In this document: one piece after another, positions 1 through 64,000 of the stretch | Layout: each line of letters opens with the position of its first letter | Position numbering within the stretch: the stretch's first letter is position 1 | DNA from: Sphaerolaimus hirsutus | Lineage: Eukaryota; Nematoda; Chromadorea; Monhysterida; Sphaerolaimidae | DNA length: 64,000 nt | Assembly (NCBI GenBank): GCA_964036195.1 | Contig: OZ038456.1 | Coordinates: 19,530,001 to 19,594,000 of the forward strand | Direction of reading: 5' to 3' | Notes under the pieces: generated by a model | Told to the model about the DNA's origin: nothing | Databases searched by the model: none | Seen by the model: only the letters and a program-made list of their open reading frames with translations | Position numbers and translations under genes: made by a program

Positions 1-522
1 AATAGAACGGCAGGTAAAAATTACGTTGTAAGAGCCAAAACACAAAAATATATCATGAGAAAGTGGTGGATAGATCATCCAGGCTGTTCATAACTATGAT
101 TAAGGGGTTGTTTTCACATTTAGGTAGTTGTGTTTAAATTGATGATCTGAGATTAAAATGTCGCTCATGTCTCACTAAAAATACTATGTTCAAATGAAAA
201 TTGTGTGACAAAGTTTTATGAAATAAATAGAACGGCAGCCTCCAATAGAACGCCACTTCCAATAGAACGGCACTTCCAATAGAACGGCAGGTAAAAAGTT
301 GACAGAAAAAAAACAGAACGGCGCCTTTCCATTAGAATAAATACGGTAGGTACCATTACTTGGACAATACACATACTGGGCTGACAAGAGTTCGCCGCTA
401 TTCTTTTAAAAAATTTTTAGCGTTTGGCAGAGTGCCAGCAATTTCACTATATTATTTTTCTATTGGAGACCCGCCATTATCTATTAGAAGAAAACGGTAG
501 TAATCATTGTTGACAGTGTGAC
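1..522. repeat. Remnants of the TTCTAATAGAACGGCAG repeat family
   Basis: Several iterations of the word AATAGAACGGCA are seen (1-12, 226-296), followed by AT-rich spacer and a fragment near 476-500 ending AGAAGAAAACGGTAG. The same words form complete elements elsewhere in the window (for example 32329-32700 and 34470-34741). No coding frame here looks real. Confidence 0.6.
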
Positions 523-809
523 TACCGTATTACCTCGAATTATCCCCCCTTGAATGAACCCCTCCTCGAATTAACCCCCCCTCAAAATGGGCTGGGGAAA
601 TAATAACCCCCCCTCGAAATACCCCCCTCCAGAATGATGTACATCATGTATGCGATGTACATGATGTACTTATTACTACTAATTTGCATTGCAGATACAC
701 TTATACGCTCATTTGTGTACAGATCCCCCCTCGAATTAACCCCCCCCCCCCTCAAATTTTGCTGGCGAAATAATAAACCCCCATGGGGGTATTTCGAGGT
801 AATACCGTA
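523..809. mobile_element. TACCGTATT-ended MITE, C-tract type
   Basis: The element starts TACCGTATTACCTCGAATT and ends GGGGGTATTTCGAGGTAATACCGTA, so its termini are inverted. It may be flanked by TA duplications, as in Tc1/mariner-like elements. The inside is long C-tracts split by TCGAAT and by GCTGGGGAAATAATAA. There is no coding capacity, so it is a non-autonomous copy. Confidence 0.75.
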
Positions 810-1394
810 ACTTCTTTGCAATCAATGTAAATATTTCGGTTCTTCCAAAAGGTTTTGATGAAAAATCATGTCGTTTTGCACAAATTCCCTTCCAACTTGT
901 CTGATAGAATGAAGTTATAAATGAAATGGTTGTAGCAAAATTCGATCAAAAGATCATCTTCATAGGACTCACACAACACAAAAAAAAAATTAAAAAGCCA
1001 CATTGACAAACAATTTGTTACTGGCGGATATGAAAGGATGACTGAACATCATTTGTGGATGTCCGCATTTTCTTCGTGTTATTGGGACTTTTGGGAGTTT
1101 TGCCAAGCTGAAACCATAAAAACTGTATATGGTCAGTCGGGACAAAAAAGGTATGCTAGGCGGCTTCTTATGGGTATAGATCTAACATACATCATTTTCA
1201 CGGTAGATTCCTGTAAGGAATCTGCATGTAAGGAATCTGTACTGTAAAGAACCCAATTAGGATTCCTATCTGTACATGATGGGTTCTTTACAGTACACAC
1301 ATTAATTGGTGCAAAAAAGCATTTCCGGTTGCGTATCCAGCAGACACACACACTCACAAATGTCAAGTTTGCGTCTATTCCACAGCGTCATAAC

Positions 1395-2388
1395 TAGTGA
1401 TGGAAAAGCGCCATGGCGCTGGCGCCTGGCGCTAGCGCCAAAGCAAAAAGCGCCATGGCGCTTTTGGCGCTTGGCGCTAAAACGCTCTGGCGCCATTGGC
1501 GCTTGGCGCCGGGATCTGAGAAAGCGCCATGGCGCTTTTGGCGCTTGGCGCCATTTTCTGGTGGCGCTATTGGCGCCTGGCGCCGGCTTTTTGAATGGCG
1601 CCAAAAAAGCGCCAACCATGATTATAAAAATTGTGATAATAAAGTGAAATTCGACAATCCAGTTGATCAATTTTGAGAACAACTTAATAAATATTGAGAA
1701 ATATAAGGGTGTTAGGGGACATTAATAGTACATAATATTTGGGGACAAATGTATTTACCATATTTCCTCAAATTATCCCTCCCTTGAATGAATTAAGTAG
1801 TTTGTATATGTATATAGGTATGCATATATGTCCAAAGATATCCGGTTTGAACACATAAATTACCGGTTTTGGGTATGTAAAGGTCTGTTCTATACTATAA
1901 TTATTCACGAAAATTTCTGATGTGACAATAAAGCCCCACCCCCTCGAATAAGTCCCTCCCTCTAATTAACCCCTTCAAAGTTTGCTGACGAAATAATAAA
2001 CCCCATGGGGGTATTTCCAGGAAATACGGTAGTTATTCGCCTTCGCCCTTATTCATTTTAAGCCTCAACTGATAAACGTTGATAACTAAAAGTTTATTGT
2101 GAGAAAACGGGATTTTATGTCTTCTACTACCATGCGGCACAGTTATGAATTCATCATACTATAAACGAATTGCAGAGAAAAATTTGGCGCTGGCGCTATT
2201 GGCGCTTGGCGCCATCACCCTCTGGCGCCATTGGCGCTTGGCGCTGGGGTTCAGAAAAGCGCCATGGCGCTTTTGGCGCTTGGCGCTATTTTGCTCTGGC
2301 GCCATTGGCGCTTGGCGCTGAGGGTCCGAAAAGCGCCATGGCGCTTTTGGCGCTTGGCGCCAAAAGTCTGGCGCTTTTTCCATCACTA
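1395..2388. mobile_element. GGCGCC-word hAT element (family B), 994 bp
   Basis: The termini are TAGTGATGGAAAAGCGCC and its inverted match GGCGCTTTTTCCATCACTA. The direct repeat GTCATAAC lies at 1387-1394 and again at 2389-2396, an exact 8-bp target duplication as hAT transposases make. Two blocks of GGCGCC/GCGCCATGGCGC words (1405-1615 and 2180-2380) enclose an AT-rich core that carries a TACCGTAT-type MITE (about 1755-2031). The core matches that of the element at 16899-17750. The open frames through the word blocks read Ala-Trp-Arg-Phe-rich peptides and are artefacts. Confidence 0.92.
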
Positions 2389-2499
2389 GTCATAACGCTA
2401 TGAAACATAATACTCCATCAGTGGCTTAAGAATATTTGTGCAACAATGGTATGTGATTCCGGGTCCAGTTGCGGATCACGTTCTGTGTAAGGCAATTAA

Positions 2500-2503
<4 letters not shown>

Positions 2504-2533
<30 letters not shown>
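2504..2533. repeat. (TA)n microsatellite
   Basis: An uninterrupted run of about 15 TA dinucleotides. Confidence 0.9.
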
Positions 2534-2535
<2 letters not shown>

Positions 2536-3259
2536 CAATTTCAAATATTGCCTGTAAACGGGAATGCGATCCTGAATTGAAATGTATGATTCTGGGTCTA
2601 ATTGCGGGTTGCATTCCGGGTAGGCAATTTAAAAAATTATTTATAATATTTTTTAAAATTTCATTTCAATATTCATTTGAAAACATGGTGCTAGAACATT
2701 TGAAAACATTAGAACTTTCTAATCCCACAGAAATTTGATCTAACCGAGTGCACACTTCTGGTTCAGGATACACACATCGAGGTAGGATACACATAGGTAC
2801 ATTCAAGATTCCTATGGCTACATTGAAAGTTTTCCGTATCCTGCAAAGTGGATACGGATAGGTACTTGAATAAAGATACGCTACGCGGAGATTCCTTACA
2901 GTATCCTCCCCATTTTCACATGTGTACTTTTTGGCATTTCGGAAAAAGGAAGTGTCAGGTGAAGCAGTTGTTCTGTAAACATATTTCGATGCAGACATTT
3001 TGACTTTTGAAGCTTGTTTATTACTGTCTGTTATTTTTCATTCTCAAAATGGACTAAAATGAAAAACGTCAGTGGAAGCAAAAATTACTGTGGGTAACAC
3101 TAATTATTTTTATTGTCTTACATCGCCCTAATGTCATAGTTTTGAGATACCATATTTTGCCCAAAATAAACCCAGGAAGTTCATTTTTTCGCCAACGGTA
3201 TTTAGTTATTATCATCTCATCAGAATTTGCAAGAAAGTCTATAACCAATTGACCGTATA

Positions 3260-3488
3260 GGCGCTGCACACACTAGTTTACTAACAGAAGTAAACTCATT
3301 TTGTGTCCTCATAAATCAGCTTTGAGTTTACCTTAGTTTAGATTTGAGTTTACCAAAATGAGGTATCTGTAAACTACAGTTGACGAGGATCTTAAAAAAC
3401 GTATTCTGGTAAACTCAAATATGTTCAAAGCTGATTTATGGGCACCCAAATTGAGTTTACTTCTGTTAGTAAACTAGTGTGTGCGGCC
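3260..3488. mobile_element. MITE with CACACACTAGTTTAC inverted ends
   Basis: The left end reads GCACACACTAGTTTACTAAC and the right end is its reverse complement followed by GGCC. Internal GAGTTTAC words are also inverted across the centre. The ends resemble those of the element at 35477-35642, which has a 3-bp duplication, so a PIF/Harbinger-like origin is possible. It has no coding capacity. Confidence 0.65.
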
Positions 3489-3573
3489 ACATTACCTTAA
3501 ATAAGTACACAACCGAAGATGAAGTACAAAATCTAACTGAAATATCTCAGATCTATCAATATATCTAAATATA

Positions 3574-3732
3574 TCAATGCCTCCTGCCATGGTAGTATGC
3601 AAAATCGTTATCATGAAAATGACCATGTTTATGTTTCGCATGGGTTTCATGGTTCCAGTCTTGGTAATGGTGCTGTTTACCAGGTGCGTAGTTGTAGGGA
3701 TGGTGGACTATCATTTCACTCAGCTCATTCAC
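3574..3732 (-). pseudogene. Detached last exon for a His-rich tail (copy 1)
   Basis: This 53-codon open segment follows a splice acceptor (ACAG, read on the minus strand) and runs to a TGA. It begins VNELSEMIVHHPYNYAPG and ends FAYYHGRRH, with a high density of histidine. It is nearly identical to the exon at 26456-26614, and the similarity also covers the 3' flank (about 3500-3573 against 26388-26455). No upstream exons matching the 28.9-kb first exon were seen before 5 kb or beyond. It is therefore most likely a partial duplication, although an independent paralogue with unseen exons is possible. Confidence 0.6.
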
Positions 3733-4014
3733 CTGTGAGATAAGCACAGTTATTGAAATGTATTTACATTTACTAAAAAAATACATATCCTAGAGTACTG
3801 GGTAAATACATTTGTATATGTTTTTTTAAAGTACATGTACTTATCTCAATGCATACTTTTAAAAAGTACATGTGTACAGAAAATGTATTTTCGAAATGTC
3901 AAGCAGCAACCTGTGAACATGTATGTTGACAACAATTGACAACTGAGTTGAAAACTAAGTTTGTGTCTATGGTATTCTTGTCTGTTTCTGTGTTTGGCAA
4001 ACATACCTCATACC

Positions 4015-4440
4015 GTATTTCTTCTTATAGAAGGGCAGGTGCAGGTCTCAAATAGAAGGACGTCTCCAATAGAAGGTACACTTTTCCGACTTTATTTAGT
4101 CCATGCAATAAACAGAAGGGCAGTCTCTAATAGAAGGTACACAGTGCTGGATTTGCGCCAAATGCATAAAAAAACTAAAAAATATCAGCGGACGCTGTGA
4201 ATTAGTGGCTTTGGACTATTGAGGTTGTGCTTTTTAACATCAAATGTTGAATGAACTCTATTTATCATCATTCAATGAACTGTCTGTGATGTAACACTTT
4301 GAAAAACCATGGCAGAAATTGAAAACGATTGGCTAAAAAGTGGACGAAAAAATACAAGGGCGGTCTCCAATAGAAGTGCAGGTAAAAAAGTTGTCAAAAA
4401 ATAGAAGGCGCCCTTCTATTAGAATAAATATGGTATACTC
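4015..4440. repeat. TTCTAATAGAAGGGCAG repeat element
   Basis: The segment opens ACCGTATTTCTTCTTATAGAAGGGCAG and closes CTATTAGAATAAATATGGTA, a degenerate inverted end, with several AATAGAAGG words between. It is a relative of the TACCGTAT-ended families. Confidence 0.6.
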
Positions 4441-4942
4441 GGCAGACATGATACTATACAATGAGTTGCATGATGTCATATCATGCAGGCTGTATCCAAC
4501 CCGTAGAACTCTGTTTTAGTGACTCGTGCTTACGCATATACGGAATGAAACTATTCAATTGTGCCCGCACAATTCAAACCCCCGTCAAAGTGTAGTTGAG
4601 TTTTTTGGCATGATGCCATCCAAGCGTCGTCTGGATCTGAATAAATACAAAGCGGGAACGTTTTCTGAATTCAAAATTTTGAACGTAACAAGTTTTCGTC
4701 AAAATGAATCGATAGCGTGTAACTTTTCTAAATATGAATTAGATTAAACGTAGGTAAACGTATAATCAAAAATTTGCAGCACCTAGTGGCACAAAAATTG
4801 GAGTAAACGAGTGCGTAAAGAACAGCACATTTTTATTTTCCTTCTTATCTTTATATTTTCTTTTTTACTAAATTCCTTTCTCGTTCGCTCTACAAGAACA
4901 AAATATAACTTCCCAATTTTGTAGAATGAGATGTCCGTCGAC

Positions 4943-6067
4943 TAACGATGGCAAAAAAAATTTCGAAAATTCGAAAACATTTTCGAATTTTCGAATTTTT
5001 TCATAATTTTCGAATTTTTATTGCACCCCTGGAAAAAACACTGAAAAATCGATTTATTTTTCAATAAATTCGAAAATTCGGAAATTCGAAAATAGTTTTC
5101 GAATTTTTCAATGAATTCAAGGCGACAAATTGCACTCTTAAGTTCAGCGTGCTAAATAAAGTGACAATTGATATGCAGTGGGTCTGAAAAAGCCTGATGT
5201 AATGGAGAAAAAAAACATAAAACATTGAAATGGCGTTCGCGGCGGAGGACCCAATCCGTTGAGGAATGCACCAATGCACCCAATCCCAACCACACATCTG
5301 TTGAGGAATGCACCGAGCCGCCCGAACAAATAGAACCGCGGCGCTCTGCTCTACTTCCGCGGAAACAGACGCTGGTCCATCAAAAAATCCGAGGGACAAA
5401 AGCGATGAACTTCAGTAGCGATGGAAAAAGCGCCAGGACTTTGGCGCCAAGCGCCATGGCGCTTTTTCGAACCCTAGCGTCAAGCACGAATGGTGCCAGT
5501 GGTAAATGGCGCCAAGCGCCAGAAGCGCCATGGCGCTTTTTGCTTTGGTATTAGCGCCAAGCGCCAGCGCCAGGCGTTTTGTTCCTGGCGCCACACAAGA
5601 ATAGCGCCAAGCGCCATGGAGCTTTTCGGAACCCAGCGCCAAGCGCCAATGGCGCCAGAGCAATATAGCGCCAAGTGCCAAAAGCACCATGGCGCTTTTT
5701 GCTTGTCGCTAGCGCCAGGCGCCAGCACCATGGCACTTTTCCATCACTAAACTTCAGTCACACAAGCGTTTTTTTGGAAGGCATTCAGCCCCAGGCAAAA
5801 TGATGCTGCAATTTGGTACAGTGAAATTAAGGTTAAAAGAGTATCCAAACATGAAAACAGTCCGAATACCGTGTTTTAAGCTAAAAATTCAATATTTTCA
5901 AAAAAAGATTCGAAAATTGACAAAAAAGATTCGAAAATTCGAAAATTCGAAAATAAAATTCGAAATTCGAAAATTCATTTGGGAAAAAATTCGAAAATTC
6001 GAAAATTCATTTTGGAAAAAACACTTAAAAATTTAAATACTTTTTTTCGGAGGGTTTGCCATCGTTA
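4943..6067. mobile_element. TTCGAAA-word hAT element (family C), 1125 bp
   Basis: The ends are TAACGATGGCAAAAAAA and an inverted GCCATCGTTA. The 8-bp direct repeat CCGTCGAC flanks both sides (4935-4942 and 6068-6075). Blocks of AAAATTCGAAAATTCG words sit near both ends and in inverse orientation. The core around 5110-5400 matches the core of the 37073-39233 element. A family B element (5416-5749) is nested inside it. Confidence 0.92.
5416..5749. mobile_element. GGCGCC-word hAT element nested in family C, 334 bp
   Basis: It starts TAGCGATGGAAAAAGCGCC and ends TTTTCCATCACTA, with an exact 8-bp target duplication AACTTCAG at 5408-5415 and 5750-5757. Nearly all of it is GGCGCC/AGCGCCATGGCGC words. 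It interrupts the core of the surrounding element and is therefore younger than it. Confidence 0.92.
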
Positions 6068-6490
6068 CCGTCGACTATACATATTGACATATTCACGACC
6101 CACTGTGCACCGTTTTTCTACCGTATTTAAGATGTATCGCACTTCGCTGTTCAGTAAGATGTTGAATTTCATTGACGCTCAGCGAAGCGAAACATAAGTG
6201 GACCAAACCTGTGTAATATCATGTCTGCCGACTATACCTAACATACCTGAATGAGATAGGTTTGCACATACCTTCAGATAGAGTGACAGTAAAGAAAACA
6301 AAATACAAATAATGCCGCCACCGCCAGCCAGCAAATTTAAAAGAAAGATGATATACACATCATTTTCTTATTCTTACCCACAATTGGTGATCAAAGATGG
6401 CGTTTTTGGTGTCTTCAGTCATGTAGACAAACACATCACAAACCAAACCTGTGCCGCTTCATTTTCCATATTTTTGCAAGTTATGCCATA

Positions 6491-6934
6491 TACCGTATTA
6501 TCTCGAATTATCCCCCCTTGAATTAACCCCCCCCCTTGAATTAACCCCCCCTCAAAATGGGCTGGGGAAATAATAACCCCCCCCCCCTCGAAATACCCCC
6601 CCCCCCTTCGGAATGATGTACGTCATGTACACAATAAATACGTCATGTATGCAATGTACATGATGTATGTATATTACTGTTAATTTGCATTGCAGCTACA
6701 CATGGACTAGTTTGCGTAGTTATGTACGGTTTTATGTCCAAATATATCCTGTTTAGACACATTTATTACCTGTTTTGGGTATGAAAAGGCCTACTATTTA
6801 CTACGATCCTCACGAAAATGTCTGACGAAATAATAAAACCCCCCCTCGAATAAACCCCCCCTCAAATAACCCCCCCTCAAATTTTGCTGGCGAAATAATA
6901 AACCCCCATGGGGGTATTTCGAGGTAATACAGTA
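6491..6934. mobile_element. TACCGTATT-ended C-tract MITE
   Basis: It is built like the 523-809 element: TACCGTATTATCTCGAATT at the left, CATGGGGGTATTTCGAGGTAATACAGTA at the right (final bases mutated), with C-tracts and a conserved AT-rich middle. It is joined directly to a TTCTAATAGAAC-type fragment at about 6935-7035. Confidence 0.75.
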
Positions 6935-7195
6935 CCATATTTCTTCTAATAGAACAGCGCCATACTATTTTGTTCATCAACGTTTTTACCCGCCATTCTA
7001 TTGGAGGTGCCGTTCTATTGGATGCTACCATTCTATTTTTCTCACCAAAAGTTTTAACACATTTTTCTTTTGAACATTGTATTAATAATGAAACAGGAGC
7101 AACATTTTTATATCAGATCATCAATTCAAACAAAATCAAGTGTGAAAACAACCACTGAATCATACATACATAGTTCTGAACAGCCTTCTAATTCA

Positions 7196-8222
7196 CAAGG
7201 GTTGGTTTTATATAAATTATTTGTATACAAATTGTATAAAAATTGTATTTTATTTTTATTTTATTCTTGTTTCATTTCATTTTATTTTATTTTATTCCCA
7301 AAAGTCATTAATAAAATAAAATGGAACCATTTTACAAAAATTTTACAGAAATTTTACAAAAATTTCACAAAAAATCGGAATCATGCATGAAAGGCCAGAA
7401 AAATGTTATCGTTAGACCAATACATGAAAAATCTGGGACAAACTTTTTCAATCACTTTACAAAAGTTGCATGCAGTAGGTATTGTTAGCTAGCTGCATGT
7501 GTTAACTTACAATTATTGATAACAATGGTTTGCATTTTCAGCAGGAGTGTGCTGGGCACATTTGTAAACTGTCATGCAAGGTGTATATTGTCATGACAAA
7601 TGTAAAGTAAAGTGTCAATCTTCATGCAAAATGTCAAGTATCATATCAAATGTCAAGCAAAGTTGCAACTGTCATAACAAATGGCATGCAAAGTGTAAGT
7701 TGTGTATTCAAATCTTATAATCTTGTATCTAAAGTTTGCTTTGTATCCAAAACTTATATTTCTTTATACTGATCTAAATGTTCACATGAGATTTGCATTC
7801 AAAAAATAACAAGACTTGGATACAAATCACAAGATTTGGATACAAGTTGCTTGACAAATGATTCTTTAATTTATATTTGTCATGACAATTTACACTTTAC
7901 TTAAAATTTGTCATGACAATTGACACTTTGCATGACATTTTACATGACATTTGACACTTTACAAAGCTTGGTGCTGCTCCTAGTTCCACCAATAAACAGG
8001 TAGAAACTCACGCAATGAGATAAAAATTTTACAAAAAATATGAATTCTTATACAATTTTACAAAAATACAAATTTTTATACAATTTTACAAAAATTCTAA
8101 TTTTTATACAATTTTAATTTTTATTTTGAAATTTTCGATTTCATTTTATTTTATTTTTTTCTTAAATTTTCCATTTTATTTTAATTTTAATTTTATATTT
8201 TTCTGAGATTTTGTCAACCCTG
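7196..8222. mobile_element. CAGGGTTGG-ended element with ACAAAAATT words (family E)
   Basis: The ends are CAAGGGTTGGTTTTATA and an inverted TTTTGTCAACCCTG. Subterminal arrays of ATACAAATT / TTTTACAAAAATT words flank a core of TGTCATGACAAATGT words that also recurs inside 22208-25432. The flanking duplication is not clean in this copy. Confidence 0.7.
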
Positions 8223-8469
8223 GTTCTAACCACTAATTTATCATATATTTGAAGTGTTTTGGCACTCTTACAACGTAATCTCTACCTGCCGTTCTATTGG
8301 AGGGTGCCGTTCTATTCTTTTCGTGGGTTTAAAAAAGTGTCCAAACCTGCCGTTCTATTGGAGGTGTCATTATATTCGGGGTATGCCATTCTATTAGAAG
8401 AAACCAAAATTCTGCGCATCTCACGGCTGGGCGATGAAAGCTCGCCATCAGCAACAATTTACTAAAAAA

Positions 8470-9078
8470 AATATGGTGAATAAGTTTTACATGAGAGATG
8501 AGTCATACAATGATGATTCATTGAGTGAATTCAACATTTAACGTATATTAAAATAGCATGAAACCAATGGACCAAAACCAACAAATGAAAGTGTCCACTG
8601 ACATTTTATAGTTTTCAATGCATTTGTCACACCTCCAGCAGTTTTTGTCCTCTGTATTTATTGTAGACGACCCTTCTATCTATTTCGTGGCCCAAATAAA
8701 GTCAAACAGTGTACCTTCTATTGGAGACACCCTTCTATCAGAAGGAATACGATAATCATCATGTTAAAAAAGAAATCCGTTTATTTACAATGGATTTGTA
8801 TTTCGCATTGTTTTTTTCATTTTTCATTTGCATGCAAACCAGAAATGACTTGCATTTAAATGAATGATTTCAAATAAAAGTAAAATACAGCTTTCAGATT
8901 TTTAGCATTTTTATTACACTGAGCTTCTTCAAAGACACGCATACTGAGCATAATCGAAGTACAATTAAGTTTATTCATAATGGGCAAATATTTTTGTACC
9001 CGTTATTTTTTTCCCCAAATCGTTTCAAATTTCATTTTTAAATTTACAAATTTCTTGTAAAATTTTTGAATTTCAATA
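8470..9078. other. No gene seen
   Basis: AT-rich sequence with two short AATAGAAGG-type repeat fragments (about 8660-8755). I find no splice-supported exon or RNA gene. Confidence 0.5.
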
Positions 9079-9518
9079 TACCGTATTACCTCGAATTATC
9101 CCACCCTTGAATTAACCCCCCCCCCTCGAATAAACCCCCCCTCAAAATGGGCTGGGGAAATAATAAACCCCCCCTCGAAATACCCCCCCCCCTTCGGAAT
9201 GATGTACGTCATGTACATAATAAATACGTCATGTACGCAATGTACATGATGTATATTACTGTTAATTTGCATTGCAGCTACACATAAGAGTAGTTTGTGT
9301 AGCTATCTACGTTTTTATGTCCAAATATATCCTGTTTGGACACATTTATTACCTATTTTGGGTACGCAAATGCCTACTATTTACTACGATCCTTACGAAA
9401 ATTTCTGACGAAATAATAAACCCCCCCTCGAATAAACCCCCCCTCGAATTAACCCCCCCCTCAAATTTTGCTGGCGAAATAATAAACCCCCATGGGGGTA
9501 TTTCGAGGTAATACGGTA
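9079..9518. mobile_element. TACCGTATT-ended C-tract MITE, full copy
   Basis: 440 bp from TACCGTATTACCTCGAATT to TTTCGAGGTAATACGGTA. The middle (TGATGTACGTCATGTAC, GCAGCTACACAT) is shared with 6491-6934 and 25471-25875. It is followed at 9525-9583 by a further short fragment of the same family. Confidence 0.8.
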
Positions 9519-9584
9519 GACACCTATATTTCGAGGGGGGGGGGGGGTTTATTCAAGTGGGTGTAATTCGAGGAAATACAGTAG

Positions 9585-10235
9585 TTTTCACTGTTCCTCA
9601 TTGAAAACTCATCTTTTTGTTTTCAAAATGATCAAAATCACCTAAAATGGCAGCCATCTTTGTGTTTTTTTAAAGTTAGTTTTCATGTTATCACATTATT
9701 ATTGAATACTGCGGAAAAATGCTGCGGACAAACTATTTTTTTGTGGAAAAAGTATGCATTTGTAGCGCAAGTGGCAAACGGCATGTGATGTATGGCATGT
9801 ATTTTTGGATGGTTTTGTATATTATTAGTGTTGTTATACATTTAAAAAAATAATAGTGTTTATATATTCAAATATTTTTTTAAATTTTGTATTTCATTTT
9901 AGATGATATCCCGCCATATGTGTAGTTTGTAATAAATTCACTTTCATTTTGTTGTTGTGGAAATGAGCAATGAAGAAGTACAAAATTTTAAAAATAAAAA
10001 TGTATCTCACATACAAAATTTTTTATTGATGGTATTGATTGAACATGTAGCTGATATTTTTGCACACATAACAACAGCTATTTTTAGAATTCTGTCAATT
10101 TAATTTTCAACAGACCATTCAGTTTTCTAAAAATACTAACAAAGATGAGAACTCAGCAAATGGCCACATGAAAACAGAGAAACAACCCTCATGAGTCTTT
10201 ATCCAGCCCAGGATTTGTTCTTTCATGATCAAGTA
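9585..10235. other. No gene seen
   Basis: AT-rich sequence without convincing exons, RNA genes or complete repeats. Only scattered homopolymer runs are visible. Confidence 0.45.
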
Positions 10236-10388
10236 GTGGGATGTTGTTTTAGAGATGTTGCACGTTTATGAGTGCTTTGATGATTTCCTCTGATCTTGGT
10301 ATTTATTCTAGTAATATGACGAAATCGGGAGTGGTACCGACATGAACGCCATCGCGATAAATCTCTCCAAACTCAAGACCTCCGAAAA
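10236..10388 (+). repeat. Left long terminal repeat
   Basis: This 153-bp segment, from GTGGGATGTTGTTTTAGAGA to CTCAAGACCTCCGAAAA, matches 15085-15237 almost base for base. It is short for a Ty3-type LTR, and no clear CA terminus is visible. The near identity argues for a fairly recent insertion. Confidence 0.8.
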
Positions 10389-10445
10389 GTGGTGGACGTG
10401 CTGGGCTCACGGCTCCAGTGCCGCAAACCGGAGAGTCTAGACAAG

Positions 10446-10530
10446 CTGTCATCAGCTGACAATTTCTGACCGCTGTCATCCGCCGACAATTGCTGACAGC
10501 TGTCATTGTGTTCTTGCTGTCATCACGTTT
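10446..10530. repeat. CTGTCATC/CTGACAATT word cluster in the retroelement leader
   Basis: Alternating CTGTCATC and GCTGACAATT words precede the Gag-like start codon. They could form small hairpins in the leader RNA. The function is unknown. Confidence 0.6.
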
Positions 10531-10539
10531 CTGCTGTTT

Positions 10540-11577
10540 TTGCTGTCGTCAGGCAACACCATGAACAGCCCGCTGCACAGTCCGGCCCCAAGGCACACGC
10601 GCAGCCACCCGCAGAACGTCCTGCCAGACCCGCACCTGACCGCTGAAGCCATCAGGTATTTCCAAGACGCACAGTTGCGACTTGCTGGGCGCATGCCAGC
10701 CCGCCACGCTATAGCGCGTCAGCCACAGCCGACTGTGACACATTTTACGTCGCCAGAACTGGCGCCATTCGCGCCAATGCGTGGCAGAGTGTATACAAAC
10801 TCGCAATTGCAATCCCGCCAAACATCTAGTGAATCCCAGATGACCGACGTTGCGTTACAGTCAACGCTTCTGCCTCTCCCGTCAACGGCACCGTGGCACC
10901 TACGCATGCGTCAATTTCAAGCTACCAGAGTACCGGAACCGGTAAACTTTATCAATACAATTTCTGTGGGACCCGTGACACACATTGTCCACATGACACA
11001 TGCCGGGCATTTTGACCAGCGCCTTGACACGTTGGGCGCAACGTCATCTGAAAAAGAATTTTTAGATGCATTCGAACATTTGAAAGTGAAATTTGCTTCA
11101 TTGTCACATTTCAAGGCAGAAAATGTATCACCCATGCCATTTGAAGCGGTAGCGACACCTGTCGCACAATTGCCGGACACTGAACCATGTCAGGAATTGA
11201 CCACTAAAAACCCATGGCACGCCAGTAATTTAAACTCAATGCCGTCGAAAATGATAGCGGGGACAGAGTTATTGCAAAACTGGTTCATGATTCGACCCCA
11301 CATACTGGACAAAATACCATCCTACTCAGGCAAAAACGATCTGCGCAGTTTTTCTGAGTGGCAGCGAATTGTGCAAATGGCGGCGATTTCGATTCCCAGT
11401 AACGACTTAAAAAATCAGTTTTGGTTAGAAGTACTGACCACAAAGCTAACGGATGACGCCCACAAAGTTTTGACAACAATGTTTACACCTTCCGACCTAG
11501 AAAAATATGACGTAATTTTGAAAGAATTGTCAATGGTGTTCAAAACAACTGACAAATCCTACTCTTACCCAGAATGA
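10540..11577 (+). CDS. Gag-like protein of the LTR element
   Basis: A 345-codon frame. The listed start is an alternative codon; an ATG at 10561 (MNSPLHSPAPRH) is the more likely start. The first 150 residues are low in hydrophobics and rich in Pro, Thr and Gln. The last 100 residues (around DKIPSYSGKNDLRSFSEWQ and KELSMVFKTT) look like a helical capsid domain of retrotransposon Gag. I see no CCHC zinc knuckle. After the TGA, a related segment resumes in another frame (about 11590-11672, EFYLHLLSKIPNELKRLM) and then leads straight into the integrase-side linker. A frameshift or indel plus the pol deletion is therefore likely. The Gag identity rests on position and helical pattern, not on a diagnostic motif. 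Confidence 0.55.
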   Translation: MLSSGNTMNSPLHSPAPRHTRSHPQNVLPDPHLTAEAIRYFQDAQLRLAGRMPARHAIARQPQPTVTHFTSPELAPFAPMRGRVYTNSQLQSRQTSSESQMTDVALQSTLLPLPSTAPWHLRMRQFQATRVPEPVNFINTISVGPVTHIVHMTHAGHFDQRLDTLGATSSEKEFLDAFEHLKVKFASLSHFKAENVSPMPFEAVATPVAQLPDTEPCQELTTKNPWHASNLNSMPSKMIAGTELLQNWFMIRPHILDKIPSYSGKNDLRSFSEWQRIVQMAAISIPSNDLKNQFWLEVLTTKLTDDAHKVLTTMFTPSDLEKYDVILKELSMVFKTTDKSYSYPE

Positions 11578-11673
11578 GAATCTGCAACAATGTATAAAAA
11601 CAAGAACTTCATGGAATTTTACCTGCACCTTTTGTCCAAGATACCCAATGAATTGAAGCGCCTGATGAAATGA

Positions 11674-11906
11674 GTGCCTACTGATATGGTACGTGGTTTG
11701 GCTGCTGGCACACCGCCAGGATTCCACCTCACCGGGCTGGTTCATCAGTCAAAAACAATCACGCAACAGGTAGAGTTCGACTGGGCACAGGTGCAACTTT
11801 CTGATCCGGAATTATGTGACGTCATAGCCGATTTAAAAGAAAATCCCGATTCACACCCAGAAGCGTTGTTGATTGAAAATGTTCTCTATCATCGGGCACC
11901 CATGTT
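11674..11906 (+). pseudogene. Pre-integrase linker of pol, cut by insertion
   Basis: The frame reads VEFDWAQVQLSDPELCDVIA and then NVLYHRAP. This is the pattern found between RNase H and the zinc-binding region of Ty3-type integrases. It stops being retroelement sequence at 11907, where a hAT element begins. The frame continues nominally into TTTCCG repeats as a Phe/Ser-rich artefact. Confidence 0.65.
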
Positions 11907-12536
11907 TAGGGTGTCAAATTTCCGTTTTCCGTTTTCCGTTTCCGTTTTCCGCAGGCAAATTTTTTCCGTTTTCCGTTCCGTTTTCCGGCTGCTGAAATTT
12001 TTTTTCCGTTTTCCGTTCCGTTTTCCGGCTACTAAAATTTCCGTTTCCGTTTTTCCGGCTCATTTTCCGTTTTCCGGCCGAGTTTTTAGTTTTTCCGCCT
12101 TTTTTCTGTTTTCTGGCTCAATTTCCAGTTTTTCTGCCTTTTTTTCCATTTCCGCCTCAATTTTCTGTTTTTCCGCCTCATTTTACCGTTTTCTCGCTCA
12201 ACTTTCTGTTTTCTGTTACAGCCAAACTGGTAAACATTCATGCAGATTGACAATTATGTCAATTTTTTCTGTTTCCAGAAAAATTTACGCAAATTTCTCC
12301 CACTTGCAGCAAAATTTCAGCAAATTTTTGTCATTTCTGTGCAAATTTCATTTTTCCGTTTCCGTTTTTCCGGCCCCTTTTTCCGTTTTCCGGCCGCTGA
12401 AATTTTTTTTCCGTTTCCGTTTCCGTTTTCCGCCTAGTGCAAATTTTTTTCCGTTTTCCGTTCCGTTTTCCGGCCGCTGAAATTATTTTTCCGTTTCCGT
12501 TTCCGTTTTCCGTAAAAAAATTTTTTTGACACCCTA
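11907..12536. mobile_element. TTTCCG-word hAT element (family F) inside pol, 630 bp
   Basis: The ends are TAGGGTGTCAAA and TTGACACCCTA. The 8-bp sequence CCCATGTT occurs directly before (11899-11906) and after (12537-12544), an exact hAT-type target duplication. The body is iterated TTTTCCGTTTTCCG/TTTTCCGGC words and codes for nothing. Its position inside the integrase-linker frame shows that it inserted after the LTR element. Confidence 0.93.
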
Positions 12537-12544
12537 CCCATGTT

Positions 12545-13574
12545 AGACAAATCATTTTCTATCTGGCCACCACGTTCATGGCAGCAGGCATGTTTAGAAC
12601 ATGCACATATGGGGATCTATGCAAGTCACGGGAGCCAGGAGAAAACTTTGGACTTGCTTTGCCAGTACTTCGCCTGGCCCAACATGAAAAAGGACATTTT
12701 GGACTTTTGCCAACAATGTGGTGAATGCTTGCAAAGAAAACAACATGCGCTACGCCCAAGCCCCTTAGGCACAACAAATACTCCGCAGCAACCCTTTGAC
12801 GTCCTGCACATGGACACCATGCAGTTTGAACATAACAATCCGAAATCCAAAGTTCTTGAAGCAGTAGACACATTTACTCGGTATTCAATCACATTTCCCC
12901 TGTCATCCATGCACGGGGAAACAGTAGCTAAAGCCGTCCTGAAAAATGTGTTTTTGATTTATGGTGCGCCGCGTGTGGTCATTACTGACCAGGGAACAGA
13001 GTTCCTGAACGCAAACTTTCAAGCATTATGCAGCAATTTTGGGGTACGCCACACACCCGTATTAGCACACAATCCCACTGCGAATGGCATGGTTGAACGG
13101 GTGAACTGCCGTATACGCGACATTTACAGTTTCGTGCGTAAGCAGTATTCAAGTACTAATTGGAAAGAATTGTTACCCATCGTCATGCTGAAATATAATT
13201 TATCTATGAACAAAAATCTCACGTGCTGCCCCTTTTATCTCATTTATGGCCACTTGCCACACTGGAATTTGTTTTATGTGGCTGCGAGAAGTACCAACAC
13301 ACAGAATATACGAATGGTCGCTAGATCTCAGAGTGTCCGGAACCGCCTGCGTTACCTGAAATACTTTAATTCGAAATGCGACAAACAAATAGATATTGGG
13401 GATTCGATTATGGTGCGTACTTTTTCCCCTGACAAAACGCTCCCTCAGTATGCGGGGCCATATACTGTGGTGGACATTTCAGGGCCCAATCTTTCTTTCC
13501 AAAAGGGGGAAACCCTCAAGACTGCGCCTGGAAGGTACTGCTGGAAAATCAAACATTTGACAAATCAAGCTTAA
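12545..13574 (+). CDS. Ty3-type integrase (C-terminal part of pol)
   Basis: An intact integrase region of about 340 residues. The zinc-binding part has HAHMGIYASH followed by CQQCGEC. The catalytic core shows the first Asp in HMDTMQFE, the second in VITDQGTEF, and the Glu in NGMVERVN. The spacing between the last two is 35 residues, giving D,D35E. Near the C terminus, QYAGPYTVVD matches the GPY/F module of Ty3/mdg4 integrases. It would insert element cDNA into chromosomes, but in this copy it is cut off from a start codon and from reverse transcriptase by a deletion and the hAT insertion. A Ginger-type DNA transposase with the same fold is the alternative, but the flanking LTRs make this less likely. 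Confidence 0.85.
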
Positions 13575-13767
13575 CGTCATTGCAATTTCACAATTTTACA
13601 TGTAATATTTTGTTTCCTTTCAACATACAACGCATACTGGTTTCAACTACTTTTTCTTCTCAAATTTGTGCAATAAATTTGGACAAGATGTACATAAATT
13701 TCAAACAAATCAGTCACAGTTTTCTGACTGCTTCACAAAAAATGACACAACATAAAAAAAAACGGCG

Positions 13768-14112
13768 ATGCGACTTGCCATGTGGATTTTTTGTTGGTCA
13801 GTTGTAGCGCTGGCAGTTTTTGGAGGTCGAAAACATCGCCGCAGCAAAACAACAACCCCTACACGCACACCATCACCGGCACCGCCAGCGACACCAACCT
13901 ACGAAGAACCTCCAGCGGAAGCTGAAAGTGGTGCAGCAGACGACGCCACACAAGGAACGCGTATGCCTCAGTACAATGACACGGATCAACCGGGAACATC
14001 TGGAGGCGCCGCACAAACTTCCAACAGCCAGACAGAAGCAGGTTTTGCTGACAACCAGGAGGTATATAGGCAGATGCGTCAGGTGACCAATTTTAGGGCT
14101 CAAAAAAAACGT
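13768..14112 (+). CDS. Third coding region of the LTR element, first segment
   Basis: The frame begins MRLAMWIFCWSVVALAVFGG, which looks like a signal peptide or membrane anchor, followed by a basic stretch (KHRRSKTT) and a Pro/Thr/Glu-rich tail. Near its end CGTCAG|GTGACC is a usable splice donor, and CCCAATGCAG|GATTTT at about 14155 is an acceptor in the same phase. Beyond it the frame continues as DFDSLGEKYKCLRDGF and a possible coiled coil, broken by one TGA near 14298. Such an extra region after integrase occupies the place of an envelope-like or accessory gene, but I see no envelope motif. The function is unknown. Confidence 0.45.
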
Positions 14113-14154
14113 TGACGTTGTGATGATGCTGGAATTTCATTTCCCAATGCAGGA

Positions 14155-14960
14155 TTTTGACAGCCTCGGAGAAAAATATAAGTGCCTACGGGACGGTTTC
14201 ACATCACTTCAAAATGAAAATGACGACCGTCACCGCACGGTAGTAGGATTTCGTATTGAAAACTGCCATCTAGGTGAAACTGTCCTTAGATTGGAGTGAG
14301 AAATAGCTGCGAAAAACATCACCATTGCGGAATTGACAGCTGCCTTAGAAAAACTAAGAACACCAACAGCTACGATTTCAGCACAGACGGAGACAACTTT
14401 CTTCCCGCCTGTGTGTTTTGTGGGTTCCGGGTTCCGTCAACGCGTTACACTGTAGTGTGTTTTTGATATTTAAAAATGTTGCACACAGACGGGTCCAGCT
14501 GACCTAGATGGTGCACAATTCTATAGACGGGCAGAATACGGCCCCTTGCAGCGTTTTGAAGGACACATGATGGTCACCCCGGCGGAAATGCGTCGCCAAG
14601 CACAGCAACAGGCATTGAACATTTGATAATGGGTCACTGTTGCTGTGGCCAGCCGCCTAATTTTTTCCAACGACCATTTTAGCAAGTGCGGAACGAGCAA
14701 GAAAGCTGGCGCGCCGACGCTTCACGCACCGTCACGCCACAACCGCATGGATCTGCTGTACACCGCGTTGCCGCCGCCGCAGAACGTTATCCGCAACAAC
14801 ATTACAACCGCTGCCGCACCCCTGCACCCTCCAGCTACCACAACTACAACAGATACCGCAGCGGGGAAAATCAACAACAACGGTTTACACAACGCTACGC
14901 CCACCGCCGCAGGGGAGTTTTTTGCGTGTTTCAAAAACTGCCAGACACAACAACCAACGT
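14155..14960 (+). pseudogene. Continuation of the third coding region (coiled coil, Gln/Arg-rich tail)
   Basis: Three open segments follow one another: 14156-14456 (heptad-like, including TIAELTAALEKLRT after an in-frame TGA), about 14489-14627 (QTGPADLDGAQFYRRAEY), and from 14683 a Gln/Arg/Tyr-rich stretch (ERYPQQHYNRCRTP). They are separated by 50-60-bp gaps that begin or end with splice-like sequence. This could be a spliced 3' gene of the element with small introns, or a series of frameshifts. The TGA argues for decay. Confidence 0.4.
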
Positions 14961-15084
14961 AAACACAGTCACCGTTCTCCTTCTGGCTCACGTTGAGTCC
15001 AAAATTAAAGTAAAAGAGGAGAAAAATAGAGTGTGAAATTGGTTACTGAACGTTGATAGTTTTTCTTGTCCTAGGGGTGATGTT

Positions 15085-15237
15085 GTGGGATGTTGTTTTA
15101 GAGATGTTGCACGTTTATGAGTGCTTTGATGATTTCCTCTGATCTTGGTATTTATTCTAGTAATATGACGAAATCGGGAGTGGTACCGACATGAACGCCA
15201 TCGCGATAAATCTCTCCAAACTCAAGACCTCCGAAAA
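15085..15237 (+). repeat. Right long terminal repeat
   Basis: Direct copy of 10236-10388, from GTGGGATGTTG to CCTCCGAAAA. The sequence after it (AGGCATCAAGTA) contains the ATCAAGTA that also precedes the left repeat. Confidence 0.8.
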
Positions 15238-15762
15238 AGGCATCAAGTAAATCTTGTTGGCCAGGACTGATTTCAGGTTTTAAATTTTTTATTACTGTGG
15301 TGGGGTATATTCATAGCAAATACAGCTTGCTATGAAGCTGCCCAGGTCTTGTGCATCAAGAGCAAAAGCAACAGCAACAACAGGGAACAAATAAGTGAAT
15401 TAAAAAAACTATGTTTTATTTCATAAAACATGTTCTGGTCATTTTCACATGGTGTGGTACCCACCATTAGATAGATAAAAAATTCTGTAAAAGACCTCCA
15501 AATTTGAACTTTCTGTGACCACACAGTGCATTTTAAGGTTTTTATTTCAAGTCGCCGGCACATTGCCAGCAACACATTTTGATATGTTTTGGCAACCCTG
15601 GCACTATTCAACATTGATAAACAGTTTTGAAAATATTTGAATTTCCTTTTTTCATTGTTTTTCACGCATAGCTGCATGGAAATGAATAATTTCAAATTAA
15701 AATTAAAATTACCAGTGTATTGTATAATAATGAGCTAACAAAAATAGATAGCATTCTCATCA

Positions 15763-15770
15763 TATATAAG
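15763..15770 (+). promoter_or_regulatory. TATA box of the small secreted-peptide gene
   Basis: TATATAAG lies 74 bp before the ATG at 15837. A start of transcription near 15793-15800 would give a leader of about 40 nt. Confidence 0.6.
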
Positions 15771-15836
15771 CCACGGAAATCTGAAAAATAAATATAAAAC
15801 TCGATCAGTTTCAGCTTCATTTCAAATCCCTTCAAA

Positions 15837-16253
15837 ATGACATCATTTAACCTGCCCACTTGTCTGATAGTGGTGATTTTCGCATCAGTTCTGAGCACAG
15901 GATATGGCAAACGTCGCCGGTCAAAATGGCAAATTGCGCAAAATCTGAAAGATTGTGAAAGAGAAAGAATTGACGTTCTTAAGGGTTATGGTTTGTAACG
16001 ATGACAAACAAAAATTAAAAACTCAATTTGAATTTTCAAATCTTATGGGAATTATCAAATTTTTCTTTCACCTCCAGAAACACCATGTTAACCTCTTAAC
16101 CTCTTACACACTTTTGAACCATAAATATGTTTTTTAGACCCAGCTTATCAAACCTGTGATGTCGATGAGGCGGTACGAGAAGAGAACAAGCTGAGCATTG
16201 CGATAAAATGCAAGGCAGCGGCAAAAAGCGGTAAAGGTGGAGTTACAACATAA
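15837..16253 (+). CDS. Small secreted basic peptide precursor, two exons
   Basis: Exon 1 is 15837-15984 and exon 2 is 16138-16253, joined in phase 1 (donor G|GTTATG, acceptor TTTTTTAG). The 87-residue product starts MTSFNLPTCLIVVIFASVLS, a signal peptide whose likely cleavage is after the TGYG at residues 21-24. A dibasic KRRR follows at 25-28. The mature part is highly charged and has three cysteines (in KDCER, QTCDV and IKCKA), so a dimer or one free thiol is possible. The end is AAAKSGKGGVTT. A TATA box upstream and AATAAA 25 bp after the stop frame a complete transcription unit. I do not recognise the family. A hormone, defence peptide or cuticle/secretory-gland product are all possible. 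The gene sits right after the LTR element and is easily missed because each exon is under 150 bp. Confidence 0.7.
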
Positions 16254-16277
16254 CGATAAATAGAAGGTGATATGACA

Positions 16278-16283
16278 AATAAA
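16278..16283 (+). terminator. PolyA signal of the secreted-peptide gene
   Basis: AATAAA, 25 bases after the TAA stop at 16251-16253. Confidence 0.6.
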
Positions 16284-16898
16284 ACGTCACTGAAAAATGC
16301 ATTATTTTCATTTTTGCAAGCTTTTTATTAAAAATTCATGTTTCATACTCTATTTTTCGCCAAAATTTATTATGTGCGAGATGTGAAATTCGAATTCGAA
16401 TGAAAAACGCTCGATGAAAAATGGTCCGCCGTCAAATCAATTTCACGGTGATGCCCTAACATCAATTTGTCAGCAGTAATTGCATTCAATGGCCATTACC
16501 TTCACATTGCGTATTTTATCACCCTCTATTTATCGTTTTGCTGTAACTCCGGCTTAACATTGATAAAATGGCACCTAAATGACTACCGCATTTCCTCGAA
16601 ATAGCCCCAGGGGTGTTAATTTGTTAGAGTGAGAATTTGGGGGGAGGACGAGGGGGGGGCGGTTTTTCAAGGGGGTATCTTTTCTCCAGAAATTTTTCTA
16701 ACTCCAGTATACGTGGCGGACATCACACTTAGTACGAAAACCTACCATAACCCATCTGAATGAACCAAAAATTATACAGTTTTCCATCATAATATTTAGT
16801 TTTTCCTATGGAAATGGAATAATTAATTACGAAATTTATTACAAGATTTTATTCATTAAATTATGGTAGGTTTCATACTAGGTGTGCTGTCCGCCGAG

Positions 16899-17750
16899 TA
16901 GTGATTGAAAAGCGCCATGGCGCTGGCGCCTGGCGCTAGCGCCAAAACAAAAAGCGCCATGGCGCTTTTGGCGCTTGGCGCTAAAACGCTCTGGCGCCAT
17001 TGGCGATTGGCGCTGTCATCTGAGAAAGCGCCATGGCGCTTTTGGCGCTTGGCGCCATTTTCTGGTGGCGCTATTGGCGCCTGGCGCCGGCATTTTTAAA
17101 TGCGCCAAAAAAGCGCCAACCATGATTATAAAGTTCTTATGATTCAGTGAAAATGGACAAGCCAGTTGATAAATTTTGCGATTAACTGAATAAATATTGA
17201 TAAATATAAGGGGGACATTTATGTTAATAAAATATTGATTAGGTAATATTTGGGGCAAATGAATATACCGTATTTCCTTGGTATACCACCAGGGGTTTAT
17301 TTTTCCGAGTGCAAATTTTGATGGGGGTATTTCGAGCGAGGGGTTTATTATTTCGCCAGGAATTTTCGTAAAGTATCATGTAAAGAATAAGTATTTACAT
17401 ACTCATAACTGGTAATAAACATGACTAAATGGGATATAATATTTAGGACCTATCATCGTACGGCTGTTTGGCTGAAAAATTGGTGTATCCCTTGGGATTT
17501 TTATGATGTAGTGGTTGATTGAACTTTAATGGCAAAAGTTAAATTGACTACTGCGACATCAGCGGTATGTCACAATTACGAATTGATTATTCTACAAAAG
17601 AATTGCAGAAGAAAAGTTTTTGGCGCTGGCGCTATTGGCGCTTGGCGCCATCACTCTCTGGCGCCATTGGCGCTTGGCGCTGGGGGTCGGAAAAGCGCCA
17701 TGGCGCTTTTGGCGCTTGGCGCCAAAAGTCTGGCGCTTTTTCCATCACTA
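16899..17750. mobile_element. GGCGCC-word hAT element (family B), 852 bp
   Basis: The ends are TAGTGATTGAAAAGCGCC and GGCGCTTTTTCCATCACTA. The target duplication CCGCCGAG is exact (16891-16898 and 17751-17758). Two word blocks (16910-17115 and 17617-17740) enclose a core that matches that of 1395-2388, including an inserted TACCGTATTTCC-type fragment at 17265-17360. Confidence 0.92.
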
Positions 17751-17783
17751 CCGCCGAGTATACTAATAAGAGTCTATAGACTT

Positions 17784-18700
17784 ACCGTATTTCGTCGAAA
17801 TACACCGCAGGGGGTGATTGTTTCAGAGTGAGAATTTTGAAGGGGGGGGGGTAAACAAGGGGGGTATTTCGAGGGGGTGGGGCTTATTTTTTCACCAGAA
17901 ATTGTTTGAACCTCCACTACTAATTTCTTGTTTGTAACGCAACAACGAAAAATGCAACAATAACTGCCATGTGTAAGAGTCTATAGACTTAGGTACCGTA
18001 TATCCTCGAATAAGTCCCTTTCTCGAATAACCCCCCCCCTCTCGATTAAGTCCCCCCTCTTGTGAGTGTGACAAAAAACAAATCCCCCCTCGAATAACTT
18101 CCCCCCCCCACTTTGATGGGTAGAAACATTTCATAACATTTCACATTTACAAAAAACGTTCTACCGTATTTCCTCGAATTACCCCAGGCCCAGGGGGGTT
18201 TATTTATTCAGAGTGAAAATTTTGAGAGAAAAAAGTGATAAGGCAACCATAACCACCATTTATAAATTTTTACAGCCTTATATAAGGATGTAGATGGTAT
18301 AAACGATGTTCTAACGATCCACAGTAAGTGTTTTGAACGTCTGTTATGCATTTCCCGGACCACAAATTCATAGTGCCATTTTGAGGGGGGTATTTCGAGG
18401 AAATACGGTATGTATTAAATATGTAAATATATGTAATATCTTGCAGCTAGAATTCACTAACATTGTTTTCACTGCTTGACTTGTTTAATATTGTATTCCT
18501 ACTAATCATTTATGTTACCATTAAATTTACCCCATTTGTGCAGCAAATTTATCATACATTTTACTGGAAATACTGACGAAAAAATAACTCCCCCTCGAAT
18601 AACTCCCCCCTCTCGAATAACTCCCCTCAGCAACTTCTCACGAAAAAAACTCCCCGGGGGACTTATTCGAGGATACACGGTATATAAGTATGTACATAAA
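17784..18700. repeat. Cluster of TACCGTAT-ended MITE copies and fragments
   Basis: Repeated ends TACCGTATTTC(C/G)TCGAA and TATTTCGAGGAAATACGGTA, or the variant TACCGTATATCCTCGAATAAGTCCC, occur at about 17784, 17996, 18162, 18395 and 18680. C-tracts and CTCGAATAACTCCCC words lie between them. The elements overlap and nest, so single copies are hard to separate. Confidence 0.7.
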
Positions 18701-19140
18701 TGGCATCAACCGTGTTCTAACGTAAAATAACAAGTCATTGTTTTTAACGTGTGTTTCACCTACTGTGCCCAGATTACAAGCTGCATCTATCGTCATTAAC
18801 GTTCCCTTTACACTCAATTTGGGGGGTATTTCGAGGGGGCGCTAATATATTCATAGTGGCACTGGCCGTTTTGAGGGGGGTATTTTCAAGGAAATACACT
18901 ATATAAGTATGTACCTAATAAGTAAAAACAATGTTCTAACGTAACACAGTCATTGTTTTAACGTGTGTTCTGTATTGCCTGGATCACAAACCGCAGGTTT
19001 TGTCATTTATGTCCTCTTTACACTTAATTTGTGTGGGGGTATTTCGAGGGGGTTATAAATTCATAGAGTCTATTTTGAGAGGAGATATTTCGGGGGGGGG
19101 GGTATGTCGAGTCAACGATATACGGTACCTATACTGACAC
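18700..19140. repeat. Diverged GGGGGTATTTCGAGG repeats
   Basis: Three tandem-like units, each with a GTTCTAACGTAA...TCATTGTTTTAACGTGTGTT stretch and a GGGGGTATTTCGAGG motif, end in GATATACGGTA. No gene is seen. Confidence 0.6.
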
Positions 19141-19250
19141 TTCATCGTTGCCCAAACACAAGCACAATAAGTTTCTTCTATTAAAGCTCAAGTTTCTATA
19201 ATAAACACAGTGCAAAAATAGAATGTGAAGTGCATAAAGCAGCCTCAGTG

Positions 19251-19755
19251 CAGAGTTGTTAAATGTACTGAACTTTTTTCAAAGTATACGCAAACGTAAA
19301 GTATTGATTTTTACTCACCCCTTGAGTACAGAAAACGTAAAGTAATTTTTGTTACTTTTATTTATGAGTAAACGTACTTTTCCCCGCAGAAAACGTAAAC
19401 ATGAGTACTTCTGAGAAATGTCGCCAAATTTTTCAAGAAATGTCGCTCAAAATCGGTCATTTAAATAACTTTTTGCGTATTTTACACAGTTTTTGACTAT
19501 ATTTTTGGTTCTATACGCATTTTCGACTAGTTTTGAGTATTTTTATCTCATTTTCTTTTTTTTTCCCTACTAGGTATGTCTTTAAAAACCTATAAAAAAG
19601 ATGATCTAAAATATGTTTTCTGTACTCGAGTACTTTCAAAAAGTGTATGTAAAAGCGAGTACCAGAACTTTTTTTGGAGGAAACGTATACGTATTTACTC
19701 TGTACTTGAGTATACGTATTTATCGAGTAAAAGTAAATACGTTTTAACAACTATG
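19251..19755. mobile_element. AAACGTA-word hAT element (family G), 505 bp
   Basis: The ends are CAGAGTTGTTAAA and TTTTAACAACTATG. The 8-bp target duplication CCTCAGTG is exact (19243-19250 and 19756-19763). The body consists of GTAAACGTA/GAGTACTT words in both orientations. Confidence 0.88.
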
Positions 19756-20021
19756 CCTCAGTGAAAGTGCAACACACTCTTCACAAGATTTGATGTGAAG
19801 TGTTTTCAACACACTTCACCTATCGTCAGAACAGTTCCTGAGTGTTCCATACTCTTCAAATATACCATATTTGATTGAATAATTCCCCCTTGAATAAGTC
19901 CCGCTCAAATTATTCCCCCTGTCAAATGGGTGAGGAAAAATAATTCCCCCGTCGAATAATTCCCCCTTAGGCATATAATAAATTTGCTTTGTCCATTTGT
20001 TTTGAACTTTTATTTCGTTAA

Positions 20022-20406
20022 AGCGGGAATTAGAGCTCAGCGTCGATTCGACGTGAAATGACGTCGTGAAATTAATTACACGAGTGTGGATCATGCAGTG
20101 TCAGGGAACAACTTGACATTTCACGTCAGACTATTGCTTGCAAAAGTCTGACGTGAAATGTCAAGTTGTTCCCTGACACTGTGACGTGAAATGATGATGA
20201 CGTGAAATGATAAAAATTGAATTTTTCAATTCGCTCTAGTTGTGGCTGATAACACTCAGTATTGGACACGATTAAGGTATTGATTCATATATTATCCTTA
20301 GAAAGTTGTAGACCCGTAGCATGATCCACACTCGTGTAATTAATTTCACGACGTCATTTCACGTCATCATTTCACGTCGAATCGACGCTGAGCTCTAATT
20401 CCCGCT
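20022..20406. mobile_element. Foldback element with TGACGTGAAATG words, 385 bp
   Basis: About 75-80 bp at each end are inverted copies: the left end begins AGCGGGAATTAGAGCTCAGC and the right end is its reverse complement. TAA flanks both sides (20019-20021 and 20407-20409), a 3-bp duplication compatible with a PIF/Harbinger-like element. ACGTGAAATG words recur throughout. The transcript would fold into one long hairpin. Confidence 0.8.
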
Positions 20407-20479
20407 TAATAGTGAATATTACGTGAAATGATGTCATCAAACATGATAAAAGAATTTGATGAAATAACGGTTCCATTCC

Positions 20480-21320
20480 TTGAATAATTCCCCCTTGATT
20501 AGTTCCCCCCTCAAAAATGTTTGACAAAATAATAATCCCCCAGGGGGCATAATCGGACAAATACGGTATCTAATCACATTACAATCATAATTCACTAGAA
20601 GTTGGCATACTTTGCATGGTGAGTGAAGCGATGTGAAGCGTCTGAAAGCAAATTTTGTTCGCACTCAGGCCCTATGTTGTTGTGAAAATGCTTCATCACA
20701 TGTCATCACGCATTTATTTTCTGTGATTTGATCTGTGCACGTGTTTGGGCTTGTAAAAATCTTCGCAATTGTTATTGAGAAAAATTTTTTTACAATTTTT
20801 CTACCACAGGTCAAATTATTCCAATTGATACAAAAATCCATATGATCTGCACCAAAGGAATTCATCCTTACGATGTCGTCAGGGAGACATTGGATACATT
20901 CGTATGCACTCGTTGTGGTTCCCAGTATCTAAGTGAACAAATATTGTGAGGAATTGTTACGACTTTCGAACAAGGTTGATCACAAATATACTTCACAGCC
21001 TGATCACATTGGCTGTGTTTTTAATCATCTGAATAGAAATGATAATACTGTCACATTTTGAGAACTTGGTGCATTATTTTTTATGTGAATTTATTGATCA
21101 AATCAAAATACAATCATTGTTTAGTTTGATGTCGGGTCATTATACCCATGTGTCTTACAATTGAAGGGCTGTCAATAAACTTGCGAATAAAATAGCTAAA
21201 TTGGTCCTACTGTACAGAACAGAAACTACATAAACCTGTGTCCTGAAAAAGGGACTTGATCATCATTTTTCATTATAGCTGATTTACAAAATTAGGCTTG
21301 AAAAAATGTACCTGACAATG
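20480..21320. other. No gene seen
   Basis: A short TTCCCCC/GGGGGCATAATCGGACAAATACGGTA repeat fragment (to 20569) is followed by plain AT-rich sequence. A stretch at 20810-20900 (caCAGGTCAAATTATTCC onward, reading IIPIDTKIHMICTKGIHPYDV) has a plausible acceptor but no partners that I could join. Confidence 0.4.
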
Positions 21321-21323
21321 TAC

Positions 21324-21869
21324 CAATGTTGTTAAAACGTAATTACATTTACTCTATAAATACAGATACTCGAGTACTGCGTAAATACGTTTACATCCCC
21401 CACCAAAAAAAAATACCGGTAGTAACTTACTCGCGTACTTTTTGAAAGGCTTTTTATCGTATTTCAAACGTATTTCAGAAAACGTATTTCAAACAGGCTT
21501 TTTATCGACTTTTTCGAGGCATAAAAACAAAAGACAAGACAAGTTCAAAATAGGGTCAAAATATCCAAAATAGCAGAAAAATAGACAAACAGACATTAAA
21601 TAGTGAATTTGATGGTGAAAAAGTTCAAAAATTGATGATTTTGAGCAAAATTGCGGCATAATTTCTCAAAAATACCCACTTTTACGTTTTCTGGGGACGA
21701 AAGTAATTTACTCGCGTTTACTCATGAATAAATGTAAAATATAAATACTTAATATCAACAAGTTTACGTTAAATACAAAAAAGTTTACGTAAAATATAAA
21801 AACGTTTACGTAAAATATAAATAAGTTTACGTTCACTTTTGGAAAAGGTCAGTACTTTTAACAACTCTG
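21324..21869. mobile_element. AAACGTA-word hAT element (family G), 546 bp
   Basis: The ends are CAATGTTGTTAAAACG and TTTTAACAACTCTG. The flanks CAATGTAC and CATCGTAC agree at 6 of 8 positions, so the duplication is worn. It shares GTAAAATATAAA/GTTTACG words with 19251-19755. Confidence 0.7.
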
Positions 21870-22427
21870 CATCGTACTTGACTGGGATGGGATGGGCTAG
21901 GGAGTCCCACCGTTTCACATTGATTTTCCCAAATTCAAAAGTTGGAACCCTCAAATCGCGCCAGCGTCATGGCGCCATTCCATCACTAGTTGGCGCCCCA
22001 GCAAATATGGCGCCATTGCGACGGCGACGACAGCACCTTTGTCACCAGTCTAAATGGTGCAAACGCCAAAAAATGGCGCAGAGTCTAGAAATGCATACTG
22101 ATCACTATACTGAGATACAAACCGGACATGGGATACACTTCCATTCGAAGTGTGTTCATTTATATTGTTAATTTTATCGATTCTCTCACTTTCAACATTG
22201 TTGTCACCAGGGTTGGTTTTATAAAAACTATTTGTATACAAATTGTATAAAAATTGTATTTTATTTTAATTTTATTCTTGTTTCTGTTTATTTTATTTTA
22301 TTCCCAAAAGTCGTTAATGAAATAAAATGATACCTTTTTACAAAAAATTTACAAAAATTTTACAAAAAATCGGAATCATGGATGCAGGCAGAGCCAGCAA
22401 AATGTTATCATTAGACCTATACATGAC

Positions 22428-24602
22428 CAACGATGGGTAAGTTCTCAAATAAAAAACACTTTCTGTGTTTTGAGTTTTTCAAAAATGAATACCTGTGTTT
22501 TGAGTTTTTTCATGGAAAAAACTTGAGTTTCAGTGTTTTATTTCAGTGTTTTTTAAAAAAACTCAAGTTTTCCGGTAAAAACTCGAGTTTTTTGGTAAAA
22601 ACTCAAGTTTTTTAGTAAAAACTCACGTTTTTTTTGGTAAAAACTAAAGTTTTCTAACAAAAAGGTTGCATGTTACAGCATTTTGATGTGAAAACAGGGG
22701 TTTTCTTATCATATATAGGTTTTGCTATAGGTTTTGCTGATATAGATGTTACACATATTGAGGGTCTGCATATTTGTTCATGTGTCAAAAAGTCCACAAA
22801 AATGTCCACTAAAGTCCACAAAATCAAAAAATAAGCATGTCCACTCCACAGCATACGCATCAACAAAATGTCAAAAAAATGACAATTCACACTGTAATAA
22901 AATACTTCAATGGATGGTCACTGTATGTTGTACTGTGTGATTAAACTGCAACTATACTTGAACATGCACATCGTTGAAGCCTTCAACGTATCTGAACTAC
23001 TTACCCGTCCCAAAACATCTCATATTAAATTTCAACAAAAAATCATGTTCAAGAGAAAATGGGTTCATATGGAGATGCCTAGCGCCCAATATCCTGGGCA
23101 CTGGCTTAAGGGACCCTCCACACTGTCAGTGGACACTGGCATGCTATTTAAGTAGGCATTAGTGATGGAAAAGCGCCAGGAAAAATGGCGCCAGGCGCCA
23201 AAGTGGCGCCAACAACAAAATTCACCATTCCAGCCTGTATATCATCATGGAAGCATTTACAGAAGAGCAACATGCTTTACCATTTTTCTGATGGTGACAC
23301 AAGCCACAAAAGTCATCTTATCGCAAATATTTTATACCATACTTCCTGGAAATACTTCCAGGGAGTCAATCCAAGGGGCTTATCGGGGGGATATTTGAGC
23401 GGGTTTATTATTTCATCAGAATTGTTATGAAATTGTATTACTGTATTTCCTCGAAGTAACCTCCTCAAAATGTATACTATGAAAAATTTTGTCAAAATAA
23501 TTACCCCACCCTTGAAATACCCCCTCCCTCAAATCACCCTAGAAAATTTCCACTGCGAAAAAATCAACTCCCTGCGGGTATGTCGGGGAAAGACGGCGTC
23601 TATTCCCCTTTCCTGCCATGTTTCCTTGGATAAACCCCCCTCAAAATACCCCCAGGTCTGAGCAAGCTGGGGAAATAATAGCCCCCCCCGCGAGGGTATT
23701 TCATGCAAATACAGTGCATTGTAAATAGATACCTAATCAATTATGTAAGGGCTGTGAATAAAATCATTTAAAATTTTCATTTTCATAAACATCATTTAGA
23801 TCAATATTTTTCCAATTGTTATAATGAAGATTTGCGTTTATGTGGCATAAAACAATCAACATAAACCCAAACTTGCAACGCTGGCAAAAAATTACAGAGG
23901 TGAATGTGTATATAACCATAATGTGAATATGTATCACCAAAATGACATCATTCAGCAGAAAAAGCAGTTGAATATGGCCAAATATTACCGTTCATCGCCG
24001 CATCTTGGCGCAATTTCCGGCGCCATATAAAAAAATGGCGCCCGGCGCCAAATCGCCAAGGGCGCCATGGCGCCATTCGAAATAATGGCGCCGGGCGCCA
24101 GATGGCGCCACAGAAAAGGGTGCCAAGCGCCAATGGCGCCATGGCGCTGGCGCCCTTTGGCGCCATTAAGGCATGCATCACTAGTAGGCATGCAGCTAGG
24201 CATGCAGATCTTGTCTCCAAAACCACACCAAAACTTTTCAGCAGCAAAATCTTTTTTTTCATCAAATCATCACATTCTTTTGCAAAAACCATGTCAGCTC
24301 ATCGGAAACATGTTTATTGAGAGCCTGATTAACTGACTCATGTAAATACATATAAAAATAGTATACACACATACATTATGTATGTTCATACTCACATTGT
24401 TCAGTTCAAATCATGTGCCTGAAAAAACTCAAAAAACATTTCCGTATTTTCTGTGTTTCCGTGTTTCCGTGTTCTCTGGAAAAAAACTCATTTGAGTTTC
24501 CGTGTTTTTCAAAATTGCTGAGTTTCCGTGTTTCCGTGTTAAACAAAAACACGGAAACTCTTTGAGTTTCTGTATTTAATATGTGTGTTTTTGCCATCGT
24601 TG
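22428..24602. mobile_element. ACACAG/ACTCAAG-word hAT element (family D), nested
   Basis: The ends are CAACGATGGGTAAGTTC and TTTTTGCCATCGTTG. The target duplication TACATGAC is exact (22420-22427 and 24603-24610). Subterminal blocks are AAAACTCAAGTTTT words on the left and GTTTCCGTGTTT words on the right. It contains the family B element 23160-24183. Confidence 0.9.
23160..24183. mobile_element. GGCGCC-word hAT element, third nesting level, 1024 bp
   Basis: It starts TAGTGATGGAAAAGCGCC and ends ATGCATCACTA. GTAGGCAT is duplicated on both sides (23152-23159 and 24184-24191). Short word blocks at each end enclose an AT-rich core that carries TACCGTAT-type fragments (about 23435-23715), a fourth level of insertion. 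Confidence 0.88.
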
Positions 24603-25470
24603 TACATGACAAACCTGTAACAAATTTTCTCATTACTTTACAAAAGTTGCATGCAGTAGGCATTGTTAGCTAGCTGCAAGTGTAAAGTTACAATTAATGT
24701 TAACAATTGCTGCATTTTTAGTAGGACTACTGGAGAGTGCTGGGCGCATTTGAAAAATGTCATGCAAAGTGTCAATTGTCATGACAAATGTAAAGTAAAG
24801 TGTCAATTGTCATGCAAAATGTCAAGTGCCATGTCAAATTTCAACCAAACTGTCAATTGTCATGACAAATGTCATGTAAAGGTGTGTATCCAAATACTAC
24901 GTTTTTGTAACCAAAGCATGTTTTGTATCCAAATCTTACATTTTTGTATCCAAATCTTATGTTTTGTATCCAAATGTTCACATAAAATTTGGATTCAAAA
25001 ACAACAAGATTTGGATACAAAACATAAGATTTGGATACATAACATAAGATTTGGAACAATTTGCTTGACAATTGACACTACTTTATATTTGTCACAACAA
25101 TTGACACTTCACTTTACATTTGTCATGACAATTGACACTTTACATGACATTTTACATGACATTTGACAATTATAAAGCTTGGGACTGCCCCCAGTTCTGT
25201 GAATAAACAGGTAAAAACTGAAAACAAAGGTATAAATTTTTTGCAAAAATATGAATTTTTATAGAATTTTACAAAAATATGAAATTTTATACAATTTTAC
25301 AAAAAAAAATAATACAAAAATTCGAATTTTTATACAATTTTTATTTTTATTTTGAAATTTTCCCTTTCATTTTATGTTATTTTATTCTTAAAATGTCCAT
25401 TTTATTTTTTTCCTGAGATTTTGCCAACCCTGGTTGTCACATCAACACCATGTGAATGGCACTTAGTGAA

Positions 25471-25875
25471 TACCGTATTTCCTCGATTTACCCCCCCCCC
25501 CTTGAATTAACCCGCCCCCCTCGAAATACCCCCAGGTGTTTTTGGGCTGGGGATAAAATAAACCCCCCCCCCCTCGAAATACCCCCATATGGAATTATGT
25601 ACATGATGTATGCAGTGTACATTATGTATATATTGGTCGCAGTTTGCATCGCAGCTACACATGTACTAGTTTGTGTAGCGATAGACGTTGATATGTCCAA
25701 ATATACTCTACTTGGACACGTTGATTACCTGTTTTTTTTGTATATAAAAGCGTACTCGTTACTATAAATTTCTATACTGACGATAAAATAACCCCCCCCC
25801 CCCTCGAAATACCCCCCTCAATATTTCCACTCAAGAAAAATAAACCCCGTGGGGGTATTTCGAGGAAATACGGTA
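25471..25875. mobile_element. TACCGTATTT-ended C-tract MITE
   Basis: It runs from TACCGTATTTCCTCGATTT to GGTATTTCGAGGAAATACGGTA and has the same middle as 9079-9518. C-tracts of up to about 12 bases make frames here meaningless. Confidence 0.8.
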
Positions 25876-25931
25876 TTTTATGTACACAACACATTCATCA
25901 TCTACATGCTCAATACAATTTCGGTAGCGGG

Positions 25932-26284
25932 TAGTCATGGAAAAGGCACCGGGAAAAATTTCACCGCACCGGTACCTCCTCCAGTCCTCAGAAAGGGCAC
26001 CTGGCACCATGGCCATGGGTACCGGCCAAAAAATGGCACCGCACCGCACTGGTTCCTACTCCAGGCCTCAGAAAGGGCACCTCACCTGGCTGGCACCATG
26101 GGCACCGGTCAAAAAATGGCACCGCACCGCACCGGTACCGGTGCTATTCTGAAAAAATTGAACCGGCACCGGAAGGGCATCCTCGAAAAAGGGCACCGCG
26201 TGACCGCACCGCACCAGCACCGGTGCCGGTGCGCTTCGGTGTCCAGCACCGGGGCACCAGAGCCCCGGTGCCTTTCCATCACTA
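25932..26284. mobile_element. GGCACC-word hAT element, 353 bp
   Basis: The ends are TAGTCATGGAAAAGGCACC and GGTGCCTTTCCATCACTA. The flanks GTAGCGGG and GCGGCGGG agree at 6 of 8. The inside is GCACCGGTGCC/GCACCGCACCGG words: the family B design with GGCACC in place of GGCGCC. Confidence 0.82.
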
Positions 26285-26455
26285 GCGGCGGGGTATTTTG
26301 AGGGGTTTTCCAGATAACCCGCTCATGGGGGTAACTGAATATTATTCCATCCCTCACATTATTCCAGCCCTAAAAAACAACAGCAATTATAAATACACAA
26401 CCAAAAATGAAGTACAAAATCTATCCAAAAATCTCAGTCCTATTAAAAATCAATA

Positions 26456-26614
26456 TCAATGCCTCCTGCCATGGTAGTATGCAAAATCATTATCATGAAA
26501 ATCACCATGTTTATGTTTGCCATGGGTTTCATGGTTCCAGTCTTGGTAATGGTGCTGTTTACCAGGTGCGTAGTTGTAGGGATGGTGGACTATCATTTCA
26601 CTCAGCTCATTCAC
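26456..26614 (-). CDS. Last exon of a membrane-protein gene: His-rich tail
   Basis: 53 codons starting after an ACAG acceptor at phase 0 and ending at TGA (26456-26458). The sequence begins VNELSEMIVHHPYNYAPGKQ and continues with HHYQDWNHETHGKHKHG and FHDNDFAYYHGRRH: about a dozen histidines in 52 residues, mixed with Asp and Lys. This looks like a cytosolic metal- or proton-sensing tail, which is inference. It lies downstream of the minus-strand first exon at 28722-28896, but I could not place the middle exons, so the link is tentative. A close copy is at 3574-3732. Confidence 0.55.
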   Translation of the reverse strand: MNELSEMIVHHPYNYAPGKQHHYQDWNHETHGKHKHGDFHDNDFAYYHGRRH

Positions 26615-26866
26615 CTGTGATGGATTTAAGTGATATGGTATGGTAGAATTGGTATTTACAGTGTACAAACAATATCTGGGACAGTATTGTTTTATAGTGA
26701 GTTTTATATGTTGTCTAGTGCAATTACTCTGATAGAAATAAATACATTGTTGCAAAAAAGTTTACTGAGTTTACATTGTATGTGTGTGAACTAGCTTGTG
26801 TCACAATAAGTTGACAATTGAGTTGACCACTATGCTTCTATTCCCTCATTTCTTCTGTGCCAACTA

Positions 26867-27170
26867 CACAGGGAATAGCACCCTGCTGACAACTCGCTGC
26901 CAGTTTGCAAAAATCAGGCCTAGCTCGCTGACAACGTTTTTGCACCTCGCTGCCACCTCGCTGACATGTTTTTTAAAATGCTGTAATGTGTTTATTAAAT
27001 AGGTGCTTTCAGCAAGCTGACAGCTCGCTGCCAAGAATAATGCAGCCTTTTTCAGCTAGCGCCAGCTCGCTGCCACACGCTGACAGCTCGCTGCCAAGTG
27101 TAAACAACTGCTTGTCAGCGAGTTGTCTCCTAGCTGGCAGCGAGTTGTCAGTAAGGTACTATTCCCTGTG
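26867..27170. mobile_element. MITE with CACAGGGAATAG ends and CTCGCTGNCA words
   Basis: CACAGGGAATAGCACC at the left is inverted as GGTACTATTCCCTGTG at the right, and CTA flanks both sides. Inside, CTCGCTGACA/CTCGCTGCCA words are repeated about ten times in both orientations. It would lie in an intron of the minus-strand gene if the 26.5- and 28.9-kb exons are joined. Confidence 0.75.
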
Positions 27171-28721
27171 CTAGGTAGTTTGGATTGGGCCAACACATTA
27201 AATATAGGTAGGTATTAAGACGAGATTGGAGAATAAGAGTTGCACATTCCTTAAAATAGAATGGCGGTTGAGAAATCAAAGTAAAAATGCGATATATACC
27301 AATTTCAACATGATATATCACATCTTCATCTTTTCTCACTTATGACATTTGGTGATCAAAGAAAGTGTCAGTGCCGCAACACAAATCTATAGTCACATAG
27401 GTAAATTAACAAATCCCAAACCAAACCTGTGCCGCTTCATGCCTCATGTACAAATAACACAGCCACTCAACATACAAACATGTCCAGATGACAAGTGCCA
27501 CCAAAATGAGCCAAAGCACATGCACACTGAAGCCACGCGACATTGTCAGCAACACAACTTGTACTTAGTCTGTTTCAGAACTGCTGGGGTAGTTGGGATT
27601 TGCAGTCAATTTTTGTCAGCTACCTATTCACACCTATGCGCTGATATTTAGCTCTGGTGAAGAGATACTGTGCATGTACAGTTCATATTGGCAGCATGCC
27701 AACAAATACTCACACAGCTGGCTGTTGGATGTTGTAAAACTATTTTTTCTCTGTATTTACATGAATGCAAATGATTTGACAACAATGACTTATCTGCTAT
27801 TTTTGCACAAGGAAAATTGTGGAAATAACCAGTGTGCATTGCATCAAGCTTTTTTACAATTTTTAAATCTTTTTTACATGTTGAAAATATCAATTATTAC
27901 GGCAATTTTTGTGTTCCAATGGTGCACAATGAAGCAAGCTTTGACTGACTAAAGCAAGTTCCCCAGCAATTCTGTAACAAACAAGGCACCATCAAGTAGA
28001 CCCCTGTGACAACCTGTAGAATAAATATTATTATGTCTGCTCTTGATAAGTTAAACAGTGGAGAGTGGTTGCCAAAGTTTCACTGTAGTGAATATTGCCA
28101 ACCAATTAGCACCTTGGCAGCTATGGCTGCACTTACTTAATGACACCACAAAAATATTTGACTATAAAACTGTATTGCAGTACAATCAAAAAAAGGCGAA
28201 ACCAACTGCAGAAATGATGTGAAATAGGAGGCATATCGGTGTGCAAGTGACCAATCCATATGCCAGCAGAAATATGAACAGCAGCCAAACAACACACACA
28301 ATCATAACTCCAGCTAAACCCCAGCTGCCTGCATTGAGCATCACTGCACCTGTGAAGGGATGTTTGAAATTGAACTTTGAAGAATGTTTGACTGTTGTAA
28401 GTCTTTACGTAAGTAATGTTTAACTTTAATGTTACTTTAATGTCAGGCAGTTTGGATGGGGGTGTTATTCAATGTGTAACTTCACTTTTCATCATTTTGG
28501 TGAAGTTCCAATAAAAATGAGAATTTGTGAATTTTAGTTCCAATATAAATGGATGAAATTGCTTTTTCTGTGTTGCTTTTTGTTATTTTTGGAGTTTTTC
28601 CAAGTACTTCACATGAAAGGGGTTGTTATGATATGTAATTACATAGTCAGATGACTAATGTCGCAAAAAAACTCAATTTCAAAATCACGTTATAGCAAAT
28701 TTTAAATGCAATATTTTACAC

Positions 28722-28896
28722 CTGCATTAGTCTGATGTATTCCTTCATCAGCAAATCCAAGCCAATACAAAATGCCATTGACCATTCCCAAAATAACTAT
28801 GGCCAAATGCACCAAAAGTATGAGCCATGTTGCAGTTTTCACATGTAAAATGCCACAACAAATGAAATAGCGCTCATCTGCTGTGTGCATTTTCAA
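28722..28896 (-). CDS. First exon of a small multi-pass membrane protein
   Basis: The ATG is at 28896 and the donor at 28722|28721 (GCAG|GTGTAA), phase 1. The product starts MKMHTADERYFICCGILHVK, then TATWLILLVHLAIVILGMVN as a clear membrane helix, then a short polar loop (GFADEGIHQTNAG). A CC-G-x-x-HVKTAT start followed by a first helix is typical of a nematode family of small four-helix, LAPTM-like membrane proteins. That recognition is from general pattern memory and is not certain. The His-rich exon at 26456-26614 is the likely C terminus. Confidence 0.5.
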
Positions 28897-29029
28897 TTTT
28901 TTGGCGATCTCAAAATAAAAAGAAATTGTTTCTTTGCAGTATACAGTTTGTGGAATTTCTCACTGTTGAGTGTGGAAGTGTCTTTTGTCCTGTTTTTTTT
29001 TTAACGCGACATAAATTTGGCTTCTGTGC

Positions 29030-29104
29030 CTATATAAAGTTCACTGACAGCCTTTTACAAAGTAATCTACCATATCACATCTGAATAAACAAACAAAACT
29101 TTTC
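29030..29104. promoter_or_regulatory. TATATAAA and CATCTGAATAAA motifs between divergent genes
   Basis: CCTATATAAAG lies at about 29029 and ACCATATCACATCTGAATAAA at about 29070. A sequence matching ATCTACCATATCNCATCTGAATAAA recurs at about 52825-52849. The segment lies between the minus-strand first exon (28896) and the plus-strand first exon (29368), so it probably holds both promoters. The AATAAA may instead mark the 3' end of an unseen transcript. Confidence 0.35.
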
Positions 29105-29367
29105 TTATTTTTGCGTCGTTACATTTCTCTCGCTGTGATTTCTATGCATAACTATTCACGTGTCTACGGTCACATTATTTGTGTAGCGTTCTGTTCGGTT
29201 AAGCACAGCTTCAGCTGCGTATTGTAAATTGTCTTTATTTGCTTTTCTGGTCGATTTTAACACACACCATTTAGCTGGTTCGAATCAAATTAAACGATTA
29301 ACCCATAAATGGTATCCAAAACTATATTTCCGAGAAAAGAAAAAAGTGAAGAAACGAGTCAACTACC

Positions 29368-32300
29368 ATGGGGAACCGAGGTTCAGTTACCGAAGTTTCA
29401 GCTTCAAGTGGAACGTACCCAACACATGCTCCTGGGGTCGAAAATGCTGGTTAGCTTAATTTCCCTGCGTTATTTAATTCCGTAGGTTGCACTGTTCGCT
29501 GTTTCGAGCTTTTGGACCGAGTTGGCAGCGTGCCAAGTTGTGTCACCATTTGTTTCTCGATTGTTTGAAAGCCGCATGACTATTTTTCGCCTGAAATTAT
29601 CTGTGTGGATGGTCTATATAAAAACATACAAAAAGCACAAGAAAATTTATCAATTACACAAGCAACGAGATAGTATTTTCATTTTAATTTCTAGTAATTA
29701 ACTCGTCTGCGGGGTTCAAATGGGTTCGGTATTTTTTCTGAGCTTTCGGGATAGCGGTAGATGTCACGGGATCGGGATCGGTTTTTAAACATTTAGGGAT
29801 CGGGATTGAGGTTTCGGGATCCCGTTTGTACCCTACTCGTCGGTATTTAGTTGCTTTTTGACACTTCAAACTTTCCCCATCACCTGAAGATTTGTGGACC
29901 TTGGCCAGCGCTTTTTTTCAAGCGCTTTTTTTTTAAAAAACGCCGCTTTTTTTAAAAAAAAAGCGCAAGGGTCCCAGCGCTTTTTTTTAAAAAAGAGCGC
30001 TGGCAAAAATTTTCAGTACTTAAGCACTAGGTATTTTCCAATTTTTCGCGCGCGAGCGCGCGATTTCACATGCACATTAGCACTGGTGGTTGTTTTCATC
30101 GGTTTTGTGGCATTTTTAGTTCCATTGCTTCTATTCCTGTATGCTATCATGTAATAATAAGTAGTGATATGTTAGTGTAGCATAGAATATCCAGCCAATG
30201 TCCTACCACATAATTCTACAGTGTAAAACATTACTCTCAATGTATTAGCCTTCTCTTATAGCCTTATTTATAAGCAATATTTCATGCCTCACTTCACTTG
30301 AAGTCGCAAAACATTCACAAAGGGCGATATACATAATGAGTCAAAATTAAAAGTATTTTTTTGTCAGAAATCGCCACTTATAATGCTATCCTATGGCTAC
30401 ACAGCCATTCTATGGCTATATATCATCACAAGTACTGCCACTTGTCTGATATACCTGTATATATTGATACAGAACCATATTTGGGAGCTTTTTAGTGAAC
30501 GTCCCGACATTTTTTGAAAAAAAGCGAAAAAAGCGCGTTTTTTTAAAAAAAGCGCTTTTTTTTAAAAAAGCGGGGCCGTTAAAAAAAGCGCTTTTTTTCC
30601 ATCCCTAATCCTGGATTTTATAAATTTTATCCTCGATCACTTAAATACCACTTAAACATTGGTTTTCATTTAACAGGCGAGCGCCTTGTGCTGCGACACG
30701 ATTCATGTCGCTTTCTTACCTACATTCGATTTGCTGTGGCCGTCGTCGCGATAATTGGTTTGTATTTTTGGCTGTTTTTAATGGCGCACCGCACACTGAA
30801 ATTTTGCGTTCAGTGTTCCAACGTTTTTGCACGCTGAACCCTGAAACAAACGCTGAAATCAAAATCGAAAGAACACAACGTTTTTGAAGCGTAAATAATT
30901 CGGAATTTGTAATATTTCACGCATTTTGCATGCGAGACGCATTTTACGCTTCAAAAACGTTGTGTCTTTTGATTTTGATTTCAGCGTTTGTAGTTCAGCG
31001 TGCAAAAACGTTGGAACGCTGAACGCAAAATTTCAGTGTGCGGTGCGCCATTGTGTGTTTTTTGCCATGAGTGGGTTCAGTGGTTAAATTACCCTCAAAT
31101 TCCAGGAGCCATTTTCTCCATGTGTCACGCGTTGGGGGATGTGAAAATCCTTCTGGGTGTCTATTTGTTGGTCCTGTGCGCGCTATTGCTGGTACTCGAA
31201 CTTAGCCCTCTGTTGAATAAATTTGCCTGCTGGTGTGTCAATTTTGAGAATTTTTGCACGTTTTTTTCTTTGTCTACCGTGCATAAATTTTGGGAAACGT
31301 TTTCTTGGGTTAATTTAGATCCGACTTTGTTTCACTCTCTCGTTTTCACAACTTTCGGCGGTCTTCAAAGAAATTGATAAATTTGCTGTCTAAAACGGAG
31401 ATTTTTGAGCGGGTGGGAGGTGGCTGCTTGTTTACACGGAGCCCGGCGAACGGGGCCCCCCCTAAAATTTGACTTGTATGGTAGCGGAATGGCGTCATGG
31501 AGCTGGCGCCATTCGTAGGCGCCACGCCATGGCGCCATTGGCGATGGCGTTGGCGCCAGAAATCGCTTATTTGTATGTAAATATGCATACGTATAGAGCG
31601 AAAAACATGCTAATTAGTGTATAAAATAGTGAATTGAGAGTACGGGCACCGATTTACCAACAATACATCTACGGGATGGGCAAATGCGCGCTTGTGCGTA
31701 AATTTTAATACATTAAACTTTCAAAAGTGGTACCGGAAGTTGCATTTTTCCGAATTTTTCATGTCTCACCCGGGAACGGGCTGCAGCCCCCCCCCCCCCC
31801 CCGCCTCCCCTGGATACGTCCTTGGTCTAAAGACAATTGCATTCAAAATAATTGTAGATAATTCTGAGGGCACTTGGCCTGCGTCGCACAGAATGATACC
31901 ACAATCTAATGAATAAACTGCTAAATTATTATACATGAATGAAACCAATTTTTCTATTTATAGTGATGAGATATTTGATTTCTAGTAAAAGATTCCGGTA
32001 GAATATGGCTGTTTGGTGTGCAATCTTTTCAATCCTCACACCACACTCGCATTTCAATTCCAATAAACCACATTCAAAAACCCAACCCCCCAGCGAGGGC
32101 GGAGCCTGTTGCAAAATCTGGCACCTGGTTCTATGGTTCAGCAGCTGGCGTCGCGGCGCCATGTACCTGGTGCTCCTGGTGCCATTGCTGTTGATCTGTG
32201 TCGAAGTCAGCTGCACCATTTTTGCCGTTTTGTTTGGTTGGTTGGGGTTTGGGGGCTGGGGGGATTGCGGAATTATTTCAGACCCCCTACCTGTTTACCA

Positions 32301-32946
32301 GAGGTGCAGTTTACTATATACCGTATTTCTTCTAATAGAACCGTGTACCTACAATAGAACGCACCTCGAAAAGATGGCAGGTTTTGACACTTTTTCATTT
32401 CAACAAAAACAAAAGAACATTGGAAGAGTGCCAAAACACAAAAATATTTGAGAAATGGGTTGTGAGAACATCCAAGGCGTTCAGAATTATGATTAAGGGG
32501 CTGTTTTCACATTTGGTTTGTTTAGCATTGATGCTGAGTATTTTTTTATGAGAGATCACAACTTTTAAATATCAATGTTCAAATGAAAAATGTGTGAAAA
32601 AGTTCAGTGAAAAAATAGAATGGCCTTCAATAGGGCGGCAGGTAAAAAACTTTACAAAAAAAATGGAATGGCACTTTTCTTTTTGGGAAAGTACTGTATC
32701 TGCACCGCGCAGGGGTCCAAATCTACAAGACCCTGCTCACAGCTCATACGCCATTTCCACATGTCAAACTTCACCAAAATAAATATCACCCCTTAATTCC
32801 CCCCCCCCTCAGCGATCGCCCTATTCACCCTAGCCGTACTTTACCTGGCCGAACCTTACCAATACAAGAAGCAGTTGCTGTATGCAGTGGATGCACCAGC
32901 GGGGGGACAAAGGGGTGCTCATAGTGATCCGGCTAGTGTGCCTTGA
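29368..32946 (+). CDS. Flower-like four-helix membrane protein (calcium channel flower homologue), five exons
   Basis: Exons 29368-29449, 30677-30757, 31106-31232, 32094-32236 and 32813-32946 join in consistent phases (1, 1, 2, 1) and give 188 residues, close to the 170-195 usual for Flower (Cg6151-P) proteins. The ATG is in a good context (ACCATGG). Helix 1 is about residues 40-60 (IRFAVAVVAIIGAIF). Helix 2 is about 67-86 and ends VLELSP, keeping the glutamate that Flower carries at this position. A Cys-rich loop follows. Then RRGAMYLVLLVPLLLIC matches the family pattern RAxxYxxxxxPxxxxC, and helix 4 is ALFTLAVLYLA. Flower is a vesicle membrane protein linked to calcium entry, endocytosis and cell-fitness signalling. 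The end of exon 3 and start of exon 4 are the least sure boundaries. Introns 1 and 2 hold AAGCGC-word and foldback repeats. Confidence 0.68.
29901..30607. mobile_element. AAGCGC-word hAT-like element in Flower intron 1
   Basis: The right end reads GCGCTTTTTTTCCATCCCTA, matching a TAGGGATGGAAAAAAAGCGC terminus. The left end (about TTGGCCAGCGCTTTTTTT) has drifted, and no clear duplication is visible. The core at 30360-30500 (GCCACTTATAATGCTATCC...TATATATTGATA) is an inverted relative of the core of 47478-48187. Confidence 0.65.
30780..31052. repeat. Near-perfect foldback in Flower intron 2, 273 bp
   Basis: AATGGCGCACCGCACACTGA at the left is matched by its reverse complement at the right. The complementarity continues through TTCAGCG, CAACGTTTTTG and TTACGCTTCAAAAACG almost to the centre near 30920. 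It fills most of the 348-bp intron, so the intron RNA would form a hairpin of about 130 bp. Confidence 0.85.
31490..31562. repeat. GGCGCC-word fragment
   Basis: ATGGCGTCATGGAGCTGGCGCC and repeated GGCGCCATTGGCG words, without recognisable hAT termini. A similar fragment is at 34150-34195. Confidence 0.6.
32329..32700. mobile_element. TACCGTATTTCTTCTAATAGAAC-type MITE in Flower intron 4
   Basis: It opens TACCGTATTTCTTCTAATAGAAC and shows the AGAACGCACC...GGCAGGT words and the middle seen at 1-300. The right end is degenerate (TTGGGAAAGTACTGTA). Confidence 0.65.
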
Positions 32947-33080
32947 GTGTGGGGGGGGTCTTTTTGAGGGTGAGGGAGGTTGTACAGAGGTTGAATTGTG
33001 TTCGCAGTGTTTGTGTGTGAACTGTATTGTGATAGAGTTTTGTGTAGGGATGGCTTTTGCGCTTTTAACGGTGTAGGCAG

Positions 33081-33953
33081 TGGCGTAGCCGGGCGTGGGT
33101 CGGTGCCCATGTAAAACCGGTGCCCAAGTACGCCCGGTGCCCAAGTATAAAGACCGGTGCCCAAGTACGCCCGGTGCCCAAGTAAAGTGCCCATACTTGT
33201 GCACTATACTTGTGCACTGGGCGGCTGTTTACTTGGGCAACACTTCGGCAACACTTGTGCATTACTTGGGCATGGTTGCGTCAGGCCGGGTTTACTTGAA
33301 TTGGAATTGGGGAATTTTCTGTTTTCTGGGGAATTGGAAGTTTCATGAAATGTCATGAAAAGTGTCAAAAGTCATGGAAAATGACATGCAAAATGGCAAC
33401 TGAATTGTCGTCTTGCAGGGCATTTCTCATGACTTTTGACACTTTTCATGACATTTGACATTTTACAGGGCTTTTTACAGGGTCTGCGAAGTTGAATTGA
33501 AGTTGAATTTCCTTGAAATAACCCCTGGTGCCAGTCGTAAATCCTGTAAAATGTCAAATGTCATGAAAAGTGTCAAAACTCATGGGAAATGCCATGCAAA
33601 ATGGCAACTGGATTGCCATTTTGCAGTGCATTTCTCAGGACTTTTGACACTTTGACTTTTGACATCTGCGTGTTTCAGCACCTGCACCGCTCCATCTCCA
33701 CTGCTCCCATACGCTATCGCTCCCATACTTGTGCACCGGGCAGGGCGCTTGCACCTGCCCGGTGCCCAAGTAAACATCCGCCTGGTGCCCAAGTAAAGAG
33801 CCGCCCGGTGCCCAAGTCCGGACACTTTACTTGGGCACCGGGCGTACTTGGGCACCGGAAATTATACTTGGGCACCGGGCGTACTTGGGCACCGGGCGTA
33901 CTTGGGCACCGGTTTTACTTGCGCACCGGCTCAGCGCCGCGTAGCCTAGGCCA
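33081..33953. mobile_element. GGTGCCCAAGTA-word element
   Basis: TGGCGTAGCC at the left and GCGTAGCCTAGGCCA at the right suggest degenerate inverted ends. Two blocks of CGGTGCCCAAGTA words (33100-33260 and 33720-33930) stand in largely inverse orientation around a core of TGTCATGAAAAGTGTCAAA words. It is the same two-block layout as the hAT word elements, but I found no clean target duplication. Confidence 0.65.
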
Positions 33954-34469
33954 CCCCCCCCCCCCCCCCTTCCTGGGCCTGACAAAAAATGAGCGAATTT
34001 TTAGGCAAATCTCAAAAATTTCGTGCCGAATAGCACATTTTCCCCTGCACCTAGTATCAACTGCAGATCGGTCCCCCTAAAACCCAAATCCCCGAGAAGG
34101 CACTCAATTGTGTGCTTGTCGCTGTACATGACGTATTCATGGGTTCCTGGCGCTAGCGGCACGCCATAGGCGCCATGGCGTGGCGCCAGCGCCATGAATC
34201 CGTGTCGTTATTACTAGGGCGAAATTTTAGGGGGGGGGCGCCGCCCCCCCCCCCCCGTTTGCAGGCATCTGTATACAATTCGCCCCCCACCCCGCTCAAA
34301 AATCCTGGCTACTCCACTTGGTGTACGGGTGTCACAGTATTTTTGAAAATATGCGATACTGTTGAACGATGTTTCTTATACTGGTAAACCGCATTTGTCT
34401 GGTAGGGTATATGTGTCTTAGGATACACGTATTTACAGCTTTTTAGCTGATTACCGCTCACACCTTTTA

Positions 34470-34741
34470 CCGTATTTCTCCTAATTGAACGACATCGAAT
34501 CGAATCGCACTTGATCCGATAGAACGGCGGGTAGAAATTTGTTGGATGCGTGCCAAAATAACAAAAAGCGAGCACAGAGAGCGAGAACTTGCAAAGCGTT
34601 CGATTATTGATGTTCCATTTCAAATTGATGTTCTGATGCTGCTTTCAAATAAAAATGTGGTGAAAAATAGGACGGCATAACGGCGGGCAAAAAAATTTAC
34701 GAAAAAATGAAACAGCGCTCTTCTGTTCGAAGAAATACGGC
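34470..34741. mobile_element. TACCGTATTTCTCCTAATTGAAC-type MITE
   Basis: It starts TACCGTATTTCTCCTAATTG and ends TTCTGTTCGAAGAAATACGGCA, with GAACGGC(G/A)GG words inside. It is a member of the AGAACGGCAG family. Confidence 0.7.
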
Positions 34742-35476
34742 ATTTTCGCCTGAAAAAAGTGCAGGCCATCCCTGCTTTGGTGATAAGTACACAAATACAG
34801 AACTATATTTATGCATATTTATACATGAAATCGGGTGCCCGTTGCCATGTGATATCTATGGGTTTTTAGTGTCCTTTTTCTGGGTTTTTCACCGCTACTT
34901 AGTATTCGAAATTCTACTTCTATAATTATATTTTCTATTTAGTTTCTAAGGCAGCATTTTTAATAAGAATTACCATATATTTTTCTATTTTTTTGTATAC
35001 ATAATTTCCTGGAAATACTCCCAGGGGTTTATATTTTCACAGAGCAAATTTTGTAGCGTGCTTATTCGTTGGTGTATTATTTCGCCAGAAATTTTCCTGA
35101 AGTGATGTAACTTATTTCAGACATACTTTATTTCTGACTTGGTGGGGGGTATTTTGTCCTCAGTCCGCTCAGACCTGGGGGTATTTCGAGGGAATACGGT
35201 ACCTAATTATGTTATTTATGCATGTACTTTAAAGCTTAGATGTAAAACCGACCATTTCATTATTGTTAATCATCTAATTTTTATATCAATGTACGCGCCC
35301 CAGATCCGGAATTGCCGTCTCAGTGTCTAGCAAAAAAATTATTCAATTTTTTTTACCGGTCGGTTTTCTCAGACTGCATACTGACAGGTTTCAGAGAAAA
35401 GTTCACATCCCTGATGACGTAAAACTTTTCAAAAATTTCGAATGAAAAAGCGATGTTTCCGATACCCTGCAAGGAA

Positions 35477-35642
35477 TGGCCCCGCACACGCTAGTTGACA
35501 TCGACACCAAATGTCAACTGGTGCCGATCCCGATTCAAAGTTTGCTGACGAGTCGACGGACGACGTTCAAACGCAAGCTTTGAATTGGGAACGGAGCCAG
35601 TTGACATTTGGTGTCGATGTCAACTAGCGTGTGTAGGGCCAA
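35477..35642. mobile_element. Harbinger-like MITE, 166 bp
   Basis: GGCCCCGCACACGCTAGTTG at the left is inverted at the right as AACTAGCGTGTGTAGGGCC. AAT flanks both sides. GACATCGACACCAAATGTCAACTGG continues the inverted arms. The 3-bp duplication and GGCC start fit PIF/Harbinger MITEs. Confidence 0.75.
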
Positions 35643-35812
35643 TACGAGAATTTTTCAGGTTACTAGGCTTTTTTGTTGGAAATCGGAATCTAACCCTTTT
35701 AGACATTTACCGACTACACACTAAACTTACATCTACCGTATTCTATCTGAATAGTGGACAAAAAATATATTTTCCTTCACAATACGTGTCTTTAACCATG
35801 GTTATTCAGCAT

Positions 35813-35843
35813 TAGTGATGGAAAAGCGCTTTTTTTATCACTA
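35813..35843. mobile_element. 31-bp minimal hAT element
   Basis: The element is only a TAGTGATGGAAAAGCGC left end joined to a TTTTTTATCACTA right end. It is flanked by TTCAGCAT (35805-35812) and TTGAGCAT (35844-35851), which agree at 7 of 8. It is a family B or AAGCGC-word element reduced to its termini. Confidence 0.8.
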
Positions 35844-36197
35844 TTGAGCATACAATTTTACGTAAAATTTTGTCCATAAAAATAAGGTAAATCTGTGCCA
35901 CGGATGTGATATCGCTTAGTATATTTGTCACATTTGATTCTGCGCATTTATAAAATTATATATTCCTTGCAAATTTAATATGGTAAAAATTTTCAATTCG
36001 CATTTTTAGTACTCATCCCCACAACGTGCACTAACATGGAAGAATAAGTTCACTTTACATGCTTTAAATTCATAATCCGCCGCCCACTGCAACAATAATA
36101 CGACTTTAAGCGACAGCGAAAAATTTTGGTGGCCGCCAAAGCGATTGCCCAAAATTGATGAAAATATTTTTTTCACCGGCTGTAAATTCGTGCAAAT

Positions 36198-36319
36198 ATG
36201 GTGAAGTTTTTTGATCGTTTCTTTGCACCGGCGCCGGTGCAGAACAGGGATGATACTAGCGAAAATTCCGATGCGGCGAGCGGAGTGGACGAAATTAACA
36301 CACCCATGCACAAGTCCAG
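36198..36319 (+). CDS. SLC6-like gene, exon 1
   Basis: Start ATG with cytosolic N terminus (MVKFFDRFFAPAPVQ, then an Asp/Ser-rich stretch). The donor is TCCAG|GTTCGG, phase 2. The frame would otherwise stop after 51 codons. Confidence 0.75.
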
Positions 36320-39300
36320 GTTCGGCACTTATATGGGTTCCAATTATTGACCTTGGAACAAGTTTGTGGTGGATTTTGAAATTTTTGGTAATGTTGGAAA
36401 TGCAAAGGAATTCAGATGGTTTATATATTTTCCTAAATCTGGGTTTTGTAGTGATTTTGTCATTTTATTGATGTAACATAAGATGTGTCATTATTAAGTG
36501 TTGGTTTTTTGTGTTAATGCCCAATAGGCATGAAAGGCAAATTTTTCCATTTACACACCTCCCGAGCCAGGTGCAGCACCTACTGAATGTCATATCCCCA
36601 TTCCCCAGATGTGAGGAGGCATAAATTCCAAATTTGGGGGGAACGTTAAAAAAAATCAAGTTTCCATAAATTTTGGCACCCATTAGTTTAGGGGGCACAA
36701 AAGGCTGCTGAACTCTAATAAAAAATACAATACCCCCCCCCCCAGATGGCTGGAGGGCTGGGACTTCTGCGCGGCCCTCCTGTGCTACCAAATGCAGAAG
36801 GGCTACACTTATGGTCTGATGCGCACGAAATTCCACTTGGAAAAAACTGGCAGTGAATTAGCTGCTGCTGGGGGCAGCGCTTTTCTGCTGCAGGTGGGGG
36901 TTGTGAAAGTGGATTAAGTGGTGGGAAAGTGTTGAGAAGATAAGTGGTTGATCTATTTGTGAGAACTGGTGATGGAAAATTGCCAGAAAATGGCGCCACA
37001 GAAAAGGTCGCCATGGCGCAACGCCCTCAAAAGGCGCCGGCGCTGTGGCGCCATTCCATCACTAGTGATCACTAACGATGGCAAAAAAAGATTCGAAAAC
37101 GTTTTTGAATTTTCGGTGAAAAAATACAAAAATCGATTTTTTTTCAAGATTCGAAAATTCAAAAAGATTTTTCAGGAAATTTAAGGCCACGACATGAATT
37201 CTTTAGTTGAACGTGCAAAATCAATCGACAAAATCGGTGGGTCTGAGCTGTAAAAAACGTATAAACAGCATCAAAAAACGTTGGCGTCTGTGCGGCGGAG
37301 TAGAGGACCCATATTTTGTTAAGTTTGCACTGAGTGCGCTTAGCGTGCCGCCAGCGAGCGATTTCCATTTTTCATCCCGTAAGGTTTTCATGCTCACGGT
37401 TTTCATGCCATTCTGTGTCACTTTACTAGCTAAGTGTGACACTTTACTTGCTACTCTACTGTGCCAGTTTTCATCCAAAGTATTACACTTTACTTGCTTT
37501 AAGTATGTCACTTTTCAAGCCAAAGTTGTGTGTTTTGCTCCAATTTACTCCTTTACATGAAATGTGGCATACTGTATTTATTCTAATAGAAGGCCATCTC
37601 CAATAGAAGGTACATAGTAAAACTGCTGGAAGCGCTGATGTCAGAACAGTTCCATCATTTAGTATAGTAGGTAGGTAGTAAAAATTTTGATATCGTTGTT
37701 ATTGTTCTTTTCAAATATTCTATGAATTGTTTCGAATGATGCTTAATAAAGACTGGTCAGTATGCCCTGTACAATGTTGCAGAGTTGCAAAAACGTATTT
37801 ATGTTTACCCGAAATACCCGGTTTTTCAGGTATTTATACTTACGTTTACGTTTACATTTTCATAAAATACCATTACGTTTTGTTACGTTTTCCTGACAGA
37901 AATACCCGGGTACCAGAGAAAACGTAAAAAACGTTGTGAGACCCAAAAATTTTCGGCAAAATGCAACTTCTGCCATAAATTTCCGACAACTTTGAAAATT
38001 TTGCGCGCCAGCGCACACTTTTCCTCCACAGAAGCCATATTTTCAAAATACTAAGGTATATTCAATATTCAAATTACTCTATAGTTCCACCCCACCTCAG
38101 TGCAGTATTATGTATTACTTCCCAAACTCGAAGTGTGCCAATTGCTTATAAAAAAATTCAGCGGATGCTGTTATTTAGTGGCTTTCATAGATTGATTTTT
38201 TTGCTATTTGACGATCAAATGTTGAATCAACTGTATGAATCGCCATAATATAATTTTTTTGTGACATAACACTTGGCAAAACATTGACAGAACGTGAAAA
38301 GTTGATTGAAAAACCGGCGAAAAAATAGCAGGGCAGCTTCCAAAAGACGGCGTCTCCATGATAGAAAGTTAGTGAAAAATAGAAGGGCGCCATTCTATTA
38401 GATGAAATACGGTAATAATTTTTTTACGTTTACGTTTTATTTTACGTTTTCCCAGGTATTTTAAAAATACCTTACGTTTTAGTATTTATACTTTCATTTT
38501 GGAAAAGGTATTTACGTTTACGTTTACGTTTTCCAAAAATACCAGTATTTGACCAACTCTGCAATGTTGGTGACATTTGAAGAAAATGTCTGAAAAGATG
38601 ACGAAAAAAATAGAAATGCAATCTTCAATAGAAGGGTGGGTAAAGAAGTTGTTGAAAAATAGAAGGGCGCCGTCCTATTAGACGAAATACGGTATTTAGT
38701 GGCGTGCTTGTGGCTTGTAAACTGTAATACTTTGGCACGTAAAGTGGTATACACTGGCATGAAAAGTGACACATAAATTTGACATGTAAAAGCATGTCTG
38801 GGGCTTGAAAACCGTACGTTTCAGCAAGTAAAGCGGAGCATTTTAGATGAAAAACGTGAGCATGTAAACCGTAAGGGATGAAAAACGGAACACACTCCCG
38901 CCAGCCACTAAAGTAAAAAGGGGATATACCGTATTTCCGTATAACAATTGGATACCGTATTTCTTCTAATAGAATGGCAGGTAAACAATTTAACGATAAA
39001 AACCGATTTAACGATTCATCCAAACATAAAAAGCCATCCAAATACTGTGTTTTAAAGCGTCAAATTCATTAGTTTTCCAAAAAAAAATCAAAAAGTCGTT
39101 CAAAAAATTCGAAAACTACCCAAGAAAATTCGAAAACTAAATATATTTTTTTGGAAAATTCAAAATTTTTAAGTCATTTTAGAAAAATTCTTAAAAATTT
39201 GAATACTTTTTTCCGGGGGGTTTGCCATCGTTAGTGATCACTAAACATATGATTGACAAGAAAGTTGCAAAAACATTTTTATCGCTTGAATTCCTAGTGA

Positions 39301-42300
39301 TCACTAGTGATGTAAAGGCACCGGGGCACCGGTGCCCCGGTGCTGGGCACCGAAGAGCACCAGCACCGGTGCTGGTGCGGTGCCATTGCAATCTTCAGGG
39401 GTGCCATGCCGGTGCCGGTGCCATTTTTTTCAGAATAGCACCGGTGCCGGTGCGGTGCGGTGCCATTTTTTTGCTGGTGCCAAAGGTGCTAGCACCAGGG
39501 CAAAGTAAAAGGCACCGGGAAAGGCACCGGAGAATGCTTCATGTGCTGTGCAATTTTGTCCATAGTATGTGCATATTCATATTTCAAAAAACAGCGATAT
39601 ATTTACCCAACCGTTTTTGCCTATTTTGTAAACCTCCCATCAAATAAATATACCTACTGTGAAATCCATTATACCCAATACGTGATCTGATGAGCGAATC
39701 TAAAATTTTGTTGAATTTTAAATCATTTTTATATTTTTTATTTATCTTACTTTTTTGTTCAAAATTTGTTGTCAGTTTATGACAGAGATAGTTCCATTCT
39801 CTGTACAGCAACGACTCCGATCAGTAGACAATAGTGGCTATTGACATTGTAATGAATAAAATATTTTATCTTTCATTTGTAATCGTTGTAATTGCTTCAT
39901 AAAAACGATTGCCACATCATTCTGATCATTTTAAGTGCTCAACCATCAAAATCGGTAGAAAATTCATGGAAATATGCACTTCCAAATGTGAGACCACTGA
40001 GAAACTGCCCGATATTTACTTCAGAAATTCCAGCCCCGGTGCGGTGCCTTTCGGTGCTAGCACCGGCAACCCGCCGGTGTCCTTTGGTGCCGGTGCCATT
40101 TTTTCCAAAAGGCACCGGTGCCGGTGCGGTGCGGTGCCATTTTCTGGCCGGTGCCCCAGGGTGCCAGGTGCCCTTTTCATGCGTTGGCAAAGGTGCCGGT
40201 GCGGTGCGGTGCCATTTTTCCCGGTGCCTTTAACATCACTAGTGATCACTAAATATGAGTGACAAGTAAGTTGCAAAAAAAATTTATCGCTTCAATTCAT
40301 GCAATACAAGGTCTTGGACTTTGAGCATGCAAGATTTACCGTGGCAGCCAGTATGGACCATGAACGCACTTTTATATTTACTTGTCACTTAACATGACAT
40401 TCCCAACTTATATAACCACTTGTCACCCATCGCAATTGTCACCAGATCGCCATATGCGCACTTGTCTACATCGTGCCAATAAGCGTGGATGCTGGCTTGG
40501 GGCAGTTCGCAGGCAAAAGTGCTATGGGCGTGTACTGCAGACTCGTGCCGCTGTTTACAGGTAGGTTTTTGGGCAGTTGTGTAACAAACATTTATGTGTG
40601 ACGCTGGTTTAATTTGGAGTGGGGTCGAATTGACTGGTGTTCATTGGCGGCGTAAGTGCTTTGGGCGCTTGTGAATGTCACGCGGAATTTTTGGTGTTGA
40701 GCAGAAATTTCACTGTCGCACTGTGACATTTTTAAGTGTCTATTGTACAAACGATAGTGAAAGTTCAAAATCGCTAAAATTTGCTCCATTTGGCCAATTT
40801 TCGCCTTTATTATCACTATTTTCATCATCTTTATATTTACATGGTGATATACTTTTTTAGACAATTTTATTAATATTTATCGTGATTTTGAAATGTTTTG
40901 CTGGCTGCCAACTTCACATTAAAAGATAAGTGGGCTACGATAAAAAAGTTATCACAAGGTGAAGTTTTGGCTAATGTGAATGTAACAATAAGCGCAAATT
41001 GGGACCTTGCGCCGCCTATGCTGATGATTGCTTAATGCCCTCGTGTAATGGTCGATAAATCCAAAATTTCGTAAATTGAGTTGAGTGCGGAAGTGCCATG
41101 ACAGGGTTAGACGTTACACCCTCCCATTTTTTGGTCAGAACCTATTAAAATAGCGAAATTCTTCTGATTTCACGTGCCCCTTTTTTAACTGTCAGATTTT
41201 ATACAGTTTGTGACAAATCCGCAAAAAAATTACTAGTGTGCACGGCTGCAATGGCTTTATGCTGCGATTACAGCTCGGACATAAACTTCCAGCATAAAAT
41301 TTCATCGCAAAATTGATTACATGAAAGTGGATGATGATACAGGTCTGCAATTTTTCATGGACAATATGTTTATCAATACCTTCATTGTGACCAAGGGTCA
41401 TCGTCCACGGCCACTTCTATTTGATTGTGAAAATTTTACGCCAGCTGAAGAAAAATCAATTGATAAATCAGCTACGCCAGGTGATTGCATGCAAGGACAT
41501 AGCGTAGAATTGATTTTTCTTCCGCTGGCGTTAAATTTCAACGTAAAATCGAATTTTTTATTATTTTCATAATCAAATAGACGAGACCATGGACGATGAC
41601 CCTTGGTCGCAATGAAGGTATTGATCGGGTGGGCGCGCCAGCTTGATCCCTCGTAGGGTGTCAACTTTCCGTTTTCCGCTTTCCGCAGGCAAATTTTTTT
41701 CCGTTTCCATTTCCGTTTTCCGGCTGCTAAATTTTTTTTCTGTTTCCGTTTTTCCGGCTCATTTTCCGTTTTCCGGCTAAAATTTCAGTTTTTCTGCCTG
41801 TTTTCTGGCTCAATTGTCTGTTTTTCCAACTTTTTTTTCCATTTTCTGACTCAATTCTCTGTTTTCTGTTTCAGCCAAACTGGTAAACATAAACAAACTA
41901 GCCAAAAAAATTTCCGTTTCCGTTTTCCGCCAAAACGTTGTTGTTGACACCCTACGAGGGAGGGCGCAAGCGACCCACCCATAATATGGTCAGACACACC
42001 AAAATGCGGAAATCGCAAAATTTTAATCACAAACACTTCAGAACGCGACAAGCTACCGCAAACACGATTATACCATTGAATAGCCCGTGTCGAAAAGTGC
42101 CCCCATGCAAATTTTCAGATCGAATGGTTGAGTTGGGAGGAAGTTATTACACATTTTCTTTTCTAGGCAGTGTTGTTGTTGTTGTTCTTCTTCATCTTGT
42201 TCTCCAGACAATCTTTTAACTGCAATAACTTTCCAGTAACACAACCAATCTTCATGAGTGATGGCTCATATGAAAGAGCATACAATGCCATTGTTTATTT

Positions 42301-45300
42301 TCGGGGAAAAATTACCGAGGCTCCGCCCACTTTGGGACCGTAGCTGTTTGAAATTTTCAAACCTCAATCAATTTAAAATTTTGATACAAATGCAGCAATA
42401 AAAAAATGTTGATGTGCGCCATGACTAGAGCTTTCAAATGAGCTACTTTTTGGCAAGTTTGGTTGAGATTTGCAAAAGTTATTCAACTTTGCTTGCTTTG
42501 CGTAAAATGCGCACATGTGCCTGAAGTACTGCTTGATGTGATACTGAGCATGTGACCTCTGACTCAGTGATTACTTTCAGTCATGAAGTTGTCGTGGTTA
42601 ATGTCAAGTCAAATGTCAAGTCAAATATCAAGTCAAATGTCAAGTTGTCTGTCAACTGATAATGTTCAGGTGATAATTATTGTTAAGGGCATTGCCGACG
42701 CAGCATGTCAGCCCCTAATAGTGAAGAGCCCAGCCGCCTCTGTAGTCTAGTGGTTAGGGCACTCGTGTTCTATACGAGAGGTGCGGGTTCGATTCCCGCC
42801 TGAGGCAAGTGCAATTTTGCACTCTTTCTGGTGCCGCGACCGTGGATCATACGACGACGCCTGACCATCACACATGGCTGGCCGAGTGTGGTCCGAACAC
42901 AGGTCTTTAAACAGCATGGACCGCGATCCGCTGCTTACCCCTACATCAACACGATGTCAGGGATGACATCTCCGCAACGCCGTGAGGTGTTAAGGGCATT
43001 GCCGACGCAGCATGTCAGCCCCTAATAGTGAAGAGCCCAGCCGCCTCTGTGGTCTAGTGGTTAGGGCACTCTTGTTCTATACGAGAGGTGCGGGTTCGAT
43101 TACCGCCTGAGGCAAGTGCAATTTTGCACTCTTTCTTTATCAAGTGGTTAATTCCAAATCATCAGTGTCAAGTGGTTAATGGTAAGTGATAATACAAAGT
43201 CAGAAATGGCAATTGAGGCATCAAGTTCTGAATTGGCACATCTAGTTCTAGCATCTATTTTTTTCAAATGTGTTCAATTTTTTTCAAAAATTTTTTTTCA
43301 ATTTTTCAAGTTAAAAAGATAATTTTTTAATATAAATTAAATAAATTTCAAAAAAAATAAATAATTTTTTTTGTGTGAATAATTCTAAATGTCAAGTTAA
43401 AATGTCAAGCGGCAACTTTCAGGTGAACAATTTCAGATAAAAATTAAGTAATTATACTAATACAAACTAGAAATTTGTGACATTCAAGTTGAAAATCTTT
43501 TGATTACCGTATATCCTCAATTAAGTCCCCCACCTCGAACAACTCCCCCACCACGAATCACTCCCCCCTGTTAGCAGGCTGAGGAAAAAATAACTCCCCC
43601 TCAAATAACTCCCCCCTCTTAAATGGTTGGCTAAGATATCCATATACAAAAAAAACGTTTTTACGTACGTTTTCTTTAAAAGGATGCATTCATTGCAGCT
43701 TACTTTCATCAGCATTCCATTTTTGCATTTAAACACCTTCCCGATCAAGTCCGGCCCCCAATTTTTTATTTTACTTCTGACGTCCTATCTCCTGTTCTAG
43801 GACGCGCCAGAAGCTGAAACTTGGGGTAGATATTGGCGCAACCCCCCTCTACTTCGCATGAATTGAAGGGGTCGCGGTGACCCCCTACAGGGTGGGTTGC
43901 CAAGTGCAAAAAAAATTTGCAGCTTTTTTAGTGTCCCACACATGTCCGGCCCCCACTGATTTCTTTCACTGCGGGTGCCGTACCTCCACCTGTGGGAGGG
44001 GTATAAATCTAAAATTTTGGGGACGCGTCGCCAACACCCCTCCCCTACTATACACTGGCCAGGCGGTTTTTGGCAACTCACCACAGTGTTGGGTGCAAAG
44101 TTTAAAATTTATTAAAATGTTACTGTCCCACACAAGTACAGCATCCAATTGAATTTCAAAAAATGGACACTTTTGTGTTGTTTTAACACTAATGTGGTTG
44201 ACAATGTGAAATAAGCATGAAATATCATCTAAAAAATATCTTATCTGACCTAAAACTGCCCACCACATGAACCCCTCCCCCAAGTGGGTGACAAAAAAAT
44301 CACTTTTTACAACTTTTTCATCAGACACTTGAACTGCTGGTTTACAATGATTTACAGAGGAGGGTTAAAGCTTTCAAATTGTGTAAAAAACCTTACCTCA
44401 AAAACGCCTTCATAAGAAAATTTGCTGGGGGTGAATTTAAAATTGTGAATTTTGCCTATTTTTGTTCCCGCAATGATGTCATTTTTACAATTTGAAATTC
44501 ACCCCAGCAAATTTTCTTATGAAGGCATTTTTGAGGTAAGATTTTTTACACAACTTGAGACCTTTAACCCTCCCCTATAAATTATTGTAAACCAGCAGTT
44601 CAAGTGTCTAATAAAAAAGTTGTAAAAAGTGATTTTATTGTCACCCACTTGGGGGAAGGGGTTCATGTGGTGGGCAGTTTTAGGTCGGATAAGATATTTT
44701 TTAGAGGATATTTCATGCTTATTTCACATTGTCAACCACATTAGTGTTAAAACAACACAAAAGTGTCCATTTTTTGAAATTCAATTGGATGCTGGACTTG
44801 TGTGGGACAGTAACATTTGTATAAATTTTAAACTTTGCACCCCACACTGTGGTGAGTTGCCAAAAACCGCCTGGCCATAGTATAGTAGGGGAGGGGTGTT
44901 GGCGACACATCCCCAAAAATTTTAGATCTATACCCCTCCCACAGCTGGAGATACGGGACCCGCAGTGTAAGAAATCAACCAGGGGCCGGACCTGTGCGGG
45001 ACAGTGAAAATGCTGCAAATTTTTTTCACATATATGGCGACCCCCTCTATAGTGAGTCGCCGCTGCCCCATTTATTCATGTGGGGTAGTGGGGGGTTGCG
45101 CCTATATACCACCCAAGTTTTAGTTTTCCACCCCTCCCGCAACCGGAGATATGGCCTGCGAAGTGAAAAAAAAAATAGGCGGCCGGACTTGATCGGGAAG
45201 GTGTTTATAAATGAATTTCTATACTGACCTACAGGTTTATGCAACTGATCATCCCCTATTTATACAATGTATTGTTCATGCATTTTACTTAATATTCTGA

Positions 45301-48300
45301 CAAAAAAATAACCCCCCCTCAAATAACTCCTCCCCCTTGATAAACTCCCCCCTCAAAAAATTTTGACAAAAAAAATAACTGCCTGGGGGACTTATTCGAG
45401 GATATACGGTATTAGTATTTGGCTTCTTCTTGACTATAGATTGTATTTCTCAGTGCCAAATTTGGCATTTGCTTGATTTGCAATAACTTATAAATTTTTT
45501 GGGCCTGTGGCCCCCGAAAAGAAGTACATCAAAAAAAAAATGGCTAAAGCCAACAAAAAGTGGACGCTGCAGCCAAACATCTGTATGCTTTTGACTGTGT
45601 CAAAATGCTGCAAACATTAAAGATACAAAAAGCTCACGCTGCCATGCAAAAGTTTGGTGAAACTGTTTCTTGTGATGCAGTTTGCTGTGTTGATAGCCTA
45701 TATTATTAGGATTTGTATACATTTCCCTTGATATACATCTTTTGATAGCTCAATCAGAAAATGGCATAGTATGATATATCACTTTTGTGCATTCAAAAGC
45801 ATACACATGTTTGGCTGCAGCGTCCACTTTTTGTTGGCTTTAGCCATTTTTTAAAACATATTGTCCCTAAAAAATTGCAGATCTGTATCATCATCCACTT
45901 TCATGTAATCAATTGTGCGATGTAATTTTATGCTGGAATTTTAAGTCCGAGCTGTAATCGTGCCATAAATACCTAGTCCACATATATTTACCGCATTTCA
46001 GGTGTCGGCTGGGCAAAGTTGGTCGCGCTATTTCTGCTTCTATTGAGTTGGCAAGACGACCTGATTGTAGACATTCACAAAATGGGCCAGAAATTGTGGA
46101 GCAGAGATTACGCGTCGTGTCAAAATTACGACAGAGTCAAAGTCACCAAGGGTAGTAAACTGATAAGTGTTTTAGGGTTTATTTGAGGGAAATAGGTATA
46201 TTATTTCGCCAGATTCATACCAGGGGTTATTTCGAGGAAATACGGTATACACAGTAAAAAAGTGTGCTAAGTGGTTGTATGAAGCATCATGAATAAAAGT
46301 GTTTTCATTTCATGCTGACACTTCCCGATGCTTCATGCAGCTGAAAAGTTTTTCGTAGCACCAACTTCAAGACTTTTGTGAAACACAGAATCTTTATAAC
46401 CAAAAACTGTCTGACAAATTCTCGCAGACAATTCCTGGTGCTTCAGTCCACTGGACACCCTTCTAAATGGGGACATGTGTCTGATTATATTCAACAAAAC
46501 GTGCTACATGAACAGAGAGGACACTATGCAAATTCCAAATAGTGCCACGGATGTTCTAAATCTTACTGGCTACCCAGTCAAAGTGTCTTCATTTATTGAG
46601 GCGTATCTAGAGGGAGATTTGAATGTGATATCGCCTGTTATCCTGTGAGTATGATTTATTTATTTATTCCACTTTACTGCACTTCATTTTGACACTAGGG
46701 TTTCAAAAAGTCAGTGGCCGGAAAAAAAGGAATGGCCAGAAATCGAAGAACGGGAAAATGAAAACAGGAATTTTCCCGGAACCCCCCCCCCCCCCGGAAC
46801 ACCCCCCGAATTTTCATTTCAGAACTGCAATTCAAATGAAACCAAATATCAGAGGAAATAAAGCGTCTAAATCATTGTTTTGAATATTTTGAACTTTTCA
46901 CCAACCATCACTTTTTTATTTATTTTTGATTTGGCACACTTCCAACGTAAATTTGACCTGTCATTCTATTTGAGGATACCATTCTACTTTTTTGTTGATA
47001 AGAACGATAGCCTAATCCACCATTCTATTGGAGGTGCCCTTCGCTTTGGGGTACATATGCCATTCTATTAGAATAATTAAATATTGTAGTTCAGGTTATG
47101 ATAATTAGGTCTCTCGACATTTAGATATTTCAGTCCTGCGATGACTACCATTTAGAAGCCGCCATTAGAAAAGTTTTTGATTCCCACTACCCCTACCCAC
47201 CCATCATAACTAAAAAAATTCGATTTCAGTGCTGATAAACATGACGATTACACTCACACCATGATAATGTTCACTGTAATGTGGCTTGTTTTGTTGGTGC
47301 TGGTATTGACTATTAACATCCGTCAACTGGGGCAGGTGAGCAAAAGTATTTGGGTATTTATACATACTTTTACGTTTACGTTTTCCAAAAGTACCATTAC
47401 GCTTTGTTACGTTTTCATGGCGCAATTATTGGTGTACCAGAGAAAACATCTGTTTTTCTAATTTTTAATGGTGGAAGTAGGGTTGGAAAAAAACGTTTTA
47501 TTCTACTCGATGTTTAAAAAAAACAACGTTTTTTAATAAAAAACGTTTTTTTTCAATAAAAAACGTTATTTTTAAAAGCTCCCAGATATGACCTTGTTTC
47601 AACATAAATATATAGATATATCAGACAGTGGCAATACTCTGTGATGTTATATATGTCCATATAATGTCTGTGGAGCCATGGGATAGCATTATAAGTGGTG
47701 ATTTGTGTCAAAAATATCCATTTTTCGTTGATATATCGTTGGTATATCGCCTTATAATTGAATGTTTGTGACTTCAGGTAGAGTTTGGCACGGAAAAGTG
47801 ATGAAACAAGGTTATAAAAGGAGGTGGTTACTTTCGGAGTGAAGTTACACACTGTGGAGGTACATGGAAGCACATTACCTCAATATTATATAAATACTAC
47901 AGCAACATATGACAGCTTATTAACCCATGGTAGCACATAGAAATGGATACTTTGATACTAAAAATGCCACAAAACCATTGCAAACAACCACCAATGTCAA
48001 TTTGTGTGTGAAATTGCGCGCTTGCGCACAAAAATTTTGCAAAATACCTAGTGCTTAGTACTAAAAATTTCGGCCGATGTTTTTTTACACATTCCGGGAA
48101 AAAAATATTTCGGACGTCATGTTTTTTAAACAAAAAACGTTTTTTTTATATAAAAAAAACGTTTAAAAAAAACATCGGCCAACCCTAGGTGGAAGCATTT
48201 AAAAAAAGCATTTTACGTTACCGTTGTTTACGTTTACCCGGGTATTTTGAAAATACTTTTACATATTAGTATTCGTACGTAAAAGTTAGAAAAGGTATTT

Positions 48301-51300
48301 ACGTTTACGTTTTGCAAAAATACCAGTGTTTTAACAACTCAATGATTAACACATCGAAAAATCGTCGCAGCTTTCGCTCGTGTTATCCATGCTACCATTC
48401 TGTTTTGTCGCTTTCGGAATACTCCCCGTCGTGCTTCACATTATACCCGATTCTTTAGTCGCTGGTATGAAAGAGATATTTGACTTTCACCCGGAAACGT
48501 TGATATCTGCCAGTGTTGGTGGGGTGGATTTTATGATTCGCTTGTATGAGACTCCGCCTTCTTCTTTGGCAAAATTTTGGGCTACTATCCCCTAAACCCC
48601 CCGCCCCCCAATCGGCCAGCTATCTACTTATCTGGAGCGATTTTTGAGAAACTTTACCACAATTTTCGCTCAAGATCGCTATTTTCCATACCATTTTATA
48701 GATTTTCACCTCCAAAATCACTAGTTGATGTGTCTAACTGCCTATTTACAGCGATTTCTGTACTATATGTGCTTTTAGACCCATTTTTAGCCATTTTCAC
48801 CTACGTTTAGCGATTTTTCTCCATTTTTCCTTCTATACCTCGAAAAAGCCTATATATTGAACCCCCGCAAACCCCTCCCCAACCCCCCACCCTTCCAAAA
48901 AAATTTTTTTTCAGCTATCTATCCCTCCGGAGGAACGATTTGCTCTATCCATCCAACCCCCCGGAGGATCAACATCTAGAATACCCCTGTTTCAGGGCTG
49001 GTTTGAAGCGTTCGTCATGGCTCGCATGATCGTGGGCCCTAATGTGGGCGTGTTTGAATCGTTCTCAGCCTACAACAACTTTCACAACAACGTGCATGCG
49101 CAGATTCTACTTGTCCTATTGATGTGAGTTGCAGATTTGTGGCCACACTTGTTTAGCGGGGATCCTTGAATAAGTCCGCATGGGGGTTTTTTCGACCGAT
49201 TTTTTATGCTGAGGAATTATTCGAGGGGAGGGATGAGTTTGAGGTTTTGCGGTATTGATCATTTTGAGGCTGTATCGTGTGACAAGTGAACATAGTTTGA
49301 AGTGACAGGTAAGTTGCTAAATTTATATATTTTTAACTACTAGGTGTTGCCCTTTTAGAAATTTATTTGTTACTTGTGGTTTCAGTTACTGTCACTAAAC
49401 TTGACACTTTCCCTAGTTGCCCATGCCACTTAACACACACCACTTTTCATGCATAATTGTTACCAAAAAACGAGCCCGTCGACTACTGTTGAGTTGACAA
49501 AGACAAAATATTTATTCTGGCAAACTCCAGCACAATTAACTTTTGTTTCAATTATTCCAGGGTAAAAACGACATACCGTATTACCTCGAATTATCCCCCC
49601 CCTTGAATTACCCCCCCCCCGTCGAATTAAACCCCCCCCCCCCTCAAAATGGGCTGGGGAAATAATAACCCCCCCCCCCTCGAAATACCCCCCCCCCTCC
49701 GGAATGATGTATTTATTACTACTTATTTGCATCGCAGCTACACTTATACGCTCATTTGTGTACAGATGTACATCAATAGCCCCAATATGACCTATTTTCT
49801 CACATTTTTTTACCGTTTTTGTGTAAGAAAAGGCATATTCTTTAGTATGAATTTCATGAAAATTTCTGGCGAAATAATAAACCCCCATGGGGGTTTTTCG
49901 AGGTAATACGGTAATTATGATTAAAAACTGTATAAATTTTGGTTCATTATTCAGATTGGTTTATGGTAGGTTTCCATGGTAAGTGTGATGCCCGCCGAGT
50001 AAAAAAAAACAACTTAAAAATAGCATTTTTTTTCTTTGCATATATAAAAAGTATAAAATTGCAGAAACCTGATGTCAATGATAATTTTCTCCTGCATTGG
50101 CACCACGATGTTGGCACGAAGAGCTATGAATGTGGGCCAAATTTTGCGAAATAATACGTTGGATATCGGCGAAAATATGAGAGTTAGAAAACTTCTGACA
50201 GAGTGAGTATTTTTACAATTTACAAAAAGTATTTTACGCTATTTTTTTTTATCGCTTTTTCAAGATTTATTTTCTAGATAGAAGCTCTTATCGAGGTTGA
50301 CTTGACAGAATGGGTTATCTGGAGAACGGGAAAGAGTACTCCCTGTCTACGGTAGTTTCATCGACCCCCCCTCGAAATATTCCCCCTCAAAATGACCACT
50401 ATTAATTAATAGCCCCCCTCGAACCCCCCCCCCTCAAATTGTGTGTAAACAGAACGTAAATGACAAAAGCCGATATTTGTTATCCAGGCAATGCAGAACA
50501 CAGGTTAAAACAATGACTGTGTTACGTTAGAACAGGGTTTGTACCATTTATGTACATACTCTTATGTATATGTAAGTCTATAGACTCTTCTTATATATGG
50601 TGGTTATTGTAGCATTTTTCGACGTACGTTACACACAACAAATTACTACTGCGAGTTCAAGCAATTTCTGGCGAAATATGAACCCCCTCGTTTACCACCC
50701 CCCCCCACCGAAAAAATTCCATTTAAAAAACCCCCGGGGGGTAATTCGAGGAAATACGGTATACGGTTTACAGAAATATTTATCCCTAAAGTTGATTAAG
50801 TGTGTAGTCTTATCAATTCAATTTTTACCATTGATCTACATATTTTTCCATTCAGTGATTACGTCGGAACGACCGCTCTGCTAAATGAAGCACTTTCTGG
50901 GTTGCAGTTGAGAGATGACGTAGCCAGTGAAGATCTCCTTTTCAGTTTCGAAATGCTGCAACTCACACTGCAATTTTCAACTGTAGTTGGTTTTATTTGT
51001 GATTTCTAAAAGCAATCATCTACCTTAATCAACTTTGGGGTTATTGATTTTTAAGGGCCTCATTTTTATCATCACTGATAAAGCCAACTTGGCTTGGCCA
51101 ACAGCACAATTGGTGTCCATCTGTTTTGTATTGAGTCAACCCCTGACTAAAAAATGTACAAGCCAGTTTGTAGATACATCTTGCACATTGTACTGCCTTG
51201 GCGTAGGCGAGTATTCATGTGTATACCCGCTCGTCATCTACCCACACTACTCATCTATTTTCTACCATCTACTCATCTTTACTCGCTAGTGATCTATGCC

Positions 51301-54300
51301 CCAAAAACGCCCCTATTCTTTGTATTTTTTTTTTAACATTTTGACCAATAATATGTAGAATTTCATGACACCTACACAACTATAATTACGTGTGCCTATA
51401 CTAGAGGTCATTCTACAATGCACCACAAACTGAAATTTTGGGTTAAAACATTTTTTGCATGGTGAAGTAGAACTCATATTTAAAAATTCTTTAACTCTTT
51501 TTGGTGAAAAATTTACATACTGTAGTGGGCTTTTTGTTTTTGCTGCCCATGCGGCCTTCCTGTAAACCTCTTGCTGCTAATCCCCCTGTGCTGTACTATT
51601 CCCCCCTTACTCATGTATGCCCCCCAATTAAGGGGCATAGTGGGTGTAGATGAGTAGTGGGTATAGATGGGTAGTGGGTATAGATGAGTAGTGGGTATAG
51701 ATGAGTAATGATTACTAAATTGGTGATTAGCATGTAGAAATAAATGAGTACTGTATTTCTCCGTGTAAACTGCCCGGGTGTTATACAAATCCGAGCCACT
51801 TTTCAGCAACCTTTTTTCAAAACTTTTCAAATACGGTAGTGAGTCTAGATGACTACCTACACATGCTCAATGCGTTAACACTAACCATTAACAATTACAT
51901 CGATACATCCCATGTACTGAACTGACTGCATTCTGTGCACAAAATGTTACCATAACTTAATGAATAAAGTCATGTGATAAACTGTTAAAGTAATTTTCAG
52001 TGACAGCACAGTGAAAAGCAAATACAAATAGTCATTTATTCACATATCAACCCCTCCCCACTCAGCTGGCTGTATTAGTCTGTTTTGTAGCTGGAGTTCT
52101 GGACGCCCTGCCCCAATCTTGGCTGGAATCCAAGAAAAACTTCAGAATCATACAGGCTGCCACTGTCATCTGTCTATATTCATTGAGCTGGCCGCTGGCA
52201 ATTTACAGGGTCTGTAGCTCAAAGCAATAAGGGTGGGACTCGAATGGGAGGGTAGGATAAATTGAGAGAGAAATGGATTTAAAAATTAGCGGAAATCTAA
52301 CTTATCCCCAACTAGGGTGTCAAAAAGTTGATAGGGTATTGTGTCAGAAGTGGGAAATTGGAAAACAGAAATGAAGAAACTTTGTATTTACATGTCAAAA
52401 ATCGGAAAATAGGATGTGAAAAAGACCCGTGGATTTTTGACATTTGTGTAAATACTATTTTATACTAAATACTATTTTACAAATATGCAAATATTTTATC
52501 GCAGGATAAAACCGGGTCTACTTGGCTGGACATCATCATGTCTGTAATTACAAACATCCAAGGCTATTCAGTGCTCTATTTGAGTGCAGCTTTAGTGGTC
52601 TACATATACGGTGGGTCTAGTTCAGTTGCCAATTCCGATGGCAGACAAGTGGCGAGAAAGTTCGTTAAAGAAAGTGTTGAAAAATCGTTTAAGTGTTAAG
52701 TGAGTGGGGTAAAAAGTTAACACTTTGGTGACACGTAATTTGTTACTCGAAAATAAGTTATCTCTTATAAGTGTAATTGTTACTATACTTATACTCCAGC
52801 GACATTACACCTTACAATGAAATCTACCATATCCCATCTGAATAAAAGAACAAACATAAAGATATTTTCATTATATTTATCAAAGCAATTTGATAAATAT
52901 GATGAAAAAAATTTGAAAAAAAAACTTTCTTAAAATCTCAAACTCAAAACTAAACAGGAATGGACAATATCCTGCGCGATGCAAAACTTATGCAACCCAT
53001 ACCTCTGAAAAGACGTGGGAACCTGTCAAAGTGGAGAAATATTGGCTGGAACGTATTCAATGCGCTTTTCTCCATAAACTTCTTCGCTGTGGCCCTTTTC
53101 AACCTTGGTGTTGTAACTGAAGTGGTGAGTGCAGGGGCCAGATTTAATTCATTGATTATATTCCTAAAATTACGGTAGCTATGTTAAGCATTTGGTCAGC
53201 AGGGGGGCAGTCTCAAACCCTGTAAGATGCCCTGTCAAACGGGTCAGGCCTAAATGGCATCTAATCCGCTTCGCATCTGGATCCGGATAGCATGGATTTC
53301 TGCCTGCTTGGCATCTAGACCTGCTTGGCATCTATCCAATGCTGGATGCCAAGCGGACTGTGGCATAGATGCCAAACGGGCGGGTAGGGCCAGATGCCAA
53401 GCGGGCAGGGGGGGTCTACATGTCCAGTGTATCATGTGCACAAAAAATATGAATTCAAAATGTGTAAAAATTTCAATGTTTTTCCCAATTATTATTTTCA
53501 GCTGTCAAGTGTCTCTGAATTTTTTTATTCAAATGCAAATATGAGTACAATTTGAAATGGGGAAGAAGGGTAGATACATGCATGCCCATGTAAATTCATA
53601 AATACAATTCTTTAGTAACCCTGTAAGAGTGGCTACTAGGATAAATTTTTATCAAGCCATTTTTTTGTGGGAATTGCATTTTGGGACACCATGCATGTAA
53701 AAAGCCTCAGTGTTAAGGGGCAACACTCAAATTGATTGATCATTTTTGGAAACAGCTTTGTAAACTTCCATGTGTATTGGGCCACCCTGTTCAAGTGGCT
53801 TTCAACATTGAGTTCCAGCAGTGTTCACATGGAATTTTAACTCATTTACAGGGTGGCCTACATTAGTGCATTCCTAGTTTCCCAGTTTAGCGCATATGGC
53901 TAAATTTCAATCAAACACAGTATTTGGATCCACACAACACTAAATATATTGATCAATATTTTATTTCAATTTCATATTTCAAATTGGCTGATTTTGAGAA
54001 AATTAAATTAAATATGATCCCAGAAAATCTGTTAAAAATATCTAATTTGACCATCTATTTCTAAGCCACCATGTACACAATATTCAATGCATATCTCACC
54101 ACACTACCCAGATCAATTTGAGTGTTGCCCCTTTAACACTGAGGCTTTTTACATGCATGGTGTCCCAAAATGCAATTCCTACCAAAAAAATGGCTTGATA
54201 AAAATTTATTATAGTAGCCACTCTTACAGGGTTACTAAAGAATTGTATGTATGAATTGGCATGGGCATGCATGTATTTATCTACCCTTCTTCCCCATTTC

Positions 54301-56962
54301 AAACAGTACTCATATTTGCATTTAAATTAAAAAATTCAGAGACACTTGACATCTGAAAACAATAATTGGGAAAACATTGAAATTTTTACACATTTTGAAT
54401 TCATATTTTTTTGTGCACATGATACACTGGTCTGGATAAACAGGTGTACTCCTATAAAAATAAGTTTCAGGGTGACAGGTTCAGCTAGTAATATTTCAGC
54501 ATGAATTTTTGAAAAAACAACATTTTTTGTCAGAATTCATTTTGGGACACCATGCATGCACAGGCGCGCAACAGCCCGCCATGAGGCACAGAAGCCATGA
54601 GGCTGTCTCGTGGGTGTGTGGGGGGGGGGGTTCAGCCCGCTTGGCATCTACACCCACACAGCATGGAGACTGCATGGCATCTATGGGACGATAGATGCCA
54701 CGCGGGTCTAGATGCCAAGCAGGCAGAAATCCATGCCACGCGGGTCCAGATGCCATGCAGGTTTAGATGCCGAGCGGTGCAGACTCTGTCAAACTGGGTT
54801 GCCATTTTGCAAGGCATTTTACATGACTTTTGACACTTTGCATGACATTTGGTATTTTACATGGCCTGGGACTGGCACCTGATTTGATATGTAACTCTAC
54901 AATAAACACAGCTGCTGCTGGTACACTCGAACGCTGGCCTCTCTACAGGTTGCCAGTTTGTGACACATTGTCATTTGTCATGCCACTGATCAAGTGCATG
55001 GCAAAGTGCCAGAAATCAATCAATTGAAGTGAATAAAATTTGTCGAGTATGTACCTGGGGATTCTTCAAAACCCAGTAAAGTGTAACGTCAAGTGTCAAA
55101 TGTCATGCAAATGTCAAATAAAAAAAAGATTTTTTATTACTGAACTTTGCACCACAATTGACACTTTATTTAACATTTCTCATGACAAATGACACTTTGG
55201 ATAACATTTTTCATTCATGTGACGCACTTAACTTTACACTTCACAGGGTATGGGACTGTCAGCTGATGACATTTATTTACTAGCTTTCACACACACAAAG
55301 GCCACTGTGTTTTTTTCATGAATAGAAATGTGATTTATGCAGGTAAATTTTAAACGCCATGGCATGTCGTGTGTGCAACGATGGAAAAAACACAGAAATT
55401 GAACACAGAAACTCATTGAGTTTCTGTGTTTTTGTTTTACACAGAAACACGGAAACTCACAAAGTTTGAAAAACTCAAAACTCAAATGAGTTTTTTTTTG
55501 GAGAACACAGAAACACAGAAACACGGAAACACAGAAAAGTTTTTTGAGTTTTTGAGTTTTTTTCAGCGAAGTGGTTGAACACATTTTCAGAATGCACATG
55601 AATTCAGTTAAACTAAACAAGATAAGATATTCATGTATAGCATGTAAATATGTACATAATGTATTCATATTTTATGATGGAACAAAAAATAAATTAAAGA
55701 TGGCATGCACATCTCCCGGTGGACATGTTTAAATATAGTTGTAGTTCAAATCAATTCTGTAGTCTTCCATACAGTGCACATCCATTGAAGAATTTTGGAG
55801 TACTGCGTAAATTGTCGTTTGTGAGCATTTTGTTGATGCTGGTGTTGCGATGTGGGTGGATGTCCTCATTGAGGACATTTTTATGGACTTTTTCAACACT
55901 TGAATGAATGTTATGTGGGGTTAAAACATGTGCAAAACTAATATTTTATAAGAAAACCACTGTTTCCACATCAAAATGCTGTACATCAGAATTTTTGGGG
56001 GAAAACTCAAGTTTTTTAGACAAAAACTCGAGTTTTTTAGAAAAAAACTCAAAAAAACTCTAGTTTTAACAAAAAACACAGAAATAAAAACAGAGTTACT
56101 CAAGTTTTTTTTCGATAAGTGTTTTTTTTTGGAGAACTTACCCATCGTTGCGTGTGTGTCCTTTCTACACTTTGCTTTTTGGTGACCTAAAAAAGAGAAG
56201 TATTTGCATTATCTGAATGTTACTGTCTGATAAGAATATTGAGATATACCGTATTTCCTCGAATTACCCCCGGGGGATTATTTTTTCAGAGTGAAAATTT
56301 TGAGGGAAAAACGTGAATAATGCAACAATAACCACCATTTATAATTTTTTACAGCCTTTTATAAGGATGTAGATGGTATAAACGATGTTCTAACGTAACA
56401 CAGTAAGTGTTTTGAACGTCTGTTATGCAATTCCCGGACCACAAATTCATAGTCCCATTTTGAGGGGGGTATTTCGAGGAAATACGGTAAACTTTTTCAT
56501 CGATCTGGATGTCTGCGCAAATGGATGACAATGTGTCACATTCATAGAAAAGAAAATTGCTATCAAAGCATTCAATCTGCTGTGGGTGATAATAATTGCG
56601 ATTTCAATTATCTACCAGATAGTCAGGTGCCGCAGAAATGGAAGGGTATGTTTCAATTGACAATAGTTCATTTTTATTCAGCACTGAAATTAATTGGATC
56701 ATTTCCAATAAGTAATTTCTGAAGCTTTTCAATGTGTTTCTCCCATCAGGATTGGAGAACTCTGCTGAAACCGCACAGTTCTTGGAAGCCAGCCAAGCAC
56801 TTGGAAGCGCGCATCAAACAACACGCGACCATAGGCTTCAAATTGGGCAGTGGGGCGATTTTGAGGCACGGCAGCTCTGCTCGTTCTGACCCAGGGTGCG
56901 AAATTAATGTGTTTTTACAATGGCCAGCCAGATTACATTCTCGAGTACAAAAGTGGATGTAA
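36198..56962 (+). CDS. Divergent SLC6 (sodium:neurotransmitter symporter) family protein, 16 exons
   Basis: Joining 16 exons in phase gives 724 residues, in the SLC6 range. The family is shown by: GGSAFLL then PISVDAGLGQF (helix 2, usual GGGAFLIPY...LEVxLGQ); VPLFTGVGWAKLVALFLLLL (helix 3, usual APMFKGVGYA); DNSWC and a later Cys in the large outer loop with two glycosylation sequons (NKT, NLT); FSAYNNFHNN after helix 6 (usual ASYNKFHNN); VLYLSAALVVYIYG (helix 10); and DWRTLLKPHSSWKPA in the tail (usual LxxPSxxWGPA). SLC6 proteins co-transport amines, amino acids or osmolytes with sodium across the plasma membrane. Odd points: the helix-1 GLGNxWRFP motif is replaced by YGLMRTKF, and the helix-8 GLDSQF by VLDALPQSW. 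Both carry sodium ligands in the family, so sodium coupling may be lost. Introns of up to 5.4 kb hold nested transposons. Confidence 0.82.
36746..36893 (+). CDS. SLC6-like gene, exon 2 (helix 1 and start of helix 2)
   Basis: The acceptor is C-tract CAG and the donor CTGCAG|GTGGGG, phase 0. It reads RWLEGWDFCAALLCYQMQ, then GYTYGLMRTKF where SLC6 helix 1 normally has its sodium-site motif, then AAAGGSAFLLQ. Confidence 0.8.
36967..37064. mobile_element. Short GGCGCC-word hAT element in SLC6-like intron 2
   Basis: It starts TGGTGATGGAAAA and ends CCATTCCATCACTA. The flanks GTGAGAAC and GTGATCAC agree at 6 of 8. The next element begins 8 bp further on. Confidence 0.7.
37073..39233. mobile_element. 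TTCGAAA-word hAT element (family C), 2161 bp
   Basis: TAACGATGGCAAAAAAAG and GGTTTGCCATCGTTA are its ends, with GTGATCAC on both sides (37065-37072 and 39234-39241). Its core shares GGTGGGTCTGA and GCGGCGGA..GAGGACCC with 4943-6067. It contains the family G element 37780-38561 and AATAGAAGG-type MITEs (37570-37625, 38330-38412, 38620-38695). Confidence 0.9.
37780..38561. mobile_element. AAACGTA-word hAT element (family G), nested, 782 bp
   Basis: CAGAGTTGCAAAAACG and GACCAACTCTG form the ends. The target duplication CAATGTTG is exact (37772-37779 and 38562-38569). TACGTTTACGTTT words sit at both ends. Confidence 0.9.
39305..40241. mobile_element. GGCACC-word hAT element, 937 bp
   Basis: The ends are TAGTGATGTAAAGGCACC and GGTGCCTTTAACATCACTA, and GTGATCAC is duplicated exactly (39297-39304 and 40242-40249). 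Word blocks of GCACCGGTGCCGGTGCGGTGCC surround an unrelated AT-rich core. Flanks of about 60 bp beyond the duplication are also similar (39236-39296 against 40244-40300). Confidence 0.9.
40446..40560 (+). CDS. SLC6-like gene, exon 3 (helix 2 and inner loop)
   Basis: The acceptor is TCACCAG and the donor TTTACAG|GTAGGT, phase 1. It reads IAICALVYIVPISVDAGLGQ, then VYCRLVPLFTG, matching the LGQ...APMFKG stretch of the family. Confidence 0.85.
41654..41954. mobile_element. TTTCCG-word hAT element (family F), 301 bp
   Basis: The ends are TAGGGTGTCAAC and GTTGACACCCTA, with TTTTCCGTTTCC words inside. The flanks are not direct repeats: ATCCCTCG at the left and CGAGGGAG at the right are inverted copies (7 of 8), and the similarity in inverse orientation extends further out. 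The element thus sits at the centre of a palindrome. Confidence 0.8.
42736..42807 (+). tRNA. tRNA-Arg (anticodon TCT)
   Basis: 72 bases fold as a full cloverleaf: 7-bp acceptor GCCTCTG/CTGAGGC with one T-T mismatch at pair 6, a D arm from GTCTAGTGGTTAGG, a 5-bp anticodon stem CTCGT/ACGAG with loop GTTCTAT, a 4-base variable loop, and a perfect T arm GCGGG-TTCGATT-CCCGC. The A and B boxes (TAGTCTAGTGG, GGTTCGATTCC) are good, and a T-run (TTTCTGG) follows. It lies in an intron on the same strand as the host gene. It is the first of two tandem copies of a 307-bp unit, so it could also be the head of a tRNA-derived SINE. Confidence 0.75.
43043..43114 (+). pseudogene. Decayed tRNA-Arg (TCT) copy
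   Basis: It differs from 42736-42807 at three places: a changed base 9-10 (TGGTC for TAGTC), a broken anticodon stem (CTCTT against ACGAG), and a broken T stem with a damaged B box (ATTACC for ATTCCC). It is probably not functional. Confidence 0.75.
43506..45411. mobile_element. TACCGTATATCC-ended element carrying a giant foldback, 1.9 kb
   Basis: It opens TACCGTATATCCTCAATTAAG and closes GGGACTTATTCGAGGATATACGGTA, with AACTCCCCC words near both ends. Between them about 43700-44450 and 44490-45210 are inverted repeats of each other, meeting near 44470. Matching frames on opposite strands (43966-44328 minus, 44629-44880 plus) come from this symmetry. Confidence 0.8.
45536..45860. repeat. Foldback with CAACAAAAAGTGGACGCTGC arms
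   Basis: AAAATGGCTAAAGCCAACAA and the following GTGGACGCTGCAGCCAAAC are inverted at 45800-45856. The internal 210 bp are AT-rich. Confidence 0.75.
46002..46151 (+). CDS. SLC6-like gene, exon 4 (helix 3 and first part of the outer loop)
   Basis: The acceptor is CATTTCAG and the donor CAAGG|GTAGTA, phase 1. It reads GVGWAKLVALFLLLLSWQ, then DIHKMGQKLWSRDYASCQ. Confidence 0.88.
46428..46644 (+). CDS. SLC6-like gene, exon 5 (large outer loop)
   Basis: The acceptor is CTCGCAG and the donor ATCCT|GTGAGT, phase 2. It begins DNSWCFSPLDTLLNGDMC, the family's Trp plus paired-cysteine region, and has sequons FNKTC and LNLTG, then SFIEAYLEGDLNVISP before helix 4. Confidence 0.88.
47230..47335 (+). CDS. 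SLC6-like gene, exon 6 (helix 4)
   Basis: The acceptor is GATTTCAG and the donor GGGGCAG|GTGAGC, phase 0. It reads HTMIMFTVMWLVLLVLVLTI then NIRQLGQ. Confidence 0.88.
47478..48187. mobile_element. AAAACG-word hAT element (family H) in SLC6-like intron 6, 710 bp
   Basis: TAGGGTTGGAAAAAAACG and GGCCAACCCTA are its ends, with an exact target duplication GGTGGAAG (47470-47477 and 48188-48195). AAAAAACGTTTTTT words lie at both ends. The core is related to that at 30360-30500. Confidence 0.9.
48371..48514 (+). CDS. SLC6-like gene, exon 7 (helix 5)
   Basis: The acceptor is CGTCGCAG. The donor is uncertain: AGT|GTTGGT (48514) or GGG|GTGGAT (48523), both phase 0. It reads LSLVLSMLPFCFVAFGILPV, then the outer loop EIFDFHPETLISAS. 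Confidence 0.75.
48996..49123 (+). CDS. SLC6-like gene, exon 8 (helix 6)
   Basis: The acceptor is TGTTTCAG and the donor TTGAT|GTGAGT, phase 2. GWFEAFVMARMIVGPNVG is followed by FSAYNNFHNN, the most diagnostic SLC6 motif in this gene. Confidence 0.9.
49574..49913. mobile_element. TACCGTATT-ended C-tract MITE in SLC6-like intron 8
   Basis: 340 bp from TACCGTATTACCTCGAATT to TTTTTCGAGGTAATACGGTA, with the same middle as 523-809. Confidence 0.8.
50065..50202 (+). CDS. SLC6-like gene, exon 9 (helix 7)
   Basis: The acceptor is AATTGCAG and the donor GACAGA|GTGAGT, phase 2. It reads NLMSMIIFSCIGTTMLARR, then GENMRVRKLLTE. Confidence 0.88.
50856..50982 (+). CDS. SLC6-like gene, exon 10
   Basis: The acceptor is CCATTCAG and the donor TCAACT|GTAGTT, phase 0. 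It encodes the acidic loop DDYVGTTALLNEALSGLQL and FEMLQLTLQFST before helix 8. Confidence 0.7.
51056..51112 (+). CDS. SLC6-like gene, exon 11 (57 bp)
   Basis: The acceptor is TTTTTAAG and the donor CAATTG|GTGTCC, phase 0. It reads GLIFIITDKANLAWPTAQL. The donor was chosen because it joins directly onto the helix-8 exon in frame. Later donors would need another phase. Confidence 0.6.
52066..52209 (+). CDS. SLC6-like gene, exon 12 (helices 8 and 9)
   Basis: The acceptor is CCACTCAG and the donor TACAGG|GTCTGT, phase 0. LAVLVCFVAGVLDALPQSW stands where SLC6 has the FFLMLxTLGLDSQF helix. ATVICLYSLSWPLAIYR is the next helix. Confidence 0.85.
52505..52610 (+). CDS. SLC6-like gene, exon 13 (helix 10)
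   Basis: The acceptor is TATCGCAG and the donor ATATACG|GTGGGT, phase 1. It reads DIIMSVITNIQGYSVLYLSA and then LVVYIYG, which fits the family helix 10 ending in VYG. Confidence 0.85.
52958..53124 (+). CDS. SLC6-like gene, exon 14 (helix 11)
   Basis: The acceptor is CTAAACAG and the donor GAAGTG|GTGAGT, phase 0. GMDNILRDAKLMQPIP matches the family stretch after helix 10 (usually DDIxxMxG). The helix is NALFSINFFAVALFNLGVV. Confidence 0.83.
53210..54790. mobile_element. GGCATCTA-word foldback element in SLC6-like intron 14
   Basis: Blocks of GATGCCAAGCGGG/TTGGCATCTA words (53250-53420 and 54640-54780) lie outside a pair of long inverted repeats (about 53425-53760 and 54100-54435, sharing ACCATGCATG, CCTCAGTGTTAAGGGGCAAC and others). 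No clean target duplication was found. Confidence 0.7.
55376..56150. mobile_element. ACACAG/ACTCAAG-word hAT element (family D), 775 bp
   Basis: CAACGATGGAAAAAACACAG and TTACCCATCGTTG are the ends. CGTGTGTG is duplicated exactly (55368-55375 and 56151-56158). The words match those of 22428-24602. Confidence 0.9.
56250..56489. mobile_element. TACCGTATTTCC-ended MITE in SLC6-like intron 14
   Basis: It runs from TACCGTATTTCCTCGAATTACC to GGTATTTCGAGGAAATACGGTA. It is nearly the same as 18162-18410, including AGGATGTAGATGGTATAAAC and AATTCATAGT. Confidence 0.8.
56553..56645 (+). CDS. SLC6-like gene, exon 15 (helix 12)
   Basis: The donor is GGAAGG|GTATGT, phase 0. It encodes KAFNLLWVIIIAISIIYQ then VRCRRNGR. 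The acceptor is the weakest in the gene: AAAAG at 56551-56552 keeps phase 0, but it lacks a pyrimidine tract, so the true start may differ or a small exon may be missing. Confidence 0.6.
56750..56962 (+). CDS. SLC6-like gene, exon 16 (C-terminal tail) and stop
   Basis: The acceptor is TCCCATCAG. DWRTLLKPHSSWKPAKHLE is the SLC6 tail motif. The stop TAA is at 56960-56962. No AATAAA follows within 100 bp. Confidence 0.83.
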   Translation, partial: DWRTLLKPHSSWKPAKHLEARIKQHATIGFKLGSGAILRHGSSARSDPGCEINVFLQWPARLHSRVQKWM

Positions 56963-57209
56963 ACTAGGCCCTACATGCCTGATAAATTTGACTGTTTATA
57001 TAAAATGAGGTTTTGTGCAAGTTACCTATATGGATTTCGATGCGCATAATATGAAAAACATTCAATTGCAATGTTTTCCATGACATGGCTATATCATTTT
57101 CACTCTAGCAATACTTAAAAAGCTTTATGGCAATCTGCCAAACTTTTTCTTTTTGTCTAGTGCATTGGGTACTCACATTATTTGTGATTTTGTATCGTTG
57201 GATTTAGGT

Positions 57210-57600
57210 CTATATCTTCACTGCCGTATAGCTTCCTGCTGTGAAAGTGCCGTATAACCTCGTATCAGACCTCTTCCTTGAATAACTCCCTCCCTTGAAT
57301 AACTCCCCCTGTTTACCAAATGAGAAAAAATAACTTCCCCCTTGAATAACTCCAGACATTTGAATAACTCCCTCCTCTGTGATAGGTGGAAAAGATGTTT
57401 GGGTTGCTAAATGAAGTTCGACTGACCCAATAAAGCTACGCCTGGGCTGCAAATGCAGTGTAGTGTGTGAAACCAGAAATACAAAGGAATATCACCTATG
57501 GCAGCGACAAGAGATAGATGATTTAATTCTGAAGAAAAATACCCCCCTTTGAATAACTCCTCACCCTTAAAAAAGTCCACCTCAAGTCTGATGAAAACAT
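57210..57600. repeat. CTTGAATAACTCCC repeat fragments
   Basis: Several TTGAATAACTCCC words and a degenerate CCGTATAACCTCGTATCAG end, related to the TACCGTATATCC family. Confidence 0.55.
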
Positions 57601-57609
57601 TCCCTTGGG

Positions 57610-58586
57610 TAGTGATGTAAAAGCGCCATGGCGCTGGCGCCTGGCGCTAGTGCCAAAACAAAAAGCGCCATGGCGCTTTTAGCGCTTGGCGCCTTTTTGC
57701 TGTGGCGCCATTGGCGCTTGGCGCTGTGCTACGGAAAAGCGCCATGGCGCTTTTGGCGCTTGGCGCTATGATGCCGTGGCGCCATTGGCGCTTGGCGCTG
57801 GCATTTTAAAAAGCGCCAAAAAAGCGCCAAGGAGTTCAAAAAATAGATAATTATTTTATGTTAAAAGACCTTGTGTGCAAAATTTTCACAAGTAAATGTG
57901 TTACTGCACATGTATTCCAGCAAGAACAAACCCTCCACTTGCTTATTTTGCAAGGATATCCAAAAAAAATTCCCCAAATAATGGGCCTAATGGTTCCCAT
58001 CCCAATTCAAATCTTGCTCACGAGCCGACGAGTGACGATCAAATGCATAGTATTGCATTGTGTTGAAAAAAAAGTTTTGTTGTTGTTGAATAAAAAGGTA
58101 AATACAATGGTAAAATGTCTGAATGCTTCAAACTGTAGAGGACCCAAAGTAAATAGATGTCCAAAAGATGTCTGGAAGAATCACATGGTGCACTCCCAAG
58201 CACCTCCAGACAGAAAACCCTGTTTCGACCCTTTCGAACAGACAGGGGATTATTTCGGGGCGGGTGCCAGGGTCTCATCAGTGCTCAGCACCCTTAGCCT
58301 ACATAACCTACTTAACCTACTACAAAACCTAACCCACAGGACCTAACCAATACCTGCATTAGCATGGCTGCTTTTTGGGCAGCAAAAAATTTTGGCGCTG
58401 GCGCTATTGGCGCTTGGCGCCAACACCCTCTGGCGCCATTGGCGCTTGGCGCCGTGTTCTAGAAAAGCGCCATGGCGCTTTTAGCGCTTGGCGCTATTTT
58501 GCTGTGGCGCCATTGGCGCTTGGCGCTCGCATGCCAAAAGCGCCATGGCGCTTGGCGCCAAAAGTCTGGCGCTTTTTACATCACTA
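57610..58586. mobile_element. GGCGCC-word hAT element (family B), 977 bp
   Basis: TAGTGATGTAAAAGCGCC and GGCGCTTTTTACATCACTA form the ends. CCCTTGGG is duplicated exactly (57602-57609 and 58587-58594). Two word blocks (57620-57835 and 58385-58580) enclose a 540-bp core different from those at 1395 and 16899. The core contains a stretch (about 57985-58050) related to the MITE at 35477-35642. Confidence 0.93.
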
Positions 58587-59108
58587 CCCTTGGGTCTCAT
58601 TCGAGTATATAAACGGTATCAATGTGCACAACTATAAAAAAACAGCGAGTGAAAGTGCCCAACAACATTGGAACAGGCAAGTTTGGCAGAATTCCAAGAA
58701 AATTTCCAACTGAGCATTGCTCAATTGAATCATTTCAATTAAATCATGTGAATTGAATCGCAATGTCATGGTAAACATTTTGGTTAAACGTTTTTTACAC
58801 GGGAACAGAATCTGGCCCCACGTCTCTTCATAACTTCCTAAATACCAATTTCCGACCACACGCAGCGAGAAACCAAAATCCAAATCTCTGCAAAATTTGA
58901 AAAAATCGCGCAAATCGGGGCAAAAAAGAAAAAGCCCCCAGGCGCACCACGATGCGGAAGTGAGTCCAGCCGATGACAAGACATTTGAGGGGACTTATGT
59001 CCCGAGTGCAAGGCATTCGAAAATGGTGCGTTTTTGAAGGGAAGGGATTTTTCTTATATTCCTGTTTTTACTGTATTTTTATTGGCAGGGAACACATTTT
59101 TTTGTAGA

Positions 59109-59187
59109 TAGGGATGGAAACAAACCTGTTTTTAAGCACTCTGATTTTAAAAAAATTGCCAACAAAAATCACCACTTGCCAACCCTA
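59109..59187. mobile_element. 79-bp hAT-like element
   Basis: TAGGGATGGAAACAAACC and TTGCCAACCCTA are inverted ends of the family H type. The flanks TTTGTAGA and GTTATAGA agree at 6 of 8. Confidence 0.65.
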
Positions 59188-59339
59188 GTTATAGATACAA
59201 ATCGGTATTGGTGTAAATGTGAGCACAGAAATTGACTCATTCCTCCACTTACCACTCTACAACAATCCTTGTTACTTAAAAATTCTAGCACAATCAACCC
59301 TATCAAACCACACCTGGACAGTCCCTGACTCTGTAATAG

Positions 59340-59575
59340 ACCATTTAAAATGTGTCATGTAAAAGACTCTGTAAAGTGTCATGTTTATCCAAATTTTAGT
59401 TTTTGGTCCCTGAATCTTAAATTTAGACATACAATTTGGATCCAAAAAAATTCAAAAAAAAAGTTTTGGATACAGTAGAATAAGATTTTTCACATGACAG
59501 GTTCTTTTACATGACATTCGACACTTTACAGGGTCTTTTACATGACACATGGCATTATACTTGGCCTTTTACAGA
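59340..59575. repeat. TGTCATG/TACATGACA word cluster
   Basis: Repeated AAAGTGTCATGT and TTTTACATGACA words in opposite orientation, the same as in the core of family E elements. Confidence 0.6.
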
Positions 59576-59579
59576 GTCT

Positions 59580-60800
59580 GATACCGCCCCCCCCTGCACA
59601 GACCCAAAGCACAACAAGTAGTAGCCACAGCAAGCGCTCCCACAGCAGCGAGAAGCGCCAGCCAGCTGAGGGACATGTGAGAAAGAAGAGTGCCAGCAGC
59701 TCATCCACGCAGAGCCAGTCCATTGGCAAGACGCAGGGCTAGGGTGTAGGGCTGTAGGGCTGTAGGGCAGAGTGATTTGGTTGCGTGTGATGGTGGTGGT
59801 ATAGGGGTATGTGTGTGATGGGATGATGATCATTGTGTTGATTTGTCAACTGGTGGTGCTTGTGTGTGTGCTGCATTGCTTATTTGTGCTTAACACTGGC
59901 CTGGCAGCTGTTTGTGTGCCTGTTGTCATTTATCAATTTTCATTGTGCAAGTGTCAGTGACTTGCTTTCATAACAACACTTTACACATGGTAATTTTAAC
60001 ATCTCATTTCACATCTCAAACATCACCACTTGATTTAGTGTATGTGAGTGTGTAAAACAGCTTCTGAAATAAATGTCTATAAACTGTGGATACTAATGAA
60101 TTGAGTTCAGTAGTAGCCTGGTGTAGTCACAAAACCCGCAATGTTTATGTTTCATGCATACACCAACTGTGCCTACTTGTTCAGTACATCTCCACTCCAA
60201 TAAAAAGGCTGTTCTGACTGTGTTTGTGGGTTGTGGAACTCTGCATTGACCCACATCTACAACTTACATGTTGGAAGATTGACTCATTATTATGTGTCTT
60301 TATTAAGGTACATGCACTGGTGGTAGGTTTACAAAAATGTTTTATTGAAAATGCTGGTCAAATGAGATTTTTCATGTTAACCTCTTTATCAAGAACATAG
60401 GACTCTGAGTAACCTCAGTCAACAGTTTGTAGTCAGATCTGCTCAGTACCATGCAACTGGGAGAATAATCCCCTTGGCAAAAATGTAAATATGCCATAAT
60501 CATAGGAAATCAATAGATAAATTATTGGTGTATGGGACGAGCCATCTCCATGATAGATAGGCATAAATAATCCATGAATCTATGAATAAATGTTTATCGT
60601 AAGGATATGAGAGCAAGAGGAAGGGCGTAACTCAGAAATGAGTAGGGCCCTGGATCCTTATACCATATAATAATAATAATAGTCAAAAAATTCTTTCAAA
60701 ACCTATTTTCAAACATTTAGATCACTAAGCAAAGAACACAGGAGATGTTTGGTAATGGCTGTAGGTAACTCTGTAGTCTGACATAAATACATTTAAAATT
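59580..60800. other. No gene seen
   Basis: Ser/Gln-rich short frames (59542-59742) and plain AT-rich sequence. No splice-supported exon was found. TTTATT at about 60299 could be the polyA signal of the minus-strand glycosyltransferase. Confidence 0.45.
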
Positions 60801-60832
60801 TTGTTTCATGAACTCCTTTATCCAACATCCAT

Positions 60833-61244
60833 TTATGCAAGAATAAATATCAATGATATAACAATGGTAAAAATACAAATGATTAGCACTTGTGTACTTT
60901 CAACAACACCCAAACCTACTCCCTTGGGCCTGACATATACCTTATGTTTCCTGCCAAATTTTAGCATTAGCCTAGTCCTAAAAGCTGCCTCAATCTTGGT
61001 ATCTATAACAGTACTCATAAAAATTTCCCTGACTTTCTCTACTCTCAGTTTAACACCATTATCTTGAAACAATTTTCTGGCACCCTCCAAAAGTGCCTGG
61101 CCACCAGTTTTTGAGTCAACCACTTTTGATTTGTGCAACAATAGACCAGATCCTATGCGCACACCAAGTAGTGCATTGTGCAGTTGCTCAGCGAATAGTG
61201 GGACATAGAGAGTTGGCACGCCAGCACAAATGCCTTCTTTGAAA
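60833..61244 (-). CDS. UDP-glycosyltransferase, last exon
   Basis: The acceptor is AACACACAG and the stop is at 60833. It reads FKEGICAGVPTLYVPLFAEQ, then HNALLGVRIGSG. The GVP...P-F-x-(D/E)-Q stretch binds the UDP-sugar in this family. Near the C terminus TQVLIICIFTIVISLIFILA is a single membrane anchor, as in UGTs that face the lumen of the endoplasmic reticulum. The usual basic cytosolic tail is missing: the protein ends right after the helix. Confidence 0.88.
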
Positions 61245-61319
61245 CTGTGTGTTATTTACAAAATTTGGTAGGTACATATTATCATGTTGAATTGTAAACT
61301 GCTTAATGCACAAACTGAC

Positions 61320-61596
61320 CTTTTCAATCCTGCATGACTAACGAACATTTTCATGCTTTTATGTGCCAGTAATGCCTTTTGAGGTGCCCACTTTACAAAA
61401 TGGATATTTTCTGGTGCATATTTTGGCTTTGGAGCATTGCCAAAACTCCATATTAATCTGTAGCTTGGCAATTGTTCAGCCAAGTAAATGAATGCCATTT
61501 TCACAGAATCAGGAGCTTCATTCCATGAGAACAATGAACCAAATGCTATATAGATTGTGCCATTCGATATTCGGTCAGAAATGAAATTCTGTAGGT
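61320..61596 (-). CDS. UDP-glycosyltransferase, sugar-nucleotide-binding exon
   Basis: The acceptor is ACAGACAG and the donor AAAAG|GTCAGT, phase 2 into the last exon. It reads NGTIYIAFGSLFSWNEAP, then WAPQKALLAHKSMKMFVSHA and GLK. This is the first half of the UGT signature (W-x-P-Q...H). The usual HGGLNS is HAGLKS here once joined, so two positions near the donor phosphate site are changed. With the exon at 62078-62256 the phase agrees only if the AG 4 bases after the first candidate acceptor is used. Confidence 0.88.
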
Positions 61597-62077
61597 CTGT
61601 CTGTAAGGTGCAGTTATTCAGTTATTTTGTAACATTTTTTCAAAATTGAAATATCTTACAATTGTTTCTGTAAAAGTGCCACGATATGATGGGATGGCCA
61701 TACATAAATATGATACGGTGGTGCCAGAAACATGGTGCTTTTCACCATTTTTCCATAGTGCCATCTACACTGGGGATACCCATTATGTGTAATTGGCAGC
61801 TGGCCAAAACAGTTTTTGGATACACCGGTATCCATTTGTATACATTAAGTTGACACAGACCAGTAAACATACATGTGTTTACTTGTGTGTCAACCGCCAT
61901 TAGCGACCACTCGATTGCTCAATCGCATTCTGTGGCCATTATCCGTCATACGTGTTACAAAGACAAACTTGGACATAGGCCAATTTCACAAATGTTCCCC
62001 ATAATTTCACATGTGTTAAGCTTGATGTAAAATAGACACTGCAGTGGTGCTTTGGCACTTTTAACATTTCCACTTAC

Positions 62078-62256
62078 AACACACAGGAAGAGCATCATTT
62101 CCCATTTTGTCCACTTGCAATCCTGGGCACCCAGCAGGTGTGTGCACAAATTCATGAGTTCTAGGGAATGGAAAACCCAAATGTAATGGATAGTCTATAG
62201 CAATCCCAATTGATTTATCCATTAGGCTTGCCCAATTGAATCCTTCTTTGTGATAA
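62078..62256 (-). CDS. UDP-glycosyltransferase, middle exon
   Basis: The acceptor is TTTTCTAG and the donor TGTGTT|GTAAGT, phase 1. It encodes KEGFNWASLMDKSIGIAIDY, then PLHLGFPFPRTHEFVHTPAG. In UGTs the (D/E)FPRPxxP segment stands just before the linker to the C-terminal domain, which fits. The rest of the acceptor-binding domain should lie at higher coordinates. Confidence 0.75.
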
Positions 62257-62259
62257 CTA

Positions 62260-63680
62260 GAAAAGTTTTTTATGTCAATTTTGCAATTATATTGTAATAA
62301 ACTCATCAGCCATGAAAGGAATCAATGGTCTGATGGACGGTGTGAATGAGCGCCGCCCAGACTTCACACTCCTTGTGTAGGGGTGTACAAATAGAAATTT
62401 GACAATAGATTAAGTGAAATCTAACGGATTAAATTTGAATTTAGTTGTTATATTAAATAAATATTGGATATTTTTTTATTATTATAACTTAAACATCTAT
62501 ATTATAATATTGACAGCAATTTCAAGAGTCACTGAATGACCTAAATTTGTAGTAATGTACAATTTTGATTGTTTTGTACACATACGTATTTTCCAGGGGG
62601 GAATTTGTCCACAGGGTCACAGTAATATCTCTTACAATTCAAACTATATATAAATATAACTATATGTCTGTCAAACTAAATTTATTACCACATTACAAAG
62701 CATTAATTGGATAACACGAAATTGAATTGAATTCCATTACCTGAATTGAATCAACTGATTAAAATTTTTATTTAAGATGTGCACTATTTTGCACTTATCT
62801 TTGGGATCACGGATTTCTTTCCTGTCTGCAAAGTTTATTAATTATTTACTAGTTATGCCAACACACAATTGCATCATTGCATTCATCTTGTGGTGCACAT
62901 AAAGTTGGGTGACTGCCAAATTTTCCAAGTATTGTCTCAAATTGTACAACCTTGTCCAGAAATTGTGCACATTATATGAAACTGAAAAATGGCATGGTAT
63001 TAACAACAGCACTCATGGAGCATTTTTATGTAGAATATAAAAATGATGTTGATTTTTTGATCATGAGACCCCGTTTACACGGATTTTTGTGATGACTCGA
63101 CAACAATAAAACGTTCAATAAGTTGAGTAAAAAGGTTCCATATTCATTAGAAAAAGTGGTCAAGTATACATTCTACCTAAGCGAATATGCAGGCCAAATT
63201 GCAGACTCATGCTTGTAGCTCAAGATTTATAACGTTCGAAAAAAGTTTGCTATTGTTGCTGGCTGTCGGAGACAGTCCGACAACTGTCCGACAACTGCAA
63301 AAGTTTTCAAACGCCTTTAACTCATGAGCTACAAGCACGATTGTGCAATTTGACATGCATATTCGCCTAGGTAAGATGTATAATTGACCACTTTTTCTCA
63401 TCAATATGGAACATTTTTACTCAACTTATTGAACGTTTTATTTTTGTCGAGTCGTCACAAAAAATCCGTGTAAACGGGGTCTAATGCTCAATGGATGATG
63501 TATTTGGTAAAAAATGTTATCATTATGTCATCATCAAATATGCTGTAGTTGGTAAAATTTAGACAAGATTACAGATGCATTACTTTCACCAATATGAGGA
63601 ATACAAAAACAATCTTTTACTTGATTCACTTTTGCTCTAAATAAATATCTTATTGTAATGGCTTGACGACAGTTATTGAA
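62260..63680. other. Introns and intergenic sequence with a foldback
   Basis: Apart from an inverted repeat at 63065-63480 (GACCCCGTTTACACGGATTT at the left and its reverse complement at the right), this is plain AT-rich sequence. Upstream exons of the glycosyltransferase may be hidden here. Confidence 0.5.
63065..63482. repeat. Foldback with GAGACCCCGTTTACACGG arms, 418 bp
   Basis: The left arm (GACCCCGTTTACACGGATTT, GACTCGACAA, AACGTTCAATAAGTTGAG, TTCATATTCAT) is matched in inverse order by the right arm up to 63482. The arms are about 180 bp with few mismatches. Confidence 0.82.
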
Positions 63681-63686
63681 GCTGAC

Positions 63687-63775
63687 CTGTTTCACTTGGA
63701 TCAGGTAATGATGGCACATTGGTTGATATAGCTGCTTCAGAACCACTCAGATGCAAATCCATACTATTTGGCATC
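63687..63775 (-). CDS. Possible upstream exon of the glycosyltransferase
   Basis: An 89-bp open segment between CAATACAG and ACAG|GTCAGC encodes PNSMDLHLSGSEAAISTN, then VPSLPDPSETG. Pro-rich VPSxPxPS segments occur in the N-terminal domain of nematode UGTs. The phases require at least one more exon between this and 62256. Confidence 0.35.
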
Positions 63776-64000
63776 CTGTATTGAATATAACTTTACATTA
63801 AATAAAAAAATTTTAATATATATATAACATGCTATTTGAAAATAGAAATATATTGATTTATAGCACTGGATTAATAAAATGCAACAAGTGATATAAGTGC
63901 AGGGAAAAAGGACCATAGTGCAATTTGAAAAAATTGCACTGGGTCCAGTGCAGTGCACAGTGTCAATTTTTCAACATGACACTAGTGTTGCGGCACTTTC

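Follow-up and report, generated by a model that had tools for sequence, protein, structure and literature searches.

In the evolution of gene regulation and of transposons, how does a protein that binds DNA at dozens of sites change its recognition word and yet stay active? The question is raised by a window of 64,000 nt, the whole stretch of DNA analysed here (Sphaerolaimus hirsutus, GCA_964036195.1, contig OZ038456.1, positions 19,530,001-19,594,000, forward strand), in which families of short elements carry ends dominated by a different word each. A further 290 kb of the same genome was sampled, and vocabularies were counted over 354 kb.

Elements with hAT-type ends

The elements of the window are listed below with their strand, words, ends and 8-bp target duplications (TSDs).

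E1, 1395..2388, +: GGCGCC words, hAT-type; ends TAGTGATGGAAAA; TSD GTCATAAC
E2, 4943..6067, +: TTCGAA words; ends TAACGATGGCAAA; TSD CCGTCGAC; E3 nested inside
E3, 5416..5749, -: GGCGCC words, core almost absent; TSD AACTTCAG
E4, 7195..8222, +: ACAAAAATT words; left end degenerate; without clear TSD
E5, 11907..12536, +: AACGGAAA (TTTCCG) words; ends TAGGGTGTCAAA; TSD CCCATGTT; sits in a retroelement
E6, 16899..17750, +: GGCGCC words; TSD CCGCCGAG
E7, 19251..19755, +: AAACGTA words; ends CAGAGTTG/CATAGTTG; TSD CCTCAGTG
E8, 21324..21869, +: AAACGTA words; TSD 6/8
E9, 22208..25432, +: ACAAAAATT words; ends CAGGGTTGG; TSD GTTGTCAC; E10 and E11 nested inside
E10, 22428..24602, +: AACTCAAG/ACACGG words; ends CAACGATGG; TSD TACATGAC
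E11, 23160..24183, +: GGCGCC words; nested in E10; TSD GTAGGCAT
E12, 25932..26284, +: CGGTGC/GGCACC, words nearly throughout; TSD imperfect, GTAGCGGG/GCGGCGGG (6/8)
GATCCCG-word element, absent from the preliminary description, 29710..29835, +: left end degenerate (CGGGGTTCA); TSD 7/8
E13, 29896..30607, +: AGCGCT words; right end TAGGGATGG; left end decayed; no TSD
E15, 35813..35843, +: 31-bp remnant consisting of two ends; TSD 7/8
E16, 36967..37064, +: GGCGCC, short; TSD GTGAGAAC/GTGATCAC (6/8)
E17, 37073..39233, +: TTCGAA, few words; TSD GTGATCAC; E18 nested inside
E18, 37780..38561, +: AAACGTA words; TSD CAATGTTG
E19, 39305..40241, +: CGGTGC/GGTGCC; TSD GTGATCAC
E20, 41654..41954, +: AACGGAAA (TTTCCG); without 8-bp TSD
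E21, 47478..48187, -: AACGTT words; ends TAGGGTTGG; TSD GGTGGAAG; core homologous to E13
E22, 55376..56150, -: AACTCAAG/ACACAG words; TSD CGTGTGTG
E23, 57610..58586, +: GGCGCC words; TSD CCCTTGGG; ends resemble E1/E6, with no BLAST match between its core and theirs

When inverted YA...TR ends flanked by 8-bp direct repeats were sought under a loose rule, the window gave 41 hits, of which 15 were classed as hAT-like with exact 8-bp duplications (starts 1395, 4943, 5416, 11907, 16899, 19251, 22208, 22428, 23160, 37073, 37780, 39305, 47478, 55376 and 57610), most of the others being imperfect; the same rule applied to five Markov shuffles gave 8-20 hits. A strict scan, demanding an end match of at least 9/10 and exact flanks, gave 17 hits in the window, against a mean of 0.02 and a maximum of 2 in 100 shuffles, and these comprised 14 hAT-like elements, two hits in other inverted repeats and one that is unexplained (10101-12256). 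The preliminary description had counted at least twelve elements with 8-bp duplications, and this is borne out. When the strict rule was run with 6-bp flanks it returned 10 hits, against a mean of 0.8 and at most 4 in 30 shuffles, but 6-bp duplications were rejected, the hits being mostly palindromic hexamers or low-complexity words. A wider census of the window and 220 kb, in which a G was demanded at position 5 of the end, yielded 41 elements, one of them later dropped; 25 lay in a 200-kb block, 16 in the window and 0 in two further 10-kb pieces, and eight shuffles of the 200-kb block gave 0-2 elements by the census rule.

The short inverted termini of hAT elements follow a YARNG-type consensus. 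Among YARNGWTG-paired ends, an exact 8-bp duplication was found in 12/32 and a duplication of 4-7 or 9-12 bp in 0/32, and six shifted-flank decoys produced 0 duplications. The YARNGWTG motif alone was not enriched (93 ends vs 79 expected; 30 shuffles reached up to 100), and no clear 8-bp duplication was seen at E4, E13, E14 and E20. When the 38 exact TSDs from the window and 200 kb were pooled, the target preference was nTnnnnAn (T2 in 19/38, A7 in 24/38, p=4e-7); it was weak in the window alone (T2 in 5/15, A7 in 10/15). The hAT traits of an 8-bp TSD, short inverted YARNG-type termini, the nTnnnnAn target and subterminal repeats near both ends were thus all found. On the explanation that we regard, taken as a whole, as probable, the elements would be non-autonomous (MITE-like) members of many hAT families.

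As the preliminary description had noted, no transposase was found in the window: neither its 149 ORFs of at least 80 aa nor 90 ORFs of 50-79 aa inside its elements held a hAT or BED domain at E<=0.01. Nor was a hAT transposase detected in 142 of the 276 ORFs of at least 100 aa in the 200-kb block, in one retroelement ORF, or in 103 of the 108 ORFs of at least 90 aa in 70 kb. Pfam gave no hit to a BED finger or a hAT C-terminal dimerisation domain among the ORFs scanned, which leaves the words without a tie to a protein; the hits that it did give, annexin, 7tm_1, nidogen, EGF and UGT, indicate an animal and nothing narrower. A search with a retroelement protein yielded two matches, of which the better was 30% identical to a record from octopus. 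A word-array ORF and joined UGT exon pieces had no protein match at E<=0.001, and pattern scans of IMG/VR were empty except for one match, in a phage, which was judged to be due to chance.

Vocabulary, direction and conservation of the words

The ends of each family are dominated by a different word, as previously described; in E1, for example, GCGCCA occurs 47 times against 0.75 expected. Thirteen vocabularies, most of them containing CpG, were distinguished in the 354 kb. Across the window and 290 kb, a single vocabulary led in 49/52 elements (weakly in four of the 49), and mixing within an element was rare, the clearest second scores being 18:7 and 18:6, where the scored patterns overlap. 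The proposal that each element is built from one word was not confirmed: most have a non-word core as well, with the words occupying some 100-250 bp on the outside of either end and the arrays at both ends stopping at the core. ACACAG, listed earlier as a word of its own, alternates with ACACGG at aligned sites and is therefore a variant of one word. The possibility that GGTGCC elements are CpG-decayed GGCGCC elements was rejected, BLAST aligning neither to the other.

The two word blocks of an element had been described as inverted. Direction cannot be scored for palindromic words, and the AAACGTA elements of the window have too few words at one end for scoring; in all 13 elements with at least three scored strand-asymmetric words per end, the two ends agreed in direction. 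In E5 every AACGGAAA word lies on one strand (0:35), and counts for the GGCGCC phrase were 8:0, 5:0, 9:0 and 5:0; direction was mixed in the AACTCAA family (E10, E22). Since strand-asymmetric words mostly keep one direction through both ends, the blocks are not inverted.

In GGCGCC arrays, substitutions numbered 9/126 in words v 20/95 in spacers in one comparison (p=0.004), 8/119 v 23/102 in a second (p=0.0009) and 3/120 v 7/101 in a third, between two close copies (p=0.19). This family also contains 74-bp units in higher-order tandem repeats, in which words were conserved at 91.6% and spacers at 74.4% (p=0.003, with the stretch used for finding the units excluded). Because the words of these arrays are better conserved than the spacers, slippage, which had been offered as a possible cause, is unlikely to account for them alone. 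The same design was observed in a distinct group that is flanked by TA and has CCGTATT ends, and part of the cause may therefore be general to the host and not to hAT.

Words at both ends are replaced in one lineage

E13, with AGCGCT words, and E21, with AACGTT words, have homologous cores and represent two subfamilies of one lineage. The subfamilies have in common a core of ~500 bp that is 70-77% identical, while their words differ at both ends: the ratio of GCGC to ACGT in the blocks was 13:1 in the GCGC subfamily (2 copies) and 0:28 in the ACGT subfamily (5 copies). Core identity within groups was 83% (GCGC) and 84-96% (ACGT), and the two groups fall apart on a tree. Their termini differ by one base. 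GGCC adjoining the left end is retained in 6/7 copies, and the outermost bases keep the type of the lineage, TAGGG-TGGCC at the left end and TAGGG-TGGA at the right. Thus, words at both ends and one terminal base have been replaced in this lineage, with outer flank and core still homologous. Both word states occur in the same genome, at one place ~60 bp apart. A positional match between old and new words was weak (p=0.03, at sites that we picked ourselves). Other cross-vocabulary BLAST matches were discounted, since they probably reflect nested insertions, interior repeats in common or copies in decay. No description of vocabulary replacement in hAT ends was found in the open-access literature searched.

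The earlier claim that words turn over thus holds in this one traceable lineage, and also in that one terminus may go with several vocabularies: TAGTGATGG was found with GGCGCC or CGGTGC, and TAGGGTTGG with AACGTT or CGGTTC. At least 75 homologous pairs have the same words. Overall, the preliminary description was partly confirmed in what it observed and is partly supported in how it was interpreted.

Docking sites and competing explanations

We consider it probable that the words are arrayed binding sites for the BED domains of hAT transposases, maintained by selection and at times rewritten in place. The short terminus would be the cut site of the transposase, and the arrays would serve as multiple docking sites for its N-terminal DNA-binding region, a BED finger plus a Hermes-type domain, as in Ac and Hermes. 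Selection for mobility may preserve the words as the spacers drift, in line with the conservation seen in GGCGCC arrays. One-direction words leave ends that are not mirror images, akin to the left/right asymmetry of Hermes, and such asymmetry may likewise be needed here. Vocabularies would differ since the specificity of the binding region differs among hAT lineages, as is known elsewhere, and replacement at both ends was likely an adaptation to a transposase with shifted specificity. In its lock-and-key form, where the finger of a hAT transposase shifts specificity and the elements that depend on it have their whole site array rewritten in place, one site after another, along with one terminal base, the proposal is tentative, and we rate it somewhat below even.

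Known systems offer parallels. In PMC3260210, Ac is described with an 11-bp terminus, C/TAGGGATGAAA, with cooperative binding to AAACGG and with a requirement for ~200 bp at either end; the hexamers of Ac/Ds are not strictly needed (some Ds1) and not sufficient (of seven Ds-l tested, none excised). Like maize Ac/Ds as presented there, the elements have 8-bp duplications, a terminus (TAGGGATGGAAA) close to that of Ac, ~200-bp subterminal regions with many hexamer copies and short non-autonomous forms with unrelated filler; the AACGGAAA vocabulary contains AAACGG, with 23 copies in E5. Unlike Ac/Ds, there are 13 vocabularies in 354 kb and a lineage with its word changed at both ends. None of the elements falls in the Ac/Ds family proper, the nearest terminus, TAGGGATGGAAA, going with AGCGCT words and the AAACGG-containing vocabulary having TAGGGTGTCAAA ends. 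PMC10368747 describes AAGT subterminal repeats of Hermes bound by BED domains, an nTnnnnAn preference and a need for left/right asymmetry, with STR2-7 of the left end antisense and STR1-5 of the right end sense, left-end STR1 excepted. We read these repeats as running in one direction, and the elements here share the short words through both ends, the nTnnnnAn preference and, in the 13 scorable elements, the single direction, the AACTCAA family being mixed; Hermes differs from them in its single vocabulary and in having a known transposase.

According to PMC8097297, which deals with hAT-derived CGG-binding proteins and transposases of hAT-19 type, hAT binding domains (BED and Hermes regions) prefer CGG, CGC/GCGC or AT-rich motifs, and for four hAT proteins the motif agrees with the protein's own subterminal regions. 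Several of the present vocabularies belong to these classes. That work compares proteins across species, whereas here the DNA side is seen, with many vocabularies in a single genome and a replacement inside one lineage. Long-ended transposons such as Galileo also have several sites for transposase binding in ends that are internally repetitive (PMC3688188), the sites here being putative; unlike Galileo, a P-element superfamily member with a THAP domain and long inverted ends, the present elements have short termini and arrays that are not mirrored. Coral MITEs were rejected as a match, being piggyBac-like.

The strongest competing explanation, to which we give not quite an even chance, is that there are many distinct hAT families, every one having a transposase, a terminus and words of its own, with vocabularies that are old and hardly ever change inside a lineage, GCGC and ACGT being two families with an old common core. 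Its odds overlap with those of the docking-site explanation because the docking-site part is common to both. By our own count 9/13 vocabularies have a private 9-bp terminus, and this, together with the pairs that keep their words against one lineage that changes them, argues for it; the two termini that occur with different vocabularies, and the fact that homologous elements whose outer and inner flanks are conserved have had their words replaced, argue against.

It is unlikely that recombination or gap repair gave the GCGC subfamily its words by end exchange with a different hAT of GCGC type, such as the TAGTGATGGAAAAGCGCC group. TAGTGATGGAAAAGCGC ends do occur in the window, and the groups diverge more in their blocks (53-68% identity) than in their cores. 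However, the outermost bases remain of the lineage's own type, so that this route would take two independent exchanges, with breakpoints falling within each end.

Very improbable, in our estimate, is the original proposal that one machinery reading only a shared terminus moves all families and leaves the words free to turn over. A YARNGWTG-like end recurs in many families, and the 8-bp duplications show one pooled target preference, but that end resembles the Ac terminus, vocabularies seldom mix in one element, termini track vocabularies, words are conserved relative to spacers, and hAT domains read different words. Iterated subterminal words are also a known hAT trait. Least probable of all are neutral minisatellite-like expansions that arise by slippage or unequal exchange and play no part in transposition. 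These would suit the 74-bp tandem units and the shared direction of the words at both ends, but not the roughly threefold lower substitution in words than in spacers (significant in 2/3 comparisons), arrays halting at the core at both ends, or block sites that, taken as a set, distinguish two groups of one lineage.

Both states of a word change are thus present in one genome, with their common ancestry readable from the core and with more vocabularies for comparison. If these could be tied to transposases, the specificity of BED fingers would be decodable from sequence. Should the lock-and-key reading be true, the 13 vocabularies would form a natural series for the BED-finger recognition code and for the change of a many-site code without loss of function. 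For annotation, hAT families whose ends look unrelated may nevertheless be sisters.

Termini and direction of the word arrays

The window consists of repeat-rich animal DNA. At least twelve hAT-like elements had been claimed for it in the preliminary description, and a scan for YA...TR inverted ends with 8-bp direct flanks bore this out, recovering 15 elements with exact 8-bp duplications, their assignment as hAT-like being our own classing. Such end pairing with exact 8-bp flanks was far above chance, with 17 matches (14 hAT-like) against 0.02 (100 shuffles). YARNGWTG by itself was not enriched in the window (93 ends against approximately 79 expected); when ends were paired by this motif alone, an exact 8-bp duplication was found in 12 of 32 pairs and exact duplications of 4-7 or 9-12 bp in none of the 32. 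The elements at 37073-39233 and 39305-40241 may not be independent, since they have the duplication GTGATCAC in common and are followed by similar host sequence.

Numbered hAT-type elements named in the text
E1, 1395-2388, GGCGCC words
E5, 11907-12536, TTTCCG words
E6, 16899-17750, GGCGCC words
E10, 22428-24602, AACTCAA words
E13, 29896-30607, AGCGCT words
E21, 47478-48187, minus strand, AACGTT words
E22, 55376-56150, minus strand, AACTCAA words
E23, 57610-58586, GGCGCC words

Each element had further been described as ending in two inverted blocks of a single word. One or a few overlapping words did dominate the ends of each element: words made up approximately half of the outermost 200 bp per side in the GGCGCC elements, the core (the non-word middle) being free of them, and the arrays of E13 and E21 extended over approximately 100 bp. 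The inverted arrangement mostly failed wherever the two strands of a word could be distinguished. In E5 all 35 word copies lie on one strand, across both ends, and a 14-bp phrase of the GGCGCC family gave strand counts of 8:0 (E1), 5:0 (E6) and 9:0 (E23). In a larger sample we tallied the elements in which three or more asymmetric words were scored at each end; the majority direction was identical at both ends in 13 of 13. Thus the termini are inverted and most word arrays are not. Word direction was mixed in E10 and E22, and in the AAACGTA elements of the window one end holds too few words to be scored. Excerpts of PMC10368747 report that the left-end repeats of Hermes are antisense except STR1 and the right-end repeats sense, and that Hermes with symmetrised ends retains little or no activity; as we read it, this repeat orientation agrees with the same-direction arrays seen here.

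Other features of the window
10232-15240, Gypsy-like retroelement with an integrase ORF and, by eye, near-identical repeats of approximately 150 bp at both ends
42736-42807, tRNA-like gene
43043-43114, tRNA-like gene, anticodon called cta
60836-63000, minus strand, UDP-glucuronosyltransferase gene with introns

E5 is inserted into the Gypsy-like retroelement. In another stretch of the genome, reverse transcriptase sequence from a retroelement lies between the word blocks of a TTTCCG hAT element (L008:6525-8435), and this hAT element in turn stands between the halves of an AACGTT element. At 7560-7970, 24750-25170, 33420-33600, 54790-55230 and 59330-59590 (the last by eye) there are TGTCATGACA/TGACACTTTACA word arrays, some within otherwise dissimilar elements. 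A large imperfect inverted repeat, seen by eye, surrounds the tRNA-like genes (41230-46000). The joined exon pieces of the UDP-glucuronosyltransferase gene gave no match at E<=0.001.

Words and cores in the GGCGCC family and the E13/E21 lineage

GGCGCC arrays are built of a 74-bp unit with seven words per unit. Across ten units, scored outside the stretch that served to locate them, conservation was 91.6% in words against 74.4% in spacers (p=0.003). Differences likewise fell less often in words than in spacers between E6 and E23 (9/126 against 20/95, p=0.004) and between E1 and E23 (8/119 against 23/102, p=0.0009); for the close pair E1 and E6 (3/120 against 7/101) the difference was not significant. 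These comparisons, made in the GGCGCC family only, favour words that are constrained, or else homogenised.

E13 and E21 align along their length, and five more copies of their lineage were found in 270 kb of contiguous stretches, short fragments lacking ends being excluded; a truncated relative carrying one AACGTT is also present. E13 and one of these five copies, L025:8263-8925, form a GCGC group, and E21 and the other four, one lying approximately 60 bp from the L025 copy, an ACGT group. Core identity is 70-77% between groups, 83% within the GCGC group and 84-96% within the ACGT group, and support in the core tree is 95/92 for the GCGC pair and 99/94 for the set of five ACGT copies. The end blocks of the GCGC group hold 13 GCGC and 1 ACGT tetramers, those of the ACGT group 28 ACGT and 0 GCGC; E13 and E21 alone give 8:1 against 0:7 (p=0.0014). 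Directly outside the first word, the left end reads GGCC in 6 of the 7 copies. Between E13 and E21, the AGCGCT and AACGTT sites, which we picked ourselves, are placed similarly far from the ends (p=0.03, weak). In the GCGC group the terminus reads TAGGGATGG at 3 of 4 ends and GGACCTTGG at the remaining one, the left end of E13, which is decayed; in the ACGT group 7 of 10 ends read TAGGGTTGG, two TAGGGTTGA and one TAGGGTGGG. Judged from these seven copies, the end-array vocabulary appears to have undergone real replacement inside one traceable lineage. The main alternative is that the GCGC words arrived by end exchange with another GCGC family. Base-composition drift is excluded, because GCGC occurs in the cores of 6 of the 7 copies despite the contrast between end blocks.

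Vocabularies beyond the window and beyond hAT

Under a rule similar to that of the window, which made G obligatory at position 5 and tolerated one duplication mismatch when the ends matched well, a 200-kb block at 5 Mb on contig 1 yielded 25 elements; eight shuffles yielded 0-2. This block holds most families of the window plus several others.

Further families in the 200-kb block
Terminus TAGGGTTCAAACGG, word GATCCCG
Terminus TAGGGCTCGAA, word ACTCGA
Terminus TAGGGTTGGGA, word CGGTTC
Terminus CAGGGGTCTC, word AGATAG
Terminus CAGGGACGTAGCC, word GCGCCA

A census took in the 15 elements of the window scan, 4 imperfect window elements, 25 elements of the 200-kb block and 8 of a 70-kb stretch, and these 52 were scored against a vocabulary list that we compiled out of the sequences. 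A single vocabulary led in 49, weakly so in four of them (count 2-4 against 0-2), and the remaining three scored 0-1 for any vocabulary. Nine of the 13 vocabularies have a private terminus. Terminus TAGTGATGG/T was found with GGCGCC or CGGTGC words and TAGGGTTGG with AACGTT or CGGTTC words, while GCGCCA words sit behind two unrelated termini. By our count, CpG is part of the word in 11 of 14 terminus-vocabulary classes; of all 6-mers in the same DNA, 18% contain it.

A second, non-hAT group has CCGTATT ends, TA flanks and arrays of TCGAATTA-CCCCC or AATAGAA words; TA precedes 16 of 18 starts and follows 14 of 16 ends.

CCGTATT-group elements
525-807
1758-2029
4013-4433
6493-6932
9081-9516
25473-25873
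49576-49911
56249-56487

Similar ends are combined with at least two vocabularies in this group, and this same design suggests that word arrays may arise readily in the host regardless of superfamily. Within E1 (at 1620-2183) and within E6 (at 17115-17620) there is apparently a CCGTATT-type element near element position 364-370 with its interior inverted, either one insertion that was flipped or two insertions.

Transposase and word function

In the light of Ac and Hermes biology, and of the DNA-binding specificities of hAT binding regions, whose measurement is described in parts of PMC8097297, the natural reading of the word arrays is as putative arrayed docking sites for transposase. The words would be bound by transposase, and a shift in the specificity of the binding protein would drive word replacement. 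Words alone are poor proof of function, since Ac/Ds hexamers are, in the sections of PMC3260210 that deal with them, neither strictly required nor sufficient for movement. No transposase was found among 239 ORFs of the window, among 142 of the 276 ORFs and one more from the 200 kb, or among 103 of the 108 ORFs from the 70 kb; one could be hidden by introns or in ORFs outside the scan. The phenomenon is real and mostly explained by known hAT biology, and its uncommon, testable part is the apparent replacement of vocabulary in the end arrays of a traceable lineage.
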